A DNA stretch of 64,000 nucleotides from Zygnema cylindricum. Lineage: Eukaryota; Streptophyta; Zygnematophyceae; Zygnematales; Zygnemataceae. Position 1 is the stretch's first letter, and every line of letters begins with the position of its first letter. The position numbers and the translations under genes are program-made. The DNA lies in contig JBBHKE010003420.1 of the NCBI GenBank assembly GCA_037447655.1, forward strand, positions 62,001 through 126,000, read 5' to 3'. A model generated the notes under the pieces. It was not told where the DNA came from, did not search any database, and saw only the letters and a program-made list of their open reading frames with translations. Shown piece after piece: positions 1 through 64,000 of the stretch.

Positions 1-494
1 GCGGTGCCTGGATTTTTTTCAATAAATTGTACTTAATTGTATTGTTTAGATGCGTTATTCTATATCGAATATGTCTTTGGAATGGGGCAAAAGAGGGTTA
101 TTTGATGAGACAAAACCGACGATGAGACGCAATACGGAGGAAGAGACCAATCTTGATTATTTTCATTTACCTAAAAGTCATCATAAGTCATGTAAAGAGA
201 CCAATCCTGATTATTTTCTTTTACCTAAAAGTCACCATAAGTCTCGGTGTCGTCTTAAACGTCACAATCTCAGAACATGCTTTAAATTTTCCATCAGCCT
301 ACCACAAGTTGCCACAGCCTACCTTGGGCTAAACTGTTGCTGGTGAAAGCGACCTTTATATAAATACACTATCAACCTCGACCATCCAAACAGAGGAATG
401 TCCACTTCGGTCTCCACACGGTGTATCGGCATATGTCGGCTACGCATCATACCGCTCATCCTTAAATTCGGTTTCAGGCGCTTGCATGCACATC

Positions 495-567
495 GGCCGG
501 GTAGCTCAGTTGGTAGAGCTCGTGTACGTCTAACACAAGGTCCCGGGTTCGATCCCCGGCTTGGCCA
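495..567 (+). tRNA. tRNA-like sequence (tRNA gene, tRNA pseudogene or SINE head)
   Basis: The 73-nt stretch folds as a cloverleaf. The 7-bp acceptor stem GGCCGGG/CTTGGCC contains two G-U pairs and is followed by an A discriminator. The D stem is GCTC/GAGC, and the T arm is CCGGG-TTCGATC-CCCGG. The A box (TAGCTCAGTTGG) and B box (GGTTCGATCCC) are good. The anticodon arm is weaker: its first pair is C-A, position 33 is C rather than the usual T, and the loop ACGTCTA would give anticodon GTC. The flanking T run is short (TTT). A tRNA gene, a pseudogene or the head of a SINE are all possible. Confidence 0.5.
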
Positions 568-1130
568 TTTAACCAAAGTTTTCACTTTGGCGCCCATGCG
601 ATATGTAGAATATCGCCGATCCTCAACACAGCGCTACCTATCTGCTAGTCTTAAAAGTCCTCAAGAAAAGGTGTTCTAAAAGTCCTCAAGAAAAGGTGTT
701 CTATTTGATATCCTTCCCTCTTGAAAACACTTAGCATGAGCAACTCATCTATGTTTGCCTCGAGGGCTTCTTTGGAGCCCTCTACATTGTAATGTATTCG
801 AAACAGCGAAGCCTTATTAACTTTTTTGGCTGTTTTGGCCCTAGCTTTTTTGGCTATTTTGGACCAATCTACTGTAACTGCAAAATCCACATACCATGGA
901 TCTAGTACGTATTTGAGCATTCAAGGATAATTGGTTGTGACAATGATGCTTTGATTTTGTGTTACATCCCTTTGTTGCAATTTGTTATTTTGATATTTTA
1001 TTTTCGATTTATCTATCCAAATCTACGTATCCTATTCCTCATCCGTCTTTATTTTTGCATTTGCAATTTGCTGAAAGTGAAAAGGCGATACAAAGATAGT
1101 TTTTTACTTTGTAACACAAGATGATTATGC
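568..1130. other. No recognisable gene
   Basis: AT-rich sequence. A minus-strand open frame of 89 codons at 651-920 (DWSKIAKKARAKTAKK...) has no family I recognise and no supporting splice or promoter signal. It is probably a decayed mobile-element fragment or chance. Confidence 0.4.
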
Positions 1131-1134
1131 AATG

Positions 1135-1530
1135 ACCACACCTAGTTTGACTTGGTTGGATTTGCTGACTCTAACGATGTGAGTTTTGATGTTGTTCAGT
1201 GTTTAGGCACTAGTTCTCAATTTTTCATGGCTATTCTTTAGTCTCATGGTCGTGTTAGAAACAACCTATAACTTGTTTTTTCACTACGGATGAGTATAAG
1301 ACCGTGTGCCACGCGGCGAAGTGAGTAGTTTAGTTACTTTGTCTCCTTAATCACTTGGGTTAACGCTTATTTTTTTCCACTTATATGCCTCAAAACTTGT
1401 ACGGTGCATCAGGTATTATGCGTAATTTCATGCATCACATGCACACTGAGCACATTGATGTACAGGACCACTTTGTATGGGAATGTGATAAGCTCTTTAA
1501 ATACATCAACACTCCAGTCTTGATTGTTGG
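1135..1530 (+). pseudogene. Decayed Ty1/Copia RNase H C-terminal fragment
   Basis: Conceptual translation with several stops shows DLVGFADSND (compare the Copia DLVGYADADW motif) and, about 90 codons later, MHTEHIDVQDHFVWE, which matches the Copia C-terminal HIDV..HFVRE block that precedes the ADIFTK motif. Frame breaks and stops lie between the two. The call rests on these two short blocks, so confidence is modest. Confidence 0.45.
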
Positions 1531-1977
1531 TTATGTTCATTTGGATCTTCATAAGCCCCATTTTAGCAACATCACTTGCCGTACACCCTCTCCATTTTTG
1601 ATAGATGGTTATTAGGTTGATATGGTTGTCGTTGGCTAATACTGCTATAGCTTGCGTGTTCCCAGTGTATGGCTACACATTCACGGGTGCAGTGTCCTTC
1701 CCATCGTGGATCATCGTCCACGTGGGTTGGATGTAATATACAATCAAAGTAAACCTCTTTTTCATAATTTCCTTTTGATTATAGAGATTGATGGTGCGAG
1801 TGAAGGCTTTGTATTCACCGTGTCATCGAGTAATAAGGCATATTAATAAAGTCAAAGTAAGTCAGAAACGCGAGAAAAATACTTTACTGATTGAATTGGT
1901 GGCCGAATCTTCTTGCCTTCACTCTGTTCTACCTCTCTCCAGCACCAAAATGATAAAATTGAAAACTTTCAATCGAC

Positions 1978-1984
1978 TTTTATA
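1978..1984 (-). promoter_or_regulatory. TATA box of an orphan divergent promoter
   Basis: On the minus strand the sequence GGGCTATAAAAGTCG precedes a leader resembling those of loci A-E (a purine-rich GGAGAGAGGTAGA block about 50 nt downstream). No signal-peptide exon follows on the minus strand below 1980. This looks like the surviving promoter of a lost family member arranged head-to-head with locus A. Confidence 0.55.
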
Positions 1985-2260
1985 GCCCAGACCCGCAAGA
2001 TATGCTGCTCGAAAAGTCAATGACCTTTCCACTGACTTCCTAGTGTAAAAGTAACCGGATAGGCGACCCGCTTTGAAACAACCCATGGGAAAGAGTGATT
2101 TTCTGATGAAACCTTTAATAGGATTGCTGGTTAACACTAGATGGCCGTTGTTCAATTTGGCCAACCTCGAAATTATGCAATTCAATTCTCATGACACAAC
2201 TTGAACATGGCAATGATACGGTGCTTTAAGATGTCTTTGCTCGATCGTTGAACTCGAAGC
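1985..2260 (-). repeat. Upstream module of the family, reverse orientation
   Basis: The reverse complement matches the block upstream of loci A-E: GATCGAGCAAAGACATC, then ATCATTGCCATG, GAGAATTGAATTGC, GAGGTTGGCCAAATT, and TTTCATC before the TATA box. Its orientation fits the minus-strand TATA box at 1978-1984. Together with the plus-strand modules at 2465-2996 it forms an inverted, bidirectional promoter region. Confidence 0.65.
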
Positions 2261-2464
2261 CGGCTCAGCATACCGACGCAAAATGCTTTCTGCCAAAAAA
2301 CCTTATAGCTTAGTACTTTTTTTACTCAAAATGAATCAATATTCAAATCCCTCAATACACGTATGTATTTTGCTTGTACAGCGTAGATTAATATCCTCAA
2401 TGCAGAATCCAATTGTACTTGAGAGATTTGTACGATCTGATCTTTGGCAATTTAGCCATACAAA

Positions 2465-2996
2465 ACGTTTGACCGTAAAATCGAGCAAAGACATCGAAAA
2501 GCACAAGATCATCGCCATGTGCATTCGCGTGATTGCGAGATTGGCCACATTCATCGACGGCCATGTAGTGTTATTCAACCGTCCGATTAAAGATCCCATC
2601 ATAAAAATACAAAAACGTTTGACCGTACGATCGAGCAACCAAATCTAAAAGCACAGGATCATTGCTATGCTTAAGTTGCGTCAAGAGAATTGAATTGACT
2701 GATTGCGAGGCTGGCCAAATTCATCGACAGCCAGGTGGCACTAATCGACCGTCCGATTAAAGATTTCATAAAAGAATACAAAACGCTAATCAACCGTCCG
2801 ATTAAATATTTCATAAAAAAATACAAAACGTTTGACTGTACGATCGAGCAATGAGATCTAAAAGCATAGGATCACTGCCATGCCCAAGTTGCGTTACGAG
2901 AATTGAATTGCCCGATCACGAGGTCGGCCAAATTCATCGACGGCTAGATAGCGCTTATCTACCGTCCGATAAAAAATTTCATCACGAAAATCAGTC
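2465..2996 (+). repeat. Three tandem copies of the family upstream module
   Basis: Copies begin at about 2468, 2616 and 2830 with GTTTGACCGTA(C)GATCGAGCAA. They continue through GATCATTGCCATG, a GAGAATTGAATTG block (in copies 2 and 3), GGCCAAATTCATCGACGGCC and CGTCCGATTAAAGATTTCAT. Copies are imperfect, and the second carries an extra short duplication of CGTCCGATTAAA. The same block precedes loci B (one copy), C (two), D (one, inverted) and E (one). It ends about 110 bp before the TATA box of locus A. A promoter-proximal regulatory or transposon-derived role is inferred. Confidence 0.7.
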
Positions 2997-3104
2997 CTTG
3001 CCATGAGTCGCTTCAAAGTCAGTCGCCTATCTTTTTCTTTTGCCCTAGGAAATCAATGGAAAGGTCTTTGACTTTTCGCACAGTAGTTCTTGCATGTCCG
3101 AACC

Positions 3105-3111
3105 TATAAAA
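3105..3111 (+). promoter_or_regulatory. TATA box of locus A
   Basis: TATAAAA in the context GAACCTATAAAAGTCC, 137 bp before the start codon. The context is conserved in locus C (19162-19168), altered in B (TACAAAA at 12680-12686), and present as TATAAAA in D and E. A leader block with ATTGTGGTGGTGGAGAGAG follows about 30 nt downstream and is shared by the family. Confidence 0.75.
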
Positions 3112-3247
3112 GTCCATTAACTGTTTTAGAGTATAGCATTGTGGTGGTGGAGAGAGTTCAAAACAAGGGAAAGGTACAAGAATCACATTTGAAAGAAAAT
3201 CGTTGACTTTTTCGCTCTAAATTTGTTTGGTGACAAGGAAAGCCACC

Positions 3248-6200
3248 ATGGCGAATTCATCTATTAGGATTTTGGTCGTTTTGTGGAGTTCAATGTTGTT
3301 GGCTTCTATGGCTTCGTTGGGTTTGGCTGAATCGGAAAATGTCGAAATGGAAAACGCACCTTTCGGCAGTATTGGTACGTTTTTCTCGTAAGGAATTATT
3401 CATCATTGTTCTTTTACATTCTATTCTTTATGTATTTTAATGTTTTACTTCTGCGGCGGTATAAAACAGTAGTTTTGTATGGACTGTTGGAATAAAGTAT
3501 TACGTTACCGTCAATAGCTTAGCAATTTTTTTAACAAATGTCAAGAGCATTATTTTTTTAGCCCTCATATTTTATCATTTTATTTGTTTTTTTTTTTCCA
3601 TGAAATTTAACTATAACCACTGATCCACTTTCTCCGTTTATGACAAAGGAACCTTAACATTGCCATGTCTGTTTCCATGTGTCCCATATTCCCGATGGTA
3701 TTCCCCATTTCAACTTTCTTCTTTCAGATCCGTCAGGCGCAACTGGGCGACATCTTCTCGAAGACGGCCGTGGTAAAACCAATCTTTCTTTAATCTACAA
3801 AACGGAACAACAGGAATCACATATCATAATTGTAGCCATAATTACTGTGGATTTTTTTCCCGTGTCGAAAGGAACTTATTTTACCCCTAATTCTCCTCTT
3901 CCTCTTCCTCTTCTCCCCTGATCTCGCCCTCCTCCCTCACCCTCCCTTCTCTCTCTCCTCGCCTTCTCTCCTTGCTCTCGCTCCCGCACTCCCCTCTCCC
4001 CATATACCTATTCCATCTTCTCCTTTTATTCCATTTTTCTTGCCCCCACTCTCTTCCTCTCTCTCCCCCTCTCTCTCCCTGTCCGTGTCCCTCTTATTCC
4101 GTCCTTTCTCTCTCCTCCTCGCTCTCCTCACCTTCTTTCCTCACTCTCGCTCTCACTCTCCTCGCACTCGCTCTCATAACTCTCCCTCTCCTCGCTCACG
4201 CTCTCCTCGCTCTCACTCTCCTTGCTCTTGATCTCTTGCTCTCGCTGTTCTCTTCTCTCTCCCTCGCTGTCTCTTTATTTCCCTCTCTCTCCGTATCTCG
4301 CTCTTTCTCTCTATCCTTACTCTCTCTTCACTATCTCATATACATGAACACAGACACACATGTCTCTTCTCTCTCTTGTCTCTATATCAATCGCCTTCTC
4401 TTCCTCTACCTTTCCATCTGTTCCACATCCCTCCCTTTCCCAAGGTCCCTCCCTCTTCCATCTCCCCATGTCACCCACTCCCCCACTCTCCTCTCTCGCT
4501 CTCCCTGTTTACCTCCTCTTCCCTTCACCTAATTGCCAAAATGTTCCAATGTTACCCCATCTTCCCCTTGCTTGCCCCACTTCTCCTTTTCCCCTTCCCT
4601 TCCTCTCTCCGTCTCTGTTTCTCCTACATGGCCGTCCCCCCCCTCCCCTCCCGCTCCCTCCCCATCTTCCTCATCTCCAATCTCTCTCCATCTCCCACTC
4701 TCCCCCTCTCTTCTTCCCCTTTTACTTTCTTATCCTCCCTCTACTCCCTCCCTCTCTCTCCCTCGCTCTCCCTCTCTCTGCCCCTCTCTCACCTCTCCCC
4801 CTCTTTGCCAACTCCTTCCCCCCCTCTCCCCCCGCCTCTCTCCACCTCCTCTCCCTTACCCCTCCCTTGTATGCGCATGTCTGTTCTGTGCCCAGCTCTT
4901 AAGAGACGTGGCTTCGTTCCCCAATGCCCGACGGCCAAGCCCTGGCTTTGGAATAACTCTTGCTACCGCCGCTGTCCGACGTGCGTCAAGGTCGGCAGCC
5001 CCTTATACGGCCGAAATCGTGAGAATAAGCTTCTTCGAGTTTTTTGGGGTGGATATTGGGGAGGGTTTTGGGGCTATAGGAATTTTTTGACGGTTTCGTA
5101 AAGGTATTTGGGAGTTTCGGGGTGAATATTGAGCGTTCCTTAGGAGGATTTTGGGAGGATTGGGGAGGTATTTGTGAAGCATTTTGGGAAAAAAATGTTC
5201 TTCTTGTTGTTCTTGTTGTTGTTTTCTTGGTGGTTCCATACGGAGTATGCAATTTAATTAATGTGGAAAATATGAGCCGCGGAAAATCAATTTGTTAACG
5301 GGAAAACGGAAGCAGAAAAGGAGAATATAAGCAAATACACTTTTTTACATAGTTTTTTTTTGGATTTTATTCTTGAAGTTTGGATCGAAATGTTTCGATG
5401 ATTTCAAATGGCCTTGTTGATTTTGTTACTTTTCATTTTTATTTCTATGTTCTTTTAGCACTAGTTTGTCTTTCCAAGACGGAAAACAAAGGAGATGGAC
5501 ACGAAAGCTCTTTAAGATGACGTCTCTCTCTCTAACGACACTTTTTCCTCTCTCCTTTTTCACAATTATCTCTTTTCTTCCTTCTCTATCTCCCTCTTTC
5601 CTTATCCCCCGACATTCCCCTCTCCCTCCTTCCTCTTCCTCTCCCTCTCTGTCCCCATCCCTCTCGCCCTCCCCCTCACTCCCCTCCTCTCTCTCCCTTT
5701 CCTTTCCTTTCCTCTTCCCCTCGTCTTCCCCCACACCCCCTCTCCACCACTACCACCCCCGTCCCCTCACCTCTTCCTCCTCCCTCCTCCCTCACCCCCC
5801 CTTCACCCCCTCCTCCCCTCCACCTCTCTCCCCTTCCTTTCTCCACTCCCTCTCTTCTCTCCCTCTCGTCCCCTCTCCCTCTCTCCCTCCCAATTTCCGT
5901 CACCCTGTCTCCATCTCCCTGCCACATCTCTCTCTCCCATTCCCACTCTCTTTCAATCTATCTCTTATCTCTTCTTTCTATCCCTCCCTCCCAATCTCGC
6001 TTTCTCCTCTTCCTCCCTTTTCCAATGTTCTTCTCCCTATCACCACCGGCCCCTTGTTACCTCTGCCTCTCTCCCCTTCTTTCCCTCTACCTCTCTCCCC
6101 GTCTCTGCCTCTCCCCCTCCGTTAACTTTCCTCCCCCTCCCTCTCACTCCCTTTCCATTCCCCACTCCCTACCTCCCCGTGCCTCCCCTTTTCTTCGTGT

Positions 6201-7579
6201 GTGCATATCTCCTCTGTGCTTAGGTCGTCGCGTTCGTCCCCGCTGCCCCGTGAACGAACCGTACCTCGCATTCAACTCCTGCCACCGCCGCTGTCCGAGG
6301 TGCACCTACAACGCATTCGGCTCCAGACCCGGCCGTAATAGACCTCGTAAGAATAAGCTACTGGAAGGCTTTTGGAGCTGATTTTCGGGAGGGTTCTGGG
6401 GAGGATTTTGAGGAGGATTTTGGGAGGGTTATTGGGAATTTTCTTGAGGGTTTGGCGGAGATTATTGCGAGTTCGGGAGGGGTTTCGGAGATTTCTTAGG
6501 AGGCTTTTGGGGATATTTTTCAGAGGTTTGGGGAGGTTTGGGAAGGTGATTGCAAAGGTTTTTCGGGAATTTTTTTTTGGAGGTTCGGGTGGCACTTTTC
6601 TTGGTTGTTTTGAGAGTTTGCTCACGATTCGCTTTGGAAATTGTTGTTTTTTCTTTGCCAGTGGTTGGCGGCTGGTTTTTGGAGGATTTTGGGGAGTGAA
6701 TTGTGTTTTTGGGGGTCCTTTTTTGGAGCCTGCGTCTGATTTAATGTGGAAAATATGAGCCTCCGAAAAACGATTTGTTCTTAAAATTGAAAGAAGAAAA
6801 ATTGCATAAAAGCGAATTGACTTAACAGTTTTTGTTTGGATTTTAATTCTTAATATTTATTTTCAATTTTGTTGATAGCAGAACATTCTCAACTAAATAG
6901 CGTTTTGGTATTTTTCATTTTTTTTTTCTTTCATTAATACTATTTTATGTGTTTCCAGGACGCAAAACGATGGAGGACAGGGAAACTCTTGAAGACGTGG
7001 AAGGTCTCTCACCCTCACTCTCTCCCTTTCCCTCTTCAATTTTGCCCTCCCTCTACCTGTATAACTTAAATATCTTCTACATTGCCTCGCAACTCTTCTT
7101 CCACCACCTTCCTCTACTTTATCTTACCCTCGCTCGACCTCTCTCCATTTAGCTTATACGGGTCCTATTTCCTAATATTTTGTACCTTTATGATTAAGTT
7201 CCTGTATTGCAATATGTGTATAATTTTTCTTTTCTAAAAACGGTATTTGATTCCTATTTTGTACTTCCAGCACGGAAAACAATTGAGGATAGGGAAATGC
7301 TTGAAGACGCAGACAGGGAAATACTCGAAGAAGGAGGTAACTCTCTCTTTTTTCCTTTTTTTATTCCTCTCTCTCTCCCTTATCGCACTTTTATCTGTCT
7401 CTCTCCCACTCCCTCGCTCTTCCCCTCCGTTGTTTCGCTCTTTCTCCGACCCCCTCTCTTTCTCTTTCCCCGTCTGCCTCTCTCTCCAGTGTCCCCCTCT
7501 CTACCCATTACTCTATCCCCCCTTCATCCCTCAATCCCCTCCATCCGGCCTCCGTCCTCACTTTGCCTTTTCCTCTCTC

Positions 7580-7629
<50 letters not shown>

Positions 7630-7866
7630 TCTTGTTTTACCTCCCTCTTTACTCCCCTACTTTCCTACCACCCTCACTACCCCTCTCCCTCCCTCTCCAT
7701 CTCTCCTTTATTATCCATGTCGTATTTGTTAAGACGTGATCGTCGACAAACATTTTGGGAGGCTTGTGTTGCGTGTGTTTTTTGTTTTTTCGATATTATC
7801 TCGAGTCCTAATCTATTTTTGTCTTTCGCTTTTTATTTTTTTTCTCGTGTCTATAATGCAGAATGA
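3248..7866 (+). CDS. Locus A: secreted micro-exon Cys-module precursor, apparently intact
   Basis: Spliced gene with exons 3248-3374, 3728-3772, 4896-5018, 6224-6346, 6959-7003, 7271-7336 and 7862 onward; total 534 nt, 177 residues plus stop. Every exon is bounded by AG/GT and every internal exon is phase 1-1. Exon 1 encodes a signal peptide (MANSSIRILVVLWSSML...GLAE) with cleavage likely after GLA and an acidic tail. Exon 2 encodes DPSGATGRHLLEDGR. Exons 3 and 4 each encode one basic four-Cys module, C-x11-C-x3-C-x2-C (CPTAKPWLWNNSC and CPVNEPYLAFNSC, ending RRCP-C). Exons 5 and 6 encode acidic repeats (RKTMEDRETLEDVE; DREMLEDA/DREILEEG). The last exon gives only AA-TGA, completing a split Glu codon and then the stop. 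ATG in CCACCATGG context sets the start. I do not recognise the family. Secretion is well supported; an antimicrobial or signalling peptide role is inference. Expression is untested. Confidence 0.7.
3375..3727 (+). other. Locus A intron 1
   Basis: Begins GTACGTTTTTCT and ends TTCTTCTTTCAG. The same start (GTACRTTTTTT) and end recur in loci B, D and E, so the boundary of the signal-peptide exon is supported by four copies. No other feature seen. Confidence 0.7.
3885..4885 (+). repeat. Kilobase polypyrimidine tract in locus A intron 2
   Basis: About 1 kb of almost uninterrupted C and T (CTCTCC, CCCTCT, CTCGCT units) directly upstream of the first Cys exon acceptor (TGTGCCCAG). It is far longer than a normal polypyrimidine tract. 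Equivalent tracts occupy the same position in loci B and C and, on the opposite strand, in D. Long Ser/Leu/Pro open frames here are a composition effect, not genes. Confidence 0.85.
5019..5240 (+). repeat. G/T-rich tract after the first Cys exon of locus A
   Basis: The intron begins GTGAGAATAAGCTTCTTCGAG and continues with repeated GGGAGG, TTTTGGGG and GGGGAGG words. The same kind of tract follows every Cys exon in loci A-D (for example 6350-6600, 14835-15010, 15609-15790, 27190-27450). The words are complementary to the CCTCCC-rich tract on the other side of the Cys exon. Confidence 0.7.
5479..5521 (+). pseudogene. Degenerate acidic micro-exon in locus A
   Basis: TTTCCAAGACGGAAAACAA aligns with the acidic micro-exons (TTTCCAG|GACGGAAAAC) but the acceptor CCAG has become CCAA. 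Downstream, ACGAAAGCTCTTTAAGATGACG corresponds to the GAAACTCTTGAAGACG part. The copy is out of frame and is best read as a dead exon that is skipped. It marks an ancestral order of Cys exon, acidic exon, Cys exon. Confidence 0.55.
5525..6205 (+). repeat. Polypyrimidine tract before the second Cys exon of locus A
   Basis: About 680 bp of CT-rich sequence ending at the acceptor CTGTGCTTAG at 6223. It has the same character as 3885-4885. Confidence 0.8.
7345..7715 (+). repeat. CT-rich intron segment with a (TC)n run, locus A last intron
   Basis: The intron after exon 7271-7336 is CT-rich and includes an uninterrupted TC dinucleotide run near 7575-7625. It ends in TATAATGCAG before the stop-only exon. 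Confidence 0.7.
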
Positions 7867-7929
7867 GTTTTTTACGAAAAGAACACAATTCAAAGTTTGG
7901 CCCTGTTCTTGGATAAAAACCTCCAGAAA

Positions 7930-8290
7930 AATGTCTGAAGGAAGTTTGCCTTTCTTAGACAAGTTTTGTATCTTTTTTGTAAAGAAGTTAGAAACGAGAT
8001 GTTCACCGGTGAAACCGAGATCTTTTTCCGGTACAACACCTCAAATTTTGGGGTTATAGGACTTTGTTTGAAGGAATTTTGCCTTTCTTGGACAATTTTT
8101 GTATCTTTTTTGTAAAGAAGTTAGAAACGAGATGTTCACCGGTGAAACCGAGATCTTTTTCCGGTACAACACCTCGAATTTTGGGGTTATAGGACTTTGG
8201 GGTTATAGGACTTTGGGGTTATAGGACTTTGGGGTTATAGGACTTTGGGGTTTTAGGACTTTGGGGTTTTTGGACTTCGGGGTTTTAACG
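7930..8290 (+). repeat. Tandem duplications in the 3' region of locus A
   Basis: A block of about 130 bp (GCCTTTCTTAGACAAG ... TCCGGTACAACACCTC ... GGGGTTATAGGACTTTG) is duplicated at about 7950-8070 and 8080-8190. It is followed by about six copies of an 18-bp unit (GGGGTTATAGGACTTTGG, later GGGGTTTTAGG) to 8285. Loci B and C carry single versions of the larger block (17375-17510, 28660-28750), and D carries a diverged inverted one (about 55870-56040). Confidence 0.75.
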
Positions 8291-9475
8291 TGGGCATAAA
8301 ATTCTAGATTTTTTGACATTAGAGGAGTTAAGGGCCGTGAAAAAAAGAGGGAGGGGGTAGGGAAGTGATGTTTTTCTTTTTTGTTTGCTTGGAAAGTTTT
8401 TGTTTTGACTTTTTGGCTTTTGGACTATAAATTTCAAATGGCTTTTCAGTCAGTCTTTTTTGTTTTTGGGGGGTGGTTTTCTTCAAAACTTCTCCAATTT
8501 TGTGACTTGAAAATCAAAATTATGTGTTCTTTTGTTTTGGAACCTTTTTTTTCTTTTTTCAACCCTATTTTACAAATGATGAAAAATTGGTGAATTTTAG
8601 ATTGAAACATGGTATTTAATTTTCTTCCAAAATTCTAAATGAAATGTGAGATTTACTTTTTTTTTACTTTATCAAATCTTTGTCTTTTGATTCTTTTTGA
8701 TGGTTTCTGTCAATTTTTTTCTTTTTTTTGTTTGCTTTTTTTTACATTTTTCTCTTAATTTGGGCAAGATAGGTATTTAAGATTCAACTAAAGAAACAAA
8801 AAACTTCAGAATGAAGAAATAAATTAGATTATACCGTCGTTCTCTTTTTCTTCTCGTCTTTGTGGAATTTCGCGTCTACGTTCGTTTTCGTAAATTAGGC
8901 TTCAACTTTCAGATAAAAGATTGTGAGAGAAAAATGTATTGAGAAAATCCTCGAGTAATGTCTGTGTTTACCGATGAGAAATTGTGTTATGGATGAATTT
9001 TTGAGATTTGAGTAATTAGGATGATTTTGATGTTTGACTTAATTCGCCCTTCCGCATTTTCTTTTGTGCGATGTTTATGATTTTTCTTTTGTGATCATTA
9101 TGCCATCCAATCTATATATTTTGACTGTCTATCTAATATATCTATCTCATGTATCTCTCAATCTAATTTATTTACCTGTGTCATCTGTATCTATATCTAT
9201 TTTATCTAATTAATATAATTATCTAATTGGATAATATGCCCAATCAGGTCGAAGGCTCTATTTTATCTAATTAATATAATTATCTAATTGGCTAATATGC
9301 CCAATCAGGTCGAAGGCTTGGCGTGAAGCCTTAATGCGTCTAGTCTGGTGTGCTTGTAATTGAATCTGAGTCAATTTTTCTCTATCCTATCTATATAATC
9401 TATTAAATTCAGTCGATCTAATGAATCTTACCTATCTATTTATTCTAATTTATCTATCATGTTTATCCACTTGGA
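8291..9475. other. 3' flank of locus A, no gene seen
   Basis: T-rich sequence aligned with 17510-18330, 28745-29650 and, inverted, 54950-55860, so it belongs to the duplicated locus unit. From 9100 to 9440 it contains interrupted TATC/TATCTA microsatellite. A duplication (ATTTTATCTAATTAATATAA ... CAGGTCGAAGGCT) lies at about 9200-9318. Confidence 0.6.
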
Positions 9476-9477
9476 AG

Positions 9478-9800
9478 AACCAATTTTGGAGTTGTCACCA
9501 TTCTGTATGGCACTAAGAGTTGTTTTTGAGAGACAATGTTCATCACATATACAAACGGTTTTGTCTTTAATTTGACTTCGAAATAGAATGTGGTAGGTTT
9601 CAAAACAATTTAGTTCTCTTTACTTAGATTATAAGGCTAGAAAATAAGCAGGTTCAAAGAAGGCACTTGGCACAATTTTTGGAAAGTATAACAGACAATA
9701 GTTCCATAACCCTTTGGACAAATATTTTGTACGGTCGAGCCCGTGGCGGTGTGTCCCCCGATTCCCCGTGGTTGGGAGTGATGGCCTGCTCTTGTGCAGT
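9478..9800 (+). repeat. 3' flank block shared with 52.93-53.23 kb
   Basis: GATTTTGGAGTT-like start, CACTAAGAGTTGTTTTTG, GAGACAATGTTCATCACAT, TTTAGTTCTCTTTA, CACAATTTTTGGAAAGT and GTCGAGCCCGTGGCGGT are matched in order at 52925-53225. The block lies downstream of locus A here and downstream of the transposon nest that follows locus C there. Confidence 0.7.
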
Positions 9801-9959
9801 TCCCTGCTTGGTTCTCTTTCTCCAACGGCGCTCATCCACGGTTCTCCCTTTCTTAACACTCAACATTTCTCCCATGGTGTACCCGGTGAGAGTATTGGTT
9901 TTATACTATCTCCAATGGCGTTTGAACATCCACAAATTTGGTCGACCCAATAAGATCAT

Positions 9960-11500
9960 GGTATGAAACAACACGACGGAATTCAATGACAAATCGAGAC
10001 GTACAAATAAAAGCAATGATCCCACAAAATAGAAGGCATGTGAGAACGTACCATAATCACTGTGTAGTCACCAACGGTTGAAAGTTTCCACATGGCATTG
10101 TTACTACTGGTTTGGGTAAAAATTTATCGCGATAAATTCGATATTTGTTACATGGAAATATTGAACAGTCCGAGGGCTCGAAAAATCGTTTCGAGACCAA
10201 CGAAAATTATCGCGATATATTTGGTGGGAGGTAGGTGTCTTTACGAAAATACTGTACGAAAAATCGCACGAAAGATTCCCCTCCCACCTGCCTTCGTGGG
10301 GGGGGGGGGAATTTTGAAAAAAAATTTGGAACCCACAGTTTAAATATATCGGCATATCAAGCCGATACATTGGTAAAATATAGCGATTTTGAGCTTTTCG
10401 ATGTATTGATTATTAGGTACCCAAAAAACGGGTACATATTGAATATCGACAAAGGGCTTTCGACTCACAACACAAATTAGTACATTAGACAACACACATA
10501 GAGGCAACTCATTGCATGAATGCGTGTAGAGATATATAATAGATGAAGTCATTTGAGGAAGACATCTCTTATAGAAATAACACATCGCTCATCGAGTATC
10601 TTTTGCACATTCTCATTCAGAGCTAGACATTTAAGAATTAGGAGGAAAATTCCAGCTTTAACGAGAAATAGTGTTTGTCTTCAGGAATCGATTCAAAAAT
10701 TGTCTTAAACCTACCTATGCTCCCATCTACGTAGTTATTTCCCTCTCCCAATCCTCTCTACTCATGTGGTTCCCCGAAAGACACTCTTCCTTATGTATTG
10801 GAGTCTCGTACCTACTCACCTAGTGAGCACAGGCCAGTATGATCGTTTCAAATCATTACAATGTATCATCAAATTAATTATAGATTTTGTAATGGGATAA
10901 GTGGCAAAACGTTTACAACGTTATGTATCACTATTCGTGTCAATTTTTTTTTCGTCACTCGGAACATCTTTATTTTGTGCACTTGTGTCCGATTATTCAT
11001 CTGATTGGTGCAATGGTAAGGATCTTACCTTCCGATCAGAAATCTTTAAACACAAACCGGACATATGTGCAAGGAGAAAGGATGATTGAAGTGACATATT
11101 TTTTTTTATGCTAATAAAATTTCACGGAGTAGTTTGTGTTTTTATTCTATCCCTTATGACCAAGGTCACGGTGCAAATTTTTAAGGTATAAAATCCCAAG
11201 TATGTGATTTTTTTTGGTTTCCATTTGGCGTTCCTTTCTTTTGTTTCCATTTACCAGTAAATTCTCCTCAATGGAAAATAAGAACATCAACAACAACAAT
11301 AACAACAATGAAAACATCAACAACGATTACATTGATTATAGTTAGGAATATTTGCAAGGCATGTGTCATTTTTGTTGTGTAGATTCCTAAAATTTTACGT
11401 AGCAAACATTCTTTCGCCTAATCTTTGTTTTTCATCCAAAGGAGGTACATATTGGTTTTTTATAAGAAAATCGAAACCCACTCAGCATACTATTTTAAGT
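9960..11500. other. No recognisable gene
   Basis: No supported coding region. Features seen: two TATCGCGATA-type palindromes near 10125 and 10210, a G9-10 run near 10300, and AACAACAAY repeats at 11285-11330. Origin unclear. Confidence 0.5.
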
Positions 11501-11865
11501 TTTGACTTTTAAACTACTCAAAATGCTTTTCGCCAAAAAGTATCTAACCTGTACTTTTTGCTCTCAAAATGACTCAATATTCAAATTCCTCAATACATGT
11601 ATGTATTTCGCTGGTACGACACAAATTATTCACCAAAAACCCATATTGTACTTCGGGATTTGTGCGACCTGATCTTTGTCAATTTAACCATATAAACCGT
11701 TTGACCGTACAATCGATGGAAGACATCCAAATGCACAGGATCATTACTATCCCCAAGTTGTGTCATCTTGAGAATTGAAATGCCCAATTGCGAGGTTTGC
11801 CAATTCACCGCCGGCCATGTAGTGCTCATCAGCCGTCTGATTTAAAGATTTCATCAAAAACTCAC
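11500..11865 (+). repeat. Upstream module of locus B
   Basis: One copy of the family block: GTTTGACCGTACAATCGA, GACATCCAAATGCACAGGATCATT, GAGAATTGAAATGCCC, then GGCCATGTAGTGCTCATC and GATTTAAAGATTTCATC. It is preceded by ACTCAAAATGMYTYAATATTCAAAT..., also shared with loci A and C (2328-2360, 18570-18610). Confidence 0.65.
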
Positions 11866-11869
11866 TCCT

Positions 11870-12660
11870 TGCCGCGAGTCGCTTCGAACGTGGTTGCCCG
11901 TTGACTTTTACCGTAGGAAATTAAGAATTTTACAGGGTCATATAAGCCTGTGGGCACCCAACTTATTAACACATGAAATCTATACACAACGAAACTTAGC
12001 CTGTAGGAACCACTAAGTAGAAAGCATTGGGAGAAGCATAGAAACAAACCAATAGATTAGAAAGGTTCACGCAGCTTGAGAAATGTAGTTATAGTCAAAG
12101 GGCCACAAGGCGTAAGCCGAAGTGTGCCCTGATTGGAATACAAATGTTCCTATGGACTATCTTTTAATAAAGCATCATTCTCCTTCTATGTTCTATGATC
12201 TGAATCCTAATAAGAATGTACAAAGAGTTCTGATCTAATAAAGTAAATACTTTTCTATGAATCTTGAGAGTATTCTGAGTCTGAGAGTGATCTGCATGAT
12301 ATTTCCATATGAGATAATTGTTTTAAGTGCCTTGGTGCACTTTATATCTTTCTATGTGTCATCCTGCTGTGAAATGAATGACTAAGTGGTGCAATCACAT
12401 GCTGCCGTTTTGTCGTTTTCCACCATAATGTGCCGCTCCTCGATTCTGACACAATCTGTACATAAAATAAAGGTCGACGGAATCATCGTCAGATTACGTA
12501 CACTTCGATTCGTCGCGTCACGCCATGTCACAAAATGTGAAACGATAAAAGTCTGCTGGTACAAATAAATCCTTGCCGGTACAAATAAATCGCCAAAGAT
12601 CGCACTAAAACCAGCAAAAATAAATGGAAAAGTCTTGAACTTTCCGGAACGCGCACATTA
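11870..12660. other. Locus B upstream region, no gene seen
   Basis: A stretch of about 680 bp (roughly 11930-12610) separates the upstream module from the core promoter and has no counterpart in loci A, C or E. It is probably an insertion in the locus B promoter; I could not define its ends. A short duplication (GGTACAAATAAATC) occurs at about 12560-12590. Confidence 0.4.
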
Positions 12661-12679
12661 TTTCTTGCGTGTCTGAACC

Positions 12680-12686
12680 TACAAAA
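12680..12686 (+). promoter_or_regulatory. Mutated TATA box of locus B
   Basis: GAACCTACAAAAGCC aligns with GAACCTATAAAAGYC of loci A and C, so TATAAAA has become TACAAAA. The downstream leader (ATTGTGGTGGTGGATAGAGGTAGA) is preserved. Confidence 0.6.
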
Positions 12687-13444
12687 GCCGGTTACATGTT
12701 TTAGATTATATCATTGTGGTGGTGGATAGAGGTAGAATATAGTAAAGGCAAGATCCAAAGACCACATTTGAAAGAAAATTGTTGACGTTTTAGCTCTAAA
12801 TTTGATTGGTTAAAAGGAAAGCAACCATGGCAAATTCATCTGTTAGGATTTCGGTCGTTTTGTGGAGTTCAATGTTGTTGGCTTCTATGGCTTTGTTGGG
12901 TTTGGCTGAATCGGAAAATGTCGAAATGGAAAACGCACTTTCGGGCAGTTTTGGTACGTTTTTTTCTTAAGTAGTTGTTTATTAATGCTCTTTTACCATC
13001 TATTCTTTATGTTTTTTATGTTTTACTTCTGTGGTGGAATAAAAAAGAGTTTTTGTATGGACAATTGGAATTTTGTAATATATTCAAAAAACGATTGCAT
13101 TATTACTTTAGCCTTCGTATTCTTTTTTTGTTTATTTTTTTCCATGAAATTTGACTATGACCACTGATTCACTTTTACGTTTGTGACAAAGGAACCTTAA
13201 CATTGCACTTTTACGTTTGTGACAAAGGAACCTTAACATTGCAGTGTCTGTTTTCATGACTATTTTTTTTACATTTTTAGCATTGCCAAATCTGTTTCCC
13301 AATGTTATTCTATTTTTCATCTTTCCTCTTCCAGATCCGTTAGACGCAACTGGGCGACATATTCTCCAAGACGGCCATGGTAAAATTCTTTCTTTAACCT
13401 ACAAAATGGAACAAAAGAAATCACAATTATTATATAATAATACA

Positions 13445-14690
13445 TTCTCCTCTCTCTTAATTTTCACCGCCTTTTCCCCTCTACCTCACTTCCCCTTCTC
13501 CTCCCCATTGTCCTCTTCTCCTCTAGCGCTCTCCCCTCTCCTCTCCCCCATCCCCCTCTCCCGTCACCTCTGCCCCCCACCTCTCTCCCCTGTCCCCGCT
13601 CTCTCCTCTCTCACGTCCCCCTCTCCCCTCTCCCCCTCTCCTTCCTCTCCCCTTGCCCGTCTCCTTCTTTCCCCCTCAACACCTTTCCCCTTTTCTTAGT
13701 CCTTTTGACTCCCCTCTCTCTCCCTTTGCCTCTCCCTCTTCTCCCCTGGTCTCGCTCTCCTCCCTCACCCTCGTCTTCTTCTCTTTCTCTCCTCGCTCTC
13801 GCTATCGCAGTCCCTCTCCCACTCTATCCCTCTCACCCTTCTTTTCCCTTTTCCTTCCCCCCCCTCTTCCTTCCTCTCCCCGTCACTCTCCCTGTTCCCG
13901 ACCCTCTTCTTCCTTCCTCTCACTGTGCTCCCTTTTCTCTCACTCTCCCTTCTTTTGTTCTCCTCGCTCTTTCTTTTCTTGCACTCCTTCTCCTCGTTCC
14001 TACTCTCTATATTCTCTACTCGCTCACTCGCTCTCTTTGTTTCCCTCTCTGCCGGTATGTCGCTCTTTCTCTCTCTTTATCCCGAGTCTCTTGTCTGTCT
14101 CTCACACAAACAAATACAGACATACAATTCCTCTTCCCTCTCCTGTTTTTCTAGGCCTTCTCCTACTCTCCTCCTCTGCATCTGTTCCCCTCTCCCACTC
14201 TTTCCAAATTTCCCTCCCTTATCCCATCTCTCTCCATATTTCCCACTCCCCCTCTCTCCACTCTCGCTCTCCATTTTTACCTCCCATTCCCTTCCCCTAT
14301 CTCTCTTTTCCTCCTCTTGCTAAATGTCCCAATATTCCCCATATTTCCCTTGTCTTACCCACTTCTACTCTTCCTTTTCCCTTACTCTCTCCCTCTATGT
14401 TTCTCTTACATGGTCACTCCTTCCCTCTCCCACCCGCTCCCTCCCTATCTCTCCCACCTCCTCTCTTTCTCCAACTCCCACCTTGCACCTCTCTCTCTTC
14501 CCCCCTCCTCTTTCTTATCCTCTCTCCCCTCGATCTCTCCATACCCCCCTCTCTCCCACTCGCTCCCTCTTTATCCCTCTCTCTCTCGCTCTCTCTGCCC
14601 ATCTCTCCCCTCTCTCCCTCTTCGCCAACTTCCTCCCCCCCTCTCCCACCGCCTATCGCCACCACCTCTCCCTTACCTCTCCCTTGTATG
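13445..14690 (+). repeat. Polypyrimidine tract in locus B intron 2
   Basis: About 1.2 kb of CT-rich sequence in the same position as 3885-4885. Its last part is closely similar to locus A (CCCTTGTATGCGCATGTCTG before CCCAG). Any long plus-strand open frame here comes from the near absence of purines. Confidence 0.85.
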
Positions 14691-16639
14691 CGCATGTCTG
14701 TTCTGTGCCCAGCTCTTAAGAGACGTGGCTTCGTTCCCCAATGCCCGACGGCGGAGCCCTGGCTTTGGAATAACTCGTGCTACCACCGCTGTCCGACGTG
14801 CGTCAAGTCGGCAGCCTCTTATACGGCCAAAATCGTGAGAATAAGTTACTTCGAGCTTTTTGGGGCGGATTTTGTGGATGGTTTTGGTGCTATAGGATTT
14901 TTTTGCGGGTGTGGGAAAGGTAGTTAGGAGTTGCGGGGAGACTTTCGTGCGTTCCTTGGGAGGATTTGGGGAGGTTTGGGAAGGTATTTGCGAAGACTAT
15001 TGGGAAATTTTGATGTGGATGTTTTTGGGGCACTTTTTGTAGGATTAATTTTGTGTTCTTGGAGGTTCCATTCGAAGTCTGAAACTGATTTAATATGGAT
15101 AACATAAGCCTATGAAAATCGGTTTGTGAAGGAGAAGATGGAAAAAGAAAAATAAATTATGACCGAAAAGTCAACACCCTGTGTTTGGATTTTATTCTTA
15201 AATTTTAGATCGAATGTTACAATGATTTCAAAGGCATTTTTTGTTTTGTTACTTCTTATTTTTTTTTTTGTAATTTTGTTTAACAATAGTTTGTGTTTTG
15301 AACAATAGTTTTTAATTCTCTTCCCCTCTTCTCCTCTCCATCGCTTTCTCGCTGTCCCTCTCCTAATCACCCCCGGTCCCTCCCTCCCTCTGCCTCTCTC
15401 GCTTTCTTTCCCCCGCCCTTTCCCTTCCCCTCTCCCTATCTCTCCCTCCCCGTTCTTCCCCTTTTCCTCGTGTGTGCATGTCTCCTCTATGCTTAGCTCG
15501 AGTTCGTCCCCGCTGCCCCGTGAACGAATCGTACCTCGCGTTCAACTCCTGCCACCGCCGCTGTCCGAGGTGCACCTACAACGCATTCGGCTTGCGGTAA
15601 TAGACCTCGTAAGAATCAGCTTCTAGGAGCTTTTGGAGCTGATTTCGGGGAGGGTTTTGAGGAGGTTTTTGGGAGGGTTATTCGGAAATTTTTTGAGGGT
15701 TTGGCGGAGGTTATTGCAAGTTCAGGGGAGGCTTTGGGGAATTCTTAGGAGGTTTTTGGGGAGATTTTTGGAGGTTTGGGGATTTGAGTGCTATTGTTTT
15801 TTTAGAGTTTTATGTTGGAGGTTTAGGTGGCAGTTTTCTTGATTGTTTGGAGAGTTTGCCCACGATTCGCTTTGGGAATTGTTGTTTTATCTTTGCCAGT
15901 GGTTGCCAGTTGGTTTTTGGAGGATTTTGGAGAGTGAATTGTGTTTTGGGGGTCTTTTTTTGGAGCCTGCATCTGATTTTCAAAATATGAGCCTCCGAAA
16001 ATCGATTTGTTATTAAAAATGGAAGAAGAAAAATTGAATAAAAGCGAATTGACTTAACGGTTTTTGTTTGGATATTTAATTATTGAAGTTTGAATCAGAA
16101 TGTTACGATGATTCAAATGTTTATTTTCAAATTTTATTGAAAGCAAAACATTCTCAACTAAATACCGTTTTGGTATTTTTCATTTTTATTTCATTTTTTC
16201 ATTAATATTATTTTATGTGATTCCAGGACGGAAAACGATGGAGGACAGGGAAACTCTTCGAGACGTCGAAGGTTCTCATCCTCACTCTCTCCCTCTTCAC
16301 TTTCAATCTCCTCTACCTCTTCCTCTACCTGTATAACTAATTTATCTCCCACAAATTTCTCCACACTCCTCTCTCGCAACTCCTCTTCCTCCACCTTCCT
16401 CCCCTCTCTCCTCCCCTCTCTCGACCTCTCTCCATTTGGCTTATACGGATCCTATTTCCTAATATTTTTTACCTTTATGATTAACTTCCTGTATTGCAAT
16501 ATGTGTATATTTTTCCTTTTGTAAAACGGTAATTGACTCCTATTTTTTTTTGAATTTCCAGCACGAAAAACAATTCAGGATAGGGAAATACTTGAGGACG
16601 AAGATAGGGAAATACTTGAAGATGTAGACAGGGAAATAC

Positions 16640-16905
16640 TCGAAGAAGGAGGTAACTTTTTTTTTTATTATTTATTTATCTATCTCTCTATTTCCTCTCT
16701 CTCTCCTTTATCGCACTTTTCACTGTCTGTCTCCCACTTCCTCGTTCTTCCCCCCCGTCTTTTCGCTTTTTCGAAAAAGGAGGTAACTCTCTCTTTTATT
16801 TATTTATTTATCTATCACTCTATTTCCTCTCTCCCTCCTTTATCGCACTTTTCTATGTCTGTCTCCCACTTCCTCGTTCTTCCCCCCCGTCTTTTCGCTT
16901 TTTCT
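16640..16905 (+). repeat. Tandem duplication covering the donor of the acidic exon, locus B
   Basis: A unit of about 130 bp is repeated. Each copy starts with GAARAAGGAGGTAACT (exon end and donor), runs through TATTTATTTATC and CACTTCCTCGTTCTTCCCCC, and ends at CTTTTCGCTTTTTC. The second copy provides a decoy donor at about 16780. Confidence 0.7.
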
Positions 16906-18469
16906 CCCTCCCCTCTCTTTCTCTTTCCCCATCTGTCTCCCTCCCTCTCCAGTGTCCCGCTCTCAACCCATAACTCTCTCCCCCTTTCTTCCATCCCTCA
17001 ATCCCCCTCCATCCGGCCCCCGTCCTCTTTTTTCCTCTCTCTCTCATTGTCTCTCTTTCCCTTTTGTTCTACCTCCCTCTCTACTCCCCTTACTTTCTTA
17101 CCACCCTCACTCCCTCTCTCCCTCCCTCTCAATCTGTCCTTTATTATCCATGTCGTATTTGCTAAGACGCGATTCCCGATAAATATGTTCGGAGGCTTGT
17201 GTTGCTTGTGTTTTTTTTGTTTTTTTTCGATATTATCTCAATTCCTAATCTATTTTTTTCCTTTCGCTTTTTTTTTTTTTTTCTCGTGTCTATGATGCAG
17301 AATGAGTTCTTCACGAAAAGAACACAATTCAAAGTGTGGTTCTTGGATAAAAACCTCCAGAAAAATGTTTGAAGGAAGTTTGCCTTTCTTAGACAAGTTT
17401 TGTTTCTTTTTGTAAAGAAATTAGAAACGAGATGTTCACCGGTGAAACCGAGATCGTTTTCCGGTACAACACCTCCAATTTTGCGGATTTAGGACTTTGG
17501 GGTTTTAACGTGGGCATAAATTTCTAGATTTTTTGACATTAGAGGAGTGGGGGGCGGTGAAAGAGAGAAGGAGAGGGGTAGAAAAGGGTTTTTTTTCTTT
17601 TTTGTTTGCTCGGACAGTTCTTGTTTTGACTTTCTAGCATTTGGACTATAAATTCAGATGACTATTAGTCAGTCTTTTTTGTTTTTGAGGGGTGGTTTTC
17701 TTCAAAACTTCTCCAATTTTGTTACTTAAAAAACAACACTATGTTTTTTTTTGTTTTGAAACATTGTTTTTTTTGTTTTCAACCCTCATTTGGAAATGAT
17801 GAAGGATTGACGAATTTTAGATTGAAGTATGGTATTTAATGTTTTTCCAAATTTTTTAAATGAACTGTGCAATTTTACTTTTTTTTACCCTATCAAATGT
17901 TTGGCGTTTGTTTCTTTCTTGATGGTTCTGTCATTTTTATTTTTTTGTTTGTTGGCTTTTTTATAGCATTGTTCTTTTAATTTGGGCTTATTAGGTATTT
18001 AAGATTCAACTAAGAAACAAAAAACGTAAAGGTGAAGATAAAGTATTAAATTATACCGTCCTACTCTTTTTTTTCTCGTCTTCATTGTGAAAGTTCGCGT
18101 CCACATTCATTTTTGTAGATTAGACTTCAATTTTCAGATGAACAATTGTGCAAGAAAAATGTATTGAGAAAAGCTTCGAGTAATGTCAGTGTTTAGCCGA
18201 TGAGAAAAATATGTTATGGATGGATTTTTGAGATTTGAGTTGTTAAACCATCCAATCTTTATATTTAGACTGTCTGCCTAATACATTTATCTATTGTATC
18301 TTACAATCTAATGTATTTAGCTATGTATTATTTATCCATACATCTATTTAAACTAATATAATTATCTAATTGCCAAATATTCCCATTCGGGTGGAAGGCT
18401 TGGCGTGAAACGTCAGTGTGTCTAGTCCGGTGTACTTTGAGGCAATGATTCGCATTTTGATGTCTTTGC

Positions 18470-19040
18470 TCGATTGTTGAACTCGAAGCCGGCTCAACAT
18501 ATTTTTTTACGTATTGACTTTTTGACGACACAAAATATTTTTCGCCAAAAAAGCCTTTAACTTGTACTTTTTCTACTCAAATCTGTCGCAATATTCAAAT
18601 CCCTCAAATACACGTGCGTATTCTGCTTGTACGGCGGGAACTTTTAATCTTAACGCAATACAATATGGTACTTGAGAGATTTGTACGATCTGATCTTTTA
18701 CAATTCGGCCTTACAAAAAATTTGACCGTCCGATTGAGCAAAGACATGAAAAGCACATGATCATTGCCATGCCCAAGTAACGTCTCGAGAAATGAATTAT
18801 ACAATTGTGAGATTGGCCAAATTCATCGACGACCATGTAGTACTATCAACCATCCGATTAAGGATTTCATCAAAAAAATACAAAAACTTGACCATACAAT
18901 CGAGGAAAGACGTCTAAAAGCAGAGGATCATGGCCATGCCCAAGTTGCGTCATGAGAATTGAATTGCATGTTTCGAGTTTTGGCAAACATGATCGACGTC
19001 CATTTAGTGCTAGTCAACCGTTCGATTAAAGATTTCATCA
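18470..19040 (+). repeat. Two tandem upstream modules of locus C
   Basis: Copies start near 18720 (TTTGACCGTCCGATTGAGCAAAG) and 18886 (TTGACCATACAATCGAGGAAAG). Each continues through GATCATKGCCATGCCCAAGT, the GAATTGAAT block and CCGATTAARGATTTCATC. They are preceded by the AACTCGAAGCCGGCTCAAC block also found at 2250-2270. Confidence 0.65.
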
Positions 19041-19161
19041 GAAAAATCACTCTTTTAGCCATGAGTCGCTTCAAAGCCGGTTGCTTATCCGTTGACTCTT
19101 ACCATAGCAACTCAATGAAAAGCTCTGACTTTTCACACAGTATCTCTTGCTTCGCTGAACC

Positions 19162-19168
19162 TATAAAA
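19162..19168 (+). promoter_or_regulatory. TATA box of locus C
   Basis: GAACCTATAAAAGCCG with the family leader (TGTGGTGGAGAGAGGTAGA) at 19200-19218. The signal-peptide exon that should follow at about 19300 is missing; the leader runs straight into a CT-rich intron segment. Confidence 0.65.
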
Positions 19169-19545
19169 GCCGATAATGTGTTTTAGATATTATCATTCTT
19201 GTGGTGGAGAGAGGTAGAAAATTTTAAAGGCAAGATACAAAAACCACATTCGAAAGAACCTCTCTTTATCTCTTTCCCTCGCTTACTCTATCTATTCCTC
19301 CCTCAATATCTCCTCACCTTCTCCCATCTCTCCTCTCTATATCTCCTCTATAGCCAATTAATTGTAACTGGTTGTTGTGAACCAGTTTTTGGTTTCAACT
19401 ATTTGGTGTCTTCATAGAACAGAAAACAATGGCAGAGGACAAGAAAATTTTCATAGATGCGAGAGGTCTCTCTCTCCCACCCTCTCCCTCTCCATCTCTC
19501 CTCTCTCCCTCTCCTCTCTTTCATTTCACCGACTGATTCCCATAC

Positions 19546-22500
19546 TGTTAGTTTTTGCAAGTTCAGGCGATACGTTTTGTACTACAAAATCGGGTCGATA
19601 TATCGGTGTGACGTCACCGAACGAATTGTACGGAATCTAACAAACGATTCCACAAAACATTTATTGTACTAGTGCACTAAATCAGCATGCGGCTGAAAGA
19701 GGTGGAAAAGTGACACGTGGCGACAACAGGTTATGGGCCCACCATTGGGTGCCTATAGCAAGTTCGAAGTCAAAGATATCGAGTTGAGGAGTTGTAAGGC
19801 CAAAGCGGCCTATGATGAGAGGAGTTTGACAGTCGAGCTCACGAAGCCAACGCGATTCATTCATGCAAATGTTGCATGTTGCATCGGCAGCAAACAAAAC
19901 AATGGATCAGATTGGTTTGAAAGATCCATGCTTCAAGACAAAACATCACATTCTGTCAAGGGAAGTCTGAGAATGGCCATGTCACACAGAAGAGAAGGCT
20001 ACAAGAAATGAAGGACTACAGTAAAGTAACAAACGAAAGTGGTTGCTTGAAAGGAGTTTCCAAGAGGATAAGGGGAGAGAATGTCCAAGGTTGAATGCTC
20101 AATTATAAACTAGATTCAAGGAGATCTTCTCAACAAAACTCAGGCACACTCACATTCAATCAATCATTTCCTATGGGGCTAAGATGCCCACCAACCCATT
20201 TTCTACACACAGTCTCCAACAACAACAGCCATCAACTCAGTCTTACTACCACACTTACCACGTTTATATGGAAGAAGCTGACGCCGCAAAGACATGCTGA
20301 GGTGGTTGAGGCAACATCGACAAGCAAGTCCGACAACGCCAGCAAGTTGCTCCACGACAAGAATTCTGATAACTCCGCGTATGCATCTGCAAAGGACAAG
20401 GAGAGATAGTTGGACTTAGAAATCGTTGGCAGAGTGACAACCAAGATGTAGGCCTCTACCACAATGAAGAGGAAATGAAGTCATGATTTGCTTAGAGCAC
20501 ACAAAGAAAGGGGTCAAGAAAACTATGCAGAGATATATCAGCAATGAATGCAACAAGGGTAGATGGAACATATCTCCACAAACTAAATAACAGAAATTTT
20601 ACAAAGAGCAGAGTTTTGTCCACCTTAGAACAAACTTACCAAGAGAGTGAGGAAAAGATGGAATGTCAGGTTGCACAGAGTGAGAAAACCGCCAGCAACG
20701 CCGATATCAGAGGTATCGACAATATCAGAGGTATCCGCAATATCAGAGGTATCTGCAAGAGTGACAAACCCCGTCAGATTAGAATGATCCCAGGCAATAT
20801 ACAAAGAGAAACAAAAGAGTTCAGAATCTTAGTAGAAAGATTTCGGCCCCAATCCACATATAGAAAGGAGGGACATGCCATAAATCATATGGAAAACGAT
20901 AGAGAAAGCAAAATTGAGCAGCCTTTGCTCAGCAAGAGACATCAACGACTCTCACTGAATGATGTTCGTGATGTGCATAGAGACAATGGAAGGACAAGAG
21001 AGAAGGGGAATGAAATCAACTCACCTGAAAGGAGTTGTTGTCAAGCGACTAAATAGAGATGGCTCCACCAAATCAAGGAGCATCACAAAGTTCCGCCACC
21101 CTCACCTCCACTTAAGGATTCCCATGCGGAATAAACAAAACAGAATCTGCAAACCTGCAACAACACGAGATGCCAATTCAGATCAGTCAATCATGCGGTA
21201 AGCAAATCTAAAAATATTACACTATCGCAAATATCAAGGGGACAAAAAACTGAAGGGACGACTAATGAAAAGAAATTTTGGCGAGTCGAAAAAAATAGGG
21301 AGCAGCGAAGAAATCAGATCCAAAATTCAGATATGTATCAAGCGTTCAAAAGTTGACACATTGAACAGAAATCACAGAGAAACCCTCACCAGCGGAAGCG
21401 TGGTAACTCACTGGTCATATAGTGCTAATGAAGTGCACAAAGGTACGAAGAGAAGTCAAATCGGAGGTAGCCACGAGGTTACAATGATCGGTCACATAAG
21501 ATCAGCTCAAGATGTCGACCAAGGTGGAGAAGACACTGCCATCTTTCTGCAAAATAAAAACAAATACGTCACTCAAATAGTGAAGACAATTGAAAAAAGA
21601 AATTTAGCCGAAAAGGGAAAACATGGAAACAAGAGGAGTATGACAATCAATAACAAGCATGTAATGGGAGATATATTGCAACCTACTCTGAACAGTTCAA
21701 ACAACAAAGTTCTAAGAATCATCAACGATAGTGGGAGCAAATCCGAAAAGAACTTCTCACCGAAATTATTTTACCGAATGGAGGAAGCAACGGTCGATCA
21801 ACCTGTAAGTCAGAACCATCTCCAATCCGAGGAATACTCCATGGCTCCAACTTATACCACAAGTGCTCAATTTACATCTGGAGCACAAAAGAGAGTCTCA
21901 AACATGGAAGAGAAAGATCCTGCCACAAACGAGAAAAGCGCATTAGAGGAAGAAACAGAACAAGTAAGTTTCTTCACATTGAAATGCAAGGATCAAGAGA
22001 GGACAAAAACAATAGAGGTCACTAGGGTCCGAAACAAAAATGATTCACACATCATTTGAAAGACTCACAAAAATTTTGAAACAGTGAAGAATGGAAGCTT
22101 ACCATTCCTCCAAGCGAGCAGTCACAAAATACGAAGTCCGCCAAGAGCCAAGTCTGCCATTAGACCGTTAAAGAAGGGAAGTCCACTAGTAGAAGGAGCT
22201 GCTTCCACCATCAATACTCAAAAATCTGCTAGAAATAAAAAAGAAAAGGGGAAATTGAGGCTCAATCAGAGAGAGGATCATAAGTATTATAAAGAGGATC
22301 AAGAGGATCAAGAGGATGAAACATTTAGTAACAGAAACGAAAGTCTAAAATTCCCAAACTCAAAAAAGAGCAAATCTCTCGAAATCCACTCAGAGATCTC
22401 ACAAGGTGTGGGAACAAACAGCAGCAGGGAAAGAGCAAGTATTTGGAAAAGGGAGGAATGTCTGAAACTCATTTCATTTCACCAAAAATCAAAGATTTTG

Positions 22501-24215
22501 AGGACAGTGGGAGCACAATGGAAGACATTCCACACGAGATACTCCAAAAATCCGGATCAATTTCATCCTGCAAAGAAAAGAGGCAGAAGGTCAACAAGTC
22601 AAAAAGTGGAGTTGCCAAAGATAGGAAAGAAGCTAAATTCATTCACTGACATAAGTGAGGGCAAAGAATACAAATCTGATTGCAGGATGACAGGTGGAGA
22701 GTTTTGGAGAATTCTAAAGACAAGCGTACCTTACCTTGGAGGGACAGATGCCGAAACCAATTATCCACATAAAAGAATTGCGGGAAGGGCTGAAGTTCAG
22801 CCGGCCACACCTCCCATGATAGTGAACCTGGAAGATAGAGAAAAGGAAAAGGTGATTAGAAAGGAGGAAGTAAGTAATTTTAAAACCCTAAAATCACCAT
22901 GCAATCCCCAAACTGAAATCAAAAACAGAAAACTAAAACTTTTAGATGGAAAGGAAAGCTCAGACAAATCTAGAGGAGAAATGCTCACTAGAGGAGCTCT
23001 GAGGGAGGGGGAATAGAAAACAGAAACATTGACACCTTCCACAATAAAATTGAGGAGAGGAAAGGATCCGTACCTTTTCTGAACACATCAGGGAGACATC
23101 AGAATTTCTCTCGGAACAGGAGTCCCGAGATTAAGGCCACAGCGGAAGCCGTGGTTGGGAAGAAGAAAAAGACAACTCCTCCATAGATAAGTGTTTGGAG
23201 GGGAAGCCATGAGGCGAGTTGTAAGGAGGGAATCCAAGGAGGACGACCTCGGCAGAGAATTGTACTGCAAGATAAAGAGAACCTAAGTTCAAACTCCAAA
23301 TGGCAGGCAGCAGACTACGGCAGCCTGAGAGAAAATGGAAATGGAGACTGGAACTTAGAAGGAAATCCTAGAAAGAATTTCACAAAGAAACTATGTAGGA
23401 GAGAAGTACCAAAGGTCTGAAACGTCTCTACATATATGGAGACGACAAGGGTCCAGGTAAAAGTACAACAGGTATATCATGGAAAGCGGCGACGGCGCAA
23501 AGCGACAAAGGCATACATTGGAAATTACCGAAAAGAGATCTGCACCACCAAAATCGAAATCGGACGGCACAAAAACAAATTGATATGCGAAAGAGTACAT
23601 GTACCTCCTACGACGAATCGTGATGCTACTATTAGTTCGCGACAAAAATTATTCAGCGACGACATCAATCGAACGAAAGTCACCAAATTTCAAAAGTACT
23701 GGTGTACGGGCGAGATTAACGTTCAGATTTTTGCAAGATTGTTTGCAGAGGACGAGGCCGCCAGCACCACAAGTACTACGAGCGCCAAACACGCTATCAT
23801 CAGTCAAGTCAGTACCGCCAGCAATTCGAGGACCACAGATGGTCCCCACATAATTATGTCTCAGAAAAGACAAAAATCTGTACAAGTCAAAATCTTCCTG
23901 ACTTGGAATCACCACAGTGTATGTGGGAGATGAATACTTACCATATCGGAAATACAGTTGCGAGAGTGCGACTTCAGAAAATCGAGAGGAAATCGAGTGG
24001 ATCGTACGACATGTATCGCCCCGACCTCGAGTGGGAGTGTTAGTTTTTGCGAGTTCAGGATACGTTTGTCTAGAATCGGAATAGCCTGCAGGAGTCATCC
24101 ATCTAATGTGACATCAACGGTAATGGAATCGACGAGCATCGATTCCACAAAACATTTATTGTAATTACGCCAATCAACATCTGGATGAAAGAGGTGAAAG
24201 GACAACTGGCCACAC
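19546..24215 (+). mobile_element. LTR-type element, about 4.5-4.7 kb, no recognised pol
   Basis: The direct repeat TGTTAGTTTTTGC(A/G)AGTTCAGG opens at 19546 and again at 24038. Similarity continues to about 19725 and 24215 (CGATTCCACAAAACATTTATTG; GAAAGAGGTG). The second copy is preceded by GAGTGGGAG, a good polypurine tract. It sits inside an intron of locus C. I see no reverse transcriptase, integrase or RNase H motif inside. The outer end of the right LTR is not defined. Probably a non-autonomous (LARD-like) or badly decayed Copia-type element. Confidence 0.6.
20544..23016 (+). other. Three unrecognised long open frames inside the LTR-like element
   Basis: Frames at 20544-21056, 21265-22059 and 22084-23016 (170, 264 and 310 codons) are rich in Lys, Glu, Arg, Ser and Asn. 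No zinc knuckle, protease, RT or integrase motif is visible. An 18-nt tandem repeat (ATATCAGAGGTATC units, about 20700-20760) gives a repeated RGI-NI peptide. Low T content on this strand reduces stop codons by chance, so the frames may not be genes. They could be fragments of a gag-like or captured protein. Confidence 0.3.
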
Positions 24216-24734
24216 CACATTGACCACACAATCATCAGCATCACGCACGAGGCTGCCAGTGCGCCAGACTGCTACATAAAGGCAATTGGAAACCATCTCA
24301 CAACCACAGCAACCACCAGAAGAACCAAGTGACAGCAAGTGCAACGTCTGAATTGAGAATAACTTTTAGAAACCGAAACACTTGATGAAAGATTAATGGA
24401 ATCTTTATGCTATTTCCACTTATACTATCCTTATTCTACTCTCCTATCTTATCCTTGATTCGCTAATTTAATTTTCCACCTGTTTTCATATTAAGTTCCA
24501 GACCTAACCTATATTTCTTTTGATTTCGACCAATTTCTTCAGTTTTCCTTTTCTTCCTTTTGTCTCGATCTCTTTATTCTTTATTTCCCTTTTTCAATTT
24601 CTGTTCTTTTCTTCCATTAGATCTCTTCCTCCCTTTACTTTTCTTTTTTTCTCTTTCGACTATCCCAGATCTCGTTGATTTGATCCGATTTCGCCCGATG
24701 GCCTGATCGTTCAAAGCACCTAAAATAAGATAGG

Positions 24735-25225
24735 CCTGTACCACATCGAGCTGGTTGGACAGGGAAAGAAAAAGGGCGATGCCAGGTAAGTCGAGGTCCT
24801 GGTCCGAGCCCTGGCCGTCTCACTTTTCCCTAGTATGGGACATACCGAATCCCGGATTTCAAGGAAATCTTACATGGTATCAAACCAGCAGGATTGAGAA
24901 TGGTGTGACCGGCCTCCCTGTGAGGGGGGGTGTTGGATTTGTACGTGAATGGCGGTCCGGCCTTCCTGTGAGGGAGGGTGTTGGATTGGTACGCGAATGC
25001 CGGTTCAATATGAGGTAAAATGTGATACGTCACACTCGAAGCCGCCTAAAATAAATAGGTACGGACCCTCCAAACTCTACATCAAGCTAGTGGCATAGTG
25101 GTTAGAGCATGTGCTGACAGCTGAGCTGACAGCTCAAGTTATAGGTCCCAGGTTCGAGCCCTGGCCGGCTCACTTTTCCCTAGTATGGGACATACAGTAT
25201 CCCGGATTTCAAGGAAACCTAACAC
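24735..25225 (+). mobile_element. Two tRNA-derived SINE-like segments
   Basis: The second copy (about 25082-25225) has a tRNA-like head: A box TGGCATAGTGGTTAGAGC, B box GGTTCGAGCCC and GGCCGGCTCACTTTT. The tail is TTCCCTAGTATGGGACATAC ... ATCCCGGATTTCAAGGAAA. The first copy (about 24775-24870) shares the B-box half and the whole tail. Between them, at about 24905-25005, a unit of about 55 bp (TGTGAGGG..GGTGTTGGATT) is duplicated. Confidence 0.6.
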
Positions 25226-25375
25226 CTCTCCCCCTCTCCCCCTCTCCCTGCTCCCCCTCTCCCCTTTTTCCCCCTCTCCCCCTTTCCTCCTTTCCCCCTC
25301 TCCCTCCCCTCTCTCCTCCCCTCACTCCCCGCCCTCCCCACCTCACCCCCTCTCCCTATCCTTCCATCCACCCTA
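25225..25375 (+). repeat. CT-rich tract before the first Cys relic of locus C
   Basis: CCCCTCTCCCCCTCTCCC-type sequence leading to TTTTGTGGGCAG, as in loci A and B but shortened, apparently by the SINE insertion next to it. Confidence 0.7.
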
Positions 25376-25806
25376 TACGTTTGTGCGCATGTCTCTTTTG
25401 TGGGCAGTCTTTCGGAGACGTTAAGCCCCTGCCCGCTGCCCGTCGTCGTCCCGCCCCTGGCTTTGGCGAAACGAATGCCACCGACGATGTCCGAATTGAC
25501 TCGTAGAGACAAACCCAGCAAAAATAGTGAAGATAAGTTTTTGGGAGATTTTGGGGAGCTTTGGGGAGTTTTTCAGGAGCGTTTGGGAGCTTTTTGGGGC
25601 GGATTTCGGGGAGGGTTATGGGATTTTAGGAATTTTTTCAGGGTTCCTAAAAGTTTATTGGGAGTTCTGGGGAGATTATTTAGCGTTGTGAAGAGGATTT
25701 TGGGAGGTTTGGGGAGGTGTTTGTGAAGATTCTTGGGATATTTTTTGTGGATTATCTTGGGGCTCTTTTTCGATGATTAATTTTTTATTTCATGGTGGTT
25801 CCGTTT

Positions 25807-26069
<263 letters not shown>

Positions 26070-26139
26070 ACTAATTAGTGTTTCCGAGAAGGAAAACAAT
26101 GGAGGTGGACAAAGAAAAACTTGAAGACGCAAGTGGACT

Positions 26140-26995
26140 CTCTCACTTTCTCTCTCTCTCTCTGTAAACACACTTTTTCCTCTTTATTTGCAATTTTTTT
26201 TAGTTTTATTTTCTATCTCCCACTCTCCCTCATTTCTTGTGTTCTGATATTCGTCTCTCCCTCCATCCTCTCCCTCACAATCCCTCAGCCCCCTCTCTAT
26301 CACCTCTTGTCTCTCCCTGTCTTTTTCCTTCCCTCTCCCCATCTTCCTCCCCCTCCCCCCTTCCCCTATCCACCCATCCAATTCTCCACCCCTCGTTCCC
26401 TCGCCACCCCCCTCCCCTTCCCGGCTCCATTCCCTCCCTTTCCCCCCTCCCCCCCTCTCCACCTACCCCCCTCTCCCTCTCCCTCTCTCCTTATCTCACT
26501 CCTATTCTCCATCTTTCCTTCCGTTCATTTCCCTGCCTCGTCACTCTTTCTCCTCTCTCCCCCTCTCTCTTTCTCTCTCTTCACTCTCCCTCCTCTGTCT
26601 CCCTCCTTCCCATTCTCCCCTTTTTCACATCCTTTCCTCTTCCCCTCCTCTCATTTCTCTCCCTCTCGCAATGCCCCCTCCCCATCACTCCCTTACCCCT
26701 CCCTCCCTCTACCACTCTCCCATTTTTTCCCTCCCTCCCTACATTTCTCCCCCTCTCGCTCTCTCCCCCTCCGTGAATTATGCTCCCCCTCCCTCCCCCC
26801 CCTTAATTTTTCCCCCCCCCCCTCTCTCCCTCTTTCCCTTTCCCTCTCCCTCCCCTTTTCCCTCTCCCTCCCCTTTCCCCTGTCCTCCCCTTTTCCCTCT
26901 TCCTTCCCTTTTCTCTCTCCCTCCCTTTTTTGCTCTTCCTCCCCCTTTCCCTCACCCTCCCGCCTTCCCTCTCCGTCCCCCTTTCCCTCGTATGT
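26140..26995 (+). repeat. Polypyrimidine tract before the second Cys exon of locus C
   Basis: About 850 bp of CT-rich sequence (CCCTCTCC, TTTTCCCTC) up to the acceptor CTCTATGCCCAG at 27016. Confidence 0.85.
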
Positions 26996-28592
26996 GCATG
27001 TCTCCTCTATGCCCAGGTCGCAAATCCCGCTGCCCGAGGAGAGAACCGTACCTCGCGTTTAACTCGTGCCACCGCCAATGTCCTAGGTGCACCTACGCCG
27101 GGCCCAAATACGGCGGTAAACCTCGTAAGGATTTAGGCTTGCGAGGCGGGTTTTGGGGAAAAATACGGCGGTAGCGGCGGTGGTAGACCTCGTAAGAATT
27201 TACGGTTTTGGGAGATTTTTGGAGTCGATTTCGGGGAGGCTTTTGGGAAGGGTTTTGGGGAGGGTTTCGAGGAGAGAGGGTTTTGGCGAGAGTTTTCTGG
27301 AGGGTTTTGGGGAGGGTTATTGGGAAATTTTTTGAGGGTTTGGCGGAGGTTATTGTGGGTTTTGGGGAGGTTTTGGAGAATTCTTGAGAGGTTTTTGGGG
27401 AGAGTACGTGAAATTTTTGAGGAGGTATTTATGAAGGTTAATCGGGAGGTATTTTCGGGAGGTTCGGGGGCGTTTTTCTTGTGGGTTTAGAGATTTCGCC
27501 TATGATTAGCGATGGAAATTGTTGTTGGATTTTCTTTTCAGTGGTTGGTCGGTTGATTTTCGGAGGATTTTGGCGAGTGATTTGTGTTTTTGAGGGTTCT
27601 TTTTGGAGCCTGCATCTAATTTAATGTGGAAAATATGAGCCTCCGAAAGCGATTTGTTCTAAAAAATGGAAGAAGAAAAAAGAGAATGAAGCAAGTTAAA
27701 TGAACAGTTTTTGTTTGGATTTTTTTTTTGAGGTTTGAATCAGAATGTTACGATGATTTCAAAAAAATATTTTCAATCTTATTAAGTCCAAAATTTCCTC
27801 AATTCTATTGTGCAATTTCGGTACTTTTCCTTATATTTCTCTTTTTGATTAACGCTATTTTTTTGTTTCCAGGACGGATGGAGGACAGGGAAACTCTTGA
27901 AGATGTCGGAGGTTTCTCGCCTCTCTCCCCTCTCTCACTTTTTCAGCCTGTATAACAAATTTATATCCCACCAATTTCTCCACACTCCTCTCTTGCAAAT
28001 TTTCCTCCACCTTCCTGTGCTCTCTCTTCCCCTCTCTCCACCTCTCTCCATCTGGCTAATACGGGTCCTATTTCCTAATATTTTGTAGCTTTAAGTTCTT
28101 GTATTGCTTCCTTTTTATTTTTGTAAAACGGTATGTGATTCCTATTATATTTTGTATTTCCAGCACGGGAAACAATGGAGGATAGGGAAACACTTGAAGA
28201 CGCAGACAGGGAAATACTTGAAGAGAGAGGTAACTCACTTCATTTTTCCTTTTTCTCTCTCTCCATTTCCTCTCTCTCCTCCCTCTCACTTTTTTCTCTC
28301 TCTATCCCACTCCCTCGTTATTCCCCCCTGCTGTTTCGCTCTCTCTCCCTCTCACCCTTTTGTTCTCGTTCCCCATCTACCTCCCTCTCCCATGTAGCTT
28401 CCTTTACCCATATCTCTCTTCCCCTCTCCTCCATCTTTCCGTCCCCTCCATCCGGCGCTCGCAAACATTATGGGAGGCCTGTGTTGCTTGCGTGTTTTTT
28501 TTACATATATATTCTCAATCTGTTTTAATATAATATATTTTTCCTTCCGTTTTTATTTTATTTTGCTTTCTCGTGTTTATAATGCAGAATAA

Positions 28593-29700
28593 GTTTTTCA
28601 AGAACGTTTCAAAATTCAAAGTGTGGCGGAGAAAATCCGCCAAAAAATATTTGAAGGAAGTTTACTTTTTTTAGACAAGTTTGTATCTTTATTGTAAAGA
28701 AATTAGAACTGAGTTGTTCTCCGGTACAACACCTCAAATTTTGGAGTTTTAACGTGCGCATAAAGTTTTAGATTTTATGACGAGAAAAAGAGAGGGAGAG
28801 AGCGGTGAGGGGAGAGAGATCTTTTCTTTTTGTTTGCTTGTACAGTTTTTTTTTTGGCTTTGGGCATTTGGACTATAAAGTTCAAATGATTCTTAGTTAG
28901 TGTTTTTTGTTTTTTGGGGGTGGTTTTTTTCAAAACTTCTCAAAATACTAAACGAATATATGTTTTTTTTTGTTTTCAAACCGGTTTTGCTTATGAGGAG
29001 TCTTAGATTGAAATATGGTTATTTTTTTTATTTTTTTAATTCTGAATGGAATGCGCAATTTGATTTTTGTTTTACCTTACGTTACCAAATCTTTGTTCTT
29101 TGACTCTTTTTAGACGTTTCTTTTTTTCACTTTTTTAAATTTTTGTTGCCTTTTTTACATCATTGTTCTTTGAATTAGGGCATGAAAGGTATTTAGCATT
29201 CAACTAAAGAAATAAAAAAACCTGAAGATGAAGAAAAATAATTAAATTATACCGTCGTCATCAATTTACGATTCAACTAAAGAAAAGATGAAGAAAAATA
29301 ATTCAAATTATACAGTCCTCTTTTTTCTTTCTTGTGAAATTTCACGTCCACGTTCATTTTTGTAGATTAGACTTCAGTTTCGAAGACTTGAAAAATTGTG
29401 AAAGGAAAATGTATTGAGAAAAGCCTCGAGAATTATTAGTGTATAGCCGAGGATAAAACGTGTTATGGATGCACTTTTGAGATTTGATTTATGGGAATGA
29501 TCTTGATGTGATTCTGATTTTTTTTTAGTTAATTCGCGCTTCCGCATTTTTTTTTTGTGCAAATTATATGAGATTTTTTTTTTGTGATCATTATACCATT
29601 CAATCTATACATCTAAACCGTCTAATGTGTCTATCCGATGTATTTCTCTTATCTAATCTTATCTACCTACCTAATCTGTACAGATATATCTATCTTATTT
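28593..29700. other. 3' flank of locus C, no gene seen
   Basis: Aligns with the 3' flanks of A and B (AAATCCGCCAAAAAATATTTGAAGG, CTCCGGTACAACACCTC, then T-rich sequence and TATC-type microsatellite). Similarity to the other flanks is lost near 29.7 kb, where the transposable-element nest begins, and resumes near 52.5 kb. Confidence 0.55.
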
Positions 29701-30017
29701 AGTTAATCTATATAATTAATTATATTACTTGTTATGTTTTCTGTTTCTGTTTTTGTGGTCTGTTTTCTATTTTTGTTTTTGTTTCCTTTTTTATGTTTTG
29801 AATTTTTTGTTTCCTATTCTCTTTTGTTTTTGTTTCCTTTTTTTTGTTTTTGTTTCCTTTTTTCTGTTTTGAATTTTTTGTTTCATGTTCTTTTTTCTGT
29901 TTCCTATTATTTTTTGTTTATTTTGTGTTTATTTACCTGTCCTTTCTATAAATCGCCATCTATTTTTCTTTCCTCACTATTTATCCTATCTAATCTATCT
30001 ATCCTATCTATTTACCC

Positions 30018-30655
30018 ATCTATCTGTTGAAAAGTGCGACTTCATGCGCTACCTATTGCCGTCGGGATGTTAGATTCGAGGCGATCTAGGACCACCTGCA
30101 ACATCAACGATCACGATACACTGACACTAGTGATCTAGCGATATTTCGAGTAGCTCGATATTTGGCCAGGATAATATTAAAACTCGGGAGCATAGTACCA
30201 AGTCTTTCCGACAGTACTCGTGACAGTCTTTCCGACTGGAAGTCTTGTGACACGGGATAAAACGAGCGTTCTAATTGGACACTCTTACAGGAACCCAAAA
30301 GCACATGCCATTTATTCATTGGACCACAGTCAACCGCTTAACAATTAGGCATTTCATCACAGTTGTATTGAGAAGGGGATAAATGGGAATGAAAAGCAAG
30401 CATTTCACAAAGAACAAGCTTTTAGGAGACAATACTCCTTGAGAATACAAGGGTGTACACTTCATTGAAAATATCACATCATTACATTCATTAAATTTAG
30501 AGAGAAGGGTTACAAGTGAGAAATTAGTTGAAGAACTCAACTTTAGACTCAGTTGAGATTAGGGGTTACAAGTTTCCGAAATTATTTGTAAGTTGAGATT
30601 AAAGTTGTCCGAAATTCATTGTAATCTCTTTGTGTGTGAGAAAGAGATTCCAAAC
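30018..30655 (+). repeat. Direct repeat of about 640 bp, copy 1
   Basis: Starts within CCTATCTATTTACCCATCTATCT, runs through AAAAGTGCGACTTCATGCG, GATCTAGCGATATTTCGAGTA and GGACCACAGTCAACCGC, and ends near GTCCGAAATTCATTGTAATC. Copy 2 is at 37263-37910. No coding content. The duplication includes the flanking TATC microsatellite, which is unusual for an LTR pair. Confidence 0.75.
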
Positions 30656-30659
30656 TTAG

Positions 30660-31275
30660 TCATTTTTTTGTGCAGGCTGATTTGTCGTAGAAAGGTTTTA
30701 GTGTGGTATGTAAGCCCGAAGAGAGTACACGGGTTGAGTACACTCTAGGCACACGTGCCGGTCTATGCGGAAGTCAAGATTGTGTGTTCCGGATGATGAA
30801 AAGTACAGTTTCGTTTGGGGACCGAGTTTACACGTAGAGGTTCATCTTCGGTGATGAAAGAATGCGCGGACGGCGGACGGAGTCTGCCGTCATTTTTAGA
30901 AGAGTAATATTGATTGCGCCGTCAATTCAGCGGGCAAACTTTGACCGCGTACTATTTCATTTTAGCGGCTGTTAGTTTTAGGTTGTTGGAAATATTTGTG
31001 TACGGTTGACGGCGGGGATTTGTTTTGATAAAGTATAGTGTACTGGTCGACAAATGGTGTAGACCAGCTATAGGTTCACTTGTATATATAGGACTTCGAA
31101 TATTTTGGAGTAAGGAATTCCTTGTATGCAAAAAATGCGAAGCAGTTTTTTGTGTGTCTTTGAATTACAAGATCATTGTGATCTTTAGGCAAAACCTTGT
31201 GAAATTCTGCATGTGGTTTTTCTGTTGTATATTTTACATTATGGCAAATTTACAAACCTAGGGTGTGTCTGGTTT
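30660..31275 (+). repeat. LTR-like sequence, possible Copia 5' LTR
   Basis: Contains GACGGCGGACGGAGTCTGCCGTC and CACTTGTATATATAGGACTTCG (TATA context). These resemble parts of the solo LTR at 33296-34649 (ACAAGTGTATATATAGGAATG) and of the LTR at 38457. Ends not resolved. Confidence 0.4.
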
Positions 31276-31379
31276 GCTTGGGGCTTTATTGTGTAGTTGG
31301 TCTTTTGCTTGGAGCTTCAATGTAAAGTTGGTCTTTTGTGGGTTTTTTATGAGAGTTTTCTCTTTGTGTATTGATTATT

Positions 31380-34300
31380 ATGGCAACTGCCGATGCTTCT
31401 TCTTCTTCTTTCAGGGCACTAGTTGCCTGAAGACAACAAAAACCATAGCGCACATGGCACAGGAAAAGGAGATATCGAAATAGAGGCGTTAGTGGATGGC
31501 CGAATCTAATCACGGACCATCAAAAACGTGCTCTATGTTCCCTCCTTCAAAAGAAATTTATATTGTATTCCTCAATCCGAGGAGAATGGCATCACACAAG
31601 TTTGGCAGAAGCACGGAAAAAACAAACTCATGCGAGGTGGTGTCACAATCGTAGAAGGTGAACAAATGGTAGATAGAACTTACCGTTTGAAGTGCAGTCC
31701 AATACCTAGAGGTCTCGCACTTGCCGCAAACGCAGTTCTCCCAAAATCAAGTGAGGAGAGTCCACCTAATGAACGATTTGCAAATGGGGAGAAACCAGAA
31801 ATATTAGTTGAGAAGTCTGAAATGCCAATCAAGACTAAAGAAGATTCCAAAACGCCTTGCTACAATTAAAAATTGTAGCATCGTAGACGGGGATATTTGC
31901 ATACAAATGGCATGAGAAAACTAGTCAAAGGATAGCTTGTTCACCAACTAGGACTCAATAGTGTGACCAACTCACTTGATCCATGTTGTTGCTGCGGATT
32001 GGGAAAATCGCACAGTCTTCCCATTCCCAAAGATGGAGGAAGACGAGCTACTGAGCCATTTGAACTTGTTCACTCAAACATGTGGGGACAAACAAAGGTC
32101 AAATCTTGCAATGGAAAGAGAGTTGTTGTTACTTTCATTGACGACTACTCAAGTATGACCCACATCTACCTACTCAAGCAAAAGAGTGAGGTATTCAAAT
32201 GCTTAAAGCAATACAAAGCTTTGGCCGAAAAGAGACATGGAAAGTCCATAATCGGTTTGAGAAGCGAAATGGAGGGGAGTACCTATCCTCCCAGTTTAAA
32301 AGTTTCTTTACCTCTAAAGGAATCGAACATCAGCTGACAGCTCCAGGCACACCTCAGCAGAACGATGTCGCCGAACGAATGAATCGCACACTTAACGAAA
32401 TGACGCTCAACATGATGGCCACTCATCAAACAAGCTCCGAATTTTGGGGAGAGGCAATGTGCACAGCAGTATACCTGCGCAATAGATGTCCAACATCTGT
32501 GTTAGAGAATAAAACTCCGTTTGAGAAATAGCATGGATTTTGACCAACCATTTCTCACCTGAAAGTGTTTGGAAGCCGAGCATACATCCATGACCATGGA
32601 AACAAAAGGGGAAAATTGGCCCCAAAAGCAAAAGAAGGAAGAAAGCCAAAAAGCTTACAAAATCTTAGACAGTGAATCGCGAACCATCATGATAAGCAGA
32701 AATGTGAAATTTGTAGAGAGAAAAACACTTGCAAGGAACAAGGTGCATGGCAAGAGTGGGAGAAAATAAGGGGAAAATTACTCCCATTCGTTTGATTACT
32801 GATCACCAAGCCAGGATGAGTTTGCGGAAGAAAAGGCAACTAAATCAAACAATTCCCTTGGTGAATCTAACGCTCTTAGAATTGAAATTGAAGATTCACC
32901 GCCTGCACAAGAAACAAACAGTGAGAGTCAAATCAATGAGAAAGAGGTTGCTGCAATTGAGGAAATGGAAAAAGTGACTGCAACTAAGCCCAAAAGAATC
33001 TCAGAAAAAGGCTGTAGTGGAAAACCCTACCTCAGTGCCCCTAGGAAGGGCTAGCAGCAGCGGTGCCAGGAAAATTCCAACGAAGTTCGCAGAGTTGTAT
33101 GCTACCACGAGCGCCCCAAAGAAGAAGTTCGCCGGGATGGCTCAAGCTGAAGAGCCTTTAACTCTCCACTAAGCACTGAACGGTGAGGATGGGGAAAAGT
33201 GGAAGGCCGCTGTTAATGAGGAAATGGCATCCATTCTGCAAAACAAAACATGGACATTAGAAGACTTCACGCAAGGAAGAAAACCCATTGGCAACTGTTG
33301 TTTTTAGGAAGATTCAGTTCGGTACATGCGTGCGCGTATTTGTGTGCGCACGTAATTACTGGAATTACTTTGGAGGCTTGAACACATTTGCGGATTGGGG
33401 GAGTAAGTGTATGAATGAAATTAAAGTGACGTAAGAAACAAATTGAGTGGAGCGAAATGCCCTGTGAAATGGACGGCGGATCGCGAAGCGATCCGATTTG
33501 AAATATTCGAAGTGATTGAAAATGTATGTCGACCATACAAAACATAATGAGACAGGCGACATCTATGGAAAAAGGACACCAATGGTACGTAGAATCAATT
33601 TTGGACGGACTTAGTTTGAATCTCACCGGCGGAATTTATGGAGAGGTATGCAGTTTCGGTACGGACAGGATTTGGATGGTACGGTTTATTTCGGCAAGTG
33701 GTTCTAGCTAGATGTGGAAGGGACAGCGTCCGCCGATATTTTCAAGGGATCCCATTGTTTGATGACGTGTTATCAAGTGGACCGTACTTTTGTGATGTCG
33801 GTTCACTGCGTGGTTTAGTCTACAAGTGACTAAGCAAGTTGTCACTTAGCGGCCGGATTTTACAGACGCATCAGTGTAAATATTTGAAACAACATTGTCT
33901 TGTCTTATGTGTATTAATAATTTAGTATTGATTATGACAGTTTTTATTTAGGTGATCATTTAGGGTTTCGACAGTTTAATTTGTGTGTATGTAGTGTCGT
34001 ACTTGCAGACAAGTGTACTCTTATGATTGGTCGACTCTCAGGTGTACACTTACACTTAGGATTATTTGTCGTAATACATTCTCATAATGTAATACTACTT
34101 AGTGGAAGTTACGTTGATTATCTTCATATGTAGCGACTCGTTCACAGCTCACAAGTGTATATATAGGAATGAGCTTTGTTATGAATGAATTATCAATGTT
34201 GGTTAGTAAAGTGGGAACCAAAGATATAGTATTTTAGGGTTGTCGATTAGGTCATGCACTTTGAGTGATAAATTGATTATTTGATTATACATTTGTTTTT

Positions 34301-36089
34301 GTGATGAATTCATGTGTTATTATTTATATGCTTGTTTGTTATGCATTGTTAATGCATTTGTCCTAAGGTTTGTTTATGTTGATTATTCCATCAAACCTTA
34401 GTTGTTGTCATAAGGTTTGTTTATGTTGATTATTCCATGAAACCCTAGTTGTTATTTAATGCATCTGTGTATGCATGCTTGTTTTGTCTGTGTACGGATT
34501 GTTAATGCATCTAAGTATGCATTTTGTTGCGTCTGTGTACGCATTGGGAGGGTGCACATTTTAATATGATTGTTTATTGGCCTAACTTTGCTTAGCTATT
34601 TGCATGATAGTTTGGGTGGCTTTAACACTCTATTTTAGACCAGAGAACAACAACAACAAGTGGACTTTTCGAATCAAAAGAAATGCAGATGGAACCATTG
34701 ATCGCTAGAAGTCAAGATTAGTAGCCAAGGGTTACACTCATAAAGAAGGCATTGATTACAAAAAACATTCGCTCCAGTTGTAAGGTATAACTCCATACGT
34801 ACCTTACTTGCTTTGGCTGCCATCCTCGACTTCGAAACTGAGCAGATGGATGTGAAGACGATGTTCTTGCATGACGAACTGGAGGAGGAACTGTATATGG
34901 AGCAACCTGGAGGGTTCTAGGACCCCATGAACCCGAACAAAGTTTATAAATTGTCCAAGGCCTTGTACGGACTAAAGCAATTTCCACAACTTTAGAAGAT
35001 TAAGATTGATGAGTATCTGCAAAGTCAAGGGTTTGTAAAGATATAGTTAGATCACTCTGTTTATTACAATGCTGAAATGAACATTATCATTGCTATCTAT
35101 GTAGATGTTTTAATTTTTCTAGGCAAAACCAAAGAGGATATAGCCAAAGTAAAAGACATGTTAAGGAGTAAATTCGAGATGAAGGAATTAGGAGAACTCA
35201 AATATGTTCTAAGCATTGAAGTCATCAGAGATAGAGTCAATAGAAAAATCCACCTAACTCAAAGAATATTTTTAGGAGAGCTACTCACCAGATTTAACTA
35301 GGAAGATGCAACGGCAGTAAACACACCTATGGAACTTGGAGAAAAGTTGATTGAGGAGCATTAAGAGGGGCAAGGGGAACCAGTTGATGCCCCCTGCTGT
35401 GAAAAGGGGCATGGGGAACTAGTTGACGTTCCCTGCCGCGAAGCACTAGGAGCGCTCATTTATGTAATGAATTGCACCCGTTTTGATATCTCCACCGCCG
35501 TCGGCATTTTGAGCCGATTTCTACAAAAGCCAAGCAAGCAACACTGGATGTGGTTAAAAGGGTGCTGAAGTACCTCAAAGAGACAAATGATTATACATTA
35601 ACAATGGGAGGGGAATAGGAAAATGTCGTCATTCATGCTTTCAGCGATGCAGATTGGGGAGGTGACCTTACCACAAGGAAGTCCACAACTGGTTACTTGT
35701 GTAAGATTGGAGATGGAAGCGTAAGCTGGGCGAACAAGCTCCAGAAAATTGTGGCCCTCTCCACCATAAAGGTAGAATACAAAGCCGTAGCTGCCACTGT
35801 TAAAGAAGTTTTGTGGCTAAAAGCATTTCTAAATGAGATAAGATTTTTGCAATTTGAGAAAACTAAGGTTTTCACAGACAGCCAGTGTTGCTTTGCATTG
35901 ATTAAGAATCATATAAACCATCCTAAGTTTAAGCACATTTCTATGAGGAATTACTTTGTTAGAAATGAAATTGCAACGGAAGTAGTGGAGTTTGTCTACA
36001 CTCCTGATAAAGAAAATGCAGCTAATATATTTACAAAAGTTGTAGGAAGAGATAAGTTAAGCCTGCGTAAGAAAAGCAGGTTTGACTAA
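31380..36089 (+). pseudogene. Ty1/Copia pol pseudogene, interrupted by a solo LTR
   Basis: Order of motifs: protease end and VLYVPSFKRNL (about 31530), GAG-pre-integrase CCGLGKSHSLPIP (31975-32030), integrase core (VVTFIDDYSS, TAPGTPQQNDVAERMNRTL; 32120-32420), SHLKVFGSRAYIH (32555), NKTWTLEDF..GRKPIGN up to 33295, then KWTFRIKRNADGTID from 34655, reverse transcriptase (34700-35300), RNase H (SDADWGGDLTTRKSTTGYL, VALST, ADIFTK-like ANIFTKV; 35645-36050). At least a dozen in-frame stops, mostly TAG, and several frameshifts are present. The RT catalytic box reads YVDV instead of YVDD. Plant-type Copia; dead. Confidence 0.85.
33296..34649 (+). mobile_element. Solo LTR (1,354 bp) inserted in the Copia pol pseudogene
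   Basis: Begins TGTTGTTTTT and ends GAGAACA (TGTT...AACA termini). It is flanked by 5-bp direct repeats GCAAC (33291-33295) and ACAAC (34650-34654), one mismatch. Removing it rejoins the conserved Copia peptide GRKPIGN-KWTFRIKRNADG exactly in frame. A TATA box (GTGTATATATAGGAATG) lies near 34157. A 46-bp tandem duplication (AAGGTTTGTTTATGTTGATT...) is at about 34360-34450. It is related to the LTR at 38457. Confidence 0.75.
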
Positions 36090-36650
36090 TTTTCTTGCAG
36101 CTACAAAAAAAGGTAGAGAAATCTAAGGAGGAGGAACCTAAGGAGATCACTTTCACTAAGGAGATCAACAAACGAAAGATGAGTGATTCCCGGAACCTAA
36201 GGAGATCACTTTCACTAAGGAGATCTACAAACGAAAGATGAGTGATTCCCTTGAAAAATCTGACTGATGTACTCTCGGAGTACTATTCCCAAACTTGTCC
36301 CCTCGGCAGGACCAACAGGTTTGGAAGAATGCTATTGGCAATTGGAGTTCCGACTTTTTACGGTTCACGAACATGTATACGTTGGAGTGCGCCGCCTTTG
36401 ATCGCTCAAATTTTTGGACTTGAAACTGACAAGTGTAGGATTACTAGGTACACGGTCCTGTTTGACTCCGTGGTGCACCATTGGCGCGATGTCTGTTCAG
36501 CTTTTTTTAACGGTCTTGTACAGACCATGTTGTGGAACGTACATATACAATTTCGACAAATGTACAGTTCGATTCTAATTACGTCATCGGAATTTAGGAA
36601 TTTACCGAAAGTGACTACATAATATTTCCACGCGGTCAACGGAAGTCTCT

Positions 36651-37255
36651 AAGTGGGAGTGTTAGTTTTCGGTTCGATTCCATGCAATGCTCCGGTACAC
36701 CGATTTGCATCGTTTCGTTTGTGTGTGATAGAGGAATCGTTTTGTTTAGTATAGGCGATATTTTCGGGAGGGGAATCGCAACAGGATTAAATCACTTTGC
36801 AGTTTGTAGTTTCTATTTGCAATTTTTTTTGTCAAGACATGTAGACGTTCCCCACGTCTTATTGTGCGGTGGACATTTGACAAGTGGCAGATTATTATAA
36901 GACTGCCACTAAGTAATTGTGTTTGCTTTAGGCTATTTAGGTGTGTGCTCAGAATAAGTCAATCACCATTCACAGGAAAGCAAAGACAAAACAGGAATCT
37001 AGCTTTATTAATAGGGACAATTTGTCCACCTTCGTTTTACATTCATAGTACTTCTTTTCTTGTAATGGGAAGTAACAAATCTGTCTGAATTTACTCTGTG
37101 TTTGTCCTATCTCTACCCACTCTAAATTTTGATCAAACTGCCTGGTCACTTATCCTATCTAAGCCTTGTGTTATTCTGCTCCGGAGTCGGAATTCTGTGG
37201 CGCTCTGATTTATCTTTGTCGCTCGTAATGGCCGACTCCGCGTATTATATATATC
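36651..37255 (+). mobile_element. Polypurine tract and 3' LTR of the Copia element
   Basis: AAGTGGGAG (36651-36659) is followed by TGTTAGTTTTCGG, the arrangement also seen at 24031-24038. LTR-like sequence continues to about 37.25 kb, but a matching 5' LTR is not evident at 30.7-31.3 kb, so the assignment is tentative. Confidence 0.5.
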
Positions 37256-37262
37256 CTATCTA

Positions 37263-37910
37263 TTTACCCATCTATCTATTGAAAAGTGCGACTTCATGCG
37301 CTACCTATTCGCGTCGAGATGTTAGATTCGAGGCGATCTTGGACCTCCTGCAACATCAACAATAACGATACACTAACACTAGAGATCAATAACGATACAC
37401 TAACACTAAAGATCTAGCGATATTTCGAGTAACTCGATATTTGGCCAGGATAATATTAAAATCGGGAGTATAGTACCAAGTCTTACTGACAGTACTCGTG
37501 ACAGTCTTTCTGACTGGAAGTCTTGTGACACAGGATAAAACCGAGTGTTCTAATTGGACACTCTCACAGGGAACCCAAAAGCACATGCCATTTATTCATT
37601 GGACCACAGTCAACCGCTTAACAATTAGGCATTTCATCATCGTTGTATCGAAAAGGGGATAAATGGGAATGAAAAGCAAGCATTTCACTAAATATAAGCT
37701 TTTAGGAGACAATACTCTTTGAGAATACAAGGGTGTACACTTCATTGAAAATGTCACATCATTACATTATTAAATTTAGAGAGAAGGGTTACAAGTGAGA
37801 AATTAGTTGAAGAACTCAACTTTAGACTTAGTTGAGATTAAGGGTTACAAGTTTCTGAAATTCATTGTAAGTTGAGATTAAGGTTTTCCGAAATTCATTG
37901 TAATCTCTTT
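37263..37910 (+). repeat. Direct repeat of about 640 bp, copy 2
   Basis: Same direction as 30018-30655, with the same TATC-rich lead-in and an extra duplicated AATAACGATACACTAACACTA near 37365. The two copies bracket the Copia relic. Confidence 0.75.
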
Positions 37911-38456
37911 GGGGGATCACTTTAGCTTAGCTAAGTGATACCTTGACTAACCTTTTTATTATAAAGCTGATTTACAACTATTTTGTTTATTCCATTGTCG
38001 ATGTGATTTTGCCCTCTCCTACCCTCTCTATATGCCATGCCGCGTGATATCGGTTAGCAAGCTCGCACGATATTTGCACGCACGTATGATAATTTGCACA
38101 CATGTACGATATTTTGCACACACGCACGATTTTTGGCACGCGCGCACAATATTATGCACGCACGTATGAGTTTTGTTCACGTCGCTTATGTGGTACCGTC
38201 GGTTCAATTTTTGTGACGTGTACGTAATTTGCGTATAAGTCTAATGGAACATGTACTAATTTAGTGCGATTTGTTTTGTTTCGTTCATAGGTACGCGATT
38301 TCCGGAGTATTTTGTGCGGTATGTTTCGTTTTGTGCGTACGCACGCGATTTTGGAGTATAGACGCCAAGTATCGTTTGGCGATGAATCAGGATTCTTTCG
38401 CATATTGGCATCGCTGCGATACTTTTTATTTATTTAAGTCGCGAACCCATGTAGGT
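37911..38456. repeat. Unassigned interval with an ACGCACGATATTTTGCAC-type minisatellite
   Basis: From about 38060 to 38170 units of about 20-25 bp containing CACGCACGATAT and TTTGCACAC recur. The rest has no supported gene. Confidence 0.55.
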
Positions 38457-39318
38457 TGTTGTTTTTGAAAAGTTGGTTTCGTGCGTACTCGACATTTCGT
38501 GCGCACGCGACGTTTCGCGTGCGTAATATATTATCGAAAGTAATGTGGTGGTTCGAATGGATTTGCGAATTGGGGGAGTAAATGAACGAGTAAAATTAAA
38601 GAGACGTGAGGTAGTAATTGAGTGGAGCGGAATGCGTTAAGAAATGGACGGCGGATCGTGAGGCGATCCGATGTGAAGTTTACGAAATGTACGTCGCCGG
38701 TACGGAACATATAATTTGAACAAATGTAATTTATATGCGACAAGCGACGTTTATGAAAAATGACGTGTACTTTATTTGCCGCATTTATTGCAAAGGACGC
38801 GGCTGCGGTACGGAAATGATTTTGGTTGTACGATTATTATTTTTAACAAGTGGACGTGAATGACTAAATTCTCTTCGCGACGTCGTGGGATATTTGACGA
38901 CTCGCGTGGATTTCGTTTGGATTTTTATGACCACGTGGCGCGACATCGAGGGTGCCGAATAAGATCGACGGACGGCGGATATAGGCCGTCGATATTTTTC
39001 AAGTAGTAGAGACGCGAAATCGCGTCAATCACACGATGTTTATTTTGGACGTCCCGGATTGTTTGACGAAATTCGAGGAGTTCCATTGATGACTCAGCAT
39101 GACTGAGCATACGATTTTGTAAGATTGTGTGTACTTTGTAAATATTTACAACAATGGTTTGTCTTTATGTGTATTAGTTATTAGTGTAGATTTACTCTTT
39201 TTGACATACCTCGAAGTATTCGGGTTTATTAACATTAATAAAGGTAGCTTGTAAATTGCGTACGGCTGGTATGCCTCCGTACACTCAGTAATGAGCTCGT
39301 GTATATTTGTAGGACTTA
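38457..39318 (+). mobile_element. 5' part of an LTR split by PIF/Harbinger insertion
   Basis: Starts TGTTGTTTTTGAAAAG and follows the solo LTR at 33296 through GGATTTGCGAATTGGGGGAG, ATTGAGTGGAGCGGAATG, AATGGACGGCGGATCG, TGTCTTTATGTGTATTAGTT and a TATA-like GTGTATATTTGTAGGAC. The transposon lies about 20 bp after the TATA-like box. The remaining LTR sequence probably continues at 46461. It may be the 5' LTR of the Gypsy element. Confidence 0.6.
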
Positions 39319-39998
39319 GGGCATGGTTACATCAGGAGGTCTCTGTAATAGTACGGACAACAAAATTTCTGTATTACAGAGGCCTCGGTTACATCGCGTA
39401 GCGTCTGTAAACAAGTTTTCGTATACGTGTTTCGATTTGAGTGGCTCCACGTAAGTTGACGATCAAATCTCGAAAATCGTCAAAGATTTTATGACCGACC
39501 ATGTTCTTTTGAAAATCCGTAATTCCGTACGACGAGCGTGTACTTCCAGGTGTACCGTGTCAATGTACCTCAAAGATCCCTTTCCCCCTGCTGACTGTCA
39601 TCTGTCCTCATTTTCCTTTACATTGACTGCAAATTCATTGTCTTCTTCCTTTACACTGACTGGAAAATCACTGCACCATTATGTTCATACTGTTTAATTA
39701 AAAACATCTTCCAACAAGTCATCCCTAAAGTATACAAAACGGTCAACATCTTTCTCAACACTAAAAATCTTTCATAAAAAAATATATTTTTTGACATAAC
39801 TCACATTGATTTCAAACTGCCATTTTAGATTCCATTTCATTACAGACGGAGCTCATTACTCCATACTTAAAACGGTTATATAAGTCAATCAACACTGTAC
39901 ATGTTTTAAATAAAAGTTATTCGTTTAGAAAAATAAACCTCACTTTATTAAATTAGGTCATATTGTGGATTGGGAAGGATTTTGAAAAAGGATTGATC

Positions 39999-41300
39999 AT
40001 GGAATTGTTTTTAATTCTGTGCATTTTGTTAACTTTCAATGATAGTAATCATCAAAGTGAAGAGGGGTTGAATTTATTAGCATTCATGATGTTTTTAGCA
40101 CAGGAGAACTTAATTTTCCGAACACAAGTTTTCATAAATTTTGCAGATGTGTTTGGAAGGATGATGGCCAATCGAAGAACGTTGTCTGGGGAGTACTACA
40201 TCCTCCCGCGAAGTCTACATTTTTCTATGAACCTTATCGATAGCTACGACGATGACAGGTATAAGAGCATATTTCGACTCTCACGTAATCTAGTGAATTA
40301 TTTGGTAGAGGTGTTAGGAGAACGGATGGAAACAAATCCACCGCTAGCTTTTCTTAACATTCCTAATAGGAAGCTTAGTGTGAAGCGACAAATAGAGATG
40401 GTGCTTTATCGTTTGGCCACAGGGAATAGTGCTTTATCTGTTGGCGACCACTTCGGTGTTAGTAAAGCAACAGTCTTAGGGAAACAAGCGGTATTTTGTA
40501 AGGCTGTTTGGGAAATTCTTACTCCTCGTTTAATTAGATGGCCGACTGGAAGCAAGTTTAACGAACTTGTAGAAGCGTTTAAGGATTACAAATTCGAATT
40601 CCCTAATTGTTGCGGTGCTATAGACGCTACTCACATTAGCATTGGTTTAGTGGATGGCATGAGGCCATCTGATTGGTTTGATAGAGAAAAAAATTATAGC
40701 ACAATATTACAGGCTGTTGTAGCTCCGAATTGTCGTATAATAGATGCATGTGTGGGCTGGGCGGGTAGCGTCCACGACTCAAGGGTGTTTAGAAATTCAG
40801 GAATCGGAAATGCGATCATGTTTGGAGGAGGAATAAAAGGCCCATCCATTGATGTAACAGGGATAGAGGTACCACCATTTATTATAGGGGACGCGGGCTA
40901 TCCGTTGAGCAAAGGGTTGATCACTCCGTATCCAGGGACGGATCTTCAAGAACCGGAAAGATCATTTAATTATTTTCATAGCAGTCGACGGATGTGTGTC
41001 GAGAGGACGTTTGGAGTGTTGAAGCGAAAGTGGGGAGTATTAAGCAGAAAAATGATGTACAGGCATACGGAGAATTTAGTCAATACCATAATCGCAGTAT
41101 GTACCTTACACAATTTGTTACTTGATGAAGATACATCTTACATTAGAGATGTTTCCCCACCTACGACGCCACCAAATGAGGAAGAAGAAGGTGATGGGGA
41201 AAACAATGACGCGTATGATGATGTCGAAGGGAGACAATTACGCGATTTTTTGGCTGATGACTTATACAATAGGCATGGGGTGTATCGAATGGAGGGTTGA
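39999..41300 (+). CDS. PIF/Harbinger DDE transposase (433 aa)
   Basis: Catalyses excision and integration of the element together with the SANT partner. Conserved blocks: CGAIDATHI (Asp209), GWAGSVHDSRVFRNSG (about 255-270), FIIGDAGYPL (Asp298) and VERTFGVLKRKWGVL (Glu335), giving the DDE triad of the family, followed by CTLHNLLLD. An N-terminal helix-rich segment with VKRQIEMVLYRLATG and VSKATV looks like the helix-turn-helix found in these transposases. The C-terminus is acidic (EEEEGDGENNDAYDD). The first in-frame ATG is at 39999; the frame is open further upstream, and an alternative ATG pair (MMANRR) lies at about residue 56. No stops or frameshifts. Confidence 0.9.
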   Translation: MELFLILCILLTFNDSNHQSEEGLNLLAFMMFLAQENLIFRTQVFINFADVFGRMMANRRTLSGEYYILPRSLHFSMNLIDSYDDDRYKSIFRLSRNLVNYLVEVLGERMETNPPLAFLNIPNRKLSVKRQIEMVLYRLATGNSALSVGDHFGVSKATVLGKQAVFCKAVWEILTPRLIRWPTGSKFNELVEAFKDYKFEFPNCCGAIDATHISIGLVDGMRPSDWFDREKNYSTILQAVVAPNCRIIDACVGWAGSVHDSRVFRNSGIGNAIMFGGGIKGPSIDVTGIEVPPFIIGDAGYPLSKGLITPYPGTDLQEPERSFNYFHSSRRMCVERTFGVLKRKWGVLSRKMMYRHTENLVNTIIAVCTLHNLLLDEDTSYIRDVSPPTTPPNEEEEGDGENNDAYDDVEGRQLRDFLADDLYNRHGVYRMEG

Positions 41301-41759
41301 TTTTTACAACCAGGTCAAAACATGATAGGGGTGAAAATAGAATGTGGATGCGTCATCTAGTTTGATAAAGTTTTGTAGCTTTCAAGCGTTAAAAAATCAA
41401 ATATAGAGTGGAAATGAGTGAGTGGGAGGGAAAGAGTTTTGAAAATGGATTGGAATATTAGGACTTATAATGTTTTGGAAAGTAATCGGGCTTTTTTGGG
41501 AGGATAGGTGGTAAAGGATAAAAATAGAAATTAGATTTAAAAATCTTTTAAAGGCTGAATACCTAATACTTGGTATGATTCAATGGGATTTTTCACTTGT
41601 TAATTGATATCGTTCGGTTTTTTTGAATCATTCTCATGATTTATGTAAGAATGGTTAATTTCTTTTAGCCTCTTTGTTATTCGCGTTGTCTTTATAAATG
41701 GTTTGTGCATGTATTTGAATGTCTTTGTTATGTTTTTACATAATTACATTGGCTATGTC

Positions 41760-42590
41760 TTGGAGAGAGGAGAGGAAAGGGGTAGAGGTCAGAGTGAGAG
41801 AGGGAAGGTAAAAGATCAGATTTTATGAGGGAGGAAGATAGGGACGGCATACTTAAAAAGAGGGGAGGAGAGGGAGTTTGAGAGGGAATTTTTTGATAGA
41901 AAGAGATAAAAGAGAGAGCTCAGAATTTTGAGAGATGTAGTGGTAGATGGAAAAATAGGTCAGATTTTTGAGGGAAGGAGATAGGGATGGCAGAATTTAA
42001 AAAGAGGGGAGGAGAGGGAAATGGAGAGAGAATGATTTTGATAGAGGGAGAGTGAGAGGGCAGAATTTTGAGATAGGCTTTGGGAGAGCGAAAAAGAGGT
42101 CAGATTTTTGAGAAAAATGCAAGGATGGCAGAATTTTAAGGGAGGGGAGGAGAGGGAAATAGATATAGAATATGAAGAGATAAGTCAGATTTTTGAGGGA
42201 AAAATATAGGGATGGCAGAATTTTTAGAGAGGGGAGGAGAGGGAAATGAAGAGAGAATGATTTTGATAGAGGGAGAGTAGGAGGGCTGCATTTTGAATAA
42301 GGCAGTGGCTGAGGGAAAAGGTCAAATTTTTCAGGGAAGGAGGTAGGGATGGCAGAATTTAAAGTGAGGGGAGGAGAGGAAAATGGAGAGGGAACAGGAG
42401 GAGAGGGAGAGGGCAGAATTTTGAGAGAGGCAGTGGTAGAGGGAAACATACATCAGATTTATGAGGGAGGGAGGTAGGGATGGCATAATTAAAAGAGAAG
42501 GGAGGAGAGGGAAATGGAGAGGGAATGTTTGGAATAGAGGGAGAGTGATAGGGCAGAATTTTGAGAGAGGCAGTGAGACATGATAGTTTT
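41760..42590 (-). repeat. Purine-rich minisatellite inside the PIF/Harbinger element
   Basis: Imperfect units of about 90-110 bp containing GGCAGAATTTT, GGGGAGGAGAGGGAAAT and GAGGGAGAGTGAGAGGGC are repeated about eight times. On the minus strand they read as CT-rich sequence. No gene is supported; minus-strand Ser/Pro/Leu frames here are composition artefacts. A second short duplication (AAGTTTTATATAGGGAGAGA) is at about 42595-42665. Confidence 0.75.
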
Positions 42591-43178
42591 TAGCAAGTTT
42601 TACATAGGGAGAGAGAAAGTCGGCAAGGAAATTTGCAAGTTTTATATAGGGAGAGAGAAAGACGGCAAGAAAAAGAAGTATACAAGAACAATATTGAATA
42701 CCAATTGAAAAATCATAGCAGTGTAAACACAATTTTCAAAGTAATTACGTTGGTAAAGGCACTTTTTGTCCTTCACTCTCAAAATTTACATTTTCTATAC
42801 AAAACACAAGTCTTTTAATAATTTTGACCACATAGCGTGGTTTGTGTATTTTTTAAAAATTCTTGTTCATTTGTATACCTCAACTCGTGACAAAACTAAA
42901 CATAATATCATAGCCCTAAACTAACCCTAAAGACCCCTAAAAGCACAATAAAATTGGAACTTTTTCAAAAACGTCTTGACCTTGACGAAAATTGCCTGCC
43001 CCCATCAACAACAATAAAAACAGAAAATGAATAAAATTAATACACATTTTCAAATGAACACCAAACAAGCTCAATAACATAGAAGTAGTTAAAAAATTAA
43101 TGTCAAAAACGATAACGTGAAAACACATTGCAAACTAAAAACAATGATATGAATGAAAGGAATTCGTACCTTATAATA

Positions 43179-45654
43179 TCAATTTGCATTGGATGTGTTT
43201 CCTCCTTCACGATTTTTGTTTTGGGCAAGCATCCAAATAGCGTCAATCAACTTTTGTCTCCCTTCGTTCTCTTTTTCCCTTTGTTGTTCTTGTTTCTCCC
43301 AATTCGCCATTAACATTTCTCCAAACTTGTTAATTGTATCTTTATTTTGTTTTAACGTCCCTTGTATTTCTCCAGCTGCCTCTTGAAACGCCTCGAGATC
43401 TAATGCACGTGCTTTATTGGTATTTCTTCTCTTTCCAGTATTATTCTCATCAGATTGTCCAAACAAATTTTTTTTTTTAGTACTCCCGTCATCTTGGAGT
43501 GAGGCAGATTTGTCTGGGCTAACCATGTACGTATCACGCACATGAGTAGGTGCAATGTTCTGGTTCCCACCCACGGCTTCGTCCATTGCTGCATAATATC
43601 GTTCACCGAAAGAAGACGGCAACTTTTTCTCGGTCCTACTTATAGTTGACATCATCCAGTAATCTTGATTGCCGGACGGGATTTTCATCTGCCAATCTTT
43701 AACTTTCTTATAATCCCTTTGTACATTGTCCCACTTCTGCCAACAACGTCTAAAATCTTTAATCATTCCTTGCGCTTCTAGCTGTGTACTAATCAATTTC
43801 CATTTTTCTTCTGAGGTCCGATGAATAGCTTGTAAACCATTTGTTTTTTCTTTTAGTAGCTCTTCCCCCTTCAACGAAATCATCTTTAGAGTTTCGTTTT
43901 CACTCCAGCGACCATAAGCATTCGAAGCATTCGTTGTTGTTTTTTTGTCTTTTTGTCGTTTATTCGGCGCTTGACTATCCTCCGGGTTACTTGTTGTTTT
44001 TGGATCCGTATTTTGAGTTCCTCGTTTCTTGCCTCCTTTGTTTCCATTCGATACCTTTTGTTTTATGGTTGTACATGTTTCTTTCAAGTTACCGGTCCCT
44101 ACGTCCGAACTTTGTTGGGTCCAACCTTCTCCACCTACAAAAGAAACAAACACAAACCAAATTTTCTACATTTGCTAGTATTTTTTTTTTTTGGAAATAA
44201 TCACCCTAAAAAAACAAATAAATTATCTTCTTTCTCTCCAACTTTGCCATCCTATCACTCTCGTTCTCCTTCTCGTTTCTCCAAAATCTGCCCTTCACCT
44301 TTCCCTCACCCTCACTTTCTTAAAAACCTGCCATTTCCAGGTATCTCTTTTAAAAAACATACAATTTTCCTCTCTAAAAAATTAAGGTGAAAAAAAATTT
44401 CAGCAAAAAAGAGGAAGAAGAAGAAAGAGGTGAAGAAAAGCATGGAGGAGAATGATGAATAAGAGAATGGGAAAAAGAAAGATGAGAAGGAGGAATAAAG
44501 GACGATGAGGTGAAGAAAAAAGTGCGAAGGATACAAAAAACCTCCCCTAAAAATCTGCCTATTTCATCTACCTCTCCCTCTTTCCCCCACTCTCTCTCTA
44601 TTTCTCAAAAGGCTTATCCCAAAAATATGCCATCACTCTATCCTCCTCTAAAAAATATACACTTTAAAAGCCTGCCTATTCCTCTACTTCTCTCTTAAAA
44701 GAAGGAAAAAAAAGGGATAAGAGAGGAAGGAGAGAGTTAAGATAGAAGAGAAGTAAGTGAATAAAAATTTCAACAGAAGGAGGAAGAAGAAGAAGGTGGT
44801 GAAGACGAGCAAGGAAGAGAAATGAAAAATAAAAAAAGGAATAAAATGAGGGAATAAAAAACAATTCTGCCATCACCCTCTCCTCCTCTAAAAAATATAC
44901 ACTTTAAAAGCCTGCCTATTCCTCTACCTCTCTCTTAAAAGAAGATAAAAAAAGGGATAAGGGAGGAAGGAGAGAGTTAAGAGAGCGGAGAAGAAAGTGA
45001 AAACATGTTTCAACAAAAGGAGGAAAAAGAGGAAGGAGGTGAAGAAGAGCAAGTAGGAGGAATGGAAAATATAAACAGGAATAAAAAGAGGGAATAAAAA
45101 AAAAATGCCATCACCCTCACCTCCTCTCAAAAATATACACACAAAAAAAATAGAAGAGAAGAAGGAGAGTGAAGGAGACAAAAAACATCCCTTAAAAATC
45201 TGTCCATTTCCTCTACCTCACCTTCGTTCCCCCACTCTCCCTCTCTTGCTCAAAAAAATCTTCATCTATCAGAATTTTACCGTCTCCCTCTCTGAAAATC
45301 AACCTTTTTCCTTTATCTCTTTTTTTTTATTTCACTCTATTGAAGTCAGATTTTTTTGTATCAAAAAAAATGACTAAAAAGGAAAAAAAAAACAAAATGA
45401 AGAAAATGAAGCTGAAAAAGAAAAGATCTTCGAAGTAAATATATTTATACCTCACCTGTTGCAACTTTTTCTTGGTCAAAGTTGCCTTCTCCTTCTAAGT
45501 TGATGGGGTTCTCACAATTTCCCCCAGGTCCGGAGTTCTGCGATTGGTTGCCAGCTCCGTGGATGGTAGAAGTGCCAATTTTTTTTGGAATAGATGATGG
45601 TAATGTTCTTGGTGGAAAAGCAAACGGGTTGAAACCGCCCCCTATGAACGACAT
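43179..45654 (-). CDS. Myb/SANT-like DNA-binding protein of the PIF/Harbinger element
   Basis: Two exons on the minus strand: 45654-45456 (start codon at 45652-45654, MSFIGGGFNPFAFPP...) and 44134-43179. Donor CAACAG|GTGAGG and acceptor TTTTGTAG|GTGG both fit, phase 1; 384 residues in total. A trihelix-like Myb/SANT domain spans about residues 140-225 of the joined protein (YGRWSENETLKMISLKGEE, EEKWKLISTQLEAQG, CWQKWDNVQRDYKKVKDW). Lys-rich segments before it could act in nuclear import. The C-terminus is coiled-coil-like (LMANWEKQEQQREKENEGRQ). PIF/Harbinger elements need such a partner for binding ends and importing the transposase. The intron is pyrimidine-rich on the coding strand. Confidence 0.85.
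44390..45130 (-). repeat. Purine/pyrimidine-biased repeats in the SANT-gene intron
   Basis: Three similar blocks (about 44395-44560, 44700-44900, 44940-45130) contain GAGGAAGAAGAAGAAGG and TGCCATCACCCTC-AAAATATACA units. The coding (minus) strand is therefore CT-rich, like the introns of loci A-D. Confidence 0.65.
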
Positions 45655-45957
45655 CCTGATGAGTAGATGATGAGGATAACTTACACGGTAGACCACAGCC
45701 TGGATAGCCACGCTTAAATAAGCATCAAAGGTCCTTTTTATATCTGTTTTCCTTTCTAAAAAATTGATGTGATACATAAAATTTTGAGAGGAAGGCGGGA
45801 ACTCCATCTTTCCTTTTTTTTATGAAATTTAAAATTAGGTTGGAAGATTCTATTCCGATTTTAATTTACATTACCATTTGAATTTATATTTCAAACCAAA
45901 AGCGACAAAAAATAGCGCGCGAAACCATGGAGCTGGAAGCAGGACAAAAACCGTACT

Positions 45958-46062
45958 TTTTTTGGAAGGCAAAAACGGTTTTTGCCTTCTTTTTTTTGGA
46001 AGGCAAAAACGGTTTTTGCCTTCTTTTTTTGGAAGGCAAAAATGGTTTTTGGCTTCCAAAAG
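45958..46062. repeat. Triplicated palindrome near the right end of PIF/Harbinger
   Basis: GGAAGGCAAAAACGGTTTTTGCC, itself nearly a perfect inverted repeat, occurs three times with T7-8 spacers. Further inverted GTACGG/CCGTAC words flank the array (CCGTACTT at 45950 and AAGTACGG near 46065). Long hairpins are expected. Its subterminal position suggests a transposase or SANT binding array. Confidence 0.7.
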
Positions 46063-46460
46063 AAGTACGGTTTCTGAAAAACCGTACTTCATTCCGTCAA
46101 AGTTTTTACGGTCACCTTGTCAGAGGGCACGTAACTTTGGGGACGTGTGAAAATTTTATTTTTTCTTCTTCGCACGTGTTTATAGTCCACGTGTAGCGAT
46201 TTTACAGGTTCTGTATTGGTGAACCCACCTCCGCGAGGTGGGTTGGCCAGTACAGAGGCGGATGGAGCGTTTGCTTCGCGGATGAAGACCAGATTAGAAT
46301 CGGACGATCGATGTTTTCTCCCGGAGCTTTGGAGAATCGTAATCTTGTTTTCTGTAATGTTCTTTTCAAAAAATTCACGATGACATAGTACGGCATGGTA
46401 CGGCCAAGTACAAAATTCTGTAATAAACCTCAGTTTTCGTCTGATGTAACCATGCCCTTA

Positions 46461-46862
46461 GTCATTTTTAGTCATAGGAACTTTTGGACCAAAAACTGTT
46501 TATGGTGTTTTTTGGTAATTTTTATCTGAGGATTACTCTCAGATCTGTTGGCAGAATTATCTAAAATTGTGCATGTGTGTTCCTCTTTATATTTTTATTA
46601 TTGTCACAGATTTGCAGGCCTATTTTTTGCCTGGTCTGTGTTTTACTTCATTGTGAAGTTAGTCTGTTTTATCAAAGTTCTGGCAGACTGTTTTTCTGCA
46701 ACTTTGACTAGATCATGTGATCGCTCTGTTTATTATAGTTGTCTGAAACTTTGTGAGGATATTCCAAATCTTAGATAATATCTGTTGATGTAGTTTCAGC
46801 TTGTTTTGTTATTTTTGTAGAATTCTGTGTTGATTCAAAGTAGGCTGTTTTTGGGTAGTCTG
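46461..46862 (+). mobile_element. Probable 3' part of the split LTR
   Basis: Directly follows the right TTA target duplication, so it was contiguous with 39318 before insertion. T-rich leader-like sequence ends near TAGTCTG followed by TGGTGCTTCCGAGGG, which could be a primer binding site. The usual CA end is not seen, so the boundary is tentative. Confidence 0.4.
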
Positions 46863-47630
46863 TGGTGCTTCCGAGGGTGAATCCATGGCTAGAAATGGCT
46901 ATGGACAACATAGGTTCGCGCACACATGTAGTTAGGGTGGGTTTTTACCCACGGACAGTGGATTTTGTTATGCCTACGGCAGACGATGTTGGCCGCTTAT
47001 TGGCCAAACATCTTAAGTATATCGTTCATGTGAACCAACTTAGACTTAGGTTGGGGTTCGCATAGGCGTAGCGTAGCTAATACTTAGTCTATTTTCTGAC
47101 TTAGAATTTCTAGCTTTGGAACAAGAATTTTCTCTTGGCGGCGGAGCTGTTTTCTTGCTTCCTCGCCACCGAATGCCCCGCATTTTCTTTTCTTCTTGTT
47201 AGCTAGTGGTAGATGCTAGTTAGCATACGGATTTTTCTCTCCTTGTTTTCTGCCTCGTTTTTAATCCACACGGCTTTGTCGAAGTCTGGAAGGTTCCCTC
47301 CAAATTTGTCTTTTTGGCGATTGGTGGAGTGGAGGTTTGAGGCGTGGCATCTTGTATTGGGTTGTGCCGTTCTCCAAATAGCTGGACGGTTGGTTTGAGT
47401 GTAGTTGTTTGTGTGGCATTTCGGTTGTCTTGTAAAAGGGCCCTTTTTACCAAATCCTCCACTCCTTCTCGGCCGAAGAAATCTTGCAAGATATTTCTCC
47501 CTTACCCGAGCTCTTTGCAGATTCCGGTTTTCTTATCAATTCTTACACATTTGACAATATTTAAAAGTCCAAATTATCTATAACATTAACACCTATCTCT
47601 CCTATACCTTGCGTTGCAACTGATCCTTCG
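46863..47630 (+). other. Gypsy leader or gag-region remnant, unrecognised
   Basis: A short frame after ATG at 46884 (MARNGYGQHR...) and a second frame (46862-47065) are open but match no gag family I know. Further on there are only frame fragments. Position between the possible primer binding site and the methyltransferase domain suggests a decayed gag. Confidence 0.35.
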
Positions 47631-47639
47631 AGGTTCCTT

Positions 47640-48410
47640 CCTATAAATTGGAAGCCCGTAGAAGTAAGTCCTCATACAAACGGGGTCATTATTTTAGACC
47701 TATTCGCTGGGATTGGAACTTCACTATTGTCATGTTTACAGAATGGTCTCCTCATTCGTCACTACTATTTAGTAGAAATAGAAGCAATAGCCAAAAAGGC
47801 ACAGTTCCACCACTGTAATCTCCTGCATTCACAGTATCCACAGTGTTTCCCAAGTCACAGTATCCACAGTGTTTCCCAAGTCAGCCTTTCTACACATGCA
47901 CATAGCTCTTCCACAAGACATACGTATCCTTAGTAACCATCATCTACGAGATATCAAACCGATAGACCTTGTTTTCCGGGGGTGGGAGTGTCAAGGCATG
48001 TCTCGGGCCGGCAAATGTCTTGGTTTGGTAGTTCCTCGTAACAAATTGTTTTTTATGCTTTTGAGGGTCCTTCATTTTCTTCAAACCATGGCCAGGCCAG
48101 TCGGATACATTTTATAGAACGTTGTCGCTTATAATGACCCACGGCCTACGGTTTCGGCGGATTATAAGCGTATTGAACACCTAATTGGACCCTTGCTAAT
48201 TATTGATGCCGCTCGGCATGGGTCCTTTGCACATTGGGTTCGTTCCAAATGGACCAACCTAATCAATGTTGGTCGTCTTCGTCAAGCTAATTTGTTATTA
48301 AGACCTTCCACTACAGACATTAAGATTGTTTTGCTTCACTTTCACCGAGTCAAGTCATGTGTCCAAACTGACTACTCTCCGAATTACAATTTTAATGTAC
48401 CCGGTTAGCC
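47640..48410 (+). pseudogene. C5-cytosine methyltransferase-like domain of a Gypsy element
   Basis: Motif I is GVIILDLFAGIGTS (about 47686-47727). The motif IV region is GWECQGMSRAGK (about 47977-48013, Cys-Gln where most C5 enzymes have Pro-Cys-Gln). Motif VI is GYIL-stop-NVV, where TAG at about 48115 replaces the Glu codon of the ENV motif. Then comes a target-recognition-like IDAARHGSFAHWVRSKWTNL. The order and spacing fit a DNMT fold. Frame is broken around a 26-bp tandem duplication at 47830-47881. Such methyltransferases are known as captured domains in charophyte Gypsy elements. This copy is inactive. Confidence 0.75.
47830..47881 (+). repeat. 26-bp tandem duplication breaking the methyltransferase frame
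   Basis: Unit CACAGTATCCACAGTGTTTC plus CCAAGT occurs twice in succession (47830-47855 and 47856-47881). Since 26 is not a multiple of three, it shifts the frame. Confidence 0.85.
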
Positions 48411-48504
48411 ACTCAAGGTCCTTCTATCTTTAGTGTGTTATCCTAATTCACATGCCTACTCTCCTAACGGTCCAGGCATGCTTCAAAATTATATCACTAG
48501 AAAG

Positions 48505-48585
48505 TTAGAGGAGCCTACTGCCACTGGAGAGTTAGAGGAGCCTACTGCCACTGGAGAGTTAGAGGAGCCTACTGCCACAGAACGG
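48505..48585 (+). repeat. 27-bp coding minisatellite (GELEEPTAT, three copies)
   Basis: TTAGAGGAGCCTACTGCCAC units encode a nine-residue acidic repeat between the methyltransferase and protease/RT regions of the Gypsy relic. The frame is maintained. Confidence 0.8.
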
Positions 48586-49093
48586 GAGCATCTTATGCAT
48601 TTTACTTTAAGCATTATTGGGGCCCCCGACCTTACGGATAGACAGCGTTGCACTTTGTTGGCTAGGGTCATGGATCCACAATCTTTATCATTTGTTTTAG
48701 GTCTTTGCCTTACAGCTAGTCGCTATGCACAGAATCACCCCGTGCAATGAGCTGGGGGGGGAATACGGCTGCACGTTCACGTCATGTTTCCTCTCGCACC
48801 TCTCATAGTCTCAAGGGAAATCCATTTCAGATTTTTCTTTTCCCTTCTTGCATACCTTCGATTAAGGACATCTTTATCTACGATTTCCTCAACCCCAGTC
48901 ATAGGTCTTGGGGAATTCCGGCCTATACAACTGTTCAATCCACAGTTCCACCGTTTCACGGTCCTACACCACATTGGACAGCTGCATTTCTGACGCGTCG
49001 CTGGCACCACTAGGTGAATTGCCTTCAACAAGCTCAATATCGTACGAGTTAGGCAAATCTCTCATTGCCGATGAACAATTGGCGTTTTCTTAA

Positions 49094-50620
49094 GCCATGG
49101 AAGCTTTAACCATTAAAAGCCCGGAGGCCCCGAAATGGAAATTCGGTACCAGTTTGACCCCTTCGGAATAGGAATTGCTTAGTGACACGGTTTTACGTCA
49201 CATAGACGCTTTTGCTTTCTTGATGAATGATCTAGGAAGTCATTCCACATATAAAATGTCAATTGATCTTGAAGACGATTGGCCTATTTTCAAGCCGAAA
49301 CACCTCCTGTCGAAAACTGAATGGGAAATGGTGGACAAACGATGTGCTGAATTGAAAGAAGTCGGACTTATCTATCGGTCGGACTCTACTTTCGCCACTC
49401 CCACCGTCATGCCCCGAAATAAAGATTTGAAGGGGAACTTTACGAAGCGTAGGATGTGTGGAGACTACCGAGAGCTAAATGCTCGGACGGTACAAGATCG
49501 ACACCCTATGCCTCTCGCAGAGGAAATCTTTGATCATGTGGGTTGAATCAAAATTTTCAGTATTCTTAACTAATGTCAAGGGTTTAATCAAATCGAGATA
49601 GAAGAAAAGGATCGCCATAAAACGGCTTTTTTGGGTAGTGATGGTCGATGGGAATGGGCAGCAATGCCTTTTGGACTAAAAAACGCCCCTGCCGTGTTCG
49701 AAAAAGTCATGGATTCCGTACTTGAGGGATGCAAATTTGCGAGATGTTATATAGACGACTTGATAATTGCTTCCGCTACAATAGAGGAATATGCCCGCCA
49801 TATTGAATGGGTCCTCATGAAATTATAGAAAGTCCGCCTGGAATGTCACCCGGCCAAATGTATCTTTGGAGCCGAGGGCCTGCCTTACCTTGGTCATTTT
49901 ATCTCGGCCAAGGGCATCACTCCTCTCGAAGCAAAGGTGGAGGCAATTACCAAGCTGTCGCCTCCTATTGATCTCACCATTTTGAGGGCCTTTCTTGGAC
50001 TAGCCAATTATTACCGACGATTTGTACCAAATTTTAGTACAATCGCTTCTCCCCTCAATGACTTCCTCTAGAAAAAAGTGACGTTTGTTTGGGGACCCGC
50101 CCAAATAGAAGCATTCACAAAACAGGAAACCACCCTTTTAAGTGCTCCCATTCTTCAACCTCTTAATCATAAGCTTCCATTTTGCTTACAAACTGATTTC
50201 GGAAAGCCATGCATCGCGGCTATTCTTACACAAAGGGAGTTGAACGGAGAGGAGTACGTAGTCGCATTTGCGAGCCGAAGCAATAATAGGGCGAAATCGA
50301 ATTATAGTATTATGAGGGTGAATGTCTCGCTGCCGTATGGGGTATCGTCCATCCGATATTATCTTTACGGCAAGCCTTTTACACTCCTAACTGACCATCA
50401 ACCCCTCCATTGGTTGATGACGAACGACAAGTTTTCTAGAAAGCTCGCCCGATGGGCCTTAATTTTGAAAGAATACGATGTTGAAATCATTCGCCGACTG
50501 GGTTTGCTCAGCCTCAATGCTGAAGGAATCTCCCGAAATCCTTTGCCATGGACCAACGACAATGGAGTTAGGCAGGATTTCGATAATGAAGAGGCACCGT
50601 CCCTATCGGCTGGTGCCTAA
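49094..50620 (+). pseudogene. Gypsy reverse transcriptase and RNase H region
   Basis: RT blocks: WPIFKPKHLLSKTEWEMVDK, SDSTFATPTVMPRNKD, RMCGDYRELNARTVQDRHPMP, GFNQIEIEEKDRHKTAF, AMPFGLKNAPAVFEKVMD and CYIDDLIIA (catalytic YIDD at about 49748-49759), then LPYLGHFISAKGI and FLGLANYYRRFVPNF. RNase H: FCLQTDFGKPCIAAILTQ and LLTDHQPLHWL. In-frame stops lie at about 49169, 49544, 49570, 49827 and 50070, several of them TAG. The catalytic YIDD is preserved although the frame is lost. Confidence 0.85.
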
Positions 50621-50799
50621 CTCACACATTGTTTAGCTTCCATACTGAATTCTCGTATGGTTGCGGATCCGTGGCGAGACGGGCCCCTCATCCTATTTTT
50701 ATCTTCTCAAACCTTTCAATCGGGATCCACCGGTGATGAGGAGGACCGAGTAAAAAACGGGCCAAAACTTATCTATGGCTCGGCGTATCTTTATTTCGG

Positions 50800-51545
50800 T
50801 TGTTGGCTGACGACAGTCATCGCCATGTCCCCCAACCAACTGAGCGCTTTTCTTTAATTGAGCAAGTACTTACCGAGCTCAGACATTACGAGACCAAGCG
50901 CACATTAAGCCTTGTACAGGCACAATATTGGTGGTCCGGAATGGAGGCAGATGTGGAGGCCATTCTCCACAAATGCGCCACATGTGATCGTTTACGCACC
51001 TCTTTCTCTAATGGGCAAGTGACCCTCTAGCCATTCCCCATTAAGGGATTGTTTTATTGATAGGTGTGGATCTTGCCGGCCTGTTTCCCATCTCTCGAAA
51101 GGGGGAAACATTACATCATGATAATGATTGAAAATTTCAACAAATGGGTAGAGGTGGTCGCTCTTCCCCATAAGACTGCTAAATTGACCACCGCTCCTTT
51201 CAAAGAGCACGTCCTCATGCGTTATGGAGCTCCTGAGGAGGTTCTTACGGACGAAGGATGGAGTTCCAAGGGGAATTTCAAAAGATGCTGGATGAAGCTT
51301 TATTTGATCATCACCGGACAAATCGTGATCACCCTCAAGCCGACGGCTTGGCAGAACGTGTTGTCCTGACTTTTAAGCGGGCTCTTCAAAAGCATTTTTT
51401 AGAGAAACACATCTCTGTCTGGGACGAATCATTGCGCTACATCACCATGGGCTACAAGATGTCTGTTCAAGCTAGTTTGACGAATTTCAGCCAATATTAC
51501 ATTCTTTTTGGTCGCGCTCCCTTGCTCGGTCGGAATATTTAGAGA
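50800..51545 (+). pseudogene. Gypsy integrase region
   Basis: YWWSGMEADVEAILHKCATCDR is the second half of the zinc-binding domain. After a stop come DLAGLFPISRKG-like residues, HYIMIMIENFNKWVEVVALP, MRYGAPEEVLTDEG, a frameshift near 51255, EFQKMLDEALFDHHRT, HPQADGLAERVVLTFKRAL and LRYITMGYKMSVQASL. The order matches Ty3/Gypsy integrases. Confidence 0.8.
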
Positions 51546-51560
51546 GCGGCCAGTTTACCT

Positions 51561-52139
51561 TTGCCTCTAATGTGTGACACCATATTTTTGGAAGAACTAA
51601 CTCGTCGCGCTTTGCTTTTCGCTCGTGATATGCCCATGGCTTTTGATAATTTGGAGATTGCCCAACATCAGGATACGTTTTGGTTTACTACCACGCAAAA
51701 TGGCAGTTACAAGCCTCAAAATAAATCTTATCGGGTCAGAGATTACGTGTACCTCCGAAGACAATCTTTCGACACTTTGGACACGGATGTTTCACCACAC
51801 ATTCTTTGTGTGGTGGAAATGGATGTTAATGGGTTGTTGGGTTTGCAAGGTGCAGATACAAGGACAATTCGAGAGCATTCAAAGAATTGTGCAACTTGTT
51901 ATTTACCGGATTTGTCACAGGATATGGATCTGATGAGGATGCCAATCATCGAGGCCACGGAATGTACCATCTGCGGGCGAGCAGACGGCGAGACCTCCAT
52001 TCTCCTCTGTGACCATTACAACCAGGGGTTCTATATAGAGTGCCTAGTTCCCCCATTGACAACTGTGCCAGCTGGCTATTGGTTTTGCCACGGGTGCTGT
52101 GAATTGCCAGCGGTGTTGTCCAGCTCCTCTGCAGCCTAA
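51561..52139 (+). pseudogene. Gypsy C-terminal region with PHD finger
   Basis: Open for 192 codons. It continues the integrase tail (NKSYRVRDYVYLRRQSF) and then carries a PHD finger: ECTICGRADGETSILLCD, GFYIECLVPPLTTVPAG, YWFCHGCC. The fourth zinc ligand reads Tyr (CDHY) and the His before the fifth Cys-pair ligand reads Tyr (GFYIEC), so zinc binding is probably impaired. A PHD at this place suggests targeting to histone marks; a chromodomain is not seen. Confidence 0.75.
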
Positions 52140-52920
52140 GGAGCTTGGGTGGGGAATTATTGTGCTCATATCACTTTAGGGAGTATTCTTCCCTTTTCTT
52201 TCTTTTGTCATATTTACTCTCCTTCCTTCTTATTGTGTATATATTTTTGTTGGTCTATGTTCGTACAGTACCATTTTCGTTTGTATATGCGTTTGCAAGC
52301 ATGACTTCGCTGGTTGTAATGCATGTTCGCTCTTGCTTGCCTTCATGCACGACATCAATTTCTATCCTACCTTGTGATTTATCTAGTGTCTACCCTGTGA
52401 TTACCTGAGTTTAAGTCCAATCTGTTGGTGGCTGCCGGGGATCCCTCCAATCTCTCAAATTGTGGACCAAAGTCTTCACTATCTTCCTATCCTCTCTATG
52501 TATCCTAAGTCAATAAATCTACCTACTCCTATATCCTATCTATCTATATATCCTTTATCGTATCTATCTATCTATTCCACATCCTATCTCTATGTATCTA
52601 TCGATCTGATTACATATCTAACTTTCTATCTTTGATAATCTATGTATCTGCATATCTATCTAATGTTTACTTATCTATTTAATTTGTGTAAATATCCCTC
52701 TCTCTATACAATTATCCAATGTCAATTTATCTAATTATATATCTAATTATTTACCTCATTGTCTATTTAAGTTCTTATCTCATTTTCAATCTTATGGTTA
52801 TTTTTATCTAGTTTTCTAAATCTAATTTTTCTATCTAATCTATCGATCTAATCTCTACAAACCTATTTAAGCCATGCACGCACACATTTATTGCCTAATT
52901 ACTAACTCATTGGATCCATT
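52140..52920. other. Possible Gypsy 3' end, then TATC-type microsatellite
   Basis: TTGGGTGGGGAA at about 52146-52157 could be a polypurine tract, but the following sequence does not match the LTR at 38457. From 52500 to 52870 there are interrupted TATC/CTATCTA repeats like those at 9100-9440 and 29600-29700, which mark resumption of the family 3' flank. Confidence 0.5.
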
Positions 52921-52924
52921 CGGA

Positions 52925-53370
52925 GGAGACTGATTTTGGAGTTAGTCACTATTGTGTAGGCAAGGCACCAAGTTATTTTTGTGAGACAATGCTCATCACA
53001 TTTATTAGCGGTTTTGTTTTTAACTTAACTTCGAAAAAAATTGTTGTAGGTTTACCGAAACAATTTAGTTCTCTTTATTTGGATTATTAGGATAGGAGAT
53101 AGGTAGGTTCAAAGCAAGCTCTTGGCACAATTTTCGGAAAGTTTGACGGACAATCTCTCATATTGTCGAGCCCGTGGCAGTTTGTCTCCCGATTCCCCAT
53201 GGCCGGAGTGATGGCCTGCCTTCCTAGGCCCAGAGAAGCCTTTTCTATGCATTTCCCTGCTTGGTTCTCTATCTCCTATGGTGCTTATCCCAATCTCCTA
53301 TGGCGCACACCTGCCCTTTCCCTCAAAATTGTTGTCCGAGAAGGTACAACTTGGGTGTTTATTCTAATAT
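52925..53370 (+). repeat. 3' flank block, second copy
   Basis: Matches 9478-9800 in the same order and orientation (GATTTTGGAGTTAGTCACT, GAGACAATGCTCATCACAT, TTTAGTTCTCTTTATTTGGA, TCGAGCCCGTGGCAGTTTGT). Here it is separated from locus C by the transposon nest at 29.7-52.4 kb. Confidence 0.7.
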
Positions 53371-53429
53371 ATTTATGATGGCTTTTACATCAACAGCTAC
53401 AGACTCGTTGTCACAGAAAAACAGGTCAG

Positions 53430-54720
53430 GGGCCTCCCCTCAAGAATAATTATCTTTGACGTCAATGAATACATATACTAGGCCGATACGGTGGAGCTCT
53501 ACTTCACCAATATCGGTCTCATGGATACTGTGGATAGGTCACTGCCATAATCTGCGGCTAGCTGGGAAAAGAATAATTCCCAGTTTCTGCACATCGTCAA
53601 GATGTTATTTTTAAAAAAGCCCGGTAGCGCGTATATTCAGATGAAAAAAATCATCTGAAATTTGGAAATCATTTGAAGACATTGTATATAAAAACAAACA
53701 AGCAGGTAAAATTTGGGAGTATCTGTATTTAGAGGGCACTATAGGCGAATACTACTATTAGTTGAAAATGCTTGCTCGGGAGGGAACTTTCCAAATCATC
53801 ACCGGGTATTATTGTGAATGAGGGGCTTACTTAAACCAAAATAAAGGTGCCTCTAAAAAACGTAAGCGGTTATTTTAGGCACACTCTATACATGTACTTC
53901 TAGATGAAGAGTCAAATCAGCAGGCCCTAAAAAGTTGAAAACCAGCTGAAGCATTTAGCACTCACTTTCAGAGAAAAGATCTGAATCAGGGTAGTCAAAA
54001 TATCACTTTTACTAATAGTTATGACATGTGTTATTATTATAGCAAGAAGGAACATGCTTGCACAAACTTTTCACAATCTATAAAGGCTTGTGAAACCTGT
54101 GACTTTCCCGTCAAGGCTGACACATCAGAAGATCATACACTACTAAAATTGAAAAAATTGAGGAAAAAATAAGCAGTTTTCCAGAACCCAGTGATAGAGA
54201 ACTTTTTGCACTCACAAATGCCATAAAAGGGAAAAAATATTATGGGTGGATGATGGATGCAGGTGCATCTGCTCATATGTCATGGAAAAGGGCCTATTTT
54301 GACACCCTCAACCCTTAAAACCACTCCAGTAAGGCACATATATTGTGCAGATGGGCAACGTGTTGTATTTAATGCCAAAAAGCAAATAACTCATGATGGA
54401 TATTGGTAGACAAGCAGCAAAAAAATCCTCGCATGATGTTGTTTGTGTCCTAGACTTTAAATATAACTTGTTATTTAACCTCACTAGCAAAGAGCAAAGG
54501 ATTAGTAGTGCTTGGAAAATAGAAAACCCATAGTTAATAAACAAGGAAGAGTAGCAGCTATAGGCTCTAAAGGTGCAAATCAAATGTTTAGGCTGCATTT
54601 GGCCAATATAAATAAAAAAGATGTTCTCTAATCCGGTGTACTATCTGATGATGATACTTTCGCATAAAACACTAGGCTAAGTGCACTACGAGAATCTTGA
54701 GAAAAATGGTCAAACATGAG
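53430..54720 (+). pseudogene. Decayed second Copia element (gag to protease)
   Basis: Broken frames show a gag-like stretch, a zinc-knuckle-like CYYYSKKEHACTNF (second Cys lost), and WMMDAGASAHMS near 54250, matching the Copia protease W-x-DSGASxHM motif with Ser replaced by Ala. Many stops and no pol seen downstream. Confidence 0.55.
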
Positions 54721-56066
54721 ATAATAGAAAGGGTGGAATTAGCAAAAAAGGAAAGCAAAATTTGTGATAAGATAAGTAGGTCACCGCTTATGTGTGTTGG
54801 TACGGTAAAGATTGTTTGTTGTATGTTCTATTTTCGTTTGGAACTTCGGTCGAACGGACAGGTTTGACCTTGCAGTGTCGCAGTCAGTGTTTGGTGAGCA
54901 CGCGATTCTCGTACCGTGTCCAGTATGAAATTGACTAGTTTTTTAAAGGCTTAACGTATTGAGTCAAAGAGTGGAAGAGAAAGAATTTTGAAAAAAATCG
55001 GCTTAATATACTCTCTTACTATTGGCTGAATTGTTGCGAATGCTTCCGCTTGTGATTTTATTATTGCTCGTGCTATTTGTTCATCATGAATGATGATCAC
55101 AAAAGAAACTCTTATAAAATGCGCACCAAAGAAGATACGAAAATACAAAACTCAAAAGAAATTTGAAATTCACGTAAAGATCATTCTCATCACTTAATCG
55201 AAGTACATCTATGACACATTTACGCTTATGTCACCTAAGCCTTTTCATTTTTTTTTTTTAAATAAAACAGATGTAAGTGTGAAAACTAAAACCTTATATA
55301 CAAGAATGAAAGAGGACGCGGATGTTCACAAAAGGAAAAAACACAAGGAAGAAAAAATAAAAAGGACGACATAATCTTTTTTTTTTTTCAAATTTCTGTT
55401 TTGTTGCTTTAGTTGAATCTTAAATACTAATTATGCAATGATGCCCAACTAAAAAGAAAAGAAAAGATATAAAATGTGAGCAAACATTAAAGGGAGATCG
55501 ATAGTAAAAACTCTCAAAAACGCTAAAAGACAGGAGATAACATAAGGTGAACCAAAAATCAAATTGCACATTTCTGTTACAATTTTTGTAAAAAAAAAAT
55601 ACCATATTTCATTCCAAACTTCATCATTTGCGAAAAAAAGGCTTCTAGGTTTATTTTTAAGTGTCAATATCAAAAAAATAATTGTAGAAACCCACATCTT
55701 AAAAAAAAAAACGACAACAAACCAAAGAACCATTTGAACTTAGATAAGTCCAAATGCCCAAAAGTCGGAACAAAAACTATACTAGCAAAAAAACAAAAAA
55801 GAAAGTCTCCCTTCCCGCATCCCTTTCACCCTCTCCTCTCTTTCACGCCCCCACGTCTCTCTATGTCAAAAAGCCTAAAATTTTGTACTCACGATACCCA
55901 AAAATTTGAGGTGTGCTATCGAATAACACTCCGGTTCTAATTGTTCTACAATTTTATTTTTTTTAATACTATGCCTAAAAAGGGCAAACTTTCCTCAGTC
56001 ATCTTTTTGGGGGATTTTCTCCGAGAAAAAGGCCAAAATTTGAATTTTGATCCTTTTGTGAAGAAC
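54720..56066 (-). other. 3' flank of locus D
   Basis: The reverse complement aligns with the 3' flanks of A-C (GGAAAGTTTGCCCTTTTTAGGC, ACCTCAAATTTTTGGG). No gene supported. A-rich on the plus strand. Confidence 0.5.
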
Positions 56067-59000
56067 TCATTCTGTATTACAAAGACGAGAAAACCCAAAA
56101 AAAAAAAGAAACAGGTTAAAATGCTATTGAAAAAAAAAATGCAAACCTCCCAATACATAGATAAATAATGAGAGATGGGAAGAGATTGGGAGAGAGGGAG
56201 GTAAAGAGATAGATAGAGAGAGAGTGAGAAGAGGAGGCAGGAATCAGGGGAGAGGGCATCGTGGGAGAGATGTTGATAGAGGCGGGAGAGGGGGAGGGAG
56301 GGGGAGGGGGAAAGGAAAGAGTCCGGATCAGAACCAAGGACAGAGGAGACAGAGAAAGAGAAAAGTCAGGATCGTCTCGGACTTCGGATCCGTCCGATCA
56401 GAAAATCAAAAAAGATACAACAACCCTGGAACAAAATTTAAAAGGCATAAAAGCTTAGGAAATACGTTTTGTATAATTCAGATAGAAAGAGGTGGAGAGA
56501 GGGGGAGAGAGAGGAAGGGGATTTGCCAGGGAGAGTGGGAAGAAATTGAGGGGAGATAAATTAGTTACACAGGCGGGGGAGGAAGAGTGAAAAGGGGAGA
56601 GAGCTAGTGAGGGAGAGAGACTTTCGTCGTCTTCAAGAGTTTCTCTGTCGTCCATCGTTCTCCGTCCTGGAAACACATGAAATAGTATTTACCAAAAAGA
56701 TAAAAAAAATAAAAAGAAACAAAACAGTACAACACTATTTATTTGTAAACATTTTGCTTTCGATGAAGTTCAATATCTATATTTGAAATCATCGTAGCAT
56801 CTCGATTCAAACTTTAAGAATGAAATGCAAACAAACTGTTCATTCAGTTTTCCTTGATTCTGTTCCCTTCCATTTTTCCCAACAAATAGATTTTCAAAAC
56901 ATCATAACCCCCAAAAACATGAAATAAATTCCCCAAAAAAGCTCCCAAAAAAAAGTCGACCACCTCTGACAAAAAAAAACAGCAGCAACTTCGATAGCGA
57001 ATCGTGGGCAAACTCCCAAGACCTTTCTAACACTCCCCAAAATAACTGCCCCAAAACCTCAAAAAATACTCCCGAATAACCTTCGGAAACCTCCCCAAAA
57101 CTCCCAAAAAATCAGCCATTCTCGAAACCTCCCGAAAACCCGCTCTACAAACGCTTTCCCATATAAAGCATAATCTCACCAGATTCACGCCTACCAGATC
57201 TAGTATTAGTGTCGGCGCGGTCACATGTATGACATCCAAAACTCTCTCCGATACCCTCTCCGAAACCCTCCCCCAAACCCTCCCCAAAACCCTCACCCCA
57301 AACCCTCCCCGAAACTCTCCCCGAAACCCGCTGAACTAACCTCCCGCATAAAACATATCCTCACCAGATCCCCGCCTACCAGATCCGCTGTCGCTGTTGA
57401 CGCGTTGGCAAGTCGGGCATGCGGAGGAGCAACTTCCGGCCATGCGGTAGGGGCGGCGCGATGGGCAGCGGCGGGATCGCTCTGGGCACAGAGGAGACGC
57501 GCGCACACAGGGGATGGAGAGAGGGAGAGGGGGACAGAAGGGGGAACACAGGTGGGCACAGAGGAGAGGAGGGGAGAGGAAACAGGGGAGAGGGGGAGAG
57601 GGAATGAGCGAGAGAGACTTCCAGCATATTCACAAGTTTTAATCAGATGCAAAACCACAAAAACAACGAACAAAACAAAAAAAAAATCAACAATTTCCAC
57701 GGGAATTGTGGACAAACTCCCAAAACTTCCTAGATTTCCCGAAAACTTGTGCCTCAAAAAAAAAAAAAAAAAACCTCGCCAATAACTTTCGCATAGTCCT
57801 CCAAAAACCTCCCAAAAACTCCCGATAACTCCCGATATCCTCCTCCGAAACCTCAAAAACTTCCGAAAACCCCTTCCCAACACCCTTCACAAAACCATCC
57901 CCAAAAGCCGCCGCAAAACATCCCAAAAGCTTATCCTCACCAACTCTGGTATTGTCGGTGCGTTCGCAAGTCGGACAGCGGCGGAAGCACTGATTTTGCG
58001 AAAGGTAGGGCTGATCCGATGGGCAGCGGGCAGTGGTCCGAAGGGCTGGGCTCAGAGAAATATGCGAATATAAGGGAGAGTAAAGGGGAGGGAGGTGGAG
58101 GGCGAAGGGGAGCGAGAGCGGGTGAGAGGGAGAAGGGGAGAGAATTCAGGGATGGCTAAAAGGGTAAAAGGGGTAAACGGGGGGGGGGGGGGAGGGGGAG
58201 AGGGGGAGAGAGGGAGAGGGCAAGACTGGGATACGGGGAGACGAGGAGACGTGGAGAGGGTGAGTGTGGGAGAGGGGGAGAGAGAGAGAGGAGGAAAGAG
58301 GGAAGAGGGGGAGATGGGGGGAGAAGGGAGGCGAAAAAAAGTGAGATTGAGAGGAGAGAGTGGAGAGAGAGGAGAGGAAGAGGGAGAGTGCGAGAAGGAG
58401 AGAGGTATACCTCTCCCGTCTTCAAGAATAATCCTGTCCTCCTCCAATGTTTTCCGTCCTGGCAACACATAAAATATGTTGAACAAAAAACGGGTTTACA
58501 AGTAAATACAGATTGATAGAGGGGAGAAGCAACGAGAAAACGGGAGAAATAGAGAGTAGAGAGGGGAGAAAGGAAGGATGGACGGAAGGAGGGAGAAAAG
58601 TTGGGAAGGAAAAGGGGAAAGAGGGAGGGTTGGATGGGAAGGAGGGAGAGACGAGGGGGAGAGAGACAGTAAAAAGGGATAAAATGAAAAAAAAAGCAAA
58701 AAACACAGACAAATTCGTGTTTTATACTCACAATGATTCACGTTCCAATGTGGTGTATTCAAGTTGTTAAAAAAATTGTAGTTGGATTTTGGATTAAGAG
58801 GGGTCGGTTTGCTCTTTGGTTGAACAAGGGATAAAAAAAAAATCAAACAAATTCGTTAAGTAAAACACAAGACAAATTCGTGTCTTTATAGTTGTTAATG
58901 GCCGCTGGTCCACAATTCATGACAGCGCCCACTAATTCATGATTATTCACACTCGTTTATTTCAATCTACAAATGATATCAATCGACAATTTCATAGTAA

Positions 59001-59862
59001 CATATACCATTTAACAAATTATTGAAATTGATTTTATAATGTGTGCTTTTATATTTTTGCTTGATGTTCTAAGAATTTCAAAGGAGTTGTGACTCAAAAG
59101 GAGTCAAAAGGGAATGAAGGCTGGACGAAGTTCCTTTCTAATAGGGGATTTTTTTTGCAATAATTGAGGATTCAAGTGTGATAATTGCAAATCATTTTGT
59201 TCTTTTTTTCTTTGTTGTGAGAAGGATTGGGTATTACCACGTTCGTCGTTGAGAAGATTCTGCCCAGTTGCGCCTAAGAAATCCAAAAGAGGAAAGATGG
59301 AGAAAAGAATACGGAACATGGAACATGGAACACATAGAAATAGAAAGAGCAATGTTAAGGTTTTTAAACAAATAAAACACAGAAAGACGTGTTAACTGCA
59401 GAAAAAGAGCCTTGTTCATTTTGTTGTAACAAAAATTCAAGTGGGACCAATGGCCCTTGTCCAATTTCATATATTAAAAATAAAAAAGATAATTACGAGG
59501 GCTGAAGAAATAATATTCTTTACATTTGTTAAAAAATTGTCCAGCTATTACATTAACGTTCTTACAAAATTCTAACAGTCCATGTAAAACCGATCCACCA
59601 CGGAACATTAAATTCTCACCAATCATGAGTATAGCATGATACCCAATGGACGCAAAGGCACAGCAGTCCATAAACAACAAAATGAATAGAATGGAAAAAC
59701 AATAATTAATAGCTCCTTACAAAAAAACGTACCGATATCGCCGAAAAGTTCATTTTTCATTTCCACACTTTCTAATTCAGCCAAACCCAACGGAGCCATA
59801 GAAGCCAACAACATTGAGCTCCAGAAAACGGCCGAAAGAGTAAAAACAGATAAATTCGCCAT
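56067..59862 (-). CDS. Locus D: secreted micro-exon Cys-module precursor, apparently intact
   Basis: Exons on the minus strand: 59862-59733 (signal peptide MANLSVFTLSAVFWSSML...GLAE), 59273-59238 (or from 59282 with the ancestral acceptor), 58458-58411 (GRKTLEEDRIILEDGR), 58045-57941 (Cys module CPSDQPYLSQNQCFRRCPTC), 57481-57365 (Cys module CPSRRPYRMAGSCSSACPTC), 56666-56622 (RRTMDDRETLEDDE) and 56071 down to the stop at 56069-56067. Internal exons keep phase 1-1; total 486 or 495 nt, 161 or 164 residues. The usual acceptor of exon 2 (TTTCAG) reads TTTTGG here; a new TTCTTAG nine bases further in keeps the frame. Between the last Cys exon and the acidic exon a partial Cys-exon copy remains at about 57180-57235. 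No premature stop. Function unknown; secretion likely. Confidence 0.65.
56160..56600 (-). repeat. Pyrimidine-rich intron segment of locus D (last intron)
   Basis: GAGAGAGGGAG-rich on the plus strand, so CT-rich in the transcript. It holds GGATCCGTCCGATCAGAAAA-type unique sequence at 56340-56460 where a second acidic exon would be expected; none is readable. Confidence 0.6.
57175..57240 (-). pseudogene. Partial Cys-exon relic in locus D
   Basis: The reverse complement reads ...TGTGACCGCGCCGACACTAA...AGATCTGGTAGGCGTGAATCTG followed by GTGAGATT. It aligns with the end of exon 57481-57365, including the donor. The 5' part with the first three Cys codons is missing. Confidence 0.5.
58080..58400 (-). 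repeat. Polypyrimidine tract before the first Cys exon of locus D
   Basis: Purine-only stretches such as GGGAGAGGGGGAGAGAGGG and a G12 run near 58180 on the plus strand. The transcript is CT-rich, as in loci A-C. A further tract at 58510-58690 lies in the preceding intron. Confidence 0.8.
58700..59230 (-). other. Locus D intron 2, AT-rich part
   Basis: AT-rich. Contains a duplicated ACACA(A)GACAAATTCGTGT motif at about 58700 and 58868. A similar AT-rich block (AATTGATATCATTTTTGG, CTATTAATTACTGTGA) occurs in locus E near 62830-62930. Confidence 0.45.
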
Positions 59863-59996
59863 GGTTGCTTTCCTTTTCACCAATCAAATTTAATCGTCAA
59901 CAATTTTCTTTCAAATATGGTCTTCATATCTTGCCTTCAGTTTTTTCTATCCCTCTCCACCACCACAATGATATCATCTAAACCATTTCCTCCACG

Positions 59997-60003
59997 TTTT
60001 ATA
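59997..60003 (-). promoter_or_regulatory. TATA box of locus D
   Basis: Minus strand CACGTATAAAACGTGG, 135 bp before the start codon, followed by the leader ATGATATCATTGTGGTGGTGGAGAGGG. Confidence 0.7.
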
Positions 60004-60099
60004 CGTGTAAAGACAAAAGAAATGATGTGGGAAAAGCCATAGACCTTCCCACTCTTCCACCAATTTTCTAGGATAAAAGTCAACGGAGAGTTGACCAGC

Positions 60100-60300
60100 T
60101 TAGAAACGGCTCATGCACGGAGACCTTCTTGTGATTATAATCGTTAATCGGACGGCTGATTAGCACTTGATGGCCGTCAATTAAATCGGCCAGCCTAGCA
60201 ATTGTGCGATACAGCCTGCATTGCGTAGCCCCTGTGTATGTTCCATGTGGATGTCTTTGCTCGATTGAACGGTCTGACATTGTACATGTCCAAACAACTG
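60100..60300 (-). repeat. Upstream module of locus D
   Basis: The reverse complement has TCGAGCAAAGACATC, CGCAATTGCTAGGCTGGCCGATTT-like sequence and CGTCCGATTAACGATTATAATC, an inverted and diverged copy of the family module. It faces the copy of locus E. Confidence 0.6.
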
Positions 60301-60436
60301 AAGATTTAATCGAACGGATCTTGCAAGCACAATCTTGTTTGGCTGAGCGTGAAAATTCACGCCAAGCTGCGGAGTTAACGTAAGTAGAACTTGCAGTGAA
60401 GGTAATATTTACACCAGGCAGTGGTGCTGCGTAAGG

Positions 60437-61064
60437 CAGAGGTCGCAAAAGTCAACATTTTACATAACCAAACCGACCGTTATTTTTTTTTCAAAATCTG
60501 AGTAAATGACACCCGACCGGGTTATGCCACGCTCCAAAATTTTTAACCGTTAACCGACCGGTGTTTACAAAAATAAAAGTTAACCGAAACTCGATTTCTC
60601 GCGACTAACCGTGGTCGCCCGAAACCCAAAAAATACAAAATTAATTAATGTACGACGTATGAATAAGCCAATAATTACGATTCTTTCGCGTTCCTTAAGA
60701 TTTGCGAAATGAATAGTGTTACTACTGGGTCAGATTTGCGACGCATTGTCGCATTCCCTAAGATTTGCGAAATGAATAGTGTTACTACCGTATCAGATTT
60801 GCAACGCTAATCATGATGTCATGTACTTCCACGATACCAAAGAGTACAAAGTACAATAATGTTGGATTGTATGGATAGTACAAAATTTTCATTATTTTTG
60901 GTTTTTTGGTTAACCGACCGTAACCGACCATTTTTTTTTTCTGGTGAATCAACAGACTGCAACCGCCCGGCCCGCAAAATTTGGCAACGGAATCCGTTCC
61001 GGATTTGGCGGGGGCGGTTGGTTAACGGTCGGTCACGGTTTCGGTTGACCGTTTGCCACCTTAG
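60437..61064. mobile_element. hAT-type MITE (628 bp) with 8-bp target duplication
   Basis: Ends CAGAGGTCGCAAA and TTTGCCACCTTAG form imperfect terminal inverted repeats with the hAT-like CAG/TAG termini. The duplicated target GCGTAAGG flanks it at 60429-60436 and 61065-61072. Interior is rich in AACCGACCG and CGGTCGGTTAAC words, so strong hairpins are possible. No transposase coding. Confidence 0.75.
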
Positions 61065-61194
61065 GCGTAAGGCAAACCTCTTTCCGATATTTTATATGGG
61101 CAGCGATATTGTTGAACGTGTAGCTTCACGAGAACCGATATTTGTCGGTGAACAATCTTTAGATTGTCGAATTTTGTGACATGGACGCTGGGGA

Positions 61195-61685
61195 ATTGTG
61201 CAACCGTAAAAAAAAAACGATTTTTCGCGACTAACCGTGCCCGCCCGTAACCGAAAAAGTACAAAATTAATCAATGTACGACGGAATAAGCCAATAATTA
61301 CGATTTGTCGCGTTCCCTAAGATTTGCGAAATGAATAGTGTACTAATGTGTCAGATTTGCGACGCTTTGTCGCGTTGCCTAAGATTTGCGAAATGAATAT
61401 TGTACTACCGTGTCAGAATTGCGACGCTAATCATGATATCACGTACTTCCACGATGCCAAATAGTACAAAGTACAAGAATGTTGGATTATAGGGACAGTA
61501 CGAAATTTTCATTTTTTTAGGTTTTTTGGTTGACCGACCGTAACCGACCGTTTTTTTTTCCGTGGTGAATCAACCGACCGTAACCGCCCGACCCCCAAAA
61601 TTTGGCAACCGAATCCGTTCCGGATCCGGCGCGGGCGGTTGGTTAACGGTCGGTCACGGTTTCGGTTGACCGTTTGCGACCTCTG
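61195..61685. mobile_element. Second, truncated copy of the same MITE
   Basis: Matches the 3' four-fifths of 60437-61064 (TCGCGACTAACCGTG, AAGATTTGCGAAATGAATAG, TGGTTAACGGTCGGTCACGG) and ends GTTTGCGACCTCTG at 61685. The left end is missing or highly diverged; no target duplication found. Confidence 0.7.
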
Positions 61686-61689
61686 GTGG

Positions 61690-61875
61690 ACATGCAAAAA
61701 GTCAACGGTAAATTCAAGGAAAGTACATTCAAAAGCACAGGATCAACTGCCCACGCCCAAGTTGGGCCATGCAAGTTGAACGGCACGATTGCAAGATTGG
61801 CCGGATTAATCAACGGCAATGAAGTGCTAATCAGACGTCCGACTAAAAATTGCAATCAAAAATTTCATTCCGTTC
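61690..61875 (+). repeat. Upstream module of locus E
   Basis: AAAAGCACAGGATCAACTGCC, GATTGCAAGATTGGCCGGATT, GAAGTGCTAATCAGACGTCC and TTTCATTCC correspond to the module of loci A-D. The truncated MITE sits at its left edge. Confidence 0.6.
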
Positions 61876-61979
61876 CATGAGACGCTTCTAAGCCGGTCAA
61901 CTCTCCGTTGACTTTTATCCAAGAAAATCAGTGGAAAGGTCTTTGACGTTTCCCACATTATTTCTTGTGTATTTTAAGG

Positions 61980-61986
61980 TATAAAA
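61980..61986 (+). promoter_or_regulatory. TATA box of locus E
   Basis: TTAAGGTATAAAACGAAG, about 148 bp before the start codon, with the family leader GATATCATTGTGGTGGCGGAGAGAGGTAG downstream. Confidence 0.7.
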
Positions 61987-62127
61987 CGAAGAAAAAATAT
62001 TTTAGATGATATCATTGTGGTGGCGGAGAGAGGTAGCAAAAAGCGAAGGCAAGATTGAAGATCACATTTGAAAGGAAATTGTTGACGTTTTAAGAATTAA
62101 ATTTTGTTGGTGAATATGAAAGCAAGT

Positions 62128-64000
62128 ATGGCCAATATGTCTGTATTCAAGATTTCGGTCGTTTTGTGGAGTTCAATGTTGTTGGCTTCTATGGCTTCGT
62201 TGGGTTTGGCTGAACCTGAAAATATGGAATTCCAAAATGCACTTTCCAATGATATCGGTACATTTTTTGTAAGCGGTACTTTTCTGTTTATTTTTATTTT
62301 TTTCTATTCTTTATGTTGTCTATTTATTGTCGTGCCTTTTCTTGTACTAGGTATCATGGTCGACTCATTAGTGGTGAGATTTTTGATGTTCTACTTCCAT
62401 GGTGGCATAGAAAAGTTATATATGGACTGTTGGAATTTGGTAACATTTATATATTCTGTTTCCAACTTTCCTCTTTCAGATCCATTAGGCGCAACTGGGC
62501 GACATCTTCTCGAAGACAGCCGTAGTAAAACCCAATGCTTCTCACAACTATAAAAAAGAGCGGAAAGACTCGCAATTATCATGCTCAAAACCAGAACTAG
62601 TGTGGATGTTTTCCCTTAACAGAAAGGAACTTTCTCCTCTTTTTTTCTCTCCCATTTCTTTTTTTATACTTCTCTTTTATTCATTTTTTCCCCTTTTCAC
62701 ATTTCTTCTCTTTTTCCTCTCGAGTTTTTAAATCACGTTTCTTCCAATTTTATTAGGAAAAGCATAAATGCAAAAGTCTATATTATAGCAACATCTATTT
62801 AACAATTGATCTTCCAAAAATTATACATTATTATGAAGTTGTCGATTGATATCATTTTTGGTTTAATTGCTATTAATTACTGTGAAAAATCTTTATTTCA
62901 AGATTATGTGATTGCGGAATTAACGGCTATTAATCAATGTGGGTATCAGATCTCCTCCTAATCCAATCGACGCGCCTCCAAGAGTTGTCCGGTGGGCTGG
63001 GGCTGTCGACGCGGTGATAGACCTGGTCCGAATCAGCTTCTGGGAGCTTTGTGGGCGGGTATTGTGGAGCTTTTTGGGAAGGATTTCAGGGAGATATTTG
63101 GGGCGGGTTTGGGAGCTTTTTAGGAAGGGTTTAAATGAAGTTATTTCTGGAGGGTTATGGGGTGGATTTGTGAGTTTCGAGTAGATTTTTAGTGCTTAAT
63201 GAATTTTTGGGATCTCTTGCGAAATTTTTGCGAGGTTTCTATGATTTTTGTGGAATTTTTCATGGAGGTTTTTGGAAGTTCCTTTTTGGCGAGTTTTTGG
63301 AAGTTTGCCCACAATTAGGGGTGGAAATTGTTGTTGATCTTTTTTCGTCGGAAATTATCGGTTGCTTTAACGAAAAAAAAAAAGGTAAATAAATTTTGTG
63401 TTTTTAAAGGTTATTTTTGGAGTCTGAACTAGATTAAATGTAGAAAATATGAGCACCCGAATATTGGTTTGTTGGAAAAAAAAGGAACAAGAAGAAGTTC
63501 AAACATATATTTTAAATTTCATAGAAAGAAAAATATTTCAAAATAAATAGCAATAAGTTGTTTTAGTTACTTTTTGTTTCTGTTTCTCTTTTTGAATTAA
63601 CATCATTTCATTTTTCCAGGACGAAGGACGATGGAGGAGGACAGCGAAACTCTTGAAGACGGAGGTCTCTCTCCCTCTCTCCCTCCCACACTTCTTTTCG
63701 CCGTTCCTCCGTAGATTTCCCTGTATTTAAAACTATTCAAACTATCCCTAATTTGTCCACAACCCTCTTGCAACTCCATTTCCCCCCCCCCAAACTCACA
63801 AACTTCCTCACTCTCCACCTCTCTAAATCTGGTTTGTCCAGGTCAGGTTTGGTTTAATCTGGTGTCAGATTTTGTACATTTATAATTCAACTACTATTTC
63901 ATAACATTGTTATTATAATTTTTTGCGTGTTAATCGGTATTTGATTCATCTTGCTTCTTGTGTTTCCAGGACGAAAAACAATGGAGGAGGATAGGGAAAT
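62128..64000 (+). CDS. Locus E: fifth family member, 3' end outside the window
   Basis: Exons seen: 62128-62257 (signal peptide MANMSVFKISVVLWSSML...GLAE), 62480-62524 (DPLGATGRHLLEDSR, ending in A rather than G before the donor), 63620-63664 (RRTMEEDSETLEDG) and a further acidic exon starting at 63970 (RKTMEEDRE...) that runs off the window. An extra in-frame ATG at 62116 could lengthen the protein by four residues. A Cys-exon relic lies at about 62950-63020: splice-like borders and similarity to the last Cys exon of locus D remain, but the first Cys codon region reads TAA in the homologous frame. The CT-rich tract is short (62640-62730). It may encode only acidic modules, or Cys modules may follow outside the window. 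Confidence 0.6.
62950..63020 (+). pseudogene. Cys-exon relic in locus E
   Basis: GATCTCCTCCTAATCCAATCGACG aligns with GATCCCGCCGCTGCCCATCG of locus D, and TGATAGACCTGGTCCGAATCAGC matches the donor end of Cys exons (ATAGACCTCGTAAGAATCAGC). The conserved G/T-rich intron start follows. The GT donor is weakened to GTCCGA. Confidence 0.5.

What the first reader, a model, noticed from the sequence alone, without database searches (positions are those of the whole stretch)
3248..64000. A clustered family of modular micro-exon genes for secreted acidic/Cys-rich precursors
Five loci within 61 kb share one design: signal-peptide exon, 45-nt exon, variable numbers of four-Cys exons and acidic micro-exons, and a terminal exon contributing only two bases plus stop. 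Two loci read as complete, two are damaged and one is cut by the window edge. Exon borders agree between loci even though the introns are mostly low-complexity sequence, and the preserved frame in A and D argues for real genes. Ordinary gene prediction would probably miss them, because exons are 39-130 nt in kilobase CT-rich introns. I know of no plant family with this combination.
Basis: partly seen in the sequence, partly recalled or inferred. Interest (0 to 1): 0.9.

Follow-up and report, generated by a model that had tools for sequence, protein, structure and literature searches.

The report
Modular secreted-peptide gene cluster, green alga
A green alga appears to carry a cluster of about a dozen related genes, each built from interchangeable short exons that encode a secreted protein made of positively charged cysteine-rich pieces alternating with negatively charged spacers; no relative was found in the protein databases searched.

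Summary
Locus A's junctions are exact (GT-AG; internal exons start at codon position 2, length 3n). The window lies in a 200-kb contig with 11 such loci; two more lie elsewhere. Signal-peptide exons are open in 11 of 11 copies. The acidic micro-exon is under purifying selection (dN/dS 0.26, 38 copies taken without residue filter), and 39 of 41 are 3n long. Locus E is not merely cut off: its Cys exon has decayed. Best reading: secreted precursors in which basic four-Cys modules (about +9) alternate with acidic spacers (about -3), designed like Impatiens Ib-AMP precursors but without sequence relation; defence or signalling is inferred. Two searches of 5.8 billion proteins found no homologue. 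Unexpected: strand-specific CT tracts, weak GTCTCT donors after acidic exons, G-rich tracts after 16 of 18 Cys exons. Cys exons evolve almost neutrally (0.71), and several are broken. No RNA evidence was available, so splicing, expression and function are untested. New variant of a known kind.

The parts
3248..3374 (+). Locus A signal-peptide exon
   Evidence: 11 copies genome-wide, all open
3728..3772 (+). Locus A 45-nt exon (DPSGATGRHLLEDGR)
4896..5018 (+). Locus A Cys exon 1 (four Cys, pI 10.2)
6224..6346 (+). Locus A Cys exon 2 (four Cys, pI 11.4)
6959..7003 (+). Locus A acidic micro-exon 1, donor GTCTCT
7271..7336 (+). Locus A acidic exon 2 (66 nt)
7862..7866 (+). Locus A terminal exon: AA + TGA stop, then 3'UTR
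12827..12953 (+). Locus B signal-peptide exon, open
13335..13379 (+). Locus B 45-nt exon
14713..14834 (+). Locus B Cys exon 1, damaged (1-nt loss)
15497..15609 (+). Locus B Cys exon 2, damaged (stop codons near its end)
16227..16271 (+). Locus B acidic micro-exon 1
16562..16651 (+). Locus B acidic exon 2 (90 nt, internal 24-nt repeat)
17301..17305 (+). Locus B terminal exon AA+TGA
19418..19465 (+). Orphan acidic exon, 48 nt, upstream part of locus C (open by eye; failed the script's residue test)
25405..25530 (+). Locus C Cys exon 1, decayed
26085..26135 (+). Locus C acidic exon, damaged acceptor and frame
27017..27124 (+). Locus C Cys exon 2, open
27873..27911 (+). Locus C acidic micro-exon (39 nt)
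28164..28229 (+). Locus C acidic exon (66 nt)
28588..28592 (+). Locus C terminal exon AA+TAA
59733..59862 (-). Locus D signal-peptide exon
59238..59273 (-). Locus D second exon, 36 nt (shifted acceptor, frame kept)
58411..58458 (-). Locus D acidic micro-exon 1
57941..58045 (-). Locus D Cys exon 1
57365..57481 (-). Locus D Cys exon 2 (117 nt, or 102 nt with an inner GT)
56622..56666 (-). Locus D acidic micro-exon 2
56067..56071 (-). Locus D terminal exon AA+TGA
62128..62257 (+). Locus E signal-peptide exon
62480..62524 (+). Locus E 45-nt exon
63003..63053 (+). Locus E Cys exon, decayed (only its tail aligns)
63620..63664 (+). Locus E acidic micro-exon 1
63970..64000 (+). Locus E acidic micro-exon 2, cut by window edge (48 nt on the contig)

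Best explanation
A lineage-specific, tandemly amplified family of protein-coding genes in a green (probably streptophyte) alga. Each gene makes a secreted precursor: a signal peptide, a short conserved segment (GATGRHLLEDGR), then strongly basic Cys-rich modules (C-x12/13-C-x3-C-x2..-C) combined with 14-16-residue acidic modules (GRETMEEDRETLEDAG). Each module is one exon that begins at codon position 2 and, where its end is clear, has a length of 3n, so exons can be duplicated, lost or skipped without breaking the frame. SHOWN by sequence: exon borders, phase, family size, selection on the signal-peptide and acidic exons, charge alternation. INFERRED: that the exons are spliced as drawn, that the protein is secreted, that processing at the Arg that starts nearly every acidic module releases basic Cys-rich peptides, that the acidic modules neutralise or chaperone them until release, and that the peptides act outside the cell, most likely in defence against microbes, next in cell-cell signalling.
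For: Exact GT-AG, symmetric exons in A. 13 loci: 11 on the contig, two elsewhere. 11 of 11 signal-peptide exons open, dN/dS 0.44 (0.32-0.69) v 0.74 and 0.81 in shifted frames. Acidic exon dN/dS 0.26 (0.13-0.51), n=38 chosen without residue filter; 0.32 (0.14-0.78) without its first four codons v 1.32 and 0.65 in shifted frames; Arg at residue 1 in 37 of 38. 39 of 41 frame-blind lengths are 3n, 1 of 41 has an in-frame stop. 45-nt exon dN/dS 0.51 (0.34-0.87), n=11 of 12. A/B exons 93.4% v introns 77.0% identical; 51 intron gaps show no multiple-of-three preference (11/25/15). Cys modules mean charge +8.8 (13 modules), acidic modules -3.1 (45 modules); after the signal peptide models A, D, G9, G10 are near neutral (+6, +1, +2, +3). 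Gene G10: 5 Cys and 10 acidic modules in one open model, with a 988-bp internal duplication, 99.8% identical.
Against: No transcript or peptide was seen. Donors after acidic exons are mostly GTCTCT (31 of 44), unlike the GTGACT/GTGAGA donors of five light-harvesting introns from the same genome. Cys exons evolve nearly neutrally (0.71, 0.49-1.06, 14 copies; three G10 copies 0.86; A/B/C comparisons 0.16-0.43 but with intervals reaching 0.8-1.3). Codon-bootstrap intervals of coding and shifted frames overlap for all three exon types, and related copies are not independent. Three of seven models are clearly negative (G2 -15, G11 -12, E -10), against simple neutralisation. About half of the loci (B, C, E, G1, G3, H693) have a broken, lost or Cys-poor Cys exon. 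Ends of some Cys exons outside the window are uncertain: the end used for the third Cys exon of G9 has no GT.
Confidence: 0.62

Rival explanations
1. Micro-exon-gene-like diversity generator: symmetric exons are skipped in many combinations, so one locus yields many secreted variants. The weak GTCTCT donors, CT tracts (PTB/TIA-type sites, recalled) and G-rich tracts after Cys exons set which modules are used.
For: All modules have the same phase; weak donors in 31 of 44 acidic exons; CT-rich flanks upstream of Cys exons and downstream of acidic exons (C+T 0.85 each) and G-rich flanks downstream of 16 of 18 Cys exons (mean G 0.38 v 0.05 after acidic exons); flank-to-flank duplexes of 13 of 18 Cys exons are more stable than all 200 random positions.
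Against: Pairing is no better than (approximate) dinucleotide shuffles in 16 of 18 cases, so it is compositional. Five of 18 Cys exons are within the random range. No isoform was observed. This can coexist with the best explanation, so the confidences overlap.
Confidence: 0.35
2. The uncleaved protein is the product: a charge-block extracellular-matrix or mucilage protein whose basic Cys modules and acidic helices cross-link or phase-separate.
For: Alternating charge blocks with near-neutral total in models A, D, G9 and G10; signal-peptide-like start; conservation of the acidic module itself, which is more than a discarded spacer strictly needs.
Against: Small size (161-405 aa in the models that have Cys modules), at most 22 Cys, no known matrix domain.
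Confidence: 0.2
3. Mostly pseudogenes: a decayed, formerly functional family carried along by tandem duplication and TE activity.
For: B, C, E, G3 and H693 have broken or lost Cys exons; Cys exon dN/dS 0.71 with an upper bound above 1.
Against: A, D and G10 have open Cys and acidic modules; 11 of 11 signal-peptide exons open; 39 of 41 acidic exons 3n.
Confidence: 0.15
4. Chance reading: open frames are cheap in CT-rich DNA, and the exons are an artefact.
For: CT-rich sequence lacks stop codons in every frame (long S/L/P frames).
Against: The exons recur in many paralogous copies, show the lowest dN/dS in one frame only and are better conserved than the introns.
Confidence: 0.02

Closest known systems
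Ib-AMP precursor of Impatiens balsamina (as described in the review PMC10136942; passages seen; the 1997 original not read)
   Same: Signal peptide; several strongly basic four-Cys domains in one precursor; acidic spacers (16-35 residues) between them.
   Different: Ib-AMP Cys motif is CCX8CX3C; here C-x12/13-C-x3-C-x2..-C. No sequence relation was found. Here one symmetric exon per module, a multi-gene cluster and kilobase CT-rich introns.
Schistosoma mansoni micro-exon genes (PMC10526429; passages seen)
   Same: Secreted products; short exons mostly multiples of three; long introns; hard for automatic annotation.
   Different: MEG exons are 6-81 bp, most 15 bp; here mostly 42-48 nt (acidic) and 105-147 nt (Cys). 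Different proteins, different kingdom; alternative splicing untested here.
Aphid bicycle genes (PMC9168663; passages seen)
   Same: Putative effector family with many small internal exons that nearly all start at codon position 2; fast protein evolution.
   Different: No paired CYC motif is apparent by eye in the Cys alignment; Cys and acidic modules here; unrelated organism.
Furin-like / growth-factor-receptor Cys repeats (Pfam PF00757, PF15913)
   Same: Spacing C-P-x4-Y/F-x4..-C-x3-C-P resembles part of the repeat (typed G9 protein 26.4 bits; G10 24.0 bits).
   Different: Below the curated cut-offs (26.8 and 28); only part of the profile aligns; strongly Arg-rich. A and D gave no such match.
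Thionin precursors with an acidic prodomain (PMC10136942; passage seen)
   Same: Basic Cys-rich peptide plus acidic prodomain said to neutralise it.
   Different: Thionins have one basic domain and one C-terminal acidic domain; here repeated modules.

Membership tests
Ib-AMP-type multi-peptide precursor | Signal peptide followed by several basic four-Cys domains | tested here: met
   A and D (2 Cys modules each), G9 (3), G10 (5); signal peptide judged from sequence only, no predictor run
Ib-AMP-type multi-peptide precursor | Acidic spacers between the basic domains | tested here: inconclusive
   met in G9 and mostly in G10; in A and D the two Cys modules are adjacent and the acidic modules follow or flank them
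Ib-AMP-type multi-peptide precursor | Cys motif CCX8CX3C | tested here: not met
   alignment of 18 Cys exons
Ib-AMP-type multi-peptide precursor | Proteolytic release and antimicrobial activity of the peptides | not testable with these tools
   needs peptides
Micro-exon genes (Schistosoma) | Short exons, mostly multiples of three, separated by long introns | tested here: met
Micro-exon genes (Schistosoma) | Exons of 6-81 bp, most 15 bp | tested here: not met
   modal acidic exon 48 nt, 28 of 41; Cys exons mostly 105-147 nt
Micro-exon genes (Schistosoma) | Many isoforms by alternative splicing | not testable with these tools
   no RNA data
Bicycle genes (aphids) | Many small internal exons starting at codon position 2 | tested here: met
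Bicycle genes (aphids) | Paired CYC motifs | tested here: not met
   read by eye in the Cys alignment; no motif search was run
Furin-like Cys repeat (Pfam) | Score over the curated cut-off | tested here: not met
   26.4 v 26.8 and 24.0 v 28 bits

The most novel reading that the evidence does not exclude
A combinatorial peptide-precursor system in an alga: every peptide and spacer is a frame-neutral exon. The introns follow an exon-type-specific grammar (CT tract before and G-rich tract after each Cys exon; T-rich acceptor and CT tract with a weak GTCTCT donor around each acidic exon), so that competing CU:G pairing and CU-binding proteins choose which cationic modules enter each precursor. One locus could then make many peptide cocktails.
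Probability: 0.15. Interest if true: 0.85.

Novelty: new variant of a known kind. Interest (0 to 1): 0.63.

Why it matters
Secreted Cys-rich peptide precursors with acidic spacers are described in a flowering plant, and secreted families built from many small exons in flatworms and aphids (passages). Finding the two designs combined in a green alga gives a system in which module birth, loss and recent duplication can be read off directly, and in which the role of exon-specific intron composition in splicing small exons can be tested. It also shows a kind of gene family that sequence homology does not reveal: no match in two searches of 5.8 billion proteins. If the peptides are antimicrobial or sexual signals they would be a new family.

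Tried and rejected
Homology: phmmer of A (94 candidates, none at E<=10) and a profile of five models (the 7,997 candidates sharing most words were scored, none at E<=10); PDB (only matches at E about 0.2); Pfam and NCBIfam. A Fer4 match in G10 (27.5 bits, over the 21.1 cut-off, but no stretch passes on its own; best stretch 11 residues) was set aside as a Cys-spacing artefact.

Structure: AlphaFold2 of Cys exon A2 with six window sequences gave mean pLDDT 64, pTM 0.27; too poor for a fold search, so none was run.

Continuous coding through the CT tracts was considered and rejected: A/B intron gaps show no multiple-of-three preference, and acidic exons end at the GT at 3n length in 39 of 41. 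CT-rich introns as a general trait of this genome: not so in five light-harvesting introns (C+T 0.57-0.64) or in two non-family parts of the contig; a wider genome control could not be run. Sequence-specific CU:G pairing: not supported (the shuffle is approximate). Organism: Lhcb identity is at most 81% among the best 120 of 4,557 matches, and dynein heavy chain gives one hit, which fits a zygnematophyte. Zygnema cf. cylindricum SAG 698-1a_XF (359.8 Mb, 3,587 scaffolds; PMC11096116, section 6 with Table 1 seen, passages) resembles this assembly (352.8 Mb, 2,689 contigs), but only in size; not claimed. RuBisCO large subunit: no hit. A further signal-peptide-like hit at C2560:159753 (E 0.083) was not counted. 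Contig C76 holds one isolated acidic-exon match without other convincing family exons in the 10 kb looked at; not counted.

Mended on re-check: an Arg '44 of 44' figure was circular, because the script required Arg there; one search repeats the test without residue filter (37 of 38) and without the first four codons.

Rows dropped: of 62 acidic-exon hits above 28 bits, 50 passed the intact test (a few of these are doubtful) and 6 of the 50 were left out of dN/dS. Frame-blind test: 16 hits that do not reach the acceptor left out, then 1 without acceptor and 4 without a donor by the script's rule; 38 of the 41 (42, 45 or 48 nt) used. Cys dN/dS: B1, B2, G3 and G10d left out of the 14-copy figure. 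The 45-nt exon test left out D. The acidic-exon duplex figure used the first 18 of 46. Gene models were made for 7 of 13 loci, all given the ending AATGA, which G2, G10 and G11 do not have exactly.
Full report
WHAT IS THERE. Four more loci of the same design are in the window: B (+), C (+), D (-) and E (+). D replaces the 45-nt exon by a 36-nt one through an acceptor 9 nt further on, keeping the frame. B and C are damaged. E has lost its Cys exon to decay as well as being cut by the window edge, and a 3.1-kb assembly gap follows at contig position 126191.

THE FAMILY OUTSIDE THE WINDOW. The window is positions 62001-126000 of a 200,264-bp contig in a 352.8-Mb assembly. The contig carries 11 loci (G1, G2, G3, A, B, C, D, E, G9, G10, G11, from about 38 kb to 189 kb), and two more lie on contigs C693 and C1969. 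G1 and C have no signal-peptide exon match. One acidic exon used as DNA query finds 41 places: 37 on this contig, 3 on C1969 and 1 isolated match on C76. The longest model, G10, has signal peptide, 45-nt exon, 5 Cys and 10 acidic modules; a 988-bp stretch with one Cys exon is duplicated at 99.8% identity, so modules have been copied recently. G1 and G2 also have a third recurrent exon type, 63 nt (CLLLRNEKAKALCIIAAGRR), in the same phase.

IS IT CODING? Signal-peptide exon: 11 of 11 copies open, dN/dS 0.44 (0.32-0.69) against 0.74 (0.47-1.17) and 0.81 (0.47-1.45) in shifted frames. 45-nt exon: 0.51 (0.34-0.87; 11 of 12 copies) against 0.70 and 1.26. Acidic exon: 0.24 (0.12-0.45) for 44 copies chosen partly by motif; 0.26 (0.13-0.51) for 38 copies chosen without residue filter, and 0.32 (0.14-0.78) without the first four codons, against 1.32 (0.68-2.76) and 0.65 (0.20-2.25) in shifted frames. 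Residue 1 is Arg in 37 of 38; Glu5 is kept in 42 and Leu13 in 43 of the 44. Frame-blind, the distance from acceptor to donor is a multiple of three in 39 of 41 acidic exons. Between A and B, exons are 93.4% and introns 77.0% identical, and intron gaps show no preference for multiples of three (11/25/15). Bootstrap intervals of coding and shifted frames overlap and the copies are related, so no single test is decisive; their agreement is what persuades. The Cys exons are looser: 0.71 (0.49-1.06) over 14 copies, 0.86 among three G10 copies, 0.72 for G1/G2, 0.16-0.43 among A, B and C copies with wide intervals. This means diversification or relaxed constraint; I cannot tell which.

WHAT THE PROTEINS LOOK LIKE. 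Cys modules: R-C-P-x3-[PS]-[YFW]-x3/4-C-x3-C-P-x(0-18)-C as a rough consensus with exceptions, pI 9.0-11.7 in the modelled modules, mean net charge +8.8 in 13. Acidic modules: (G)RETMEEDRETLEDAG, pI mostly 4.1-5.0, mean -3.1 in 45. After the signal peptide the models of A, D, G9 and G10 are nearly neutral (+6, +1, +2, +3), while G2, G11 and E are negative (-15, -12, -10). The G9 model is uncertain: the end used for its third Cys exon has no GT, and in-frame GTs lie at 108, 120, 162, 165 and 198 nt among others. Furin-like Cys repeats are the nearest Pfam pattern but stay below cut-off. Nothing similar was found in 5.8 billion proteins or the PDB. An AlphaFold2 model of one module was too poor to use.

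INTRON GRAMMAR. Stretches of 100 nt with at least 85% C+T on the coding strand make up 14% of 506 windows across loci A-C, none of 718 windows in the first 36 kb of the same contig, and none (0.6% on the other strand) of 498 in its TE-rich part; for the minus-strand genes D and G10 the asymmetry flips (11.5% and 15.7%). Upstream of Cys exons C+T averages 0.85; downstream 16 of 18 carry G-rich sequence (G 0.28 or more; G11 and H1969 do not). Acidic exons have a T-rich acceptor side (TTTTGTGTTTCCAG) and a CT tract right after a donor that is GTCTCT in 31 of 44. Five light-harvesting introns of the same genome have GTGACT or GTGAGA donors and C+T of 0.57-0.64. The two flanks of 13 of 18 Cys exons would pair more strongly than any of 200 random positions, but only 2 of 18 pair better than shuffles (z below -2), so the complementarity is compositional. 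Reading GTCTCT as a weak donor rescued by CU-binding proteins, and G runs as enhancers, rests on general knowledge of splicing (recalled; one search gave only a listing) and was not tested here.

ORGANISM. Eighty-eight chlorophyll a/b-binding matches show a green genome. A full-length Lhcb is at most 81% identical to the 120 best entries listed, 77% to an entry labelled Mesen1, which I take to be Mesotaenium, and dynein heavy chain gives only one hit. A zygnematophyte is the best guess; a published 359.8-Mb Zygnema assembly is similar in size (PMC11096116), but the identity was not tested.

MECHANISM. Most likely these genes make secreted precursors from which cationic Cys-rich peptides are cut, with acidic modules as neutralising spacers, as in Ib-AMP precursors (PMC10136942, passages). 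Shown: gene architecture, family, selection, charge pattern. Inferred: splicing, secretion, cleavage (the Arg at the start of nearly every acidic module is the candidate site), activity. Because all modules have one phase, skipping any of them is harmless to the frame, so Schistosoma-MEG-like diversity (PMC10526429, passages) is an open rival that can also be true together with the main reading.

NOVELTY AND LIMITS. Each element has a known parallel; I found no report of the combination. Of the full-text searches for related plant or algal families, searches listed nothing pertinent, and one search listed two versions of one Zygnema genome paper, whose passages on microexons concern conserved exons of about 1-15 bp, not such a family. 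The library holds only open-licence papers, and that paper's gene annotation was not available to me. The main limit is the lack of RNA evidence.

Noticed in passing
window 39957-41300 (+) and 43179-44165 (-): PIF/Harbinger-type pair: an open DDE_Tnp_4 transposase frame (447 aa) and a Myb/SANT-like protein frame (328 aa) next to it.
   Followed up: partly
window 47500-52200: Gypsy-like retroelement pieces (RT_RNaseH) with a PHD-finger frame at 51543-52139. By eye the frame at 47565-47933 resembles a cytosine-methyltransferase motif I, but Pfam and PDB searches found nothing.
   Followed up: partly
window 31500-36100: Copia-like retroelement remnants (integrase core pieces; the Copia label is by eye).
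   Followed up: partly
window 19645-24217: Insertion-like stretch in locus C bounded by about 80-bp similar ends (77% identical) with long frames; the one frame tested has no Pfam match.
   Followed up: no
window 495-567: tRNA-Asp(GTC), Rfam 49.9 bits.
   Followed up: yes
upstream of the family's first exons, e.g. window 3105-3111: TATA box 141-163 nt before the ATG in 5 of 11 loci by the patterns used; near matches such as TATAAAT or ACAAAAG at a similar place in others by eye. A conserved upstream region extends further.
   Followed up: partly
G000 contigs C519, C2590, C1116: Dense arrays of light-harvesting genes on both strands.
   Followed up: no
window 25810-26062: 250-bp TA dinucleotide array inside locus C.
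   Followed up: no
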